Origin: Nereocystis luetkeana
Lineage: Eukaryota; Sar; Phaeophyceae; Laminariales; Laminariaceae
Length of the DNA: 64,000 bases
Direction of reading: 5' to 3'
Assembly: GCA_031213475.1 (NCBI GenBank)
Contig: JARUPZ010000034.1
Location: 3,433,114 to 3,497,113 of the forward strand
Shown: positions 1 through 64,000 of the stretch, one piece after another
Numbering within the stretch: position 1 is the stretch's first letter
Layout of the letters: every line of letters begins with the position of its first letter
Program-made: the position numbers and the translations under genes
Notes under the pieces: generated by a model
Database searches by the model: none
What the model was told of the DNA's origin: nothing
Seen by the model: the letters and a program-made list of their open reading frames with translations, nothing else

Positions 1-1767
1 AGGCGGACACAACGCAGCACCACTCGTACTCGAATGTACGACGCAAAGCGTCCAACGTCCAACTTATTAGTTTTCAGGCCTTCAATGTGTCCGAGGTTTA
101 AGGATCGTTTAACTTCACATAATATAACTACATGGTTCCTTTATTTTCGGACATACTGGCATGATACACAACATGTCAACAAGATACACCAGCAGGTCTA
201 CGTCACAGGAGGCTTGGGTTGGAGTGGGATGTTCATGGCAGTTCGATGCAGCATCTCTGTCGCATACAAAAGAAGAACACACCTGTGTTCCCTGCTTTCG
301 CTCCGGGGTCCCTTGTTAAAGGCTGCGCTCTTCGGACAGCCTTGAGACAGCAGGCAGCAGAGCACGTGCTGTTTGGTTTTTAGGGATTTTAGGGGGAGTT
401 CCACCAAGTGTTGCAGGCATTGTGAGGGGAGGTGCCCATGCTCCCCAGCTTTTCCCTGGCAGCCCCATGGCAGTCCCACAGGCACCACTGCGACTGGCAG
501 GGCGCAGCGTGTAGCAGGCAAGGGTAAGGTGAGCTGCACCACTTCACCGAGCTGAGCAGCCTCCCTCGGTGTAAGTGATCCTCTAAGTAAGCGATTGGGT
601 TGCTTGCACAAAAGTTGCTACTTGCCATCCAAGGCGGAAAGATCGGGCGGGGCACCAACGCGAAAGATTCAGATTGCCACAATGTTTGAGGGCATCAACG
701 GTAAAAGACGCCGCTTTGTTCGGAAAAGTACGGAAAACGTTGGTATTATAATAACATGAATAGGCGGGCGCCAAATTTCCGGGCATAACGGTACCTGGTG
801 CGTACGAGTACGGTACCAGATAAATACAGCAGTGCGAGTACGCATACAGCAGACCTGTTCTGCTTGTCGTGGGGCGGCAAAGCCTGCGGCATCGGGTACG
901 ACCATACATGGCGCCTGGGCGCCTTCCTCCTCCGATGGCGCCCGACGACCCCGCGGGAAGGCCGCAGTGTGCCCGCCAAGGGTTCAAAATTCTAAACTTT
1001 TGACCTGGTGGGGTACGGAGTGGAAATTTAATTGATTTGTCACTGCCGCTGGGTCGCTACCTAGGAGAGCGCGCGGAAGCTACAGTAGGTCGGACTCGAT
1101 TGTTCACCGTCACAGGGCGAAAGTGCAGAGTCCGGAAATCGGAAGGCTCGGTATATCGCGCCATCGTTCTGGAACCTTAGCGCTTCCCTTCCCGGTTACT
1201 CCGCACCCACGAGCGGCTTCTCCTCCACGCCAGGTCCACCCTTATCCTTTGGTCGACGATATTTTCATTTTACATTTTACATTTTTCGTTTTTTTCCCAA
1301 ATTGCACAAGAAACAGGAAAGCTGGTCCAGGCCGGATTTCGTATGTGAGAATGGTTGCGTTCTACAGGAAATTCAGTATAATTACTCCCGATTTTCGTAC
1401 TATCCTGCGAGGTTCGTTCTCTTACTACTGTGGTTATCCAGGTATCATATGTAAGACAAAACGACCGAAAAGAAGGTAGAAAAGCGCCGGCAAAGCCACA
1501 ACGTACGTTACACGTTGTATTGACGTGCAGCCTATTATTGTGAAGGCGTTCCCTAAAGTGATAAGGAAATCCCAGCGGGCCCGCACTCGTAGGGATGTTG
1601 TGGATCATACCCATTGACTCAAGACAGACTTTGAGCATCCCCTCGACATTCGTACTGCCTGTCAGAAGCGTTTCGTCACGTATTCTATGTCTTCTGCCAA
1701 CCATCGTTTCCTGTCCACAGTATCTGCGTATCTGTATGGAACCCTATAACACTAGCCCCCTTTGAAA

Positions 1768-1985
1768 AAAGTTTTTTTGTTTTTTTTTTTGCGCCCCGGA
1801 GAGCGAGAGGAAATCCCTGCCCACACTTATTTCTCAAGTTTTCGTGCACCGGTTTGAACCCGGTTCGGTTCCTCCACCTTTGTCGGGCATGTTTTTGGCC
1901 CTCATCAAAGTGTGGTTTACTCCGAGGATGTAGGCACCTGAGTCTAGATATTATCTCTCCCGACTCAGGTACTGTGGGATTTCTT
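1768..1985 (-). mobile_element. SINE-like insertion present only in unit 1
   Basis: Unit 2 lacks this stretch: its sequence runs from ACTAGCCCACC directly into CTGAATAG near 15295. On the minus strand the insert contains GGGTTCAAACC, which resembles a pol III B box, and ends in an A-rich tail (a T run at 1775-1790 on the plus strand). Size and tail fit a SINE. A clear A box was not found, so the tRNA origin is uncertain. Confidence 0.5.
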
Positions 1986-2141
1986 GAATAAAGTATATCT
2001 GCGGATCACAGACCACACTACAGTCAAAGGATGGCAGGTGTTACCTACTGAGCTACCGGGGTAGGACGCAGATGAAATTCCTCCTACTTGCGTTGCTCAG
2101 TACCATATGTAGTTAACTGCAAGAGTATCCCACCGCCTCAC

Positions 2142-2149
2142 TATATATA
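2142..2149 (+). promoter_or_regulatory. TATA-like box of the orphan gene, unit 1
   Basis: TATATATA lies about 75 bp upstream of the ATG of the unit 1 orphan-gene copy. The aligned place in unit 2 reads TATACATA at 15443. This is a plausible core promoter but nothing else confirms it. Confidence 0.4.
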
Positions 2150-2223
2150 CATGGTCCTCGTCGTCACCACCACTGTCGCCACCGCCATCGCCTCCGCCGC
2201 TACCAGCAGGAAGCAACGGCATC

Positions 2224-4939
2224 ATGACCAGCAGCGACAGCATGGCCAGCAGTGACCGTGTACACCATCGATTAGGTCGACCCTAGCGTCGAAAGCATGG
2301 GTTCGGTGGTGCCATCCGTAGGAGCAGACTGCGACGTACTGTACTTTCACGGCCCCGACCCTGTCGGCAGAACAAAGCTGGCCATGTTTAACGTCCTTCA
2401 CGTGGCCCTCGCACGCGCGTCCTCTTGGGTTTACCTTTCCGATGGCGCTGAGAACGAAGAGCAGCACAGGGTCCTGTCGGCTATCCGCAACTCCCGAGTC
2501 GACTACGAGCCGCAGCACGAGATAGGCGCGGAGGCGTTTGGGCAGAGGAAGAACAATTTGGACAGCCGACTCAAGGACCAGTTCGAGATTCGGCGGTACA
2601 TCTCTCGACAATACGACCCTGCGGAGAACGTTGCATGGTTTGTGAAGAAGATGGGAGTGGTGGTGGCGGCCAACCGTGACGTTGCTAAGCTCCAGCGGCG
2701 GTTGCAGGTCGCGGGAGAGCTCTTCCTTACTGCCCAGGAGAAGGAGGGAAAGGGGGAGAGGGAGGGGGAGCATTCGGAAACGATGACCAAGATCGACGAA
2801 GTTCTACACGCTCACCTCACAAAAACCCTATTGGCCACGCGGAATGCCGTACTTGTAAGGTTCATGGGGCTTAACTCTCTGGTTTTGATGGCGGTAGCGA
2901 GGCGTGTCGCCATTGAGGGTGGTAACACGGCCGGCGGAAGCGACGCCGACGGTACCAGGCGCAGGGGCATGCGGGTGAGACTGTTTGCCGCCGAGGCTTG
3001 TGTCGCGAGGCACCAGTATGAGGGCGGAGCGTTGCGGAAGGTCATGGCAGAGCGCGACGAGACCCGGGGGGCGGCTATGGAGGCAAAACAGGCGCTGGTG
3101 GATTTGGTGAAAGGGCGCCAGAAACGAGCCAAGCAGCACGTCGAGCTCGCGAATATTTTGGGCACGCAGAGGCTGGAACGGCAGGAAATAAAAAAAAAAG
3201 CAAAAATCACACGGCTATGGTGGATGAGGCGAAAAATAACGCTGATTACAACTTAGAGGCGACGGAGCGTCACGAGGAGAAACTGAAACTGTTTCGCCAG
3301 CGGGTCGAACAGAGGCAAAGGGGTTTCCGGACCGATCATGAAGAGATGGATTTGCGGGCCAGGACGATCTGGGCCAGCCCCAGTAAAAGGCCGGCGGTGG
3401 CGGATCTAGAAGATGAGAAAATAAAGCTGCATGCGAATCTGAAAAGGCTGATAGATTCCACGAGGGAAGCGGAGGCTCGAATCGTGATTCTGTCGGACCA
3501 GCGGCAGTGCCAGCGACGCGGTTCTCAACATTCAAAAGAGGAGGGCGCTTCGACCGAGGAACGTCCCAACCGGCCGCCCCGGGGGCAACAGCAGCAGCAC
3601 CCCGCGCCCGAAAACAACGGCCCGGCAGAAAGGGGTCGCAGGGGAGGCATAGGAAGGAGGGGTGGTCGGGGGCCTTCGGTGGGGAATACCGGACTTCCGT
3701 CTGTCGCGGCGAGCACGCAGTCGTCTCGTGACACGCTTCCCGCAGTCGAACGGGGGGTAGCAATCAGCGGTGATGTTGCGCGCGGAGTCGGAGCAGGCGT
3801 TACCGGGGAGGCCGCGCCGGGCTCTATCCTTGGGCAAGCATCGTCACGTGGCTTCCTTCGTCGAAGCGGAGCCAAAGGTACCGGTCTCCGGAAACGTTGT
3901 TGACCACCAGGAGAAGCCAATCGTGGGAGAAAGCGGGCGGTCTGTTTCGACGCACGCACGCATTCAGCAGTCCTCCGCTCCTCCCGAAGACCTCACCCTT
4001 TTGTGCCGCCGCCTTGTTCGTGAGCCGGAGGAGTCTTCATACTTCGTGGGGGGGAATACTCGTGGCGTCCGCCGTGGTGGAAACGCGCCCGCGACTTCTT
4101 CGTCGACCCCTGTCGCGCGGCCGCCTGTTGCACAATCGTCTGTTGCGCAGCTGCCTGCCGCTGCTGCTGGCGTGCAACCTTCTAGCACGCCCCCCGGCTT
4201 AATGTACATAGTGGTGCCCGCCGGTGGTGTTTCTCACGGTAACCTCGCGGCTGACAGCGCGGCGGCGGCGGTTAATTCCCCAATCGCCACTCGCGAGCCG
4301 GATTTACGCGCACCGTCGAGTCTCAACAGCGTGGTCGTAGCTCGCGGGGCTCAGGCCGGACAAGCGGTGGGGGTGGCAGGAGTGGCGTTGAGAATCCGGT
4401 GTGGTGCTGACGCCTTATCTAGCCGGGTTATACTTGGTGGTGGTGGTGGTGGTGGTGGTGGTGGTGGTGGGGGTGGTGGTGGTGGTAATGGTGGTGGTGG
4501 TGGTGATGGTGGTGGTGGTGATGGTAGCGGTGGCGGTGGTGGTGGTGGTGGTGGTGGCGATGGAGGAGGTGCTGGTGGTGATGGTGATGCTGCTGGGGGT
4601 CATAGTGCTGCCGGTCGCTTTGAGTACATGGTGGCGCCCGCCGGTCGTGTTTCTCAACGTAACTTCGCGGCTGACAGTGCGGCGGTGGCGGCGGCGGCTG
4701 GTGGTGGTGATGACGATGATGGGCTACCCCGTACGCTGGAGGCCTTGCTGACACGCTGCGACTGTGCGCACCGCCTTGAGCGTTTGGAGAATGCGGGGGT
4801 AACCACGCGGTCAGCCAAGAGATTGACAAACGACCACCTGATACAATTAGGCGTGGAGGAGGGGGTGAGTCATGTAAACCCTTTCGGAGGCCCATGTATA
4901 ACGATAAAAGACATGCCACGGCAGGAGGCGTACCTGTAG
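2224..4939 (+). pseudogene. Frame-broken paralog of the 773-aa orphan protein
   Basis: Colinear with the intact gene at 15509-17830 at high identity, but the reading frame is split. The aligned ATG region at 2224-2290 runs into a stop, so the first long frame opens at 2297 (MGSVVPSVGADC). A frame change falls in an A-rich stretch near 3190-3215, and another between about 3770 and 3900 moves the C-terminal part into the frame ending at 4939. A GGT microsatellite at 4430-4610 adds a polyglycine run absent from unit 2. The C-terminal SAM-like segment has also changed (it ends PRQEAYL, not FHRLLA). This is most likely a pseudogene. Short splice-outs at the frame changes cannot be excluded without RNA data. 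Confidence 0.75.
4430..4610 (+). repeat. GGT/GGN microsatellite inside the pseudogene
   Basis: About 180 bp of imperfect GGT repeats, read as polyglycine with scattered Asp, Asn and Ala in the frame used here. It is an expansion of a short GGTGAT run in unit 2 (near 17580). On the other strand it gives a spurious polyhistidine frame. Confidence 0.9.
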
Positions 4940-5016
4940 TTTCACAGGTTACTCGTACGTATGAGGAGCAATTTCCCTCGCACAAAAGCCGAAATGTTCA
5001 GATAACTTGTTCGCGT

Positions 5017-6825
5017 TGCTGGACCTATCGCGAAACAAACACTCAGTCCCTCAGTTGGGTAGCCCCCCGCCGTTCAGGAAATATCATTTTGGGCGCAAAA
5101 GTGTCCTCTTTTGCCGCACTGTACTGCACTGTAGAGGCATGGCTCATAGAACAAAAGAGAGGTGCGGTATTGTCACAAGGTAAGCGTGCACCATACGATA
5201 CCGCATCATATGAATGACAAGATAAGGCACCCGCTGGGATGATATTTCGGAGTCTACTTTCTCCCAAACATAAGGGGGGGGGGCACACATAACGGGATGG
5301 TGGCTTTGAAAACGTCTCGTCGAGATAACTCCATAGACGCGTGTGCGTCGCTCGGCGTGTTATTTATACTCTCCTCGGCTGTCGAGAAAACCAGCTTCGA
5401 AAATTCGTCCGAGAGGCGTGTGTTATCTCGCGCGTTACACAAATCGTGATCCTTGCGCTGCGCGCGTGTTGTCCACATCCCCTCGAATTTGGAGTCCGAC
5501 ACTAGAAGTACCAGCGAGCCGTGCTACAGTAGGAGTTTCACTTGAAAAGAGTATAGCCCGAACATTTTCCACTGACCTGGGGGGGGGGAGTTCCTCAACT
5601 GAGGTGATTTTCCCAATGTATTTGGGAGCGATGTGTATTGTATGTTATTAGTTGCAAACCCACTTGATTGTAAATCGGGATTAGCTCACATTATTTCTCC
5701 TAGGTCGGTTGTTGGGTGGGGTGTAGAGCTCTTCACGCGAAGAGTCTCAGCAGAATAAGGTACTCTACCCCTAGATGGCAAACCCTGCCGTAGTACGCAC
5801 CCAACCCCTGACCTAGCAGCGCGCGTTGGTTCGTGTGGCCGATGCTGCGATAGTCCTTTTGCCAGGGTTGTTCACGGGTCGGGTCTACCACGCAGGTCAG
5901 GTTGGACCGTGTCGGTTCGGGAAAGGGTGACCCAACCCGACCCGACCCAGCACGTGACATTTCAAGCACTTCCTGAACCGTGAATAGCCCTGCCGTTTAC
6001 TCGACAGTGTGTATTTCTGAGGTTCGAAACGCGTTAATCGGGAATGGTAGTTACACGTAGCCTGTAATTTCCGGGTAAGGCGTGTCAGAGGTAGATAACA
6101 CGAACGCATCCCGCGTTTTGTTGGTGTATTCCCTGCTGATAACAAGTAACGCCTACATATCCATTGGAGACTTCTGATTTGTTTCAATTTACCCTGGGGG
6201 GTTGTTTATCTTCACCCCCCCGGGCACGATTCACAATTACGAAGCAGGCTTTTGTGGTATATATAGCTGCCTGTAGATGACACGAAAATACGGATGTCGC
6301 CGATAACCGGTACGTAGCATGGTCAACCACGGGTGATTGCCATCCCTGATACGTGGTAGTAACGTACGGCCTGGTATTCGTAGCTTACGCTATTGGGACT
6401 AAATCGTTTCTTTCATGTTAAGTCGACGCATGAGCGAAAACGCTCACACCTCGGACACAACATGATCTACATACAGTAGTAGATCTCTACTTCGTCACCT
6501 GCCGTTGTGAGGTGTCGTGCAGGATCTGTGTACAGTATCCAACCCAGAAAACATGTCCTCAATTATGCAGGTTACACGGCTTCCACCCGGCAACATGAGC
6601 TAGATCATACAGATCATACAGCCCAGGAATGTATCTACTCTAAAGGATCTGGATCATCAAGCGATAGTCGATGACCTGTCCGAGATGTGAAACATTTGCA
6701 CTTCGTAAGGGCGTGTTAACCGGGTATGTTGGTTATACCCGGGTAGATGTCCGGGGGCGTTTATAGTATAGAGTTTCTTACATATACCCCCCCCCCTAGT
6801 AGTGCCCCCCCCTATTGTATATAGG
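5017..6825. other. Decayed duplicated DNA, no gene seen
   Basis: The first part aligns weakly with 17.9-18.25 kb of unit 2. Downstream are short AGATC-type motifs (6460-6670) related to the minisatellite at 51.8 kb, and G/C homopolymers. No credible coding region was found. Confidence 0.6.
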
Positions 6826-7325
6826 TTGGGTTGGTGTCGGTTAGCAACGACACTGTAAAACATGCCGCTCACTACGTGAGCTAGACAACCAGGGTAACGT
6901 TTTTTTATTTTGGCGGTCGCCCACAGCTGGTGGTCGAGTTAGATCAATTGTGCGAGGTAAAAAATCTTTACTCCGCACAAGGGAATTGATCGTATCACGT
7001 AGTGTTCAAGGTAAGGCACCCAAGAGGCTGTTACATAGTACTCCCATTGCTGTCTCTGGAACTGGCCATACCGGAAATTAAATTAACTCATTGAAGCTGT
7101 CATCCATAAGCAAGTCCGCCTTACAAGCGGTTCTTAGTAGGATGCAGCTCACCCTTCCTCACGGCGCTTCGCGCTTGGTGCATGCAATGTTTGCCTGGTC
7201 GGTGAAAACCCGACATGCTCCGTCCCGGCATTGTAGGGATGCGAGGGTCTATATGGTCATACGACTACGGCCATGTATGAGATCGAGTACATCTCTCCCA
7301 TCGAGCACACCCGCCCCTAGTGGGA
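6826..7325. repeat. Dispersed repeat R1, copy a
   Basis: About 500-bp dispersed repeat. It shares CAACGACACTGTAAAACATG, CTTTACTCCGCACA, TTGCTGTCTCTGGAA, TTCTTAGTAGGATGCAGCTC and CGACTACGGCCATG with the copies at 34045, 36415 and 46320, and in reverse at 25840. On the opposite strand TGGCCGTAGTCG and GTCGGGTTTTCACCGAC look loosely like a tRNA A box and T arm, so R1 may be an old SINE. That origin is a guess. Confidence 0.75.
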
Positions 7326-7933
7326 CCTCGTCAGCTCTTGATTGCCGACAAGGAAAGGATTTTTTCAGGATCGATCCTCGAGTTATTTTACTCCGATTTG
7401 GCAATATAGATGTTTCAGGATTGATCGTAAAGTTCCTCCTCTTACGTAGACATTTTACGATGTTTATTTGAGAACCCGCTCCTTCTGCGCACATCATCAC
7501 GAGAAGACCCGGCACAGTTTTTCCCTTCATTGCGGGCTCTTGGCGTTTCACAAGTTGCCCATTGCACCAAGCCGCGAGCGTCCTCTGGCTTAAGTTTTGC
7601 TGTCTCTGCTTCTTTGAGCGAGCGCAGCGTGCGGCGTTCAGCCGTCCACGGAACTCAGCCTTGTATAGCCTACTAACCACACTCTGAACTCTGAGTCCTT
7701 TTATTTTCAAATTTACCTTTGGGGCTCTCGATATAGCGACAAACACAATGATATTCGCCTTTTCGTGAGCGCCTCGCAGTACACGGGTAGGATCACGCTG
7801 CGAGCGTGCTGCACGACTCCTCGCATCGCAACTCCGGACATCGATTGGTATCACCCCCCGATCACGCAGTCTGCGTTACTCGTAATCATCTAATACTACG
7901 TATCGATAATTTTTCTCTCTGGAGTCCCCGAAA

Positions 7934-8045
7934 ATTATTTCGGGGGACCATATTAAATAGAACCTACGGTACACACAAAAACCTACATATTTCGCTATTT
8001 TTACGAACAATATTTGGCCCTATTTACTATGGTCCTCCGTAATAG
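7934..8045. mobile_element. MITE family M2, copy 1
   Basis: Palindromic element of about 110 bp with ends reading TTACGGGGGACCATA and TATGGTCCTCCGTAAT. It matches the other M2 copies listed here (12175, 19267, 19470, 19952, 25262, 31948, 43888, 44267). TA at the edges suggests a TA target. There is no coding capacity. Confidence 0.85.
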
Positions 8046-8469
8046 TCTTGAAAAAGTAAATAGGATACACCGTGTCTCACAAAGGAACTTGAGCCTGGCC
8101 CGAAACACCATTTTCTCATTTTTTCGACACTCTCGGTGCAACATATATTCACTCGTCAGCCCCCCTGTCGTAGTGCCGAAACGTCCTGTTTGTTTTAGAG
8201 AGCGAAGCTACAAAAAATGTGCTCCTTTGTCAACACCCTTACCCCACCTCGCTGCCACCGACTGGCTCCTCAACTTCCCCATCTACCCCCCCCCCTCCCG
8301 CCCCCCCTCCCTTCCCGTCTCCTGAAAGCATGACCGCCGCAGGATATTATTTTCCATGCGCACGATTGGAGGAGCAAAAGAGTGCTTGATCTGCTTCGAC
8401 AATACTATAGATGTGAGAGAGCGAAGAACGTCTTGGAATGACGATACGGACTCGAGAAGTGTTTGATAT

Positions 8470-9185
8470 CGCATCGAAAGTTTCGATACATCGCAATATC
8501 GAACTTCCGAAATATGGTGTAATACGCACAGTTGCAGCAGTAGTGTCGATTTTGTCGTGATGAGATTCCGATGTATCGTCGTTGTGAGCCTTCGATATTA
8601 CATCGCGTAGTCGAGCTTGTTTTGCCTTCTATATATCCTCCGGTATCCCAGTGTATTAACCATGCTGATATTTTTGACGAAACGTCGAATATCAAATTTC
8701 GACTTCGAAACGGTTTTTTTTTGGGTTATCGATATCGACGGATACATCTAAACGAGGGTTTTCAAGAAGACAAAGTGGAATAGAAAAGACTCAGGGTGAT
8801 AGACGAGAGACCACTGCGGTGTTATCAAGATATTCGGTCTACAGTATGTTGGACTGGAACATGTACGATACATTGTCGGAGGGCAATACCAATGATAATA
8901 TATCGAATATCGAGTTCGGATGGACCAGCATTTGGTTGTCGATGTCGACGTACCAGGTATATATTAAATATCGAATATCGCAATCGCGATCGCATCGATT
9001 CGTGTTTTGGTTATCGATATCGATACGTATATCAACTATCGAATATCGAAATCGCATCGCTTATTTCTTTGGCCATCGATATCGATGCGTATCGACTATA
9101 GAAATTGCGTCGAATATTTGTTTTGTCATCGGTATCGATGGGTATATCGAATGTCGAAGTCGCGTGATTAGTTTTTTGGTTCTCG
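8470..9185. repeat. TATCGATATCGAT-rich minisatellite, unit 1
   Basis: Degenerate tandem units of roughly 55-65 bp built on TATCGATATCGAT plus a segment like TCGAATATCGAAATCGCATC and a T-rich linker. It matches the array at 20390-21180 of unit 2 and precedes the RING exons in both. Every unit can fold on itself. The short reading frames across it are composition effects. Confidence 0.75.
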
Positions 9186-9698
9186 ACATGATATCCAAGT
9201 CGATGGTCGCTCGATACCCAATAATGTACTCGATGGCTACATACGCGCTGAATGTTACGCTTCAACAGATTATCTGCATGTAACGTATGTGTCAAATGCA
9301 CCTCATTGGCTCAGGTTGCACCACATATAGTTGTGCAACATATCTACAAAACTCAACCACTTGATCGGTCGGACCCACAGCTGACGTATTTGAAATATTT
9401 TACAACAATGTGTATGTATGATATCTTCTGTATACGAGTACAGTTCTCAGGTTGGTAATGACCCCTCCGCCCCCCTCCCTTTCCCTCCCCTCCCCTCCCC
9501 TCCCCTCCGTCACCCCCCCCCCCCCCCCCCCCCTCCCACCTCTCTCCTCCACTCCATCGCCAGACAATGTTTTTTCCTTGCGGACACACGGCGTTTTGCG
9601 CTGAGTGCAACACACCCGCCTGGCTCGCGTTATTCAAAAACGTATGCTGTCTCTGCAAGACGGAGATTCGAGAGTGTCGCTTCCTGCCCCGCTCTTGA
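9186..9698 (+). pseudogene. Decayed RING-finger terminal exons, unit 1
   Basis: Counterpart of the RING exon pair at 21187-21602. The second exon-like segment (9564-9698) follows a long pyrimidine tract ending CAG and reads MFFPCGHTAFCAEC, then VCCLCKTEIREC, then LPRS and a stop, so the later zinc ligands remain. The upstream segment (about 9186-9279) shows decay: the acceptor AG is lost (TTTTTTGGTTC), the first Cys of the opening C-x2-C pair reads Arg (RAEC where unit 2 has CVRC), and the donor is GTAACG rather than GTAAGT. It is probably a non-functional duplicate. Confidence 0.6.
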
Positions 9699-9746
9699 AT
9701 CGAAACACGCCTTTTTTGCTTTTGCATATAGCCCCCCCCCCCCCCC

Positions 9747-9805
9747 TCATACGACTACGGCCATGCACGAGATCGAGTACATCTCTCCTATCGAGTACAC
9801 CCCTC
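9747..9805. repeat. Solitary end fragment of repeat R1
   Basis: ACGACTACGGCCATGCACGA plus the flanking GAGATCGAGTACATC, set between C-rich runs. Unit 2 lacks it at the aligned place near 21635, so it arrived after the duplication or was lost from unit 2. A similar solitary piece lies at 36350-36400. Confidence 0.6.
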
Positions 9806-9814
9806 CCCCCTCCC

Positions 9815-10730
9815 AATCGGTCCCATCACCCAAACAACGGCCTGTGTTATGATGTCGCTGGAAACACGAACGAAGCAGGGGGTGGAGCGGGGGGTGAGGG
9901 GTGGGACCGAGAAAGAGGCGAGGCAGGAAGGTAGGCAGCGGGCGGGGGGGGGATGGGGGTGAGGAGCGGGAGGAAATATAATGTATGTGGGAGAGAGGAT
10001 GCATGTGGATGGATTGATAGATGACTCATGTTTTGATTTATATCGATGTGCGGATTGTAGCCCTGGCCTCCCCATCGCCATATTGCCCACGCAACACAGC
10101 CTTTGTTGATATCGCTGGAAACCCGAAGAAAGCGGAGTGGAGCGGAGGGTGGGTAGGGGATCGGGGGTAGGGCAGCGGCGAGGCAAGGGCAAGGCAGAGG
10201 GGAGGGTGAGGGGGGTGGATGGATTGGTAGATGGTGGGTTGATAGATGCCGACGTACGGATTGTAGCCCTGGCCTCCCCGTCGCCCGACTGCCCAAACAG
10301 CGGCTTGTGTTGGTGTCGCTGGAAACCCGCAGGAAGCGGAGTGGAGCGGGGGGTGAGGGGCGGGGATTGGGTAGGGGCGAGGCGAGGGCGAGGGAGGGGG
10401 GGGAGAAGAATGTATGTGGACAAATCGATGGATAATGGTGTTTTGCTTCGCATCGATGTACGGATGATAGCCCTGGTATCGTCGTTGCCTTACTGCCCAT
10501 ACAACAGCCTGCGCTGGTGTCGCTAGAAACCCGATTGAAGCGAAGTGGAGCGGAAGGGGATGGGGGGCGGGTTCAGGGCAGGGGCGAAGCAAGGGCAATC
10601 AAGGGGGAGGGGGGGGGTGTATGTGGACGAATGGATGGGTGGATGGTGTGTTGATTTGTATCGATGTACGGATGGTAGCCCAGGCATCCCCGTCACGTGG
10701 GGGGAGCGGGTACCACAGGAACAAACTGGG
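9815..10730. repeat. ~205-bp satellite, unit 1
   Basis: About four to five tandem units with a period near 205 bp. Each carries CGGATTGTAGCCCTGG, TGTCGCTGGAAACCCG and GGAGTGGAGCGG. It begins just downstream of the RING terminal exon, as in unit 2. The proline-rich minus-strand frames across it come from its C-rich composition and are not genes. Confidence 0.85.
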
Positions 10731-10739
10731 TAATGATAA

Positions 10740-11290
10740 ATGCATCTAATAACCACCTCACTTGACAGGTGGGACGGCGGAGCGGGTCGGGGCGCAACCC
10801 CGCCCCGTGCCCCGTCCCGCTGGCAAACCCCACATGCGTGTCAAGGATGACCTCTCGGACTCGGTAGCTTACCGAAGTGATGGAACCACCAAGAAGCAGA
10901 ATGGGTCGGCCGGTCACTTGTGTCGCTACAGCAGTAGCAGTAAGTTGTATTAATAGTACTTATTCTATTCCCCAGTACCGACACCTGCAGCACACTATGT
11001 GCGAGTACATACTCCACACACCGCAGTACAGTCTAACGATGGATTGCGAAGGCAATACCAGTGGGTATCATCTACGCCTCTTATACCACAGATTGTAGTG
11101 TGAAACTCGGAGAGGTGTCACGGGGACCAGCGTGCACAGAGCAACCCCTCTGACTAAATGCAGTGCACAACTTCGAAATCATCTGGTCTACTGCAAGTAT
11201 CAGGCACTCTTGCCTCATTGACCAGCCCCCATGTAGCACTCTGCTAGTATAACATCTAGTATATATATCGGGGGGGGGGGGTGATACCCT
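10740..11290. other. No gene seen
   Basis: Unique-looking sequence with several ACAGCAGTA and TATTAATA micro-motifs and a G run at 11272-11281. No coding support was found. Confidence 0.5.
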
Positions 11291-11296
11291 CGTATC

Positions 11297-11630
11297 CCGG
11301 CGCCCCCGGTGGCTTGGTAGGTGGTCCGCGTGCCTATCAAGATCAATTTCGTGGGTTCAAGTCCCACCGAGTGCATGCTCGGGGCTTTTTCTTGCGTAAG
11401 AAAATTGATAAGCGGAAAGCGCGAGAGCGTGAATTAGCTACATTCGATGAGAATCGACGAGCAGTGGGAACGCTGAACCCTATGCGCGACAAGAAATAAA
11501 GGCACGTACCGGGGGGGAGAAGGGTAGACACCTGTGACCACGGCTTGCCCAGAAGTTTGTTGAGGGTAAAACCTCCTACGAGTATAAGCTGGAAAGTAAA
11601 AGTGATGAGTAAAAAAACAAAAACAAAAAA
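11297..11630 (+). mobile_element. tRNA-derived SINE (family S-B), longer copy
   Basis: The head has a pol III A-box-like GGTGGCTTGGTAGGTGG (near 11308) and a B box in a perfect five-pair T arm, GTGGGTTCAAGTCCCAC (11351-11367). The first and last seven bases of the tRNA-like head do not pair, so it is not a working tRNA. A body of about 230 bp ends in an A-rich tail (11611-11630). The copy at 14671 shares the body and B box. Confidence 0.7.
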
Positions 11631-11639
11631 TCTCCCCCT

Positions 11640-12170
11640 TTCTAAGGGCCCAAAATGAAAACCTCATATCCCCCCCGCGCCCCCGCTGTCCGGCGGCCTC
11701 GTTTTTTTTTTGCGAAAGAGGTCTTGATGACGTGCCGGATTTGTTTTTCGTGTACCCTCGAGTACGTCGGGATTTGTTTTTCGGGGAAAAAAGCAAAAAA
11801 GCAGGTACATCTGTTGTGTTTGAGCCAAAAACAGGTACATACTGAAACCAAGCAAATAAACAACACACGCCTCACGCCGTGTTTCTGGCTATCTATGAGA
11901 AATCACAAGCATGTATTTTTTCGCGTCCGGACAGAGAGCGTGCGACCTCCACACTCTGAATAAAGTACGCACACACGGCAGTAGATGGCGTACAATGTGA
12001 TGTTGATGTGAATGCTTTGATTGTTTTTGTGGTTACACTCACTCGTGCTGCGTAGTAGCCGCATCGTTATCGTACGAACAGAACTACCAGGTACAGCAGT
12101 AACATCGGGCTAAGCTCGAGGTTGAACTGCTCTCTATCCATACCATTTCAGCATGCAGCAGTACTTGACC
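11640..12170. other. No gene seen
   Basis: AT-leaning spacer with repeated GGGATTTGTTTTTCG-like phrases. The frames across it show no recognisable domain. Confidence 0.5.
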
Positions 12171-12174
12171 CTTC

Positions 12175-12284
12175 TATTACAGGGGACCGTAGTAAATAGG
12201 ACCAAACATTGTTAGTAAAAATAGGTGAATATAGAGGTTTTTGTGTGTACCGTAGGTCCTATTTAATATTTTCCCCCGTAATAG
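12175..12284. mobile_element. MITE family M2, copy 2
   Basis: Ends are TATTACAGGGGACCGTAG and TTTTCCCCCGTAATA, with the family core GTTAGTAAAAATAGGTGAAT and TTTTTGTGTGTACCGTAGG between. Confidence 0.85.
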
Positions 12285-12358
12285 TACTGCAGTCCCGTTT
12301 ATTTGGGGACAAACTGCTTCGAGTTCGAATGGTTTCTCCCCAAAACGGGACTGTAGTG
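12285..12358. mobile_element. MITE family M1, partial copy 1
   Basis: Inverted halves ACTGCAGTCCCGTTTATTTG and CCCCAAAACGGGACTGTAG. It abuts the M2 copy on its left and lacks the outer CCCTTTTAGG ends. Confidence 0.75.
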
Positions 12359-12378
12359 TGCCCTACAAGAGTTAAATG

Positions 12379-12474
12379 TTAACCCCTTCAGAACTGCAAT
12401 TCCGTTCGGGGGACAAACCAGTCAAATTTTAAGCAGTTTGTCCCCAAAACGGGACTGCAGTCCTAAATGGGTTA
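12379..12474. mobile_element. MITE family M1, copy 2
   Basis: A near-perfect palindrome of about 95 bp: TTAACCCCTTCAGAACTGCA at one end and GGACTGCAGTCCTAAATGGG then TTA at the other, with GGACAAACCA and CAGTTTGTCC facing each other. TTAA at the edges suggests a TTAA or TA target. Confidence 0.85.
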
Positions 12475-12479
12475 CATGG

Positions 12480-13000
12480 GAAGAGACATCGGGCACCATA
12501 GCGAGAGTCCTTCCGGCGCCACCCTCCCGCTTTGCCAGCTTTGTGAAGCCTCGACCGTCCTCGAGGAACCGCCTGCACACAGCGGCACGAAAGAAGTTAC
12601 TTCGCCGTAGCAAAACTGAACGCTAAGACCACCTCAACACGGGTTGTGTCAGACGAACTGCAGCCTGTGTCCATCGTGCTGCGTACGAGCGTAGGTATGT
12701 CGATGTCGATGTGGCGGAACGTACGTATGTTGTGTGGTGGTGTGTGTAGGGCGTAGAGCGTATACCGTAGAGTAGAAGGTAGTGTGCGTATGACCTCTAT
12801 TGGCTCAGAACTCGGCAACAAAGCCAGCAGACAAACCCAGGTGTACTGCTGTGTACTTGGCCCTTTCCGAGCCCAAACCAGGTACGATGTGAGGCTGGCC
12901 AATCGCCGGGCTCCTGCTGGCGTGTGGTTTTTACTTGGTTTCAGAATGCACCCGCTTTTGGTCCAAAATGGGCCACAGGTATTCCAGGGACCTGTTATTA
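12480..13000. other. No gene seen
   Basis: Unique sequence between a MITE and an old SINE body. No convincing coding region. Confidence 0.5.
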
Positions 13001-13006
13001 TATTGG

Positions 13007-13255
13007 CTGATTTTTTTTTTCTCATCCCATTTATTACTTGATTTGCCCTTCTTTTCCTTTCTACGAGTACCTCCTATAAAAGCCGTAACTCAGATCCGGG
13101 GTCACACACGCTCGTGTATAGATAGCAGGATGTCCTCCTCCCCCCGGCACTGCGGTTCTTGCCTTCGAAGGCATTTTTGTCGTGCGAAGATCTCAGCCCT
13201 CTCCTCCCTCGTCGACTCGCGCCGAAGTGGGCGGGAAAAGTCGAAAAATTGAAAA
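13007..13255 (-). mobile_element. Old SINE body (family S-A)
   Basis: Shares CTCATCCCATTTATTA, CAGATCC..GGGTCACA and CCTCGTCGACTCGC with the fuller copy at 32121-32462. The T run at 13011-13020 is the A tail of a minus-strand element. The tRNA-like head is not recognisable here. Confidence 0.55.
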
Positions 13256-14670
13256 ATCGAAAAAAAAAAATTCGTCAGGAGGTTGAATCCAAGCATTGCA
13301 CGGTACACATACTCTAGCAATGCAACATTCGCACGTCGGCAAGGCGCCCCACCGAACCCTTGATACGCGGGAGGGTCACACCACGAACACCAAGTGGGCA
13401 CAACGCAGCACCACTCGTACTCGAAGGTACGACGCAAAAAAGCGTCCTACAGTACGTCCAACTTGCTGGTTTTCAGGGTAACACTATGTCCGAAATGTAA
13501 GGATTGTTTTTACATATAAATATTTAATCTACATGGAGCTTATATTCTCGAATATGGTGGCATGACATGACACAACATGTCAACAAGATACTGGTACAAA
13601 GCAGGTCTACTTCGCAGGAGGCTTGAGTCGGAGTGGGATGTTCATGGTCGTTCGATGCGGCATCTCTGTCGCATGTAAGAGGGGCACACACCAGCATTTC
13701 CTGCTTCCGTCTCGATGGTCTCTTGCCACAGGCACAGGCTGCGCTTTTTGGGCAGCCTTGAGACAGCAGACAGCAGACCAGAGCTGCTGTTTGCTGTTGA
13801 GGATTTTTGTAATTTATGGGGAGTTCCATCCAGCGATGTAGGCACTACTGTGAGGGGGGGTCCATATCCCCCCGTTCGCGCGCAACCAGACTGCGCACAA
13901 CCCAAGCAGCTGTAGCCCACCCCGGGCACACTGCGCAGTGCGCAGCGTGCAGCAGGCAAAGACAAGGTGAGCTGCACCACTGCGCCGAGCTGAGCAGCCT
14001 CACTCGGTGTAAGCGGTCCTCTAAACAACCGCCTGGGTTTGTTGCGTGTGGTTGTTACTTGCCGCCCAGGGTGGCGAAAAGATCGGGCGGGGCGCGCACG
14101 CGAAAGATTCAGATTGCCACAAAGTTTAGGGAACCAACGGTGTGACGCCACTTCGTCCTTGAATTTACGGACATAACGTTACCTGCGTACCACTACGGTA
14201 CTGTATCTGGGATGAATACAGCGGTGCGAGTACACACATAGCAGATATATTCTGCTTGTCGTGGGGCAGCAAAACCTGCGGGATCGGTAGGACCGTAGCG
14301 CCTGGGTGCCTCCCTCCTGTGATGGCACCCGATGCCCCCGTCGCGAAGGAGCGCCCGCCAAGGATTCAAAATTCTGGGCTGGTGTATGCAATGGAAATTG
14401 AATTGGTTGTCGCCACCGCTGCGGCACTCCTATTACTAGAAGAGAGCGCGGGCGGAACCTAGGTCGGACTCGATCGTGCCTAGTCAGGGCGGAAGTGAAG
14501 AGTACAGAAATCGGAGAGGTCGATCTATCGCGCCATGGTTCTGGAGTCGTAGCGCTTTTTTTCCCGTCACTCAGTCCCCACTCTTGGTTTTCTCCTCCAC
14601 GCCAGGTCCATCATTATCCATCCTTTTGGTCGATGATTTTTCCATTCTTCATTTTTTCCTCAGATTGTCA

Positions 14671-14970
14671 ATTGCGTGGGTTCAAGTCTCACCGAGTGCA
14701 TCCTCGTAGAGACTTTTTCTTGCATAAAAAATGTGTTTTTCGTTTAAATAGCGGAAAGCGCGAGAGCGTGAGTTTTAGCTACATTGGATGAAAATGGGCG
14801 AGCAGTGGGTATGCTGAGCCCTATGCGCGACAAAAAATAAAGGCACCCATACACCGAGGGGGGGAAGGGGCGACACCTGTGACCACGGCTTGTCCAGAAG
14901 ATCGCTGAGGGTAAAACCTCCTACGAATTAGGCTGGAAAATAAAAGTGATGATTACAAAAAAAAAAAAAA
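14671..14970 (+). mobile_element. tRNA-derived SINE (family S-B), 5'-truncated, only in unit 2
   Basis: Begins inside the head at ATTGCGTGGGTTCAAGTCTC (B box kept, A box gone) and ends in an A run at 14956-14970. The body matches 11340-11630. In unit 1 the flanks are joined directly near 1300 (CCCAAATTGCA then AACAGGAAAGCTGG), so the insertion followed the duplication. Confidence 0.75.
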
Positions 14971-15442
14971 TGTATACGTACAGATTACCGGACACCTGTC
15001 TGCTGTAATAATAAACAGGAAAGCTGGTCGAGGCTGGATTTCGTAATTTTTTTAGAAAGGGTGCTTTCCACACGAAATATAATGCAATGACTTCCGAATT
15101 TGTTATTTTCCTCCAAGCCCGCTTTACTCATTGTTCGTTTCGTATTAATTAGGTGTCCGGTAAAGTACTAGGTATAATATGGAAGGTGAGAAATCAGAAA
15201 AGCGCCCGTGTTCTACGGATTCTGCCAACCATCGTCTCCAGTCTATAATATATACGTACTCGTATCCGAAATGAACCCTGTAATACTAGCCCACCCTGAA
15301 TAGACGTAGATGCCGATAATAGACCACGCCACGATCGAAGGATGGCAGATTTTACGTACTAAGCTACAGGGGGAAAAGACAGATGAAGTTTTCGCTACTT
15401 ATCTAGTACGTAGTTAAAGGCAAGAGGATCCTACCGCCTCCC

Positions 15443-15450
15443 TATACATA
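15443..15450 (+). promoter_or_regulatory. TATA-like box of the 773-aa gene
   Basis: TATACATA lies about 60 bp before the ATG at 15509, aligned with TATATATA in unit 1. The intervening leader is rich in CACCGCC and GTCGCCACC triplets in both units. Confidence 0.4.
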
Positions 15451-15508
15451 CAGATCCCCGTCGCCACCATCACTGTCGCCACCGCTATAAGCAGGAAGCA
15501 GTGACACT

Positions 15509-17830
15509 ATGGCCAGCAGCAACACCATGCCCACCATCGATCCAGGCGACCCTAGCGTCAAGGACATGGGTTCGGTGATGCTAGCCTTAGGAGCAGACTG
15601 CGTCGTGCTGTACTTTCATGGCCCCGAGCCCGTCAGCGGAACAAAGCTGGCATTCTTCCTGGTCATTCACGCGGCCCTCGCACGCGCGTCCTCTTGGAAC
15701 TTCCTCTCCGATGGGGCTGGGGAAGAAGAGCAGCACAGGGTCCTGTCGGCCATCGATAACTCCCAAGTCGGCGACAAGCCGCAGCACGAGATAGGCTCGG
15801 AGGCGTTTGGGCACAGGAAGAACGTTTTGGGTAGCCGACTTAAGGGCCAGTTCGACACTCGGTTGTGCATCGCCCGAGCATCCGACCCTGCGGAGGACGT
15901 TGCATGGTTTGTGAAGAAGATGGGAGGGGTGGTGGCGGCCAACCGCGACGTTGCTAAGCTCCAGCGGCGGCTGCAGGTCGCGGGAGATATTTGCCGTACC
16001 GCCCAGGAGAAGGAGGGAGTGGGGGAGAGGGAGGGGGAGGAGGAGTTTTCGGAGACGATGACCGAGGTCGACGAAGTGCTGCACGGTCGCCTTACTGAAG
16101 CCCTGTTGGCCACGCGGAACGCCGTGCTTGTAAGGTTCATGGGGCTTAACTCTCTGGCCTTGATGGCGGTAACGAGGCGTGTCGCCATTGAGGGTGGTAA
16201 TACGGCCGGCGGTAGCACCCGTGGTAGCACCGTTAATGGTGCCAGGCGCAGGGGCATGCGGGCGAGACTGTTGGCCGCGGAGACTTGTGTCGCGAGGCAC
16301 CAGTATAAGGGCGGAGCGTTGCGGAAGGCCGTGGCAGAGCGCGACGAGACCCGGGTGGCGGCTTCGGCGGCAAAACATGCGCTGGTAGACTTGGAGAGAG
16401 GGCGCCAGAAACGGGTCAAACAGCACGTCGAGCTTGCGAATATTTTGGGCACGCAGAGGCTGGAACGGCACGAAAGCAAGCAGGCAAGCGAAAGGCACAC
16501 GGCTGTGGTAGAGGGGGCAGAAAACGACGCTGATTATAAGTTGGAGGCGACGGGGCGTCACGAGGAGAAACTGAAGCTGTTTCGCCTGGGGGCTGAACAG
16601 AGGAAAAGGAGTTTCCGGACCGACCATGAAGAGATGGATTCGCGGGCCAGGACGATCTGGGCCAGCCCCAGTAAAAGGCCGACGGTGGCGGATCTAGAAA
16701 ACGAGAAAATAAAGCTGCAAGGAAAGCTGAAAGAGCTGACGGATTTCGCGAGGGAGGCAGAGGCTCGCATCGCGATTCTGTCTGACCAGCGGGAGTGCCA
16801 GCGGCGCGGTCCTCAACATTCAAAAGAGGAGGGCGCTTCGACCGAGGAACGTCCCAACCGACCGCCCCGGGGGCAACAGCAGCAGCACCCCGCGCCCGAA
16901 AACAACGGCCCGGCAGAAAGGAGTCGCAGGGGAGGCAGAGGAAGAAGGAGGGGCGGTCGGAGACCTCCCGCGGGGAATAGCGGTCTTTCTTCCGTCGCGG
17001 CGCGCACGCAGTCGTCTCGTGACACATCTCCCGCAGTCGAGGGCAGGGGGGCGATCAGTGGTGGTGTTGCGCTCGGAAGCCAAGTTAGCGCAGGCGTTGC
17101 CGGGGCATCCGCGGCGGGCGCCACCCGTGGGCTAGCATCGCCTCGTGGGCTCCTTCCTGTGCTCCCCGAAGCGGAACCAAAGGTGCCGACTTCCGGAAAC
17201 GTTGTTGACCACCAGGAGAAGCCAATCGTGGGAGAAAGCGGGCGGTCTGTTTCGACGCACGCGCCCCCTCAGCAGCCCCCCGCTCCTCCCGAACACCTCT
17301 CCCTTTTGTGCCGCCGCCTTGTTCGTGAAACGGAGGAGCCTTCATACTTCGTGGGGGGGGATACTCGTGGCGTCCGCCGTGGGGGAAACGCGCCCGCGAC
17401 TTCTTCGTCGACCCCTGCCGCGTGGCCGCCTGTTGCGCAACCGCCTGCTGCGCAGCTGCCTGCCGCTGCTGCTGGCGTGCAACCTTCTAGCACGCCCCCC
17501 GGCTTTGAGTACATGGTGGTGCCCGCCGGTGGTGTTTCTCACGGTAACCTCGCGGCAAACAGTGCGGCGGCGGCTGATGGTGGTGATGGTGGTGATGGCA
17601 ATGATGGACTACCCCGTACGCTGAAGGGCTTGCTGACACGTTGCGACTGTGTGCACCACCTCAAGCGGTTGGAGAATGCGGGCGTAACCGCGCGGTCAGT
17701 AAAAACGATGACATGTGCCCAGCTGAAACAATATGGCGTGGAGCCGGAGGTGCGTAATATTATCTCTTCAAATACACGCGACTTGTACGGTGGGGGAGGG
17801 TACCTATATTTTCACAGGTTACTCGCATGA
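15509..17830 (+). CDS. Orphan 773-aa protein with coiled coils, an RGG-type patch and a SAM-like C-terminus
   Basis: I do not recognise the family. It is one uninterrupted frame of 773 codons from ATGGCC to TGA, and the unit 1 paralog supports real coding history. Residues 1-260 form a mixed domain with no known motif. Residues about 270-425 are highly charged and heptad-rich, likely coiled coil. Residues 453-485 carry a Gln run and an Arg/Gly patch (RRGGRGRRRGGRR), which often binds RNA. The stretch 500-690 is Pro/Ala/Ser-rich and probably disordered. Residues about 699-750 (GLPRTLKGLLTRCDC.. to VRNIISS) have the spacing of a SAM-like helical domain: LENAGVTARSVKTMT then LKQYGV. No signal peptide or membrane helix is seen. 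A role as an RNA- or protein-binding scaffold is inference only. A TATA-like box precedes it. The RING gene 3.4 kb downstream was duplicated together with it. Confidence 0.75.
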   Translation: MASSNTMPTIDPGDPSVKDMGSVMLALGADCVVLYFHGPEPVSGTKLAFFLVIHAALARASSWNFLSDGAGEEEQHRVLSAIDNSQVGDKPQHEIGSEAFGHRKNVLGSRLKGQFDTRLCIARASDPAEDVAWFVKKMGGVVAANRDVAKLQRRLQVAGDICRTAQEKEGVGEREGEEEFSETMTEVDEVLHGRLTEALLATRNAVLVRFMGLNSLALMAVTRRVAIEGGNTAGGSTRGSTVNGARRRGMRARLLAAETCVARHQYKGGALRKAVAERDETRVAASAAKHALVDLERGRQKRVKQHVELANILGTQRLERHESKQASERHTAVVEGAENDADYKLEATGRHEEKLKLFRLGAEQRKRSFRTDHEEMDSRARTIWASPSKRPTVADLENEKIKLQGKLKELTDFAREAEARIAILSDQRECQRRGPQHSKEEGASTEERPNRPPRGQQQQHPAPENNGPAERSRRGGRGRRRGGRRPPAGNSGLSSVAARTQSSRDTSPAVEGRGAISGGVALGSQVSAGVAGASAAGATRGLASPRGLLPVLPEAEPKVPTSGNVVDHQEKPIVGESGRSVSTHAPPQQPPAPPEHLSLLCRRLVRETEEPSYFVGGDTRGVRRGGNAPATSSSTPAAWPPVAQPPAAQLPAAAAGVQPSSTPPGFEYMVVPAGGVSHGNLAANSAAAADGGDGGDGNDGLPRTLKGLLTRCDCVHHLKRLENAGVTARSVKTMTCAQLKQYGVEPEVRNIISSNTRDLYGGGGYLYFHRLLA

Positions 17831-18620
17831 GCACCTACAGTCTATAGCTCTATGCCTCACCCCAAAACCCAATTCATTAAAAAATTGCACGCGTACTCCG
17901 ACGGTAAATCCCATTGGCTAGGCTTATCGCAAAAAGACCTTTACACGTACGCACTACTAGATAGAACTGCAAAGATGTTGGGAAGTTCCTCAGTTTAGTA
18001 TGAATAAGATAGGAGCCCCTCCAGTCGATTGTTTTGTGCCCACGCGCACCTCCTCTACCGCACTGTAGAGAAATGTTTCGAACCCTAAGTGAGAAGAGCG
18101 GTAATATCGAAGTGTGAGGGTGCCGCATACGATAGTTCATGCTGTGTATATGTCGCTCATATCGTACAGATCCTTGCATTCGTTGCATTGGAGCCCGACA
18201 CTAAAAACACCAACTATTGACACAAAATTCACCAACCCCTGACCCAGCAGCCCGCGTCGTATCGTTTGACCGATGCTGTGATCAGTCATTGTTCCTCTTC
18301 AACTTTTCTCTCCGAAGTCCAAAAAGGCTTGACTAAGAATAGCAGTTCCATATGGGTCGTGTATAACATCTCAAAACATCAGGTTAGGCTCAATGATTTG
18401 TCTGTAGATGATCTATCTGTAGATGGTCTATCTGTAGATGATATATCTGTAGATGATATGTCTGTAGATGAAGAGCAGGGAGGTACCTCTCTCGTTTTCG
18501 TATGTGTCTGGTTGTTGGCAACATCGTTTCGCGCTTTCGCCTTTCTTGTGGTCTAGATTTTCTGTTTTGTCGTCATGTTTTAGGTTATTGACACTCACGC
18601 TACACATTGCCAGATGCCAA
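17831..18620. other. 3' flank of the orphan gene, no further gene seen
   Basis: Aligns with 5000-5830 of unit 1 in patches (CGCACTGTAGAG; CCAACCCCTGACCCAGCAGC). It contains the 15-bp array at 18399-18475. No poly(A) signal could be assigned with confidence. Confidence 0.5.
18399..18475 (+). repeat. 15-bp tandem repeat
   Basis: Five units of TCTGTAGATGATCTA with small changes. It reads as LSVDD repeats in one frame, but the surroundings do not support a gene. Confidence 0.85.
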
Positions 18621-19007
18621 ATTAAGTAATGCTATGCTTACCCCTCCTTCCTCTCCTCCCCCTCCCACCTGCCCCCCCCCCCCCCTCCCCCCACCCGCCC
18701 CCCCCCCCCCCCCCCCCCCTCTCCATCTCCTGAAAGTGTGAACGATGGAGGATTCTCTTTTCGATGCGGACGGTTGAAGAAGATTGCGCAGTCTGCGTGG
18801 TCGGAAAAATCAACGTGAGAGGGCGAAGAAAATATTGAAATGACGACGTTTGCCGACTCGCCTCGTGTTGGAGTATCGTATCGGGAGTTGCGACATACCG
18901 GTATCGAATTATTTAGCTTTCGAGAGATGCGTCGCGTCGAGCTTTCGACATGTCGATCTCCTTGAAAATAACACTTGGATCGATTCACAATATTTTAGTG
19001 CCAGGCA

Positions 19008-19045
19008 TGCAACTACCAGGTATGCAACTACCAGGTATGCAACTA
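19008..19045. repeat. 15-bp triplicate containing TACCAGGTA
   Basis: CAACTACCAGGTATG occurs in tandem and is followed by CAACTAACATG without the CCAGGTA part. The unit therefore looks like CAACTA-TG plus the micro-insertion, later copied in tandem. Confidence 0.8.
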
Positions 19046-19266
19046 ACATGCAATTTACTCCAACGTCATTCCGGGATGCGTGTGAAACAAAAAAACAAAA
19101 CGACTCGCCAATTTTCGTTTTTTAGTCCAGACGAGGGGGGTATGCTAAAACCAAGTACAGTAGTAGGTCACCCTTTTCGAGGAATCCTAGTGCGTTGGAG
19201 ATTGGAGATCGCTTATATAGGCACTACCGTCCCTTATCCGAGTCGGTACCGGCCCCTTACAGTCAG

Positions 19267-19384
19267 TATTACGGGGGGCCATAGTTAATACCCTGGTAGG
19301 GCCTATGGTATACATAAAAACCTATATATTTAACCATTATTACTAACAATATTTTGGTCCTATTAAGTATGGTCTCCCGTAACA
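19267..19384. mobile_element. MITE family M2, copy 3, with a micro-insertion
   Basis: Ends are TATTACGGGGGGCCATAG and ATGGTCTCCCGTAA. Compared with the family, TA at 19289-19290 is followed by an extra CCCTGGTA (19291-19298). Confidence 0.85.
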
Positions 19385-19469
19385 GTGGATAAAAATGGTG
19401 GGTAGAGGTGTTGATATCCCTTGCACTGGTATACCGTTTTCCCTCACGGCGGGGTCCCATAACCCTTTT

Positions 19470-19585
19470 ATTACGGGGGGCCATAGTATATAGGGCCAAA
19501 TATTGTTAGGAAAAATAGGTAGATATATACTGGTAGGTTTTTGTGTGTACCGTAGGTCCTACTAACTATGGTTCCCCGCAATAGT
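19470..19585. mobile_element. MITE family M2, copy 4, with a micro-insertion
   Basis: Ends are ATTACGGGGGGCCATAG and TATGGTTCCCCGCAATA. An extra CTGGTA follows the TA at 19528 (19530-19535), where other copies read TATAGGTTTTTG. Confidence 0.85.
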
Positions 19586-19591
19586 ATACCA

Positions 19592-19680
19592 GGGTAGCAG
19601 TCCAGTTTTGGGGACAAGTTAACTTGGAATTTTTTAGTGGCTTGTCCTCAAACGGGACCGCAGTTTGCCCGAAAAGGGTA
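19592..19680. mobile_element. MITE family M1, copy 3
   Basis: GCAGTCCAGTTTTGGGGACA faces TGTCCTCAAACGGGACCGCA. It is diverged, with outer ends partly lost, and lies directly after an M2 copy. Confidence 0.7.
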
Positions 19681-19951
19681 ATAAATGGGGCGCCCTACTG
19701 TACGGTAAACACAATTATATAAAGCAACATGTTTTAGTTCTGAAATATCACCATTCTGGTTGGTTTCCCATTCCGGCCTTGGGAAGGAGTGCGGGGGGGT
19801 GTGCGGGTGCCATACCTAGTGTCGACAATGCCACGTGCAGAGGTACTGAGCCCAGGCTAGGTAGCAGGATGCGATTGCGCAGTGCGGGACGGCCCGTTTT
19901 ACTGCTGTGCGGGTTGACCTCGGGTTCCTCGGGAGGGGTGTGTTGATATGC

Positions 19952-20066
19952 TATTTCGGAGGATCATACTGGTAGTAAAATAGGACCCATTATTGTTAGT
20001 AAAAATAGGTAAATATAGGTTTTTATGTGTACCATAGGTCCTACTTACTATGGTCCCCCGTAGTAT
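19952..20066. mobile_element. MITE family M2, copy 5, with a micro-insertion
   Basis: Core GTTAGTAAAAATAGGTAAAT and right end TATGGTCCCCCGTAGTA. The left arm has an extra CTGGTA after TA (19969-19974). Confidence 0.85.
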
Positions 20067-20389
20067 TGTACGCTAATAGCTTGCTAGCACATCTCCAGAA
20101 GAACTCTGAACGAGTAGGGGCAAGGGATCGCCCTTGCCGATTGTCGTAAAGTATCTCCTCCACAAGAGCCGAGGGGAACCGAGGATACCGTGACAAGTGT
20201 CGGTCGTTTCCTCTTCTTTTCGAGCAACCCTGTCATTTGTTGTTCCTTTCATGTCACCCACCACTATACCCTGTCATCGGTCGGGTTGAGCTTTCAATAC
20301 GTCGTCATTTTGAGCCATCGGTATTGTATCGGCCTAGTCGAGCGTGGTTTGCCCTCAATCATCTGGCACCGCCTGTGTCGTTTACGCTG

Positions 20390-21180
20390 GTACAGAACGA
20401 AATATTCGACGTATGGATCGGATGCACAATATCAAAATCGCATTGATTATTTTTTTGGGGTTGTTGATATCGATGTATATAGCAAAATGAAGGTTTGCAC
20501 AAGGGAGGAGGGGGGTGCAAGGAGGAGCCTTCAAGAGGGGAAAGTGGCATATAATAGACTCAAAGCGATAGAAGGAAAGCTACTGCGTTCATCGAGGACA
20601 TTATATTTATATCGGACTAAAACATGTTGGATACATTCATCGTCGGAGGAAAAAAATTGACACATCGATACTCGAGCTACAGCCGTATAGAGATTCGGCC
20701 GGAAGTACAGTAGATACAGAAGGGAGTTAGACTTAGTGCATACATACGTAGGTTTCCTTTATTTTTCGGTTTCCCTTGGTTTTCTTCGTTCGGAGAATAT
20801 TTCTTTGTGAGTGGTCAACATTAAAGCTTATGCTGCACATTATCGGATGGCAAACGCATAACAATACGTCGAAGATCGAAATTGCATCGAATGGTTTTTT
20901 GCCTATCGGTTTCGATGTATGTGTCGAATGTCCAATATCGAAATTGCATCGGCATTTTTTAGTATCAATATCGATGTATATTTCGAATATCGCAGGCGCA
21001 TCGATTGGTTTTTGGTTGTCGATATCGGTGTATAAATCGAATATCAAAATCGCGTTAATTGATTTTTGGTTATCGATATCGATATGTATATCAAATATAT
21101 AATGTCGAGGTCGCAACGATTAGTTTTTTTGTTGTCGATATCGATATGGATACATCAAATGTCGAAGTCGCGAAAGTTTT
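20390..21180. repeat. TATCGATATCGAT-rich minisatellite, unit 2
   Basis: Same family as 8470-9185. Clear units from about 20865 onward carry TTGTCGATATCGATGTATAT and TCGAATATCGAAATTGCATC with periods near 60 bp. It ends in a T run and AG that may serve as the acceptor of the first RING exon at 21187. Confidence 0.75.
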
Positions 21181-21186
21181 TTTTAG

Positions 21187-21602
21187 TACCGACATGGCAT
21201 CGAGCTCGATTATCGTTCGATATCTAACACTAGACTCGATGAGTGCATATGCGTTAGATGTTACGCTTCAACAGCTTGCCTGCATGTAAGTGTTGAATCA
21301 ACCTCAGTGACTCAGGTTGCACCGCATTTAGTTGTGCAACGTACAGACCGGTACGTACGTATGGTATTACATATTTACTACAGTAGTAATGTTTACAGGT
21401 AAATAGCGACCGTTCCTCTTCTCTCCCCTCCCCCGCCCCGCCCCTCTCCCCCACACCCCATCGCCAGACAATGTATTTCCCTTGCGGGCACATGGTGCTC
21501 TGCGCTGAGTGCAACACACCCGTCTGGCTCGCGTCATTCAATAACATATGCCACCTCTGCAAGACGGAGATTCGAGAGTGTCGCTTCCTGCCCCGCTCTT
21601 GA
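21187..21602 (+). CDS. RING-finger protein, last two exons (partial gene)
   Basis: Two exons in one phase encode a complete C3HC4-type RING at the C-terminus. Exon A (21187-21285) follows TTTTTTTTAG and ends at CAT before GTAAGT. It reads YRHGIELDYRSISN.., then LDECICVRCYASTACLH. Exon B (21468-21602) follows a pyrimidine tract and CAG and reads TMYFPCGHMVLCAEC, then ICHLCKTEIREC and FLPRS stop. The ligand spacing is C-x2-C-x13-C-x-H-x3-C-x2-C-x13-C-x2-C. RING proteins of this sort are usually E3 ubiquitin ligases, with the RING binding the E2 enzyme. The intron is 181 bp. Upstream exons were not found and may lie beyond the TATCGAT array. Unit 1 holds a decayed copy at 9186-9698. Confidence 0.65.
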
Positions 21603-21639
21603 ATCGAAACACGCCTTTTTGGCCTTTGCGAGTAGCGCC

Positions 21640-22560
21640 CGCCCCCACCATCGGCCCCACCGCCCAAACAATGGCTTGTGTTTGATGTCGCTGGGAACAC
21701 GAATGAAGCGGGGGGTGGAGCGGTGGATGGGGGGAGGCGGGCCGAGGAAGATACGAGACAGGAGGGTGGGGAGGGGGGGGGGGGCGTGTGGCCGGGGGAG
21801 GGGCCAGGATGGGCGGGAGGAAAGAGGGTGTTTGTGAGAGATGATGTATATGGATGGATTGATGGATGACTGGTGTGTTGATCTATATCGATGTACGGAT
21901 TGTAGCCCTGGCATCCCTCCCACCTTATTTGCCCAGACAACTCAGCCTGAGCTGATGTTGCTGGAAACCCAAAGGAAGCGGAGCGGAAGGGGGTGGGGGG
22001 CGGGGGTAGGCCAAGGGGGAAGGAGAAAATATGTGTGGATGTGTTGACAGATGGTGGTGTGTTTATTTCTATCGATGTACGGATTGTAGCCCTGGCACCT
22101 CCGCCGCCTTAACGACTAAACGGCGGCCTGTGTTGGTGCCACTGGAAAATTCGGAGGAAGCGGAGTGGAGCGGGGGGTGAGAGGCGGGGGTTAGGCAGGA
22201 GCGAGGCTAGGGCGAGGCAGGGGTGGGGGAAGAATGTATGTGGATGGATTGTGAGATAACGGTGTGTTGGCTTCTATCGACGTACGGATTGTAGCCCTGG
22301 CATCCCCGTCGCGCCATTGCCAAAACAACGGCCTGTGTTGATGTCGCTGGAAACCCAGTTGACGCGAAGTGGGGGTGGGGGGGGCAGGGCAGGGGCGAGG
22401 CAAAGGCGGGGCAGGGGAGGGATGGATGAGTATGGATGGGTGGATGTTGTGTTGAAATAAGTCGGTATACGGGTTGTAGCCCTGGCACCCCCTTCGTCCT
22501 ATCGCTCAAATCGGCGGTGTTAATATCCCTGGAAACCCGAAGGAACGGAAAGTGGAGCGG
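21640..22560. repeat. ~200-bp satellite, unit 2
   Basis: Four to five units with TGTAGCCCTGGC and TCGCTGGAAACCC at intervals of roughly 185-205 bp. It is the counterpart of 9815-10730 and again starts just after the RING stop codon. Confidence 0.85.
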
Positions 22561-22599
22561 GGGATGGGGGACGGAGGCAAGGTTGGCGCAAGGTGGACG

Positions 22600-24120
22600 T
22601 TGACTGAATTTTCCTTGTTCGTGTTGCGTGTTGGTTGATTCGCCTATTGAAGGCTGTTCGTTGGGGTCGCGATGTTGAATGTTTGCGTTCCGCTCTTCGA
22701 AAGCTGTGATGCATGTTTGAATGCCGCTTGTCGAACGCCGCCTGGATGCTGCTCGCGTGTGGTTCCGTGCTGCGTGCATGCTGTTTCACGCTGCTTGCAT
22801 GTATGCTGCTCCCAGGCTTGTATGTCGATTTCACGCCGCATGCTGAATGCTGCTTTGGATGTTTGGTTCCTTAGCAACGCGACGCATGCCGGCAAGGTGC
22901 GGCAATCACATTGATTGGCGTGCGTTGCTACAAGTACATGGTGTGTATATGTACGTATGGAGGCGTGTCAGAGGAGCACCACGTCGTTGTCGTATGGGCG
23001 TGTGTAGATGGAGCGTCCTCCATGACGGGACTCGATCGATCGCGCTCTGGAGCATTGTGACACAATGTACTTACGTCTCACAGATCAGATAGATTTCCAT
23101 ACACATCATGATCTACAGTACGTCGTGATCTGTCTGTTGGATGGTATACCGTTACAACGGCTGCAGATCAAACATCTGGCAGATGAGATAGATCTCCATA
23201 CACATCATGATTTGTCCGATGGATGGAACCTGGTAAGACGTACCTAGTACGCCGTTACGGCTGCAGGTCGGGTATCATTTCGTCATGTAGTGCGTGTTTG
23301 CTTCAAAGTCGGCTTTGTTTGTTTCTTAGTGATCTGAAGGAGATCTCATACATATATCATACATATTACCTGGTAAGCTACGTAACGGGATGGAAGGTTA
23401 ACCAATCACTCACCGAACCCTCGGAATGTCGTAGTGGGTGTATCATCGGCGGCTGACCTGGATCACGTGGTTGGAGAGACCAAGCAAGGCTATACCGATT
23501 ATGTATACGTACGGCCGTGGCCTAGGGGTGGGTGGGTCACTTTTTGGTCCTTTTTATCAGCCGCTCACAGACAGACCCACACGGCCGAGTGACTACATGC
23601 AGCAGTAGTACACTCGTACCATAATTAATTGCAGCTTTTACACACGCCTTTCAGTTTCGCGAAAAATTGAGCACCACCGTGGGATAGTTTCACGACTCTC
23701 GGGCAGATCCTCGATTCCTCCTTCAACGATCTAGATATTTCAGGGCAGATACATACATCCATGATCTGTATGATCTATGGCTTATGTCCCCGCCGGGGGG
23801 AGTCGTACATACAACCTGCATTGGTCTGGGGACATGTTTTCCTGACTTGCACATGTACCATGCGGGTCTTGCGCAACCTCTTACAACGACGGCTTAGGAT
23901 CTAGATGATCTATCCGTAGATGTTGTACCTGTCCGGCGTGTGGAAGCCCTTGTACTTTTTGGTTTCGCCAAAATTGGAACACCGACATGGGATAGTTTGT
24001 GACACAGCTCCACAACGGCGGGCTGGACAATGGATCGTGAAGAGCCCCAGGACATATGACGAGCCAAAATGCATATACATCCCCAGGTAAATGATAAGGT
24101 CAACACACCTCAGACCGGTC
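22600..24120. other. No gene seen; scattered AGATC motifs
   Basis: 22.6-22.9 kb has a run of GCATGCTG/GAATGCTGC phrases. 23.06-23.24 and 23.70-23.95 kb have imperfect repeats such as ATAGAT.TCCATACACATCATGA and GATCTAGATGATCTAT, akin to the minisatellite at 51.8 kb. No coding support. Confidence 0.55.
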
Positions 24121-24140
24121 ACGATATATGTACTGATTTC

Positions 24141-24231
24141 AACCCTCTTAGGACTGCAGTCCCGTTTGGGGGGCAAACTATTAATAGTTAGAACTTGAGT
24201 TGTTTGTCCCCAAAACAGGACTACAGCAGTC
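24141..24231. mobile_element. MITE family M1, copy 4, with a TTAATA micro-insertion
   Basis: AACCCTCTTAGGACTGCAGT faces GTCCCCAAAACAGGACTACA. Its left arm reads CAAACTATTAATAG where the family has CAAACTA, so TTAATA was inserted at TA. Confidence 0.8.
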
Positions 24232-24440
24232 GCTCAGTAAAAGAGTCAAGATCATCCATCCTAAATCTGTCGCTACGAAATGTTGTCCACGGTCTGTGTA
24301 GCACAGATAGATGCAACCCGACGAACATTCGCAAGATACACCATTCAGACCACCCAACAACACAATGTACAGGCCATGCAGGTCATACAGACCGGGGATC
24401 TATCAGCCGCGAAAGACAGTATAGATCATAAATATAAGGG

Positions 24441-24677
24441 CCGTTTTTAACGACACTAACTGTGAAACTTGCCAAATTGGCAAGTTTTTGGCAATATTTA
24501 TTTTCAAGTCTTGCTAAAAACTTGTCAAATGAAATGGCAAGTCCAAAATTCCCATAAACTTGCCAACGGGGGGCTTGGGGAATATCCATAAAAACGCTTG
24601 GCGAAAAACGTGCAAAATTGGCAAATCTATTTTTTTTTTAACTTGCCAATTTTTAGTGTTTTCGTTAAAAACGATCC
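24441..24677. mobile_element. MITE family M4
   Basis: About 237 bp with inverted ends: CCGTTTTTAACGACACTAA on the left and TTAGTGTTTTCGTTAAAAACG on the right. Inside, AACTTGCCAA and TTGGCAAGTT recur in both arms. A single copy in the window. No coding capacity. Confidence 0.75.
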
Positions 24678-24679
24678 TT

Positions 24680-25260
24680 AGGGATCTGATCTGTGCGACG
24701 TGTGTCAAATTGGTGTTCATCAGGTGCGAGCCCGCAGCTGCGCTGTACGGGGAGGATCATGAGGCCGGCCTCTGTCTGGGGGCGTGTCGCGTGACTCCTT
24801 TTGCAGTTGTAGTAGTGCGTGCGGACACGCAGTTGCCGATACTTGTGCTCGTCATTTTGTACGTATCGTCCCAATTTCTTCCCTCCGACGTTTTTTCTAC
24901 GGGTATCGCCGTCATTTTTCTCCCGCTGAATTTCGTACTGTCGATTTTTTCCCTTAAAATGACAAGCGGTAGGGTACAAATATCGCGTTCAATCTTAAAA
25001 GTACCATCCTCGACCGAGACCCACCAAACTCTCTGGGTGTAAAGCGTATGCGAAGTACCAGTATACAGAGAAGATAGCTGCTGCTGTGATATAATAGTAG
25101 CTCAATCAAGCTCACGCGAAATCCCGCACACGCGAGGGGAGCAAAAATTGCACAAAAAAACGCCCCAAGACGACACAAAAAAACGATCATTCCGATCCGA
25201 ACAACGTTCCGAACTCTTAAGGATCATTTGCATATTAACATTAACACATCTAAACGGTCC
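24680..25260. other. No gene seen
   Basis: Unique sequence; the frames spanning it continue into the flanking MITE and are not credible genes. Confidence 0.45.
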
Positions 25261-25261
25261 T

Positions 25262-25470
25262 CGTATCACGGGACAAATATCACGGGGAACCACAGTAATC
25301 AGGACCCATCATGCCCACAAAAACCTATATATTCCAGATTTTTTACAGAGGATACTAGGTAGGTACGGGGAACCACAGTAATCAGGACCCATCATGCCAA
25401 CAAAAACCTATATATTCCAGATTTTTTACAGAGGATACTAGGTCCTGATTACTGTATACCCCCCGTAAAC
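25262..25470. mobile_element. M2-like MITE with a tandem-duplicated arm
   Basis: The arm from ACGGGGAACCACAGTAATCA to GAGGATACTAGGT occurs twice, 83 bp apart (25282 and 25365), with a single base difference over about 78 bp. A right end, GTCCTGATTACTGTATACCC and CCCGTAA, follows. It is a variant of M2 in which TACCATAGTAAATAG is replaced by CACAGTAATCAGG. Confidence 0.75.
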
Positions 25471-25839
25471 AGTACAAAACCAACCCACAATGAACGTATA
25501 CCAATCCGTCCCTAAATATAAGCACCGCTTTGACTGAATATTGATACCTGGTATACAAAACGTCGTTCTATTTAGGAACAGAGATACATTTACCACAGGC
25601 GCGGCAAGCAGATCCGACCCTACCGCTTCGGCACGTATCACGACGTATCAGGTGTAAACCTACGTACATATACAATACACAAGTATCCGTCAGCATGCAT
25701 ACACCCTTTTACCGATTGTCGAATGAACACGAGTGTGAGTATACTGCACAAACAAAAAAGGCTGCACTAACCCCAAGCAGTTTTCCACAAAAAACGGCAT
25801 GCAGCTACTCCTACAAAAACGTGTGCACCGGGGGGAGAT

Positions 25840-26235
25840 GTTCTCATGTCACGCATGGCCGCAGTCGTATGGCCACATGTACCCTCGCATCCCTACGAGG
25901 CCAGGGCGGAGCACGCCGGGTTTTCACGTTTTCACACACCAGGCAACAAACAAGACATTGCTTGCACCAAGCGCGAAGCGCCGTGAGCTTCTTCGGCGAG
26001 TCGCATGAAGGGTAAGCTGCATCGCTACCAAGTAAGAACCGCTTGTGAGGCGTACTTTCTTGCAAATGGATTACAGCGCCGAACTACTGCTGTTAATGAT
26101 TTGTTTTCCGCTATGGGGACTTCTAGAGACAGCGGCAGCAATGGGCAACATTGTGCAATTGAATTATTGCCTTGTGGGTGCCTTACCATATACTCACTAC
26201 GTGATACAATCGTTCGCCTTTTGCGCGCGGGGGTG
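25840..26235. repeat. Dispersed repeat R1, copy e, inverted
   Basis: Reverse orientation relative to copies a-d: CATGGCCGCAGTCGTATGGC comes first, then CTTCGCGAAGCGCC-like and GTAAGAACCGCTTGT, then CACTACGTGATACAATCG. A second fragment of the same end follows at about 26265-26330. Confidence 0.7.
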
Positions 26236-26329
26236 GGGGGGGGGGGGGGGGGGTGTACCCATGTCATGCATGGCCGTAGTCGTATGACCAAAGACCCTTG
26301 CATCCCTATAATGCCGGGAAGGGCAAGTT

Positions 26330-26905
26330 TTATTGCATCAAGATCAGCTTCCCGTTCGTTCGTATCGACGATGGCCTTCGTCAGCTCCTCCTGGACAAAA
26401 AAAGAGCATATCCATAGTCGGAGGCGCATCACGCAACAGACAAAAGGCGAGGAATGGGGGATGGGAGGGGGGGCATTTAATTCAGACCCATCGTGTGCAG
26501 AGAATGCACGCGTCAATCTCACAAGAAACTCAAGTCTACGATATCGGGGGGGAGAGGATACTAATCGAATGAGTATCTGGGACGAAACGTTATAAAAGGA
26601 CCAACCAGAACATGTGATATGCGTATATACCCACTAGACGAATCAACAATCCCGATGTACAGACAGCAAAGGGGCCGAGGGTAGCTGACCACATACTTCG
26701 AAGTATCAGGTTGCTGATGCGCCCCGCCCTGTGCACGAGACGAACATAACAGACCGGTATCGCAACGAACTCGATCCTACTTCGATATCCCCGACACCAA
26801 TCCCAACCATACTGTCAAAAGCTGCTCCAAATCCAAGGTATAAGATGCTGCAGAGTCTACATCTCCCCCCCCCCCAAAAAAGAAGAAAAAAAAAAGTGAG
26901 AATCG
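26330..26905. other. No gene seen
   Basis: Unique sequence ending in CCCCCCCCCAAAAAAGAAGA-type runs. No coding support. Confidence 0.45.
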
Positions 26906-27059
26906 GAATATCCCGCTGGTGCTAGAGGGCACTACCAGATCGTTTGATGCGTTGTAAAGGCCCCGGCAATCAAGTTTCAGCGCTGTTCTATCTCCCGTGT
27001 CTCAACTTGGGGACGAGCCCTTGGGTCAATCGTGGACTCGCCCCCAATGGGGACCGGTT
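26906..27059. repeat. 154-bp near-identical dispersed repeat, copy 1
   Basis: From ATATCCCGCTGGTGCTAGAG to CCCAATGGGGACCGGTT, it matches 28798-28951 with one difference (CTGTTCTA against CTGTTTTA). The copies are in the same orientation, 1.9 kb apart. There are no TG..CA ends and no inverted ends. Confidence 0.9.
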
Positions 27060-27500
27060 TGAAGCATGGGCTACCAGTAAAAATACGGACAGGAAAAAAA
27101 CAAAAAATACAGGTGTTGTTTGTGATTGAGGGTTTCGTTGTAAAGGGGCGATACAAACGATTTATTGTTTTGTATACGAGACTCTTACCATCAAAAGCTC
27201 AAAATCATGTTGCGGTAGACACGCAATCAATTCTTGTGCTGCACGCAAATCCCCAAGTAGTATACTGTACGAAGCGCGTTCGTTGTCTACAGGGTTGAGA
27301 ACGAAAAACAATTGCTCCGCAGTAGCTTTTTTTCGGGAGCCGACGACAAACACGAAGAGCGGTCCCTCGGCCCCTCCCGCCCGTCAGATCTGAGAGGCTG
27401 CCTGACCCACCTGCTTCTGCTCGCGATGAACACGATGGTCGACCATGTTGGCCATCCTTGATTGCATCGTCGGCGAAATCGAGCCCGTTCCGCAGCACCC
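27060..27500. other. No gene seen
   Basis: Unique sequence with frames of about 90 codons on the minus strand but no recognisable domain. Confidence 0.4.
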
Positions 27501-27502
27501 TC

Positions 27503-27984
27503 GACCCTTTTATTCAAGAATGCAGTCCCGTTTTGGGGACAGACCACTCAGATTCAAAGTAGGTTGTCCCCGAAACGGGGACAAATTTGTCCCAACATGT
27601 CCCGTTTTAGGGACAGACCACTCAAATTTGAAGTAGTTCGTCCCAAAGTGTCCTGTTTAGGGGACAAACCACTCTCAGTCCAAGTAGGTCGTCCCAACAT
27701 GTCCCGTTTTAGGGACAGACCACTCAAATCTGAAGTAGTTCGTCCCAAAGTGTCCTGTTTAGGGGACAAACCACTCTCAGTCCAAGTAGGTCGTCCCAAA
27801 ATGTCCTGTTTTGGGGACAAACCACTCAAATTCGAAGTAGTTGGTCCCCAAAGTGGAATGGGGACAAATCATTCACAAATTCGAAGCAGTTTGTCCCAAA
27901 ATGTCCCGTTTTGGGGACGAACCACTCAAACTCGAATGTACTTCGTCCCCAAAATAGAACTGTTTGCAGTCCTAAAAGACCCTG
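27503..27984. repeat. 51-bp array grown inside an M1 MITE
   Basis: The outer edges are M1 ends (CCCTTTTATTCAAGAATGCA and GCAGTCCTAAAAGACCC). Between them are about eight units of 51 bp such as GTCCCGTTTTAGGGACAGAC..GTCCCAAAGT. Units alternate in two types, so 27599-27700 and 27701-27802 repeat as a 102-bp pair. Because 51 divides by 3, spurious frames with a 17-residue repeat (GLSPKQDTLGR..) run through it on both strands. Confidence 0.9.
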
Positions 27985-28289
27985 CTGTTCGTGCCCGCGC
28001 CACCCATGGCGACTATCGGTGGCATACTTGAACGCGACAGGGAGTTATCGTCAGTTTCCAAAGAGGAGACTACACGCCTCGAACCGCCCTTGCTGCGATG
28101 GCTCATGACGAGCCAAGAACCCGCCTGGCAGAAAAGGAAACAAGAAGAAACGAAAAAGAGGGTAGTCTTGAAAATCATACCAGGTCATACCAACCAAATT
28201 ACCTGGTAAACTTTACCAGTAAATAAATATTAGCGTTGCAGATAGAGTCACTTCAACCTTCAAAATCCAGGAGGGAAATGTCACCGTAC

Positions 28290-28620
28290 GTTGCTTCGGG
28301 CTGATACTCGTATACATATAGAGGCACCCGACTACCCGGGTAAATAATCCAAATAACCCGGGTATATTCCGAATACTCCGGCATATTTCGGATAAAAATG
28401 CTGAATACTTTTATACCAGAAATATTCAGCAGGCGTCATCATAATGTAAGACTTACATACCGAATGGTCGCGCAAAAACACTCGTATGCTTGGGTGAGAC
28501 GTCGGGTACCTCGGGCTGATACTCGTAGAGGTATCCGGGTAAATTCTCTGAAAAACTCGGGTATATTCTGAATACCCAGGAATATAAAGAGTGCGTGACG
28601 CATGGTCGTCGGGAAGCACA
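28290..28620. repeat. Repeat R3, imperfect tandem pair
   Basis: CGGGCTGATACTCGTA opens each unit (near 28298 and 28521), followed by CCGGGTAAAT and CGGGTATATTCCGAATAC-like phrases. Related fragments open with GGGGCTGATAATCGTAGAGG at 30462 and GGGGCTGGTTGGTACTCGTA at 31825. Confidence 0.65.
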
Positions 28621-28797
28621 TGTACTGCGGTGAGATGGTGTTACTGAAATAATGGCAACATTCACTCGTCAACTCAGCAACAACAAAAACGCAGATTCTT
28701 CATGCCACTCTGCTAGTGGTCAGTCTCCCATCCGTAAAAAAAGAAACGCCTCACGAGCATATGGCAAACCGTACATCGTTACCTACTTCATGACTGA

Positions 28798-28951
28798 AAA
28801 TATCCCGCTGGTGCTAGAGGGCACTACCAGATCGTTTGATGCGTTGTAAAGGCCCCGGCAATCAAGTTTCAGCGCTGTTTTATCTCCCGTGTCTCAACTT
28901 GGGGACGAGCCCTTGGGTCAATCGTGGACTCGCCCCCAATGGGGACCGGTT
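28798..28951. repeat. 154-bp near-identical dispersed repeat, copy 2
   Basis: See copy 1 at 26906. Flanks differ on both sides (GACTGAAA before, CGGCGGGAGG after). Confidence 0.9.
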
Positions 28952-28954
28952 CGG

Positions 28955-30330
28955 CGGGAGGCGCCACACGGGTTATATTTAACACGCAAACTACTGTAGT
29001 CACGACAAATAAAAAACGAGACAACACTACAGTACGGCGTAGTCGGTACCGCAAAACGCCTCCCTCTGGTACAGGAAGAGGGAAACGTGAAATACCTGGT
29101 ACTATATGTACTATACTATATGTACTATATGTTGGATACGTGCGGTAATTTATGGAGTTCCGCGTGCTTGTATTTATCTGACCGCCCCGTTTGTGGCTGG
29201 TTATGGATTTTTTACTGACAAAATACTCGAGGTCAGTTATTAATAGTTGGCTTACTCTCTCGCCACCTAACCAATCAACCAGCCAAGTCACAGCCCTACC
29301 AGGTACGTCGTGTCGGTAAAAACCCAATTCCTACCGCAAGACGTGTCTCACTCAAATCCCCGAGGGTTTTTTCTTTGCATTCCCAAAACACGGATGCAGT
29401 GGCAAAGGCGTTGCTATCGTTGAACACAACACGATATATCTACAGTATACGAAGTATGTGACATAAAGTAGTACTGAGTACATATACATGTACGTCTGCA
29501 ACACCGTTAAAACGCCCATCTCTGACCAGGGAAACGGGCACATGCCAACATACCTGCTGCCCGCCCACCCCACCCGCCCATCAGACCAAAGAGGCCGCCT
29601 TGCCCCGCTCACCTTCATGTAGTTTTTGCCCGCGATGATCACGACTGTTGACGTCGCCATCACTGATTGGTTCGATTGCCTCGTCGGAGCCAATGGCGCC
29701 CGTTTGTGTAGCAGCTTTGACCTCATGAAAAATCATGTTTGTGCCGACGCCATAGGTAGCAACTTCCGGTGGCCTCAACCCTTCACGAACTTGAGAGAGG
29801 TGGGGGGGGGGAAGCGACGACGACGACGACGACGACGACGAAAAAAACGATTACATCGTCAGCCACTTTGCTCTGGTTAGGGAAACGACACGATCGGTGT
29901 CCGAAGTCCGAACTAAATGCATCCCTTAGGAGCAAAGATGGGAATGAACTACCCCGGCATCCGCCGCCACCACGTCACGTTGATCACGTCACCGGCTTTT
30001 CGCCTTTACGATCCCGCAAACCCCTACCCCCCCCCCCCAAAAAAAAAATGCCTCCATATATATATGGAAGTGCCTTGTCCTCTCGTCATCACTCACGCTG
30101 CCCACGTACGCTTGGCAACGGCGAAAAACAAAATCGTAAAAACTAAAGCAGAAGAATAAAAAGTTTGTTTGTAAAAAAAGAGTGAAAAAATTGCGGTTCT
30201 TAATTTTATCTAGAAGCTTTAAAAAAACGGGGATAATTCGTTCTTGTCCCCGTATTTAGCCGTCACGTGCCATCACGTCACGTGGTTGTCCATTTGCGGT
30301 CACGTAACCAGACAAATTGCCGTCACTCCC
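28955..30330. other. No gene seen
   Basis: Contains CTATATGTACTATA-type micro-repeats near 29105 and a CGA run at 29815-29840. No frame shows a known motif. Confidence 0.45.
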
Positions 30331-30332
30331 CA

Positions 30333-30414
30333 TCTTTTAAAGACTGCAGTCCCGTTTTGGGAACTACTTAGAATGGTTTGTCCCCAAACGGGACTGCAGT
30401 CCTAAAAGGGTTAC
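30333..30414. mobile_element. MITE family M1, copy 6
   Basis: GACTGCAGTCCCGTTTTGGG faces GTCCCCAAACGGGACTGCAG, with CCTAAAAGGGTTAC at the right edge. The left arm is slightly shortened. Confidence 0.85.
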
Positions 30415-31200
30415 ATATGTCGTATTAATAGTAGATGTGCACGCACGAAGCATGATCCTACTTGGGGCTGATAATCGTAGAGGTGTACAAGGCACTTCGC
30501 TCCGCGGGCGGCCTACGCCGCCCGCCACGCTCGCTCAGGAGGGAAAAAAGTACATCAAATATGTGAAGCGGAAAGAGGTCCATGATTGAATTTAGTTTTT
30601 TTATGATTGCAATTTGCAAAGTGGCGACTTGATAATGACAAGAGTCCGGCCGCCATGCTTCAGGAAAAAACAGCTCGGATGACACACACGAACAGCTCGG
30701 ACGCCACATACGCTCGCTCACATGCCGTACGTACGTACATACCCCAGGTAGGGTGCTTATTTTCTTCTTTTGATATGCTTGCTGTATGTACGAAAGAGAA
30801 AGCACAGCACGACACAGCAACACCGCAAAAACAACGAAAAACGAAACCGAAAAAATTGGAAAGAAAACACAAAATCCCCGTCCCCTCACGTAATATTTTT
30901 TGCCTGATTGGAACACCTTGCACCGGTCAAAAACGGAAAAAAAAGAACAGCAGAGCTTCTCTCAGCCTCGTACGCCGCCCGCCCCTGTCGCGACCACTTC
31001 GCCACCGATTCGGTTCGGGTAGAGCTTTCCTCACTCCCTGCCACAGTCAGCCCCGTCGCCCGCCTGGCGTGAAGCCCCGTGCTCATCGTGGCCGTCGTTC
31101 GCCAGTTCGACAACGTTGGTAGTCAGACTGCGCAGCTCTCTGTTTCAACTTCAGCGTGGTCGCAAAAATAAGCACCGTTTGAATATTATCAATCCCGAAC
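30415..31200. other. No gene seen
   Basis: Includes an R3 fragment at 30455-30500. The 171-codon plus-strand frame at 30607-31122 has no recognisable domain and overlaps an equally long minus frame. Confidence 0.45.
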
Positions 31201-31205
31201 GACCC

Positions 31206-31359
31206 TTAACCCCTCTAGAACCGCAGTCCCGTTTTGGGGACAAACTACTTAAAAAACGACCCTTGACCCCTTTAGAACCGCAGTCCCGTTGTGGGGACAA
31301 ATCAGTCAATTTTCAAGTAGTTTGTCCCCAAAACGGGACTGCGGTCCTAAAGGGGTTAA
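31206..31359. mobile_element. MITE family M1, copy 7, with a duplicated left arm
   Basis: TTAACCCCTCTAGAACCGCA starts a first arm that is cut off after CAAACTACTT. A second full palindrome starts at about 31262 (TTGACCCCTTTAGAACCGCA) and ends GCGGTCCTAAAGGGGTTAA. TTAA borders the whole. Confidence 0.85.
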
Positions 31360-31940
31360 ATACTCGTACAAACTCCATCAAACATCACAAATGTAGGCGA
31401 GACAGAGCCCATTCATGCATCCCTCGTGTCTCCAGGCACACGCGACGCCTAGGCACGAAAGCGGCGACCGCGCTCCTTGCAACCCCTCCTCTACTCGCCA
31501 GCACCCGCTGACACCCGCGGCGGCGCCGGGCTCGCTCACGGGGCCGTGCTCGGAGTACACGCAAGCACACGAAACAAAAAAAGGAAGAAAGGACCGAAAG
31601 TGCCAAGAAAGATGGAGAAAACAAAGAACCGCTGGAAATGTCCGCCAAGTAATAGAGGGAGGCGGTTCCCAAGTGGGAGCTCTGAGAGGCCAGGGGGGTA
31701 TACCAATCGAGAACGCTGAGGTCTGAGTAACTGGTTCTACAGAAAGCTATATGGCGGCCGAAGTACATCCATTCGCGCTTTAAATATAGGAGTCTGACTG
31801 AAGACACACGCGCAGCCTGGTCCTACTCGGGGCTGGTTGGTACTCGTAGAGGTAACCGGCTGCCCTCCTACCAACCCCGGGGGAATACTACTCGTATACC
31901 CGGAGAACACTGCTCCGCGCTCTCACTACATGTGTACCTG
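31360..31940. other. No gene seen
   Basis: Unique sequence plus an R3 fragment near 31820-31915. No coding support. Confidence 0.45.
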
Positions 31941-31947
31941 GTATAAT

Positions 31948-32076
31948 ATTACGGAGGACCATACCTGGTAGTCAACAGGACCAAATGTTGTTAGTAAAAA
32001 TACGGAAGTACAAAGGTTTTTGGGAGTACCATAGGTTCTACCAGGTACCAGGTATTTACTATGGTCCCCCGTAATA
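31948..32076. mobile_element. MITE family M2, copy 7, hit by two micro-insertions
   Basis: Left arm CCATA is followed by an extra CCTGGTA (31964-31970). In the right arm TA at 32039 is followed by CCAGGTACCAGGTA (32041-32054) before TTTACTATGGTCCCCCGTAA. A further TACCTGGTA lies just outside at 31935. Confidence 0.9.
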
Positions 32077-32120
32077 GTAGAGGGTTGAAAATACCACAGG
32101 GACAACATTATAGTACCAGG

Positions 32121-32462
32121 TTTTTTTTTTTTTTTTTTGCTCATCCCATTTATTATCCTCGCACATCTTCTTCTCTCTCTCCTTCCCACTTGTGACTCAG
32201 ATCCGTGGGTCACATAGCAGGCTCTTCTCCCCCCTTCCCGCTACGGTACGTGCCTTCATTTTTATCGCGAGAAGATTTCAGCCTTTTCTTCCCTCGTCGA
32301 CTCGCATCGAATTGTGCCTACCCACGCTGCAAGGCGCTCTCAACAATTGAATCCTTTTGATTTTGATTTTTGCAAATAAAGTCCGACCCACCTGGGGCTC
32401 GAACCCAGGACTCAAACACAAGAAGAACTCGAGGTTAACCACTTGAACCACCGGGGCGACCA
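32121..32462 (-). mobile_element. tRNA-derived SINE (family S-A), fullest copy
   Basis: Read on the minus strand from 32462: CGCCCCGGTGGTTCAAGTGG (A box), about 40 bp, then CTGGGTTCGAGCCCCAGG (B box in a paired T arm, near 32390-32408), a body ending CATCCCATTT-like, and an A tail (T run at 32121-32138). The D-arm resembles tRNA-Glu/Asp genes. The acceptor ends do not pair, so it is not a tRNA gene. Relatives lie at 13007 and 34455. Confidence 0.75.
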
Positions 32463-32469
32463 GTTGACT

Positions 32470-33145
32470 GGCTGTCGACGGGCGGCTGGCTTGGCTGCTT
32501 GGCTGCATAAAAGTCCGCGGTTTTGTGCTTGTGGACGATTTCAGTACAACTGCTGCTTGCTGTCCACAGACTATTAATAGATCATATTGCTTGTATTATA
32601 CACACGCAGCGATCGTTTTCGTGCTCTGCCGTTGGCCGGAGGACGGCTGCATCTCCAGCTTCCCTCGGAGTTGCTCGGGAAATCGCATGACACCATCGTT
32701 ATTGAACATGCATCGTGATGTCGTACCTTTTCTGGCGGTGGTGGAAAGTGGCCATCATTTCGTACATGCTGGCCCCGCCCGATTCCGTGGTTGTCTGGTC
32801 TGCCGCTGAAGGCCTCTCTATGCTGCTGTCGACTCTGCAGCTGCTGGTGGTGTTGCTGCTGCGAAGACAGTGGTGGTGGCGATGCGGTGGCGGTGGCGAC
32901 GATGACGCAACTTGCTGACGGAATCGGTATGGAGTCCTGCAGGTGGACTTCAATTGAAGCACATCGATGTCTGTGGTCGCAGCACATCAGAGTTGCTGTG
33001 ATTGTTGTTCTCACAACCTGGCTGTATATGCTAATCATCACCAGGAGTAGCGGATGGCCAATTCCAGACCGCGGCAGGACAACAGCATGCTGCCATCTGC
33101 CATGCATTGCCCAACCACAGCATGCCGTCCTGGATGAATAGAAGG
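32470..33145. other. No firm gene
   Basis: Long frames on both strands (116 codons plus, 214 codons minus) cross a GTGGTGGTGG/CTGCTG-rich stretch. Neither shows a known domain. Confidence 0.4.
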
Positions 33146-33149
33146 AATG

Positions 33150-33470
33150 GGGTCTCGGGTCTGTGCTGGTCTGTTCTGGCTTTGCGGCTGTGACGGTGGT
33201 GTGGTGGGTGGCGTGCATTGTGCAGGTGGGGGGGGTTGCGCTGCCTTTTCTACCCCAAAAACACTCAGGGAGCCCCTCCAGACAAATCCTCTACGCAGTA
33301 TGGAACTCCCAAGATCCAAACGGAAAGCGGGACGCTTGCTGTCGCAGGTCCGCACTGCGCGCTGAGCCTGGAACGCGAGCGCAACCTCAAGCACTTCCCA
33401 CGAACAATACAGGTGGGATAGTCGGTCACTTCGGTGTCAAGTATGAAGCATTCATATGGGGAATTCTAGA
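33150..33470. repeat. Dispersed repeat R2, copy 1
   Basis: Shares CCCTCCAGACAAATCCT, GAACTCCCAAGATCCAAACGG, GCTGAGCCTGG and GGTCACTTCGGTGTCAA with 40410-40760 in the same order. The type of element is unknown. Confidence 0.65.
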
Positions 33471-33479
33471 CATAACCGG

Positions 33480-34040
33480 ATCCAGGCGAGAAGCGGGATT
33501 AATTTCGCGCGCATCATGCGGAGATGATGATGCTACTGTCGTGGATGAGCATGTGATGGCGAGATGACGAGTAGAGCTATTCAGAGAAACATTATGGGAC
33601 ATGTTAGCTAATAGCTATTGGTGATGCGTCTCGTGAAGAGACTCGCAGATGAATGATGACACCCAGTGATCGTGAGATACGCTTGCGTTGCTCAATATAA
33701 CAGAAGAGAGAGAGAGATAGTTTGGAAGGTGGCGCCTATGTGGCCGTGCTCAAGAGAGCGGTGATGATGGAGAGTGGTGGGAGAGTGCTTACATCTCTGG
33801 TGCGATCACCTGGGGTGATCACGTTGGTGGTAGCGCATAACTTATTCTACACGTCCCCATGATATGATACTGCTGTGTCAGTACGCCAGTATACCCCTGT
33901 ATTTCAGTATCCTGCGATGCGATATACTACGAGGAGTTGTATTCTGCATTCTCCTATGATAACTGTCCTACAGACGTGACAGTAGTACAGTCTACCTGGT
34001 ACAGCAGTAGCTGTCACTCGTGGTGGAGTGCGTTAGTGCC
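33480..34040. other. No gene seen
   Basis: Unique spacer with TACAGCAGTAG and TACCTGGTA micro-motifs at 33990-34010. Confidence 0.5.
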
Positions 34041-34044
34041 AGAC

Positions 34045-34440
34045 ATCAGTTCGAGTTAGATCGTTTGTGCGAGGTGAACAACCTTTATTCCGCACAAGGG
34101 GGAATGATCGTCAGACGTACCGGGTAGTGTTTATGTCAAGGCACCCAAGAGGCAGTTACATAGTGCTTCCATTGCTGTCTCTGGAAATAAATGCCTAAAC
34201 CGGAAATTAAATTTACTCATTGGAGCTGTCATCCGTATGCAAGTCCGCTTCACAAGAGGTTCTTAGTAGGATGCAGCTCACCCTTCATGCGACTCGCCGG
34301 ACACCTCACGGCGCGTCGCGCTAGGTGCAAACAATATCTGCCTGGTCGATAAAACTCCCACGTGCTCCGTCCCGGTATTGCAGGGATGCGAGGGTCTATG
34401 GTCATACGACTACGGCCATGCAAAATATCGAGTACACTCC
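34045..34440. repeat. Dispersed repeat R1, copy b, with a micro-insertion
   Basis: Matches 6940-7320. Where copies a and c read CACGTA(G/A)TG, this copy reads GACGTACCGGGTAGTG: CCGGGTA was inserted at TA (34120-34126). Confidence 0.8.
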
Positions 34441-34454
34441 CCCCCCCTCCCGAC

Positions 34455-34690
34455 TACGGTGCGCGCGCCTAGCATTTTTATCACGAGAAGGGTTTGGCAC
34501 TTTCTTCCCGTTGCCGAGTCGCGTCGAGCTGCTCTCACCCGCGTTGATAGTGCTATCGGCAGTTGCGGTTGGTGTCTCACGATAAATGAAAACTCCATGC
34601 TGTCCTCGGATGGACACCCGCAACATTTACGTATTCGAGGCTAACCACTACCTGGTACCTGGTAGACTACCGGGGCGACCGGCTAGGGTA
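34455..34690 (-). mobile_element. SINE family S-A, copy with a split A box
   Basis: The body part shares TTTTTATCACGAGAAG and CGAGTCGCGTCGA with the copy at 32121. On the minus strand the head reads CGCCCCGGTAGTCTA, then an inserted CCAGGTACCAGGTA, then GTGGTTAGCCTCGA. The insert (34651-34664 on the plus strand) falls inside the pol III A box. Confidence 0.7.
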
Positions 34691-35292
34691 TGTATGTGTC
34701 CGGAAGGCAACGTAAGGAGCCACCCTTTGGTATACACACGCACAGCAGTATTACTGCTGCAAGCGCGGGCGCTTGAAAATGCCGCACTCGTCGTTGCTTC
34801 GATCGCTCACACGACCTCGTGCTACTACGCTACTCCCACAATTCCGCCGCAGTTTCGTGTTTGCGTAGCGCGATTGACGTTGATGCGACTACCACCGTTA
34901 GGTCGCCTGCTATTCGCGGTGATTTTCGTCGACGGCCCAATACTTAGCCCCTGCCAAGTCGCGCGTTGCACGCGGCGCTTCGAATGAAGGTGTTGTGGAC
35001 TGCGTGCGGTAGTTAGATGTTGCCGCAACGCTGTCTGCAATGGTCGCATTCTCCCAGTCCCCAACTCTAGAATCGCCAACTTGTTGGTGGCAAACACACC
35101 GCGTGCTTGCGTGCTTCTCTCCCAGTCTAGTCTGGGGGGAGCAGAAAAAGTGGCTGTGCATCATGTTTATATACGTGCGCGTTATTCTGCACTCCTCCAT
35201 CGTTGTGTTTGACGCAAATACTCGCTTGCGGTAGGCATAATCGTGTCCGTCCGCATTTTCAGTGTGCACCTGGAAACTATAGTTTGTACCCG

Positions 35293-35756
35293 AGAAGGGT
35301 GTGGGGGTGTCTTAACTCCTCCAAAAAGCACGAGAACGAGCGGAACGGAACGAGGCTGCTCGTGGTAATTCGTTCCGTTTCTATGTAAAAAAAACGTGGT
35401 CGGGCCCATTCATAAACCTGGGCTTCGCCAGCCGACTCAGTACGAACGCCATCTGTTGCACATGCCACGACGCCAACACCCTGGTGTTGTGCGCAAATTG
35501 GTGTCCACGTCCATCTTCGGTGGTGTACATCTACATCAAATGATATGCTTTTTGTCCCCGTTCGGTCCGGCCGTTCGATCCTCTCAAACATGAAAAAGGG
35601 GTGCAAATTTCTTCTTCCTCTTCCAAGATAAACCTTTTTTTTCGGGCTGCACTGAATCTATTCGTTTTCCATATCCAATCAGCACCAGTTCATGTGGCAG
35701 ATAACATTCCCTTCGGTTCGTTCCACTTCTCTCTGGGGGAGTTAAGACACGCTCTA
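35293..35756. mobile_element. TIR element family M3, copy 1
   Basis: About 460 bp, bounded by AGGGTGT..GTGTCTTAACTCCTCCA on the left and TGGGGGAGTTAAGACACGCT on the right. It matches the inverted copy at 36882-37315. The interior shares GGTGTCCACGTCCATCTTCG and AACGAGCGGAACGGAACGAG. No transposase frame, so non-autonomous. Confidence 0.8.
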
Positions 35757-36349
35757 AGTTCCGATTTTAGTACGAATTACCTGGTATACATACCGTAAAG
35801 TGTAAATTGTACCCAAGGTATTAGCTATTTGGAACCCGTACCACTACACCACTATACTTTGTCCAGAAATTGAAGGTCCATCTAGGTCTTCATATAATAC
35901 CCTGGCGTCCCTTAAATTCCCGGATAAATAGGTGATTTTTACTGACTGGTCTTTTGCGATTATATATGGAGCTCGTACACGGTTGATCTTGGGACAGCCG
36001 CAGTGGTTATTACAGCAGTGGTAGTGCGGAGGGAATTCAATGCATACCAGATAGTCGGTCGGTGCTCGCTGATCGCTTGGTGCTCATAGCTGGGAACGCT
36101 ACCATCTTCTTCTTTATCGTAGTCAAATTAGCCGACAACTCTCCAAATAATCTTCCTCCTATGCTCGTTGGTGGTCCTCGACAAGAACCGAAGGCAGACG
36201 TTACAGTGGTTCATAAGAATGAGTTGGCAGTACCAATGTCGAGATCACGATGAGAACCCATACTTCTCGATGTATCACTATCGTGCTACGTATAAGTACT
36301 GACTTCGCCGTTGCACGCCTCCCCCCTTTGCCCCCCCCCTCCCTACATG

Positions 36350-36400
36350 CTACCGTGCATGAGATCGAGTGCATCTCTCCTGTCGAGTATACCCCCCCCC
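36350..36400. repeat. Solitary end fragment of repeat R1
   Basis: GTGCATGAGATCGAGTGCAT and TCTCCTGTCGAGTATACC between C runs; like the fragment at 9747. Confidence 0.55.
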
Positions 36401-36414
36401 CCTTTATATTAAAG

Positions 36415-36860
36415 ATAAGCTGGGTTGGCGTCGGTTGGCAACGACACTGTAAAACATGCCGCTCACTACGTATGCTAGACAAACAGGGTACCGTTTTTTT
36501 ATTGTGGGCGGTCGGTCACAGCTGACGATCTAATTTGATATTTTGTGTGAGGTGAAGAACCTTTACTCCGCACACGGCAAATGATCGTATCACGTAATGT
36601 TTATGGTAAGGCACCCACGAGGCAGTTATGTTGTACCCCCATTGCTGTCTCTGGAAGTGGTCGCACCGAAAAACATATCAACTCTTTGGCGCTGTCACCC
36701 ATATGCAAAGTCGCCTCACAAAAGTTCTTAGTAGGATGCAGCTCACCCTTCATGCGACTCGCCGAACCCCTCACGGCGCTTCAAGCTTGGTGTAAGCTAG
36801 GTCTGTCTAGTCGATGAAAAGCCGGCATGCTCTGTCCCGTCATTGTAGGAATGCGAGGAA
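36415..36860. repeat. Dispersed repeat R1, copy c
   Basis: GGTTGGCGTCGGTTGGCAAC, CTTTACTCCGCACA, TTAGTAGGATGCAGCTC and GTCCCGTCATTGTAGG match copies a, b and d. It is ancestral to the C duplication, because copy d sits at the same relative place. Confidence 0.8.
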
Positions 36861-36881
36861 AATGAGCACGCTCCCACGCTG

Positions 36882-37315
36882 AGGGTGTATCTTAACCCCC
36901 CCCAGAGAGCATTGGAACGAACCGAATAGAGTATTATTTACCGCATGAATTGATGTTGATTGGTTGTGGGAAACGAATAGATTCAGTGCAGCCCGAGAAA
37001 AACAGTATATCTAGGAAGAGGAAGAAGTGTTGCACCCCTGTTTCTTGTTTGGGAGGACCGAACGGCCCGACCGAACGGGAACAAATAGCAGATTATTTGA
37101 TGTAGATGGACACCACCGAAGATGGATGTGGACACCAATTTGCTTTGGCATGTCCAAAGATACCGTTCGTGCCGATTCGGCTGGCGAGGCCCAGGATTCT
37201 GCATGGATGGGCCCAAACACGTTTTTTTAGGTAGGAACGGAACGAATGACCACGAACAGCCTCGTTCCGTTCCGCTCGTTCCCATGCTCTTTGGTGGGAG
37301 TTAAGACACACCCTA
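36882..37315. mobile_element. TIR element family M3, copy 2, inverted
   Basis: Ends are GAGGGTGTATCTTAACCCCC and TGGGAGTTAAGACACACCCT. The interior is the reverse complement of copy 1 (CGTTCCGTTCCGCTCGTTCC; CCACCGAAGATGGATGTGG). The two copies could form a hairpin with a 1.1-kb loop. Confidence 0.8.
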
Positions 37316-37968
37316 AAAGTACTATTGCGTGTAGGGGACCTTGACCTGCTAGAAAGAAGGAATATGTTCACCGGCAGCCGGGAGGAGGAGGAAGTAGATG
37401 CACAGATGTGCCCGTGTGGCAAAGCAATAGAGAGTAGAACTTACAGTTGGAGAATGTGAAATTTTACAAGGAGGAACGGCATGTGTCAGAAGAGGAGATG
37501 GGGAAAATAGAAAAAAATTACATGGAGAAGTTTGGTACACTACCTGTAGACGGTAGCGAGAACACAACTCGAGCGCCATCCTACGGGAGGTAGATGGTAT
37601 CCGTAGGCGGCGAAACAGGAAGGGGATAAGATTCACAAAACCATTCATGTGAAATATATGGGAACAGCCTAATGAGCGCCCATTTGATGGAGGTGCATCT
37701 ATCAGGAGTAGGAACGGTTCCCCGCCTCGAAAGAGATGCGTGGTCAACGGTCTAATGACTGAGGCAGGCAACAAATGAGTACGCCCCCGCCGCTCCTCTC
37801 TCCCCCTTCCCCCTCGGCCCTTCTCCCCCCTCGCCGCCCACAATGTATGAAACCAAACCTCCCGGCCCCACCCCGTCCCTCCCTGCTTCCCGATCCGACC
37901 AGGAGAGAGACGACCACGAAGAAACTCATTAGGTGTGATCTACTAAAACAAGGCAAAGTGCGTCCACG

Positions 37969-38394
37969 ATGGCCCACTTGGCGTCTGGCTGGATGATGTC
38001 CCCGTTGACCTTCTTAGTGCTCGAAGCGACCGCGTTCCTGCTCGGGGTTGTGTCCCTCGTCTGCTGGAAGAATCGCAGAACCGCCTGCCTGCTCGTGCTG
38101 TGCTCGGCCCGACGGCTCTGGTATCTGGCGACGGCCTTCGTCTTGCTGGTGATGGCCCACAACCCCCTCCTCGGAAAATCCCATGATGGGTCCAGGAAAC
38201 CCGTTGTGGAACAGCCTGCGCCGCTGCTTCGCATTTGGCAGACGCAGACCGAGCCTATCCGTACCCCGTCACCGACTGTAGCCCAGTCCGCGGTGAAAGA
38301 TAAGGAGGAGGGGCCTAAGAAGGTGGAACGCAAGGGTTTCCGTGAAGCCTTCTTGGAAGAGCTCGGTGACCCTCTGGATTGGCCCTGGTACTAG
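37969..38394 (+). CDS. Small membrane protein with the FREAFLEELGDPLDWPWY tail
   Basis: 141 codons in one frame, ATG in the context CACGATGG. Two hydrophobic segments are likely membrane helices: about residues 11-33 (PLTFLVLEATAFLLGVVSLV) and 55-70 (LWYLATAFVLLVMA), with Arg-rich ends between them. Residues 75-120 are polar and Pro-rich. The last 18 residues are identical to those of the protein at 46968-50069, although the rest barely aligns (RKPVVEQ against RKPIVVQ is the other shared part). I do not recognise the family. The tail could be a docking motif facing the cytosol. It lies in duplication copy C1, and decayed tail copies follow downstream. Confidence 0.65.
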   Translation: MAHLASGWMMSPLTFLVLEATAFLLGVVSLVCWKNRRTACLLVLCSARRLWYLATAFVLLVMAHNPLLGKSHDGSRKPVVEQPAPLLRIWQTQTEPIRTPSPTVAQSAVKDKEEGPKKVERKGFREAFLEELGDPLDWPWY

Positions 38395-38399
38395 GCGGC

Positions 38400-38985
38400 G
38401 AGGCGTTCGAAAAAAGGGTGGCCGTTTTTTTCTGAACGTAAAGTGGGTGCAGGCTGCGTCGGGAATAAGGAGAAGTACAACGCTGCACGAAAAACATCCT
38501 CGGCAGACCCCGGCGACCCCACGTTTTGTCCCTGGTACTACGAGTACTGTAGGCGGATGGATTTCTGGTGTGACAATTTCTCCGAGCATAATTGCAGCGT
38601 CATGCGGTTGGTGGCGGCAGTGGAGGGTGGGGGGACGGCGGAGTAGTAGGAGGAGGACAGGGAGGGGGGAACAAGGGGTCGAGGAGGAAGAGGAAGAGGA
38701 AAAGGAGGAGGTGATGGAGGAGGAGGAGGAGGAGGAGGAGGGGGAGGAGGAGGAAGATGAGGAGGAGGAAGATGAGGATGAGGCGCAACAGCAGGAGGAA
38801 GAAGAGGAAGCAGAAGAGGAGGTGGAGGAGAGTACCGAACCGATGGAAGACAAGGGGGGAAGCTTGAATACCCTCGGCGATACCCGCCAAAATCAAGTAC
38901 AAGACAAACAGACAAGTGTTCTTGGCAGAGCTCGGCGCTCCGGTGGTTTGGCCCCGACAATATGTTCGTAGGCGGATGCTTTTCT
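38400..38985 (+). pseudogene. Decayed downstream copies of the tail and acidic region
   Basis: After the stop of the 141-aa gene the sequence continues like the larger paralog, but disrupted. Near 38509-38540 a second tail reads GDPTFCPWY and continues past the expected stop because CGAGTACTGTA was inserted there. 38660-38850 encodes a Glu-rich run like that of the paralog. At 38919-38963 a third tail reads FLAELGAPVVWPRQY, in a different frame from the Glu-rich run. Each tail is followed by a GGCGG..GGTGGCCGT-like 3' flank. This could be remains of the larger gene or alternative last exons. Pseudogene is the simpler reading. Confidence 0.55.
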
Positions 38986-39120
38986 CGGGGTGGCCGTGGC
39001 TCAAAGGGTCCGCCGGGTAGTTGCAGGGTCATGTGATTTGTTTATACCTTTTCGGCAGAAAATAAACTTCGATGTTCACCCCGCGTCGTTGTGTGTGTTG
39101 TGCATGCTGTGCTCTGGTTC

Positions 39121-39543
39121 TTGGTGCTGCTGGTGATTTGGTGTTGTTGTGTGACGATGTGTCGTGGTATATGCACGTAGTAGTAGTGAGCCACTGGGTT
39201 GAAGAAGTGAGGCAGACAGACGGATATATTTGTATATATACTTCGAAGTATAAATTTATGGTCTTAGGGATCGAAGTAGACTGGGAATTTTGCTCGTACA
39301 GGTCGAATTAGGAACCACCAAGGAAAAATGGCTTGTGCTGCTGGTGATTTGGTGTTGTTGTGCGACGATGTGTCGTGGTATATGTACGCAGTAGTAGTAG
39401 TGAGCCACTGGGTTGGAGAAGTGAGGCTGACAGACGGATATATTTGTATATATACTTCGAAGTATAATTTTCTGGTTTTAGAGATCGAAGCAGACTGGGA
39501 ATTTTGCTCGTACAGGTCGAGTTAGGAACCACCAAGGGAAAAT
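39121..39543. repeat. ~211-bp tandem duplication
   Basis: Units 39121-39331 and 39332-39543 share GCTGCTGGTGATTTGGTGTT through TCGAATTAGGAACCACCAAG with scattered substitutions (roughly 90% identical by eye). TTCGAAGTATA palindromes lie in each. The short frames in it restart in each unit and are not convincing genes. Confidence 0.85.
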
Positions 39544-39549
39544 GGCATT

Positions 39550-40400
39550 TTATCGCATCTTGTGTTTTTTGTTCGCTCCAAAACGCCCACCGCGTGTAAT
39601 GATTGGTGCAAGAGTTGACGACGCACGAATATGTGTCATCACAGCGGAGGGTGTTCGCACGGCTCACAATGCTCCTGGGCATCACCACCCGAAGCAGCGA
39701 GAGACAGCACAACCAACTATGGTTCGAGACATTGGCTTTATCGTATACACCACGGGTTACCTGGAACACACGTGTTATATTCTGGTAAAAAAAAAAAACT
39801 GGGGCTTGTACGTAGTGATGATAAGAAAACACGAAAAAAGTACCTGGTACGGCCACGAGTAGTACGTGTGGTACGTCGTAGGGGCGCGGTAACGAAAATA
39901 TATGTACCAAATACCGTATACGGCAGGGTACGCCTTGACGCCTTTGGTGTCGTGATACAATGAACACGAAAAAACATACCTAGTGTGTAGTAACCCCCAA
40001 TCAGAGGCGCGCTTGAATACAACGGCAGACAACTGTAGTAACAAGGCAGCATCGTGATTCATCTGCTGTTCTTGTATGCGCACTGCAACATTTACGAGTA
40101 TCATCAATACAAGTAATCCCTCAAATTAGCCTTATTTTAGCACGTAACAATGCCATATTTTACTCTCCGTTAGTCGGGCCTTATCATTGCGCAAAATGCT
40201 TACCAGGTACCTGGTATGAAAATTGTCCTGTTGACCCAGGTAGCATCCAGGGGACCCACTGAACTACAGCAGTATATCCTCCTTAACAAGGAATTACATA
40301 CACATCACTGTATAGAATACGCGCGAACGGCCTATCATACAACTTGTAGAATTCGGTATTAATAGTGTAATTCTACCTGGTATTTTAGTAGATAAATACA
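39550..40400. other. No gene seen
   Basis: Overlapping short frames only. TACCAGGTACCTGGTA, a perfect 16-bp palindrome of two micro-motifs, lies at 40202. Confidence 0.45.
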
Positions 40401-40409
40401 CCATGAATT

Positions 40410-40760
40410 GTGCTCAACCCCCATACGTCGCGTTCGAAGTGTTCCCTTCAGGTCGTGGTCGCGCCGCTTGCCCGCCTTCCCACACACAGCTTGTACGAAT
40501 AAAAACTCTCAACCAGAGCCCTCCAGACGAATCCTTCAAAGAAATGTTGAACTCCCAGAATCCAAACGGAAATGGAAAATTCGAAAATTCAAATAAGCCA
40601 CACACGGCTGCCAGGCAGATCGTCACTGTTCGCTGAGCCTGGCGCACGAGCAAAATCGCACGCACTTCTCGCACAGGGGCACAGACAGGTGGGGTGGGCG
40701 GTCACTTTTGTGTCAATTATGAAACGTTCCGTCGTTAACTCCAGTTCTATGGTCGGAATA
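40410..40760. repeat. Dispersed repeat R2, copy 2
   Basis: Counterpart of 33150-33470; CCCTCCAGACGAATCCT, GAACTCCCAGAATCCAAACG and GGTCACTTTTGTGTCAAT keep the same order and spacing. Confidence 0.65.
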
Positions 40761-40769
40761 GAAGGCGGC

Positions 40770-41620
40770 CGGGAGAGCAGGAATCGGAAGGTTTTGCGTG
40801 CATGGTGCTGAGATGCTGTGGTCCGCCGATCGAGCATGACGAGTAGAGTACAGCGTGTACGTTGTAGACTGCTGTACCAGGTATATAGAAGAATGTTCGA
40901 AGTTAAAAGTTAAAATGACCATTGCAGCATAATAGCCCATGCAATGCGCCCGGACTGCTCGAGGTAGGCAGGGTATGCACTATGCGTGTGTCCGAGTTGC
41001 AGCGTAAGGTGAGAGTGTACAGCTGTACGTACAGTAACCCTCCAAGTATAATGCCGGTATCAACATGCGCCAGGCAACAATACCGGCACTATATAGCGGC
41101 AACCGGCACTACTCCGCATACTGCCACACTGGTTAATCCCGTCTGTGCCAAGCGATTTCATCGGCACTATAGCGGGCAGCCGGCAATACTCAACCGGCAC
41201 TATAGAGGGACCGCTACTACTGCTGTGTACCACAGGTACAGCTGCACGACCACGCGCGCAACGCTGCGATGACTCTTCTTACACTGCTTTGCGGCAGGCG
41301 CTTGGCGCTTGAAAATTGACTCCCACGCGTCGATTTTTCGATTTTTCGATCGATATTTATTTAATATCTCATGGTGTCCCAAGAGTCCAAGAGGGCTAAA
41401 CTTTGCGTGCGCGTTGTTACGCGGTGCTCGTGTGTCATGCACAACGCTGCCACTGCTGTGCCTGAGCTGCTGTTGTACATGTATGTGCTCGCCTATATGT
41501 ACCAGGCACCACTTTGCCCCTAAATGTAAGGATTTTTTATTGTATTAATACGTAATACAATAGGTTCCTATATTTAGGGACAGAGTGGTATATAGGTATA
41601 AAGCAGAATAAAAATCCAGC
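40770..41620. other. No gene seen; CCGGCACTATA motif cluster
   Basis: 41060-41215 holds several CCGGCACTAT(A) phrases with variable spacing, a possible short degenerate repeat. No coding support. Confidence 0.45.
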
Positions 41621-41625
41621 CTGGG

Positions 41626-41805
41626 CCAGCTGTTGAGATCACCATCGAATGATCGTGAGAAGGATCTAATGCTGTACTTGTACTATTAATAATACTACTG
41701 GTATATAGGTGTATTATAATCAACGCTGTCGAAATCACCATCGAATGATCGTGAGAAGGATCTACTGCTGTACTTGTACTAATACTACTGGCACAATACC
41801 TGTAG
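41626..41805. repeat. ~96-bp tandem duplication with a TTAATA difference
   Basis: Two units share ATCACCATCGAATGATCGTG and AGAAGGATCTA..GCTGTACTTGTAC. Unit 1 reads GTACTATTAATAATACTACT, unit 2 GTACTAATACTACT: unit 1 has TTAATA added at TA (41686-41691). Confidence 0.85.
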
Positions 41806-41809
41806 GACT

Positions 41810-42420
41810 GCATACTTGTTTCACGTGACTTCGGTGGTGGCTGTAAAAAAAAAGTCGAAATTATGCAAGAAAAGCTCTCCGATAAGAATGGCCCTTAGAA
41901 GGCTTTAGTTTGGGCATGTTAACCTTTTACCAGACTACTGGCATTGCCATAGAAAAAAGTGCTGTCAACACGAGGGGACGGGTGGGGTCTGTTCTCCCGG
42001 CATGCCTCGCCGCGCCCCGTCCGGAACAAAGGTGTCGCGTTTGTGCGCGAAGGGTGTAGCTGCGTTTAAACCCTGTGGGGGGAATACTTCCCCTGCCGGC
42101 TCGCTGGCCGCCGGCAGTAAGCCAGAGGCCGAGGGAAAACCCGTGACTGCACGTTGATCGGAAGGGGCATCGGGATGAGCAAAAATCTAGGCGTTTCTTC
42201 GTCAATGGCGCAAAGCGGGGGGTTCCGACCGGTCTTGCTTGCAGACGTATAGAGCGGAGCGCCGCCATGGAACTCTTAACGGGGACTTCCCTAGCGGCAC
42301 CTCAAGGCGACCGTCTCACCGGGAAAGGAAAGCTCGGGCGTGGCAGAAGGCTGTGATGGAGTGTTGAGAGGCGCATGCAAACGACCAGCAATAGTGTCGT
42401 TTTTGCGAGGGAAGGGCAGC
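41810..42420. other. No gene recognised
   Basis: GC-rich stretch (41930-42400). A 113-codon minus frame has no recognisable domain. Confidence 0.4.
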
Positions 42421-42424
42421 GAAA

Positions 42425-42640
42425 ATCACGCCCGGACCCCGCGATAAAAATCCTATAGGGGGAGGGGGGTAATGTTGGCATTACGACTTTTGTCGTCTAC
42501 GCGAGCGGGGGGGGGCAGCGTCATACGCGCCCCGGCCGTGAGGTGAAGCCCCTATATGGGGGGGGGTTAACGAGACGTTACAATTCTTGTCGCCTACGCG
42601 AGGGGGGGGGGCAGCGTCATACGCGCCCTGGCCCTGCCTT
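42425..42640. repeat. ~110-bp tandem pair with G runs
   Basis: Both units contain CTATA.GGGGG, TTGTCG(T/C)CTACGCGAG, a G run and CAGCGTCATACGCGCCC. Units start near 42425 and 42537. Confidence 0.75.
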
Positions 42641-43740
42641 AAAATATGGACAGACTGAGGCGAGACTCGTCTAATAAAAACAACAAGGATGCTTTGTCTC
42701 TCGAGAGTGCTGCAGATGGGACTGGGAGGTGAGGGGAACCACCATTGGGCGGTCGGCCGCTTCCGGAGCGGAACGCCCCCGGCTGGCATCCATCGGGGTT
42801 GGTGTTGTTTTCATTGTGCGAGGCGCCGATTCGTATGCCAGGGGTTCCACTGGCCGAGGTCGTGGCCGGAGGAGTTCCATTGTCGGGTTGGTCCATAGTG
42901 AGACCGAGGTGTGCGTTTTCTGTGCTCCGGGCGTCATGTCCGAGCTCAAGAGGCGCGTGGTTGCCGTTTTTTCGTGGGGCAAGCCTTGGCGCTAGTTATC
43001 TTGTCCTTTGTTGAGCGAATATGTTTTCGCGAAGGCACGTACGTGTTGCCTCCTCCGTGGTAGTTGCGATCGCGGTCGTTGCCGTTGCGTCGCGAGGAAA
43101 GTTCTACGACGGTCGGAGGTAGATGACGAGCGCGTGTTTTCGCCGCCTAGATAGTCGTCACGGCGGCGGTGGGACCGCACGCGCTGCTGCTGCTGCTGCC
43201 AGCGACGGTAGGCGTCACAATCGTCGCCGAGTTGATCTAGCTGGGGGTTAAGGCAACTCCTACATACCGTTGATGAAAGGTTGCGGATCAGTGTTCGAAA
43301 TAGTGACCAGAAGTACCGTGGGAATGCAAGCGGCGACCTTTGCGCTTTGTTGTCGCGAAAGGCTTTCGCGCGCGCCTCGGGAGTAAATATTGGACGGCGT
43401 CCATAGCGTGGGATCATTGTTCTGGAAATATTCAGAGACGTGGCGCTCTGCTGTCTCAGTCAGACGGGTCAGACGGCCAGTGGTGCCGAGTGTGAGAAAA
43501 CGGATCGGAATCATAGTGGTCGGCATGCAGGGGCGACGCTCGTAACGACAGGGTTGCGTGAGGAATCCACGCGTTCCGAACGGGACGATGGATCGGTAGG
43601 TCTACTCTGAGAGCGATTTCCTGCATGTGGCTGCAAAGAAAGGACCCGCCATAGGGGGGCAAAGAAAAACATTTTTCTCCGCTTGTAGCGCTTGTAGCGG
43701 GAGTTCCATTCGTCGCCATGGTCTGAAAAGACAAGCACAT
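42640..43740 (-). other. Unrecognised coding-like block
   Basis: Several overlapping minus-strand frames (43456-43740, 43260-43526, 42992-43417, 42671-42982) cover 1.1 kb with balanced, non-repetitive composition, unlike the simple-repeat frames elsewhere. Seen features: a start with MCLSFQTMATNG, a Gln run and Arg-rich patch (RRWQQQQQRVRSHRRR), and a Pro/Thr-rich end. There is no zinc knuckle, protease or polymerase motif. It could be a decayed orphan gene, a gene with introns or the remains of a mobile element; I cannot tell which. Confidence 0.3.
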
Positions 43741-43887
43741 GGATCCAATGGAGACAGAAAGGGTGGGCGCAGTGGCTAAAACATCCGGATATTGCGTCGC
43801 TCGGGGTACTGGTTCATTTCGCTACGACGAACCAGTTCCAAAACCGTCGAAACACTGGGATAAAGTATATGCTCGGAGCCCGTTACA

Positions 43888-44006
43888 CTATTACGGGGGG
43901 GCTTATTAATTAGAACCTACGGTACACACAAAAACCTACCATGGTATATATTTACCTATTTTCATTCACAAGATTTGGTCCTATTTACTATGGCCCCCCG
44001 TAATAG
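43888..44006. mobile_element. MITE family M2, copy 8, with a micro-insertion
   Basis: Ends are TATTACGGGGGGGCTTATTA and ACTATGGCCCCCCGTAATA. CCATGGTA was added after TA at 43937 (43939-43946), where sister copies read CCTATATATTT. Confidence 0.9.
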
Positions 44007-44098
44007 AAAATGCCCCTCTGAAAAACCGACACATATCAGAAAAGGGGGGTTCCGTTGGTTACGCCAAAATTCTGCAGCCGTCGGGAGGCGGCAGTTAC

Positions 44099-44179
44099 GT
44101 CGACGTGCCCGAGTGGTTAAGGGAATTGATTTGAAACCCATTGTGATTTCACGCGCAGGTTTGAGTCCTACCGACGACG
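44099..44179 (+). tRNA. tRNA-Ser(UGA)-like gene, probably a pseudogene
   Basis: 81 bp with the class II layout of a serine tRNA: acceptor GTCGACG/CGACGAC with one mismatch, D arm GCCCGAGTGGTTAAGG (A box), anticodon loop TTTGAAA with TGA, a variable arm, T arm GCAGGTTTGAGTCCTAC with one mismatch. Two mismatches fall in the anticodon stem. A functional tRNA would normally lack these, so this is likely a decayed copy or the head of a SINE. Two M2 MITEs flank it. Confidence 0.6.
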
Positions 44180-44266
44180 TCGTTTGTTTCTAGGGAACTT
44201 AGCTAGATACCCGGATGCAAAGTTACGCAGTACGGGGCAAGTCCGACAACTGTAACAGGTTGAGCT

Positions 44267-44380
44267 GTAACGGGGGACCATAGTAAATAGGACCAAGTAT
44301 TGTATTAGTAAAATTAGGGAAATGTCGTATAGGTTTTGGTGTGTACCGTAGGTCCCATTTACTATGTTCCCCCGTAATAG
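44267..44380. mobile_element. MITE family M2, copy 9
   Basis: TAACGGGGGACCATAGTAAA faces ACTATGTTCCCCCGTAATA. It is uninterrupted in both arms, so useful as the reference for the micro-insertions in other copies, though its core reads GTATTAGTAAAATT. Confidence 0.9.
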
Positions 44381-44384
44381 ACGC

Positions 44385-45185
44385 TCTTGATCACTGACAA
44401 GCTTTGATGCCTTCTGTTGAATTCCTGCACACTTTTCCCGATCCAGAGGATTCTGCCTCGATAGGGTGATGATAAAGTATTATTTGCTCGTGTTTCATTC
44501 AGAAACACGCCACCTCAACGATAGCGGGGAAACGGGGTTATTATGAATACCACGACATAATACCCTAACATATGGCGTTGTCGGCACGACATGGGTTGCT
44601 GGTCGTGAGGTCGAATCAACCGCCCACTACGACTACGCATTTTTTTTTTAAAACAAAAGTGAAAATTTCGTCGTCAAGAATTTGAGAGAACCACTGTCCC
44701 CGTGGGTCACCAGAGGTTTTGTGAAGAACCTCGGGCTACATAGGCTCGTACGGCCCCCGTGAGAAGACCAAAGACCCCGCTGTTCAGAACGGGGGGTAGA
44801 GTGTTACAAGGCTTACAATAGTTTTGGGTGCGTCACCGGATATCATTTTGCTACAAGTAGCAGGCCAGCAGACTGCCGTAAAGAGCGTTTTGAGTTCGCA
44901 CAGGGGTAATGCGACCGTTTTTCAGCGCTCGATTTTTCCAGAACGGGCAGAGGCGGCCAAATTACCGAACAAGAAGGATGTTTTCCGGAAACTATTCGGT
45001 CGAGAGAGAGCCTTCCGAAAATATACCGTCCGACTTTTACGGCACCCTCGTTACCGTTGCTGTCGAGAAAACTATCAATAGCGCTGAAAAACGATCACAC
45101 CCCTGTGTGAACTCAACGCTCTTGGCGGTAGTACCGTAACGTACCCCAACGAGCTACATGCAGTCCATTCCAACGAGCAGTCGGA
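44385..45185. other. No gene; possible tRNA-like SINE head near 44580
   Basis: TGGCGTTGTCGGCACGAC (A-box-like) and GAGGTCGAATCAACC (B-box-like) about 40 bp apart, followed by a T run at 44640. Weak. The remainder is unassigned. Confidence 0.3.
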
Positions 45186-46319
45186 GTGCGTGCGGCTGTT
45201 TTGGTCGCCTACGACTCGCGGCGATTTTCGGCCACCGCCCACGCGCTATGGAGTGCGCGCGCGGTATACGTTGCCGCAACGCTTTTGGTTCTCAGTTCGC
45301 CTTTCCAACTTTGAAATTTCGCTGAACCGTGGGGTGACGACCGTCGCCGCGCGCCCTGGCGTATGTCCCGCCCAGTCCTGGCCGGGTTGAGCAGAGAACG
45401 TGCCGTGCGCGATGTAACGTATGAGCGTTGTCGTGCGCCCCTCTGTCGTATTGTTCGTGGTGCAGATATCTGTAGTTTCAGTATGTACGTCGGTAATTTG
45501 TCTTGATGTCGAGTACCGGAATCTGGTAATTCGTAACAGGTATTTTGGTAGTTTGTCTCTCTATCCGGAAATGTAAGGACCGGCTGATTACGCATCTTAC
45601 AGCGCCCAAACGGACGTTACGTTTACGGACAGATCTCGCAGACGGCTGATAGTTGGGAGATGCCGCAGCGGCTACTCGCACGGTACGTATGACATCTCGA
45701 TGCGTACCAGATAGCGGTGCAAGCTTGGTTGATGCTCGCCGACCGCTTGGTGCTCGGAGCCGAGAGCCCTATTATTCCATCTGCTTCTTAGTCGTGGTAA
45801 CATTACCAGCAACTCTTCAAAGAGCCTTCCTCCCGCGCTCGACGGTGTTCCTCCAGAAAAATCGACCAAAATTAAGGCCAGGCGTCAAAATAACAATAGT
45901 GCAACCATCAAAATGTAAAAAAAAAAACAGAAACCACCCTGTTGGCTCGGAAGCTGAGGCCTGCGAGGTACCAATCTGGTGACCATGAGGAGAACCCTTA
46001 CTTCTCGATTCGCTGTTGGCCCCCTCTTTTTGGCTCCCCCGCCTACCCCCCCCCCCCCCTGCCACCCATAGTCGAAACCCAAAAAACACAATGACTCCGG
46101 AAAATGACTTGTACCGTCCACCAACCTCGTGACCGCGATGAAAGCCCTTACCTCTCGTCGTTTGGTTGCTTCCCCCCCCCTTTGCCTAACCCCCCGCCCC
46201 CCCCCCCCCCCTTCCCCCCTCTGCCCTCCCTCCTCGCAACAACGCATTAAACTTCTTGACGTTCACGATTGTCTCCCCCCCCCTATACACCTGATATATA
46301 TACATATATATATATTCAG

Positions 46320-46810
46320 GCTGGGGGGGCGTCGGTTGGCGACGACGCGGTAAACACACCTGTCACTGCGTAAGCTGCTGTAGACAGTCAGGCTACCGTT
46401 TTTGTTTTGGACGGTCACCACGACTGGCGGTCGAGTTAGATCATTTTTGTGCGGAGAGAACCTTAACTCCGCACAAGGGGGATGGCCGTATCACGTACTG
46501 TGTACATAATAAGGCACCCACGACGCGAGGTAGTTCCATAGCAAACCCGTTGCTGTCTCTGGAAGTGGCCGCAGCAGAAGACAAATCAATTTATTGACGC
46601 TGTAATCCATTGCAAGGCCGCCCCACAAGCGGTTATTAGTAGGATGCATGCAGGTCACCCCTTCATGCGACTCGCCCAACACTTCACGGTATTTTGCACT
46701 TGGTGGAAGCAATGTCTGCCTGGTCGGTGAAAACCTGACGTGCTCCGTCCCGGCATTGTTGAGATGCGAGGGTATATGGTCATACGATTACGGCCATACA
46801 TAACATTGAG
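46320..46810. repeat. Dispersed repeat R1, copy d
   Basis: GGGCGTCGGTTGGCGACGAC, TTAACTCCGCACAAGGGGGA, GTTGCTGTCTCTGGAA and GTCATACGATTACGGCCATA match the other copies. Confidence 0.8.
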
Positions 46811-46967
46811 ACTCCCCCGTACCCCCCCCATCCTTCGGTTCCTTCCTGCCTACCTATCCGATCCAGAGAGAGTCCACCACGGATACAACATTCAGGAGGT
46901 GCATGCACCAAGAAAAAAAAGGCAAACATTTCTACTGTAGATTGTGTCTGCACACCAAGGAAGGACA

Positions 46968-49900
46968 ATGCCGCCCCCGCCCGCGTCTGGCTCACACAGT
47001 TCGTTCAAGAAGTTCACAATACTTCTCGTGATTGTCACGGCATCGGCTGGAGGGGTATTGTGTGTGTACGAAATGACATCGACTGCCGGCAAACTTGTGT
47101 CAGCTGGCGCAGTCCTTTACATCGTCCGTATCGGCGTGTACAAGCGCAATGCCATCCACGACTGCTGGGATCACACAATCACCCATCTGCCTATGTCGCA
47201 CTTCGTCTGCTGGACGACGCGCAGCCTGTACTGGGCCCGAACGCACTGGTTCGCGGTGGCGGTCTGCGCGTGGCTGGCGATGTTCCTCGACTCCCGTGTC
47301 GAGGAACGCCTTGCACGGGCCAGGAAACCCATAGTAGTGCAGTGTGCGCTACCGCCGCCCTTCTATCGTCAGGCGCAGAGCGATGCTCTCTGCGACCCTA
47401 CACCGCCCGTATATGGGAAAGAACCGATGTATATCGAACAAGCCCAAACGAATGCTCCGGCACTTGATACGGGAGGTGGTGATGAGCTCCTCCCCAGCAA
47501 ACACAGTCCGGAGAGCTCTGAACGGTGCAAGCGGGGGCGAGAAGGGGCGGTGTCTGAGCCTCCCCGGGAGAACTTGAAGGGCAAAGGCGAGAAACGTCAC
47601 GAGGAAGAGGGAAAAAGCTCGCTTGAGATCTTCTTTGATGGACTTGATGTTTCCCTGGATAGAATCAAACTCCACCTGAAGACGGTCTCGATGTTAGGCA
47701 GAGGTGAGAGGGGGGAGAAGGCGGTGATGGGGGTAGGAGAGGAGGAGGGGGAGGATGGAGAGGAGGAGGAGGGGGAGGTGGCGGTGGTTGAAGAGGAAGA
47801 GGGGGAGAAGGCGGTGATGAAGGAGGGGGAGCTGAAGGAGAAGGAGGAGCAGAAGGAGCAGGAGCGGGAGGACGAGTACGCGGTGATGGTGGTGGGAGAG
47901 GAGAGGGGGAAGGAGGCGGTGACGGTGGAGGCATTTGAGGAGGAGGAAGGACAGAGGAAGGAGGCGGTGATGATGGTGGGAGATGAGGGGGGGGAGGATG
48001 CTGTGATGGTGGAGGAAGGGGGGGAGATGGAAGAGGAGGAAGAGGAGGAAGAGCAGAAGGGAGGGGGGGCGGAGGTGGTGGTGGTCGTGGGAGATGAGGG
48101 GGGGGGGAATGCCGTGACGGTGGAGGAAGATGAGGAGGAGGAAGAAGGGCAGCAGGAGAAGAAGGGGGAGAGGGAGGATGTGGTGATGGTGATGGGAGAG
48201 GAGGGGAGGGAGAAGGCAGTGATGGTGGTGGGCGAGGAGGTGGGAGAATGGGCGGTGATGGATGAGGACGAGAGTGAGGAGAAGGTGGTGATGATGGTGG
48301 CGGGAGAGAAAGGGGGGGGGCAGGCGATGATGGAACAGGAGGAGGAAGAAGAGGAGGATGAGGCGCAGGAGAATGAAGAGGATGAGGCGCAGGATGAGGA
48401 GGACGAAGTGGAGGATGAGGAGGAGGAGGAGACCGTTACGGTGGTAGGCGAGAAGGAGCAGAAGGCCGTGGTGGTGGAGGAGGAGAAGGAAGAAGAGCGC
48501 GAGGAAGAGAGGGAGGCGGGGGCGCTGATGATGGCGGAAGGGGCGGGGGGGGGGGAGGCGGTGACGCAGGGGGAGGAGCGGGGGGAGGAGGAGGAGGAGG
48601 TGATGGTGGTGGGAGAGGAGAAGCACAAGGCGGTGGTGGAGGAAGAGGTGCAGGAGGAGAAGGAGGAGGGGGGTGAGGAGGAGAAGGGGGTGATGGTAGT
48701 GAGCGCGGAGAAGCAGAAGGTAGTGGTGAAGGAAGAAGAGGAGGAGGAGGAGAAGGGGAAAGAAGCGATGATGGTGGTGGGAGAGGAGGAGAAAAAGGTG
48801 GTGATAGTGACGGAAGAGGAGGACGAGAAGCGTACGGCGATGGCGGTGGGAGAGGAGGAGGAGAAGGAGGTGAAGGCAGTGATAGTGGAGGAGGGGGAAG
48901 AGCAGAAAGACGAGGAGGGGGTGGTTTTGATGAGAAAGGAGACGCAGAAGGCGGTGGTGAAGGAAGAGGAGGAGAAGAGTGAGGAGAAAGGGGGAGACAC
49001 GGTGGTGGCGATCAGAGAGGAGGAGCAGGAGGCGGTGGTAGAGGAAGAGGAGGAAGAGGATGGGGGGGAGGAGAAGCAGGAGGCGGTGATGACGATGAAG
49101 GAGGAGAAGCAAAAGGCGGCGATGGAGGAAGAGGAGGGAGAAGAAGCGGTGATGGTGGTGGGGAAGAAGGAGGAGGAGCAGGAGGAAGAGGTGGAACCTG
49201 AAGAACAATGGGGGTATCTCAAATTTAAGTCAAAGGCACCCATCGAGAAGAAGAAGAAATCTTTCCGGGCAAAGAAGCAAAGCGTGGTTGCGAAGAAAGA
49301 GGAGGAGGGTGAGGAGAAGGGGGAAGAAGCGGTAGTGGTGGTGGGAGAGGAGGAGCACAAGGCGGTGGTGGAGGAAGAGAAGGAGGAGAAGGAGGGGCAG
49401 CACGAGGAGGAGGAAGAGGAGGGGGTGATGGCGGTGAAGCAGATAGCGGCGGTGAAGGAAGAAGAGGAGGAGGAGGGTGAGGGTGAGGAGGAGCGGGAAG
49501 AAGCGATGCTGGTGGTGGGAGAGGAGGAGCAGAAGGCGGAGATGGTGAAGGAAGAGGAGGACGAGGAGCGTGCGGCGATGGCGGTGGGAGAGGAGGAGGA
49601 GAAGGAGGTGAAGGCAGTGATAGTGGAGGAGGGGGAAGAGCAGAAATACGAGGAGGGGGTGATTGTGGTGAGAAAGGAGACACAGAAGGCGGTGGTGAAG
49701 GAAGAGGAGGAGAAGAGTGAGGAGAAGGGGAAAGAAGCGGTGGTGGCGGTCGAAGGGGAGGAGCAGGAGGCGGTGGTAGAGGGAGAGGAGGAAGAGAGCG
49801 GGGGGGAGGAGAAGCAGGAGGGGGTGATGACAATGAGAGAGGAGAAACAGAAGGCGGTGATGAAGGAAGAGGAGGGTGAAGAGGAGGGAGAAGAAGCGGT

Positions 49901-50069
49901 GATGGTGGTGGAGAAGGAGGAGGAGGAGCAGGAGGAAGAGGCGGAACCTGAAGGACAATGGGGGCATCTCAAATTTAGGTCAAAGGCACCCATCGAGAAG
50001 AAGAAGAAATCTTTCCGGGAAGCCTTTTTAGAAGAGCTCGGCGACCCCCTGGATTGGCCCTGGTACTAG
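46968..50069 (+). CDS. Large acidic-repeat membrane protein with the FREAFLEELGDPLDWPWY tail
   Basis: A single frame of about 1033 codons. I take the ATG at 46968 (AGGACAATGCCG); the frame is open a little further upstream without an ATG. Hydrophobic segments: residues about 17-35 (TILLVIVTASAGGVLCVY), 40-55 (SAGAVLYIVRIGVY) and 87-103 (HWFAVAVCAWLAMFL). From about residue 240 to 1010 the protein is Glu/Val/Gly-rich with phrases like EEAVMVVGEEEQKAVVEEEE. About 745 bp of this is duplicated internally (see 48500-50017). The last 18 residues equal those of the 141-aa paralog. The family is unknown; a membrane anchor, long acidic spacer and cytosolic tail is a fair description. The long Ser-rich frame on the opposite strand is a composition shadow. 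Confidence 0.65.
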   Translation: MPPPPASGSHSSFKKFTILLVIVTASAGGVLCVYEMTSTAGKLVSAGAVLYIVRIGVYKRNAIHDCWDHTITHLPMSHFVCWTTRSLYWARTHWFAVAVCAWLAMFLDSRVEERLARARKPIVVQCALPPPFYRQAQSDALCDPTPPVYGKEPMYIEQAQTNAPALDTGGGDELLPSKHSPESSERCKRGREGAVSEPPRENLKGKGEKRHEEEGKSSLEIFFDGLDVSLDRIKLHLKTVSMLGRGERGEKAVMGVGEEEGEDGEEEEGEVAVVEEEEGEKAVMKEGELKEKEEQKEQEREDEYAVMVVGEERGKEAVTVEAFEEEEGQRKEAVMMVGDEGGEDAVMVEEGGEMEEEEEEEEQKGGGAEVVVVVGDEGGGNAVTVEEDEEEEEGQQEKKGEREDVVMVMGEEGREKAVMVVGEEVGEWAVMDEDESEEKVVMMVAGEKGGGQAMMEQEEEEEEDEAQENEEDEAQDEEDEVEDEEEEETVTVVGEKEQKAVVVEEEKEEEREEEREAGALMMAEGAGGGEAVTQGEERGEEEEEVMVVGEEKHKAVVEEEVQEEKEEGGEEEKGVMVVSAEKQKVVVKEEEEEEEKGKEAMMVVGEEEKKVVIVTEEEDEKRTAMAVGEEEEKEVKAVIVEEGEEQKDEEGVVLMRKETQKAVVKEEEEKSEEKGGDTVVAIREEEQEAVVEEEEEEDGGEEKQEAVMTMKEEKQKAAMEEEEGEEAVMVVGKKEEEQEEEVEPEEQWGYLKFKSKAPIEKKKKSFRAKKQSVVAKKEEEGEEKGEEAVVVVGEEEHKAVVEEEKEEKEGQHEEEEEEGVMAVKQIAAVKEEEEEEGEGEEEREEAMLVVGEEEQKAEMVKEEEDEERAAMAVGEEEEKEVKAVIVEEGEEQKYEEGVIVVRKETQKAVVKEEEEKSEEKGKEAVVAVEGEEQEAVVEGEEEESGGEEKQEGVMTMREEKQKAVMKEEEGEEEGEEAVMVVEKEEEEQEEEAEPEGQWGHLKFRSKAPIEKKKKSFREAFLEELGDPLDWPWY
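48500..50017 (+). repeat. ~745-bp internal duplication in the acidic gene
   Basis: The segment up to APIEKKKKSFR at 49268 recurs up to APIEKKKKSFR at 50017, offset about 740-750 bp; DEEK.RTAMAVGEEEEKEVKA and EEGEEQKYEEGV-type phrases align. The first copy keeps KKKKSFR but then reads AKKQSVV in place of EAFLEELG. Confidence 0.8.
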
Positions 50070-50345
50070 GCGGAGGTGTGAAGGGTGGCCGTTTCTCCCG
50101 AGCGAAAATCGGAGGTATGCAGAGTCGTGTGGTTGGCGGCGGCGGTGAGGAGGGTAGGCAAGGAAGAGGAGGAGGAGGAGGAAGGGGAGGAGGAGGAGGA
50201 GGAAGCGGGGGGGGGGGTGGGAGAGAGGAGGCGCACCGAGGAGGACGAGAAGGAGGGGACGGAGAGCAGGAGAAGGTCGAGAGACAAGGGGGGGGGGGGG
50301 GGGGGGCTCGGAATATAGAAGAGATAGAAGACCGGCCGTGGACCT

Positions 50346-50386
50346 TTTCTGGCGGAGCCCGACGATCCGATGCTTTGGCCCTGGTT
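50346..50386 (+). pseudogene. Decayed extra tail copy after the acidic gene
   Basis: Reads FLAEPDDPMLWPWFTR then stop, clearly the same tail (FL-E--DP--WPW). It is preceded by Glu/Gly-rich sequence (50150-50300) that lacks a continuous frame into it. Confidence 0.55.
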
Positions 50387-50439
50387 TACTAGATAGATAG
50401 GTGGTCATGGTTTTGAGGGGGGGCGATCCTTCGACAATC

Positions 50440-51780
50440 CGGCGGGTGGCGGCATTGTGTGTGTCTGCGTTGATTACTGTAGGTTATTATGTATTTCGGC
50501 TGATACGGCTGAAACGCGATTTCCCCCTCTCATCCTATGTTCCCCATGTCTATCCTGCACGTATCTCGTGTACTGTACTGTAGGGCAGAGCCAACGATAT
50601 GCGTTACTCTGCTGCTTGTTCCCTTGCCTGGTAGGTGTTACATTAATCCGTGCGTGCGTGTGGGTCGGGGCGGTGGTGGCTGGCCCTTGTCTGTTCTGCA
50701 TGCACTACTTACTGCTGTATATGGACGCTTCTGGCGGCAATCTGATGGTGGGGAGTGACGTCGTGTCGCGTGCTACAATTAGAAGTTTGGACCCAGCACA
50801 GAGGACATCGGACGGGGAGGGGGGGCAAGGTAGAAAGGCCGCGCCGAGTCACAGGTAACGATTGTTCCCGCGGTCGGTGGTACAATATCGGTGGACCTGT
50901 CCCTCAGCTCTCGAGAGTCGAAAGCTGTCGAATAACATACCCCCGCGGTGGAGACGGTCAACATACAGCTTTCGTCTCAGATTTTTGTTCACTTGGTTTT
51001 AGAAGCCCCCAATTTGTGTGGGACTATTAATATAAAAAAACAGGGAACAAGAAAATGTGTGCAGTTTTTTTCCCCCCAGCGTGCCTTTGGATCGGCGCAT
51101 GTCACCGAGGAAGTTCACGTGCTACCGTGACGACGCAGCCAGACTCAGGCGTCGCCAAAGGAGCCGGAACTTGTTATGAGGCTCGGTGAACGTGCTGAAC
51201 ATGACCAGTTGAGATGATGCTCGCGTTGGCGGCGTGTCCCAGGACCGAGGATCCCGACAATCGATAATTCAAGGGGCTAACGTTTGCGTGAGGCAAAGGA
51301 CCCCGAACACGCACACTTTTGGAATGGTCGTTCGGAGAGACCATTCGTTTTAGGGCTCACTCACTCCCCCCAAAGAAATTTACGCAAGGGTCAACAATCG
51401 ACGATGCATGGTGTCATGGAAGGGCTTGAGGCATCCCGGCATCACTCCAAAGCAGCGTAAGCCCCGCTACTCGTATTGGCAGCGGTAGCTTTGCATGGTA
51501 CACTGCTGGTCTTCTTTCGACTGCACCAGTCTGACACTACTTCAACGAAACGTGATTCATGTGCTGATTGATGGAATGCGGAAAGTCGGATATCGCAACT
51601 GGTAGCTAGTTATTATACCTGAAAAAAAAACATTTATTCGTGGTATCGTGATGAAAAAAGGGTAGGGAGCTGATGCGGCTTTTGATGGTAAAAACGGTGA
51701 CAGAATTTCACACCTAGGGACAGATCACGATCTACTGTAGATCATCGAGATCCTTTTTCACAGATACATACGTAAACGTT
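50440..51780. other. No gene seen
   Basis: Mostly unique sequence. Frames of 90-130 codons at 50457-51030 overlap in different phases with no known motif. Confidence 0.45.
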
Positions 51781-52960
51781 GTGCACAAGATTTAGATCAT
51801 ACATCTCCCACCCGGCGAAACATGTGCAGATCACGCAGATCCAATCCTGCAAACATGTGCAGTTCAGGCAGATCATACAGATCCTTCCGGGCATAGTTGA
51901 TCTAAATCTCGCAGATCATATATATCCCACCAGGCAAATATGTGCAGATCATACAGACCCCGTCTGGTGAAACATGTGCAGATCACGCAGATCAACAGAT
52001 CCCACCTGGCGAAACATGTCTGTAATACCTAGATGATACAGATCCCACCTGGGCAAACGTGTGTCTACGATCTAGATCATACAGATCGCACACGGCCAAA
52101 TGTGTGTGCAAGCTCCAACTCGATCGGTTCGCCTCCGGGATCCGCCGGGGAACCCACTTCCGGCCCGCTGCCGACATTATCTACTGCCTCAGTGCCACTA
52201 TCAGAGCCCGCCCCCGAAGTAGTCATGCCGTACGTGGTTTGTAAGCGACGGCGTGCTTGTGCAGCTGTGTGGTTGGTGGGGGGGAGCTTGGGCTGCTAGC
52301 CGCCACCGTCACCGTGGGCAGCGATGTCGCCGATGTATGTCAGATCTCGTATACAACGCTTCCGACATACACGAGCCAACGCACATGTTCACCCACGAGC
52401 AAGCATAAACATGTACATCGTCATCTGCGAGTACAATGAGGCAGATCATGTAGATCATACAGATCCCACCAGGCACACATGTATGTGCAGATCACCCAGA
52501 TCCCACCTGGCGAAAATGTATGTAATATCTAAATCACACAGATCCCACTTTATGAAATATGTGCACATCACGCAGACCTGCAGATCCCACCTGGCGAAAC
52601 ATGTATGTATGTGATCTGGATCATGCAGATCCCACCCACCGAAAAATGTATGTAAGATCTAAATCATGCAGATCCCTCCCGGCATATATGATCTAGATCT
52701 CGCAGATCATATATCTTACCAGTCAAACACGTGCAGATCAGGCATATCACACAGATCATGCCCGGGCAAACGTGTGTGTAAGATCTAGATAATCTAGATC
52801 CCACACACGGAAACATGTACATTAGATCTACATCGTACAGATCCCACCCAGGCAAACGTGTACATAGGATCTAGATCGCACAGATCCTATACAGTAAACA
52901 TGATCTAGATCCCGCAGATCCATGTAGATCAGGGATGTATCTGCCCCAGAAGATCTAGAT
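51780..52960. repeat. AGATC minisatellite, interrupted
   Basis: More than twenty imperfect units of about 40-50 bp: CAGATCATACAGATCCCACC then GGCGAAACATGTGTG and AGATCTAGATC. A GC-rich non-repeat segment (about 52120-52330) splits the array. Fragments of the same family lie at 6460-6670, 23060-23240 and 23700-23950. Confidence 0.85.
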
Positions 52961-52969
52961 CCCGAAAAT

Positions 52970-53560
52970 GGGATCTGATCTGTCCTAGGTGTGGTTTGGT
53001 GAAACAAAAAGATGTCATAGCCGGTTGATGGGCAAACGATTGCATCTATAACGGCAGCCGAAGCAGACAACATCAAGGCCCAGCTGCCTGCGTGTGTGCA
53101 CGCCCTTTTGTAACGCTCGGCACGGTGTCCCCGGACCCCAGCAAAATATGCGAGACGTATTATTTTTCCCGGTTTTTATTTAGTTGCCCTGTCATTTGTC
53201 CTCATCGCCCGAAATCACGCAACGCGACGCCACAAGCCACCCACTCGCCTGCTAGAACACCTCTTTGCAACCATAGCACACAGGCAGAGACGGTTTCAAA
53301 ACACCCCGCCAGAAAAAGCGGCAGAATTGTCGCGCACAAAAAAGGCACAAGAAAACGCCTCCACTTCGTTGAAAAGAGATGTAAATCGGCGCGCCGTGTC
53401 CCTCTGCCCTGGCGCACAAAACTACCGTAACACCGCCCATCCCCCACCCCCTGCCGAAAGCTTCGACGAGCGGAAGGGAGGGAGGTCGTCGTCACAAGAG
53501 ACCAGAGAGAGCCCGGACGTTGTTGCGCGTTCGCCAAAGGAGCTGGCTACCCAGCCGACG
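52970..53560. other. 3' flank of RPS8
   Basis: Contains AATAAA on the minus strand at 53177-53182, about 380 bp past the RPS8 stop, a candidate poly(A) signal. The 111-codon minus frame here is most likely 3' untranslated sequence. Confidence 0.45.
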
Positions 53561-53561
53561 T

Positions 53562-56500
53562 TTACTTGGACTTCTTCTTGGCGAGCATCTTCTGGTAGAA
53601 TTCCAGCTCCTTGCCCTCGAGGATGTAGCCGTCGCAGCGGCCAGACTGTTAAAACACACATAAAAGAAGAAGCCGTTACAATAAGAGCGTTAAATTGGCA
53701 GGTGGGACTCGTAACACCCCCACATTAGGAATCGCATCCAGACGATTCGGCACAAAATTCTTCAAATTAGGGCACTAAAATACAGAAACGATGATTTCTA
53801 GTGGACAAAATAAGGGGAAAGCTGACTGAAAAAACAGGACGCCATAGAAATAACGGGCAGCATTTTTAGTCAATACACCATCTCCGGGACGTCGAGCTAC
53901 CAGTCAACAGAAAAGGGAGAAAACAACAAGGAAAAGGAGAAAAAACGATACGACGCCTGCGCCGAGTTGAATACCCATTCTTTTTCATCACCAATAGAAG
54001 TTGAAGAAAATCCGGGGGGGGGGGGGGGGGGGGGGGGGGTGGTGAGTTGGTTGGTAGGAAAGTGTTGTACCCGAGGTAAGGCAGCATATACGAGCGTTTG
54101 CAGACAAGGTGGCAAATACGTGGCTGCAGTTCTAAACAAGTCGAGACAGGCAAAAGATTGAAAAGCGTAACGCAAGTGAAAAAACATAGTATCCCGTTGT
54201 TTTAGACAATACGCTGACGCGTAGGTATATATATATACAACACCCTGCATGTCGAGAGAAAGCCCCCTCCACAGCTCCCCGCGTCATGGGTCACATATAT
54301 GGTCACAAGTGTAAAGGTCAGCCTTTGCAGACCACTTGAAAAACGTACCCCGCCGTATAATCACACCACGCTCGCCATGATGAGTATGGCGGAAATGTCG
54401 ATATCATCACCTTCCAGTAGGTTTTGTAATGAAAAAAAAATACCAGGTATATTATCGCCCAGACAAAGCTTCTCTCCCAGATCAGACGACAGATATGGCT
54501 CACGGGGGGAGGTCTCAAACGGAAGCAATACTATCGTCTGGTTTAGAAGAGATGATTTGTCTGCCTCTTCTTTCTTCACCTGGTACTGGGTGTATTTTTT
54601 CATTGCAAAACCTAACCTGTAATATGGACAACGGACACTCCCCTCCACTCCTTTTTGAGAGCTCGGTGTGATAATATATAGTCACATTGCGATCAAAGCG
54701 TGGTATGAGGGGGGGGGGGGGGTAGGTGTGAAAGTGGTTTACAAAATTTGACGTTACAATTGTGACTAATCCCGCGGAGAGCTGTACGAAAAACATTCGC
54801 CTGCCTGTAGTATCGTGTCTCACGGGGAGCAATACGAGACATGAAACATATAAATATAAAATTGTACGCGTCAGGCTTTTTCAAATACCTGGCCGGGGCG
54901 GGAAGAGATGCAGGCGATGAAGCGGCCCGACGCGAACTGCTCGTCGAGGAGGGGGTCCAGCGTGCGTTCCGCCTGGCGCTTGGCCATCTTGCGCTGCACG
55001 TGGTTGGACTTAGCCACGGCCTGAAACGGAACATCAACACCACAAGAGACCGAGTGAGTGACTTCGAAAAGAAGGGAAATGTGGTGGACGTAAAATAAAC
55101 TGTACCAGTACAAAAATGCCTGATACCTCTCTGGCCGCAGCAAAAATAACGACCGCTTGGTCTTCATATTAATGTTTAAACGGTCCTCATATTTCCGAAA
55201 AGAGTGGTCACAATGGCTTTCGGTTCCTATTACGCCAACAGACCCTACCCGAAAATAAAACGACGCAGTACCTCCCTACTGCTGAAAGTGGTGTATCACG
55301 GAAAAGATGGAAGGGTGGGTACATTAGTTTTTTTTACCAGGTAGTCACTACGTATGGTGTTTTTGTTGTTTTTGTCTCTCAAACTACTCAGCCTGGTACA
55401 CAACATACGTGAGTCCTCCGACTGTTGAAGTGGCTACTACCGTAAACCAAAGATGAACAAAAACCAATCTCGCCTACGTATCCGTGATCCATCAGTATCC
55501 GTTCTCAAGGGTATCATGTACCATAATGCCCCACGGTTTTTGCCGCCCGAGTACATCGGCAACCCGATTCTCTCGACAACACTGCCCAAGGCCGATCCAT
55601 GCGCGCGCTGCTGGGGCCGATTCTCTCACATTCTCCTCTGTCTTGGGGGGAGCCTTCTTTCCCTTCTTGATACCCACGACGGTGCCGTAGTGGTTCTCGT
55701 ACCAAGACTTGAAAGGGTGGCCGTCGATCTGCAAGATGATGATGAGACGGATGGGAGTGAGTTCCAGTTCCAGACATATGATTCGCACATTTCCGAACAC
55801 AGACAGTAGGTACGCCGCACCAAGATTCAAAATAAATTGACAAGTGTATGCGAACTTCATCACCGCGAAAGCAGGATTACCATAAACGCGGGGCGACGCG
55901 TCTACGCCTATATTCCGAGAAGACGTTCCCAACGTCCAACCATTTTCGTCGTGTGTCCGTTTGGGAGAAACCCGGATCTAAAATTCATCGTAGGAGTTGT
56001 GTTATCTTGCGTGTTATCTATATTAAGGTAATTCAACAATAGATAAAACATATTGGGAGTCGACCCGTTTTTTTTCATAAGTATAGATACGCTAAACGTG
56101 CGGAATACAACACACAGGAGAGCGCGGGAGGGTTCCACTTACCACGACGATGGCGTTCTTCACGAGGGTCTTGGTGCGAACCAGCTCGTTGTTGCTGGCG
56201 TTGTAGATCACGTCGAGGATACGCGTCTTACGGGTGCACACTGTAAGAAAAAAACACAAAAAGGGAGAGAAACATTGAAATATTAAACACTTGATGAACT
56301 CGAGCAAAATGTATACCAGGTACAGTAGTTCAAGAAAAAACCCTTGAGGGGTAATACTTGAAACATTGGAACTCCTCAGCGCGACTAATATGAACAGGAT
56401 GCTGTCCTTGAGGTGGGCGAAAAAAACGGCTACTCTTAACAAAAACACGCAAGGGAGACAAATGACAAAATATTCGACACCTTAACGTGAGCAAAACGTA

Positions 56501-59500
56501 CACAGCATCCTTTCTTTCACAGTGCGAAAAAAAACGCCCCCCTGCCAACAAAAATACAAGGGAGAAATATGAAAACATTCAACACTTTCGTAACGCGCTA
56601 ACAAAATGCACCGCGTTCTGTTTGGCCTTTTCAAACTTTACCCCTGCCAAGAAAATAGAATATTGTACATACGAGATACGAGCAACCGATAACGTACCAT
56701 ATCGTATACCAGGCACAGACTACCTCTACTATCTACTACGCCGACGCGCGCGTGGGGTGAACAAAAAACGCCTCCTAGCCACAACGCCTGACACGACACG
56801 CTCGCCGGTGAAAGCGAAGAAAACCGTCCTTTTTCACATGGCCCGGTTGCTTGTAACTTCGACAAACGTGATCTGGCCCGCACGGACAGCGGTATCTAAA
56901 AGACAAGAGAGTATGTGAAGAGTTCGTTATGGAACTTAAGCGGTTCAACGCCTCGCGAAGGGCATGACACGAGCTATGTAATGTTGTGCACCACGTACAG
57001 CTTTCCCTACACGCAAGATAGGTTAGAAATTATACAGTTTGGGGCTAGTTCGTCTATTGCCCCTCAAAGCGGTAATAATGGTGCATCTCTGATTCGAGAC
57101 GGGCTTCGTCAGGCTTATTCCACGACAAGATTCGCCGACCTTTGGGTCCAGCATGCTCTGCTGCTTTCGCGCAGGATATCTCGCCCGGTGTTGCCCTTGT
57201 TTCTGCGTGTTGCTCAACGAGCGAAGCAATCGTAGTTGCTACGAAACTGTTGAGACTACGCTATTAATAGTATGTTCACCACCGCCACTGCGTATAAATC
57301 AGGAATTAACTTGGGGTGAGTGCTGCGCGGAAAAGCCGTTACAAGTTAGTCACGTCGACCAAAATTCAATTCGGCACTTGTGCGACACAAATCAACCCTC
57401 TTCAACCTTTCAGACTGCTGTGCATCTCGCGGCTCGAGCATGACCTTCTCTTTGCGTAATCGCCCCCCTGTGTCAAGAAGAGCAGAGCCATAACGGTCAT
57501 GCCGTTGCGGTGTACCTGGTATCATTTTTATATTTTATCAGGTATATATACCTTTTCCCTTACTGGTATGATACCATCCACGATGGTTCCAGCTAAAGAG
57601 AGGAGCGAGCGTCTCTCACCCTCCGAGTTACGCACAATCTCACTACCGCTGTCGCAAATACCACAGGTGCCTCCTTTACTTCATACCACACAGCTACAGC
57701 AGTAAAAATAGAACAAAAAATGTAGACCGCTGTAGGCCTCGTACCAGGTACGACGTAGGGCATGGGGGGCCACCGCAAGACACCGGTGGCGGATTACGGT
57801 AAACGCGGGACATCTCGGTAGCTCTGTGCTTCGGTAGGATTTCACGACTACTAGTTGATCAGCAAGTGCCGTTAGCTAACTAACCGACTTTCGTCGCAAG
57901 TCGGCTCGCGAAGCCGGCGGATGGCCAGCCGACTCAAGTCAGGCGAGCGAACCAAGCTTAATCCTCCCCAGCAGAGGAGGGCTCCACCTAAAGCAGAAAG
58001 AAGGAAGAACAATTCTCCTTCCTAAAAGCATGGAAACCCGATAAATCGAATAGTCGGCAGGTCCAGGGAACGACAAACCATAACAGTTGGTGACTTCCTG
58101 TAAGTCGTACCGACTCACAGCTCGTCAGTTACAAGGCATTATTTTGACAAAAAAACACCGCTAATCATCAAAACCTCATTGCCACAGCCGCCGTAGATTT
58201 GTCGAGCCCGGATGGCCGGTACTTCAGGGAGTTGCCGCGCGGCGGTGGGTGGAACTCTCCCACACTAGAACTCATACACCGCAGTAGACTATATACATCT
58301 ACAGCAAGTCCAAGTCTAAAGGGGCCTTGACGAGGCTAAACCATAACGTCAACCGAACCCGTTTACGACCGCACTCGAGTTGTGGAGACAAAATGCTTAA
58401 AATTAGAGTCAGACATGGGTTTCTGCACATTGCAGTCAGGACCAAAGGGTTTGATTCAACCTGGGAAACAACTTTCGGGGTTTCAGTGTATCAGGCATTA
58501 TGACGACAGTAACCATTTCTCACCCTCAGTGCCCCAGCTGAAGTTGCCGGTGTCGAGCCTGAGCGCGCGGTACTTCATGTTGCCGCCGCGGCAACGCACG
58601 GGGTGCACGCGCTTGTGGCCGAGCTTGGTGTTGGCCGCGGGCCTGCCCATCTCGAACTTCCTCTTCTTCCTGAACTTGGAGCGCCTTCCGCCCGTTTCAC
58701 GGCGCTTGTGCCGCGAGTCCCTAGAGATACCTGCATGAGGAAGGGATGGGGGGGGGGGGGGTTACATATACTGTCCCGTAGTATGTACGTCATACGATCA
58801 CCTTTTTGTCTCCTGGCTTCCTGCGTTGTACCAGGTATATACCCTTTGAAACTGGTCCAACTCAGAACTCAGCGGGCAGTGTGCAACAGGTCGTCCTCGA
58901 AACATGGCTTTCATAGTGACAGAGGGCATCATGGTATCATACATGAGGTGGTGCGATACGAGAGCGGGGGATGGGATCGGTACAGGTAGTCGCGTTTGCT
59001 AACGAAGGGGCTGGGTGGGACCCGTTAAACCCGCGGGTGGTGGCGGCCTAGCCGGGGGGGGAAGGAGGAGGGTGGTTCGGCTCCTGCCGGGACTGCTGCT
59101 TTTTGACGTTCACGACTATCATACTATACGGAGGTGTACCTCCTTTGTAGTAGCACCAGTATAGGTCATGAACCCGTCCCCATCCACCTTCGCAACGTTG
59201 TAGTTTTACAAGGGAGACAATGAAATCGCTCCTATACAAACAAGTATGAAAGGCTTTGCCCTCGGTGTGTTGTACCGTGACACCAGGTGCCTCGTACAAA
59301 GCGTGTACATACAACAGCAGCAGTGCACACTCCTCCCGCTTCGAGGATAAATGTACTGATAAATGTATTGCATACCTGGTACGTCTACCGTACTCGAGGC
59401 GTCGATACGACCCTCGTGTTACACGTTCGAGCAATAAGCGGGAAACGCAGGACGGTCTTTTAGACACGCAACTCCAGACACGAGCAATTGTAACAGCTCC

Positions 59501-60315
59501 TAGCGCACGAGAGATGTGTCATAAACTCCAAGTATCGTACTGCCCTGGTACTCTCTGATGTACCAGGTCCCTGGTAATCTCTGATGTACCAGGTGTACCA
59601 TATGTTCCATATGTTCCATATACCAGGTATACCAAGGTGTACCAGGTATACCAAGGCAAGGGTATACCGGTGAGTGTGTGGAAGAGACAAAGGCATGAAA
59701 CGGAGTACTCACTGAACAAGCACCGACCCGTCTCACTGGTGAAGAAGGGCATTTGTACGTCGTTTCTCTACAATGGCATTCAAGAAGACAGCCAGAATGC
59801 AGCAGATGAGGCCAAAGTGAGCAACTCGACGGCAAGGAAAGGTAAGCTAAAGCTCGAAGCTGGTGTGAGCCAGGCGCTGGAGAGCGAAGCTGGGTAGGTC
59901 GATCACCGCCACTGCTGCAGTCACCACAGCCACCATCGTCACGTGTCTATGGTGTGCCTTTTTAGGCTCTAGTTTGGAAGTCCGATGGACCTCGAGAGAC
60001 TGACTGCAGCTCGTGAAATCCCTAGAACCGAAGCTGGGCAGATTCACCCTCACCGAGCGCTCCGCATATTTCGTCCAAGAGAAAGCAAGGCAACGTGATC
60101 TAGGACAGCGGCGCACCTCGTTTGCGGCTGGCAGGCCCAAGCGAGCCTTGCAACCAGCCTCTCTTTGCTCCAGCGCACCCAACACACGTCAACTTTTCTT
60201 TTTGAAGGCCGCAAATCCAATCACCAATCCCCAAATATCAAAGCTTTCCCACGATCCATGCGCATCACGCATGCCACCAACCCCTTCAATAGACCTCCAT
60301 ACGGCACTCACCCAT
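53562..60315 (-). CDS. RPS8: 40S ribosomal protein eS8, six exons
   Basis: eS8 is a component of the small cytosolic ribosomal subunit. Coding exons on the minus strand: 60312-60315 (ATGG only), 58524-58730, 56143-56240, 55630-55728, 54889-55020 and 53562-53645. They sum to 624 nt, 207 residues plus stop, against 208 residues for human RPS8. All introns are GT-AG and phases agree. Diagnostic stretches are [120 protein letters not shown] and [20 protein letters not shown]. Introns are 1581, 2283, 414, 609 and 1243 bp. The tiny first exon is the least certain part: it is chosen for its CAGCCATGG context, perfect GTGAGT donor and fitting phase. A divergent gene starts 270 bp away. Confidence 0.95.
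54014..54039. repeat. Long G homopolymer in RPS8 intron 5
   Basis: About 26 consecutive G on the plus strand (C in the transcript). The length may be unreliable, as such runs often mis-assemble. Confidence 0.8.
54314..54413 (-). ncRNA. Candidate C/D-box snoRNA in RPS8 intron 5
   Basis: Sense to RPS8: AAGG then TGATGA (C box GTGATGA at 54404-54410), about 85 nt, then CTGA (D box, 54318-54321) and CCTT. AAGG and CCTT pair as the terminal stem. TGATTA in the middle could serve as C'. The guide before D would be AAGTGGTCTGCAAAGG. RPS8 introns host C/D snoRNAs in vertebrates, so the place is apt. No rRNA target could be verified. Confidence 0.4.
56243..56610. repeat. Intronic repeat, about three units, RPS8 intron 2
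   Basis: Three spaced copies of AAAAAC.C(G)CAAGGGAGA..AAACATT..AACACTT..AGCAAAA(T/C)GTA (near 56247, 56440 and 56545). In the transcript they are pyrimidine-rich, and the first adjoins the 3' splice site. Confidence 0.65.
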
Positions 60316-60584
60316 GGCTGCACCAGGAGATGTTCCGTCGACACGGACAGAGCAACTGGGATGGCGAAGGGAGGCCGAACCCGAGCCTCAGATTCGCACC
60401 ACACATGCCTGGCCAATCACAGCGTCCATTTATCGAAACTTGCACCCTTTCCCCCCTTTTGTAACGCCGCAATAAAAACGCATGAAACCTTCGTTTTGAT
60501 GGTTTGTTTCTGAAGTACACTCTTGAAAGAGGGAGAGAGACCCAAGGATATCGGAGTGAGCCACACGGCTACGAACGCACTGCC
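60316..60584. promoter_or_regulatory. Probable bidirectional promoter
   Basis: Only about 270 bp separate the ATG of RPS8 (minus) from the ATG at 60585 (plus). No clear TATA box on either side. A pyrimidine tract, CCCTTTCCCCCCTTTTG at 60446-60462, could act as the initiator region typical of ribosomal protein genes. Confidence 0.45.
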
Positions 60585-60781
60585 ATGCCGGGATCTCTAT
60601 CCACAGGAACGGAGTCACCTGCGCCTCAGCCCGATACTCCGCCTTCGAAGCGAGTGAGACGACAGGGAGAGGATGGAAGTCCGGAGCGACGCGGACTCTC
60701 TGCTGGCGCTGCTGATGGGGCTGCCGCTGGGGCTGCCGCAGGAGACGGTGCTCACAGCGAGGACAAAATTGCGATGGGCAG
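60585..60781 (+). CDS. First exon of an unknown gene, divergent from RPS8
   Basis: ATG in the context CTGCCATGCC opens a 66-codon frame: MPGSLSTGTESPAPQPDTPP, then SKRVRRQGEDGSPERR, an Ala/Gly-rich stretch, and HSEDKIAMG before a GTGGGT donor. The KRVRR cluster resembles a nuclear localisation signal. The rest looks disordered. Downstream exons were not identified. Confidence 0.4.
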
Positions 60782-60789
60782 GTGGGTGC

Positions 60790-61260
60790 TGCTTCTAACT
60801 ATGTGACTATATATTAGTGTTGGGTTCGGGTGCCCAGCGGGATGGTTCCTCGCTGTTAAACCCCCACATACGGGTTGTACACTCCGGTGTTACTTATACT
60901 ACTCCTACAGGCTGGACGGAGAACCCAGTTCTGAAATGTAGTGCACTGCCGCTACGTATCATACCCCCGGTCTAGTTGACGTTCTGATTTCAGCAGGCAA
61001 CGTGTACAGCGGCAGTAGCTCGGCTACTGCGGTATGCTACCTATCACACTGGTTACAGCCTACTTACAGCAATTGTAAGTATTAATACCTGGTAGTAGTT
61101 AACGCTGCTGTCACAGCAGTTGTAAGAACTGCTTGTATAGTACGTGGCGAACACGGACACGCGGTCTAAAGCATATTCAGGGATCCCGGATGTGATCAAA
61201 CTACTATATTAATAATACCAGGTATTAAATATTGATAATATCAAACAAACAGCAAGCTTA
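60790..61260. other. Spacer or intron, many micro-motifs
   Basis: Dense in CTACTGC, ACAGCAGT, TACCTGGTA and TACCAGGTA. No coding support. Confidence 0.5.
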
Positions 61261-61272
61261 CAGCAGTACGAC

Positions 61273-61365
61273 AACCCTTTGAAGACTGCAGTCCCGTTTT
61301 GGGGACGAAACACTTACAATTTGAGCTGTTTGTCCTAAAAACGAGACTGCAGTCCCAAAAGGGCT
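61273..61365. mobile_element. MITE family M1, copy 8
   Basis: CAACCCTTTGAAGACTGCAG faces AGACTGCAGTCCCAAAAGGG; the arms are slightly diverged. Confidence 0.85.
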
Positions 61366-61528
61366 AAGAGATTCGGTCTGATTGACCAAGGATCAGGGTT
61401 ACTTAGCGCGGAGGACAGGTTTTGGGAAATGTACGCAGAATGGTCGTCACACGCGTACGACTAGAAGATATAGCAGACAGTACAACCCAGTTGAGAATAC
61501 TTACAGACACAGCAGACATATTTGGCAC

Positions 61529-61625
61529 TTGAATCTTTTTAGGACTGCAGTCCCGTTTTTGGATCAAACCACTCAGATTCTAAGAAGTTGTCCCCAAAAC
61601 GGGGCTGCAGTACTTCAAGGGCTGA
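61529..61625. mobile_element. MITE family M1, copy 9
   Basis: TTTTTAGGACTGCAGTCCCG faces AAAACGGGGCTGCAGTACTT. Its outer ends are diverged. Confidence 0.8.
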
Positions 61626-61719
61626 AGAGACCGATATGTCGGCGCTCGGGGCGGTCTCGCGACCCCTCCGCCCTCTCTCTTTCCCTCTCTGATAACATGA
61701 GGGAGACTCTCTCCTCGCC

Positions 61720-61816
61720 TTAACCCTTTTAGGACCGCAGTCCCGTTATGGGAACAGAACTACTCGAATTTTAAGTAGTTTGTCCCCAAAACGGGGCTGC
61801 GGTCCTAAAAGGGTGA
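61720..61816. mobile_element. MITE family M1, copy 10
   Basis: TTAACCCTTTTAGGACCGCA faces GGGGCTGCGGTCCTAAAAGG. It is the best-preserved ends of the family in this window. Confidence 0.9.
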
Positions 61817-61819
61817 ATC

Positions 61820-62640
61820 GTACGGAAGAAGAGTGCTCCTGGCAGCCTGGCAGTGAGGTACACTGCCACGTCACTTGGAACCCTCTCATGGAGGAAGGTC
61901 TTCGTGTTGAGGTTTTTAGTGTGAATGGCTTGGGGTTAAGGTTAGGTGAGTGGTGAGCCATCAAAATTCCAAACAAAACATGGCAACCTGTATGATGCGT
62001 ATGACATACCAGGTACCTCGTATACTTACTGATGAGGCGGTATTATATCGTATTCCCCACAAATCCCAAGAGGCTGATGAGTCTCTTGAGGTACGTAGCG
62101 CATGCATCATATCATACGGCATTCACTCTCAAGCCCAAGCAAACACAGCGGTGATCACGAGATGACAAGAAAAAAAACAAAGGCGTGCAGTTGGTCTTGT
62201 GTAGTTCTTTCTACTATATTATCAGGCACCTGGTACAGCAAAGATACCTCCTGTCGAGAAGTCAAGAAGAGTCCGCCATACGTACGCATAGTGTACCTGG
62301 TAAGAAGTTTGGCTTTGGTCCTGCACGGAATACAGCGAACACGATATGATGAAAACGCCAACCACGTGTGATGAAATATGAAATATTTGAAGGTTTCCAT
62401 GACCTGGGTCGGGGTTATTATGCGTCGGGCCTCCCCGGGAGGCTCTGTGGTCGCGTGCGCCGTGAGCAGTATATTTTGAGGGTTGCAACCCCGAGACCCG
62501 AGAAGGTGGACCACTATTAATACCATACGACATGCGACTACTACGCGCGATCAGCGGCCTAATATTGATAATATTAATGGTGTTTGGTGATTACGAGCGA
62601 CGCGAGTGGTCAATGGTCTTGTGACAGCAACGAAACCCCG
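61820..62640. other. No gene seen
   Basis: Unique spacer with frames up to 123 codons on the minus strand, none recognisable. Confidence 0.45.
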
Positions 62641-62644
62641 GACT

Positions 62645-62816
62645 CGCAGCTTCCCCCCCCTCCCCCCTTCTCCCCTCTTCCTCCCTTACCCCCCCCCTGC
62701 CCCCTCCTCCCCGGCCTTGTCCCCCTTCCCTCCTTCATTCTCCCTTACCCCCCCCCCCCCCGTTCCTCCCGCCTCCGCTCCTTGACCCTCCGCCACCGGT
62801 TTTACCTTTGTCGACA
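62645..62816. promoter_or_regulatory. Pyrimidine-rich tract before an ATG
   Basis: About 150 bp of C/T-rich sequence ends 20-50 bp before the ATG at 62817. It may be a core promoter or, if the exon is internal, a 3' splice site region. Confidence 0.35.
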
Positions 62817-63294
62817 ATGACCGACATCCCCACCATCATCACCACCACCGCCGCCCCCGCCGCTGCCGCTGCCGCCGCCACCACCACCAGCACCACCCCC
62901 GCTTCCGCCCCCGAGACGAAAGAGCCACCCACCGCCGCTGCTGCGAGCGCGTCGTCGGAGACAAGCGGCAGCGGCAGCGGCGGCAACAACGGCAGCAGCG
63001 GCAGCAGTGGCAGCAGCGGTGGCGGTGGCGGTGGTGGTGGCGGCAGCAGCGTCGGCAGCGACGGTACCGGTGGGACCGCAGATCTTCCTCCGGCGCCGGC
63101 TGCGACCGTTTCCTCGCCCCTCCTGTGTCGCTGGGAGAGCTTCTTCCTGGCGGACACGCTGCGAGTGAGCGTGGACCCGGCGGTGGCCCGGGCGAAGCGG
63201 GTCCTCCACCTGGGCGGATTGGAGACGGAGATGAGGGAGGAGACGCGTCAGGAAGGCTGGTGCGTTGGTGTCGGTAGTGGTTGTGGTGGTGATG
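62817..63294 (+). CDS. Probable first exon of an unknown gene
   Basis: ATG at 62817 (GTCGACAATGAC) opens 159 codons before a GTAAGT donor at 63295. Residues 1-95 are Thr/Ala- then Ser/Gly-rich and low in complexity. Residues 96-147 look like folded protein: SSPLLCRWESFFLADTLRVS, then DPAVARAKRVLHLGG and LETEMREETRQEG. An alternative donor GTGCGT lies at about 63260. I do not recognise the family, and later exons would lie beyond the window. Confidence 0.45.
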
Positions 63295-63409
63295 GTAAGT
63301 GTGTAGGGGGGGGGGGGTGCGTACTCATTTGTTGCTTGCCTTAGTCATTTGACCATTGACCACGCATCCCTTTCGAGACGGTGTGGGGGGGGGGGGTTGT
63401 AGTTGATGG

Positions 63410-63620
63410 GAAAAGTTTAGTAATTGTGATGTTGGTGGTGATGGTGGTGATGGTGGTGATGGTGGTGGTGGTAGTGGTGGTAGAGGTGGAGGGAGCGATG
63501 GCGGTAGTAGTGGTGGTGGAAGCGGCGACGGTGGTAGCGCTTGCTGTAAGTGGCTGCGGTGATGATGGTGGCGGCGGCATGGCAGTGGTGGGTGGCAATA
63601 GCGATGGCGGCGGTAGCGAT
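63410..63620 (+). repeat. GGTGAT/GGTGGT microsatellite
   Basis: Imperfect trinucleotide repeats, probably inside the intron after the exon at 62817. Frames across it on both strands (Val/Met or His/Thr-rich) are spurious. Confidence 0.85.
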
Positions 63621-63760
63621 GCCTCCAAGTGGCGGCGGCTCGCGTGCACGCGTGCGTGCGGTCGCAGACGTCGTCAACCAATAGGGTGTGGGAAAAGGAT
63701 GCACGCGCGGTCGTCGTGGTTCCACTGCTGCTGTACGGTGTACCGGGTAGATATTTTCGT

Positions 63761-63857
63761 TCAACCCTTTTAGGACTGCAGTCCCGTCTTGGGGATACAC
63801 CACTCAAATTCTGAGTAGTTTATCCATAAGTCGGGATTGCGGTACTAAAGGGGTTAA
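63761..63857. mobile_element. MITE family M1, copy 11
   Basis: CAACCCTTTTAGGACTGCAG faces GGATTGCGGTACTAAAGGGG, with TTAA at the right edge. The sequence after it (63858-64000) shows nothing. Confidence 0.85.
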
Positions 63858-64000
63858 GGCGTGACGCGTGCTACGGAAGGGGTATTATATTTTTTTTCCG
63901 CGCCTCCCCACTTGATTATAGTATGGGAGCTCTACACCTCACCCCAACAACAAACTGTGCAGAGAGAAAAAAACGGAAGTTGAGCCCGATGCAACAATCA

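Follow-up and report, generated by a model that had tools for sequence, protein, structure and literature searches.

What process has left short insertions, close to palindromic, at roughly one in every ninety TAs of the stretch of DNA analysed here (the window, 64 kb, the one stretch to which all scar counts refer)? Nine-base scars reading TACCAGGTA or TACCTGGTA, together written TACCWGGTA, are scattered through this window. We consider it likely, with a probability of roughly 0.78, that these words are the footprints left on excision by a cut-and-paste DNA transposon whose target was TA, whose ends began with CCAGG and whose departure left 5-nt overhangs.

Abundance and specificity of the nine-base word

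Our analysis found 35 perfect copies of TACCWGGTA, that is one per 1.8 kb, where an order-3 Markov model predicts 0.55 and 200 dinucleotide shuffles gave a mean of 0.33 and a maximum of 3. The preliminary description had claimed forty or more such motifs by eye, several-fold above chance; the excess over a shuffled control was borne out within the 64-kb window, the count itself came to 35 perfect words plus variants, and all eight sites quoted there are present in place. The words extend past 13441-43946, the interval then described, and they are densest in the 8-kb bin 56001-64000, which has 11 copies. The interior between the TAs is split almost evenly between CCAGG (18) and CCTGG (17). Besides these, the window contains TACCGGGTA twice, TACTGGTA/TACCAGTA nine times and the 6-nt forms CCCTGG, CCATGG and CCAGGG once each between TAs.

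When 256 flanking dinucleotide pairs were compared, TA..TA was found around CCWGG 35 times and the runner-up 5 times, and among 60 permutations of the interior only CCAGG and CCTGG occurred more than three times. These two controls show that the excess is specific to TA-CCWGG-TA. No clear consensus was seen beyond the bounding TAs. Of 2356 pairs of outward 16-base flanks, 2 match at 11 or more positions (0.7 expected), and 33 of the 35 words are left once instances with similar 12-base flanks are merged. Chance or composition as the source of the words is ruled out by the Markov model, the 200 shuffles, the flank pairs and the permutations, and an origin as copies of one dispersed repeat is ruled out for most of them, since their flanks differ. 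One-mismatch neighbours are likewise in excess (28 vs 12.5 expected), 17 of them being transitions (4.4 expected). The word decays mainly via transitions, with a change per site of roughly 5%.

Words of four classes have a TA in common 8 times, against 2.2 by a crude expectation. Examples are given in Table 1, together with words from a long intron, at about 56241-58523, of a ribosomal protein eS8 gene, the exons of which mark a eukaryotic gene; the DNA may come from a brown alga.

Table 1. TA-bounded words in the window and the corresponding places in related copies
Feature	Position	Context	Related copies
TACCAGGTACAGTA, CCWGG and CWG words with common TA	56314..56327	long intron of eS8 gene	
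Perfect word	57513..57521	eS8 intron	
Perfect word	57742..57750	eS8 intron	
Double word TACCAGGTACCTGGTA	40201..40216		
Double word TACCTGGTACCTGGTA	34649..34664		
TACCAGGTACAGCAGTA, CCWGG and CAGCAG words with common TA	12085..12101		same pair at 33993-34009
Perfect scar TACCTGGTA	31962..31970	M2 MITE copy	single TA in copies 7936 and 12172
Double scar TACCAGGTACCAGGTA	32039..32054	same M2 copy as 31962	14 bases missing from copies 7936, 12172 and 19944
Six-base scar TA-CCCTGG-TA	19289..19298	M2 copy	M2 copy comparison
Four-base scar TA-CTGG-TA	19528..19535	M2 copy, position shared with 43937	M2 copy comparison
Six-base scar TA-CCATGG-TA	43937..43946	M2 copy, position of 19528 with other fill-in	M2 copy comparison
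Four-base scar TA-CTGG-TA	19967..19974	M2 copy	M2 copy comparison
Six-base word TA-CCAGGG-TA	19587..19596	adjoining M2 copy	missing at homologous 12168, joint CT not TA
TA-CCGGG-TA	34118..34126	repeat R1	single TA in R1 copies 6934 and 36529
TA-CTGG-TA	13589..13596	tandem unit 2	missing from unit 1 homologue (within 119-257)
Perfect scar	8951..8959	unit 1	absent from 3 homologous stretches within 20858-21146, TA at joint in 2 of 3
TACTCGTA	15257..15264	unit 2	single TA in unit 1 (within 1679-1766)
TACAGTA	1081..1087	unit 1	single TA in unit 2 (within 14444-14529)
TATTAATA	24179..24186	M1 repeat	extra TTAATA missing in best 3 of 22 matches

Insertions private to single repeat copies

The homology survey covered 121 scar-like words of nine classes, with partner alignments judged by eye, and for 26 of them a homologous stretch spanning the site was present elsewhere in the window. 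Thirteen of these sites were of the CCWGG type. At 11 of the 13, at least one partner lacks the insertion, so that sharing by all copies, which the preliminary description had named as a refuting observation, is not the pattern found; the 11 sites correspond to 10 places because the double scar at 32039 contributes two of them. Alignments at the other two, 25545 and 26026, were too poor to read. The insertion-free partner has a single TA in 10 of the 11 cases, and CT at 19587. A Tc1/mariner/IS630 excision footprint is marked by TA on both sides and one TA in the empty site, and this is what was observed, with TA on both sides in 35 cases vs 5 for the next flank pair and one TA in the empty partner at 10 of 13 sites.

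Another 13 sites with a partner belong to other word classes. Five are insertion-like (1081, 8840, 13448, 15257 and 24179), two are contrary and six uninformative. The word at 2337 is a substitution within an ORF and that at 11577 is nearly common to its partner, neither being a private insertion. The perfect word at 54441 sits in an inverted repeat and might be ancestral, because the opposite arm carries TACCAGGT at the matching place.

A further series comes from eight copies of the M2 MITE, where three positions each carry different fill-ins in two copies and no such addition in the other six: CTGG (19528) vs CCATGG (43937), CCCTGG (19289) vs double CCAGG (32039), and CTGG (19967) vs CCTGG (31962). 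The TA-placed additions differing between M2 copies that had been noticed earlier were confirmed by this comparison. Targeting the same three positions repeatedly would require a target preference or inheritance of the inserted element.

Other TA-bounded words

Between TAs, CGAG/CTCG, CAGCAG/CTGCTG, CWG and TTAA are also in excess, an observation absent from the preliminary description. TACGAGTA/TACTCGTA occurs 15 times in the window (2.0 expected), and CWG words show a flank preference, with G at 0.46 at +1. The words in excess are probably traces of other element families. Among the top-ranked TA-X-TA words are also some that are not near-palindromes, e.g. GATCA, CAATCCG and CATCGA. A Mos1-type CCA footprint was set aside as a scar class for its little excess: TACCATA/TATGGTA was counted 13 times vs 9.8 in the Markov model, and the shuffles gave 5.4 on average and 12 at most.

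Search for a source element and transposase

Within the 64-kb window we recognised no element bounded by matching inverted ends of the CCWGG type. Inverted ends next to TA were sought with a length of 24 nt, 19 or more matches and a spacing of up to 4 kb, with simple sequence filtered. The 33 pairs returned comprised copies of M1 and of M2, one inverted repeat around 35.3-37.3 kb, and the region 54418-54614. The latter is a 197-base TA-bounded inverted repeat with TACCAGGT in both arms; it was rejected as source element, its ends beginning with GGTTTTG and not CCWGG. Ends anchored on CCWGG (20 nt, up to 6 kb) matched at 15-16 of 20 positions at best, which we attribute to double words, AT-richness or, near 59.5 kb, a local repeat. 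Ends anchored on CAGCAG at 40265-41774 match at 16 of 20; this candidate was discarded as well, the match past the word being no better than chance (8 or more of 12 in 2 of 112 tail pairs; 0.3 expected), and eight ORFs in and near it gave no Pfam match. The 30 half sites on the two strands, TACCWGG with no closing TA, have no clear common continuation.

Among the 58 ORFs scanned against Pfam, out of 285 stop-to-stop ORFs of at least 85 aa, no transposase was found; the gene could lie elsewhere. Exact searches of IMG/VR with one 20-base M1 word and one 20-base M2 word gave no match, and none of five pattern matches of a protein (P0001) there was a relative. TACCWGGTACCWGGTA occurs in nine IMG/VR stretches, of which eight contain just the overlapping pair of words and the ninth contains three, and was taken as chance, as was a GTDB match (L010) of 20-26 bases with zero TACCWGGTA in 8 kb.

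Origin of the insertions

In the proposed mechanism a transposon would insert at TA and duplicate it, its inverted ends beginning 5'-CCAGG. On excision the transposase would cut one strand at the TA and the other strand five bases inside the element, and each flank would therefore keep a 3' overhang CCAGG. Two such identical overhangs facing each other could pair at their outer C-G pairs with a single central A-A mismatch, and end joining plus mismatch repair would yield TA-CCAGG-TA or TA-CCTGG-TA. Overhangs that were trimmed or paired incompletely may produce CTGG/CCAG, CCATGG (CCA+TGG), CCCTGG and CCAGGG. Each scar would regenerate two TAs open to a further hit, which would account for words with a common TA. 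We infer from the scars an element, the ends it carried, a stagger of 5 nt and the transposase family to which it would belong. The footprint origin proposed earlier fits the strict TA boundaries, the near-palindrome, the private insertions with their differing fill-ins, the variants and the decay; its assignment to Tc1/mariner is putative. The ends then suggested, CC(A/T)G..C(A/T)GG, agree with the shortened and lengthened variants, and CCWGG and the M2 variants can be written as some first part of CCAGG plus some last part of CCTGG, the putative ends.

Some organelle genomes are invaded by short palindromes rich in GC, and CCWGG plus TA might likewise have been copied into TA sites by itself, as an ultra-short palindrome with no longer element behind it. 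The unit is near-palindromic and TA-bounded, three pairs have a common TA and a longer element was not recognised in the window, all of which would suit such spreading. We nevertheless regard it as unlikely, since four of six M2 insertion events are non-canonical (CTGG twice, CCCTGG and CCATGG), which argues against faithful copying whereas end joining yields such forms, and since an excess is also seen for other words between TAs, with lengths of 3, 4 and 6 nt.

Selection that multiplied or retained a functional motif, such as a binding site, could account for an exact repeated near-palindrome that occurs 0 of 35 times in marked coding parts (1.7 expected), but this reading is already disfavoured, and we give it very little credence, given complete 7-base insertions at TA that are confined to single repeat copies, transition-rich decay, and shortened and lengthened variants. 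Equally improbable to us are ancestral repeat variants with the word lost by deletion in other copies, or an assembly artefact. The words at 2337 and 11577, which are shared or substitutions, and that at 54441, matched in the opposite arm, would agree with ancestry; at each of the three M2 positions, however, six of eight copies lack an addition and the two filled ones differ, so an ancestral reading would need a precise deletion each time, and survival of 33 of 35 words after merging of similar flanks also speaks against it.

Going beyond the excision of a transposon as such, we tentatively suggest, as a possibility less likely than not to hold in full, that a TA-specific activity in this lineage, due to an element not yet described or to a transposase that became domesticated, made 5-nt staggered breaks and wrote the 7-base insertions, with no recognisable elements left here, and that the genome is a readable and datable record of excision by several families of different ages. 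If the pattern were genome-wide, scars alone would allow past transposon excisions to be counted and dated, even where the elements themselves have vanished. Unaltered scars, their variants and the empty sites of diverged repeats would then be direct data on stagger length and on how this organism rejoins breaks. By creating new TAs, scars would also supply new targets, a simple feedback.

Comparison with known systems

The mariner element Mos1 has ends that begin with CCAGG and a footprint of CCA/TGG. Its terminal bases resemble the putative ends of the scar-making element, but its footprint form TACCATA/TATGGTA shows little excess in the window. The Tc1-like element Minos leaves the footprint letters TAcgagTA/TActcgTA. 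These are like the TACGAGTA/TACTCGTA class (15 vs 2.0), for which an origin from a Minos relative is putative, and unlike the CCWGG scars in their 4-nt core, a separate class in the window. Alleles that carry inserts of 4, 6 or 8 bp after excision of Minos have been described (PMC6980720).

In Tc1/mariner elements the transposase cut on the non-transferred strand lies a few nucleotides within the element, and the overhang stays behind as a footprint once the ends have been joined (PMC8151067, PMC3878927). Sleeping Beauty, a member of this group, leaves C(A/T)GTA (PMC3878927). It resembles the scars in its TA target and in an odd-length near-palindrome with central A/T, and, by a pairing argument of our own, in two identical 3' overhangs with one mismatch; it differs in having 3 nt instead of 5 and outer bases C..G instead of CC..GG (PMC3878927, PMC8151067). 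ISY100 (IS630/Tc1/mariner) shares a TA target and a staggered cut inside the element with the proposed one, but its stagger is 2 nt and the rejoined donor reads TATATA (PMC2170065).

Among the matches listed in open-access PMC we found no genome marked by such footprints and no TACCWGGTA described as a scar. The passages cited give Tc1/mariner footprints of 2-4 bp (PMC7913693), 0-4 bp for the superfamily, and overhangs of 2 or 3 bp (PMC3878927), so the commonest length here, 5, lies outside the range described there. A 5-nt stagger, if true, would extend the described 2-4 range, and measured against these passages both the 5-nt footprint form and its density look new.

Abundance, specificity and age of the scar word

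The occurrence of short TA-bounded scars in this DNA is real. All eight strings quoted in the preliminary description, which had claimed that repeat copies differ by tiny additions at TA, were found at their positions. The perfect scar word TACCWGGTA occurs 35 times in the 64,000-base window (TACCAGGTA 18 times, TACCTGGTA 17 times), compared to 0.55 expected under an order-3 Markov model (Poisson p ~3e-50) and a mean of 0.33 (maximum 3) in 200 dinucleotide-preserving shuffles. Merging of instances with similar 12-base flanks left 33 of the 35. None lies in the marked coding parts, where 1.7 were expected; this difference is not significant.

The word is specific both in its interior and in its limits. 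Among all 256 flanking dinucleotide pairs of the 173 CCWGG occurrences in the window, TA..TA accounts for 35 and the runner-up for 5. Among the 60 interior permutations between TAs, CCAGG (18) and CCTGG (17) stand out, while every other permutation occurs at most three times and the remaining 58 sum to 15. The sequence common to the scars is limited by TA on both sides; bases further outward resemble those beside any TA, apart from being slightly A/T-rich at +6 to +8.

One-mismatch neighbours of the word number 28 versus 12.5 expected, and 17 of them are transitions (4.4 expected), from which we roughly estimate ~5% change per site since scar formation. Identity is ~72-84% in the longest matches between the two tandem units of the window and ~72-86% between MITE copies. 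A decay of ~5%, being lower than that divergence, is in line with scars that would be younger than the divergence of tandem units and MITE copies.

Insertion or substitution

We considered 121 scar-like words of nine classes; each word was deleted computationally, and any stretch elsewhere in the window that was homologous across the site was taken as its partner. Partners were found for 26 sites, which were judged by eye using the best three partners each. Eleven of 13 CCWGG-type sites, a type that includes altered variants of the word, have a partner without the insertion, and for ten of these a partner shows a single TA at the joint. Five of 13 sites of other classes resemble insertions, and two count against this reading. 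Self-alignment yielded 172 gaps of 3-20 bases after merging, of which a mechanical rule called 13 as TA-X-TA (seven CCWGG type, two TTAA, four others); since the majority of the remaining gaps lie in low-complexity or badly aligned sequence, TA insertions form a distinct class, though not the majority of gaps.

The clearest case for insertion is M2, a MITE family. Of its eight copies, five contain insertions, which amount to six events (one double) distributed over three positions. At every position two copies are filled, with differing bases (CCCTGG and a double CCWGG; CTGG and CCATGG; CTGG and CCTGG), and the other six copies have no such addition, although some of the six do not keep TA there. 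The unlike fill-ins at one position argue for separate repair events; the common positions could reflect either a preference for certain targets or one inherited element that was excised on separate occasions. At one perfect word, 54441, the insertion reading is unsupported: it lies in an inverted repeat and the matching place of the opposite arm is TACCAGGT, so that either the arms derive from one copy already carrying the word or both were hit alike.

Positions of scar-like sites and other features in the window
Position	Feature	Remarks
8951, 13589, 19289, 19528, 19587, 19967, 31962, 32039, 32046, 34118, 43937	CCWGG type, partner without insertion	19587: CT in partner; 32039 and 32046: halves of one double scar
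25545, 26026	CCWGG type	alignment to partner too poor
1081, 8840, 13448, 15257, 24179	other classes, resembling insertions	8840: partner alignment only 69%; 13448: AA at partner joint
2337	other class	substitution within ORF
11577	other class	nearly identical in partner
14199, 21379, 31361, 38539, 50710, 52890	other classes	uninformative
44265	M2 copy	ragged at one position
24179, 41684, 61080	TATTAATA	examples among 13 sites
54418-54614	TA-bounded inverted repeat, 197 bases	ends TAGGTTTTG...; TACCAGGT in both arms
1-22600	pair of tandem units, spaced 12-13 kb	diverged copies of unknown-protein gene; ~84% identity, longest match
26907-27059, 28799-28951	153-base direct repeat	99% identical; starts 1.9 kb apart
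35303-37313	inverted repeat	arms ~455 bases, 80% alike, enclosing a copy of repeat R1
44099-44179	Rfam tRNA match, between two M2 copies	35.3 bits (gathering 29); ARAGORN: no tRNA
46944-50069	glutamate-rich repetitive ORF	1041 codons
~56140-58730	eS8 exons	minus strand
~56241-58523	eS8 intron, ~2.3 kb	minus strand; three perfect words
9513, 18698, 54014	C or G runs	21, 22 and 26 bases

Other TA-bounded words

CCAGG tops the ranking of TA-X-TA words, and the words that follow include TTAA (13 seen, 0.78 expected), CAGCAG/CTGCTG (8, 0.25), CGAG/CTCG (15, 2.0), CWG (27, 8.3) and CG (33, 13). The CWG class shows a flank preference. TATTAATA is in strong excess (13 versus 0.78), and two of its sites, 24179 and 41684, look as if TTAATA had been inserted at TA. 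Words of the CCWGG, CGAG, CAGCAG and CWG classes have a TA in common eight times (e.g. TACCAGGTACAGCAGTA), against a crude expectation of 2.2. The ranking also includes the off-pattern words GATCA (8 versus 0.29), CAATCCG, AAAGGGT and CATCGA; the GATCA excess appears to come from a local GATC-rich repeat. The dinucleotide shuffle is a weaker control, and since even CA and CCA lie above its maximum, short words are given less weight.

Gene and repeat neighbourhood

Exons of the gene for eS8, a cytosolic ribosomal protein, identify the window as eukaryotic DNA. Besides the three perfect words, the intron of this gene contains single instances of TACTGGTA/TACCAGTA, a CAGCAG-type word, TATTAATA and TACWGTA; it is a suitable locus for comparing relatives. 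The protein of the tandem units had no Pfam match above cut-off; we take its C-terminus to be possibly SAM-like. The 35303-37313 inverted repeat is possibly a fold-back element, and the 153-base direct repeats may mark the termini of a small element of LTR type. DNA at ~50.0 kb, near the end of the glutamate-rich ORF, matches a stretch at ~38.3 kb. Poly-C words are far over expectation in the window.

Comparison with published footprints

That the scars behave as excision footprints of a transposon specific for TA is well supported, with Tc1/mariner as a possible family. No TA-flanked inverted ends starting with CCWGG were recognised within the 64-kb window, and a Pfam scan of 58 of its 285 ORFs gave only Ribosomal_S8e above its cut-off. 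In the known Tc1/mariner model, the transposase cleaves the non-transferred strand a few nucleotides within the element, and the overhang becomes a footprint through end joining (PMC3878927); PMC2874221 likewise deals with the excision mechanism. The Sleeping Beauty footprint is given in the former as C(A/T)GTA, which, we argue, would be the expected product of two CAG overhangs pairing with one mismatch. By the same pairing logic, ends of CCAGG with a 5-nt stagger would give CCAGG or CCTGG, and the M2 variants can be read as an initial part of CCAGG joined to a terminal part of CCTGG. Passages in print put the footprints of Tc1/mariner at 2-4 bp (PMC7913693), those of Passer at 0-4 bp (PMC9976928) and the overhangs at 2 or 3 bp (PMC3878927); five therefore lies beyond the published values found in these passages. 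The 5-nt scar, the scar density and the mixture of classes appear to be new.
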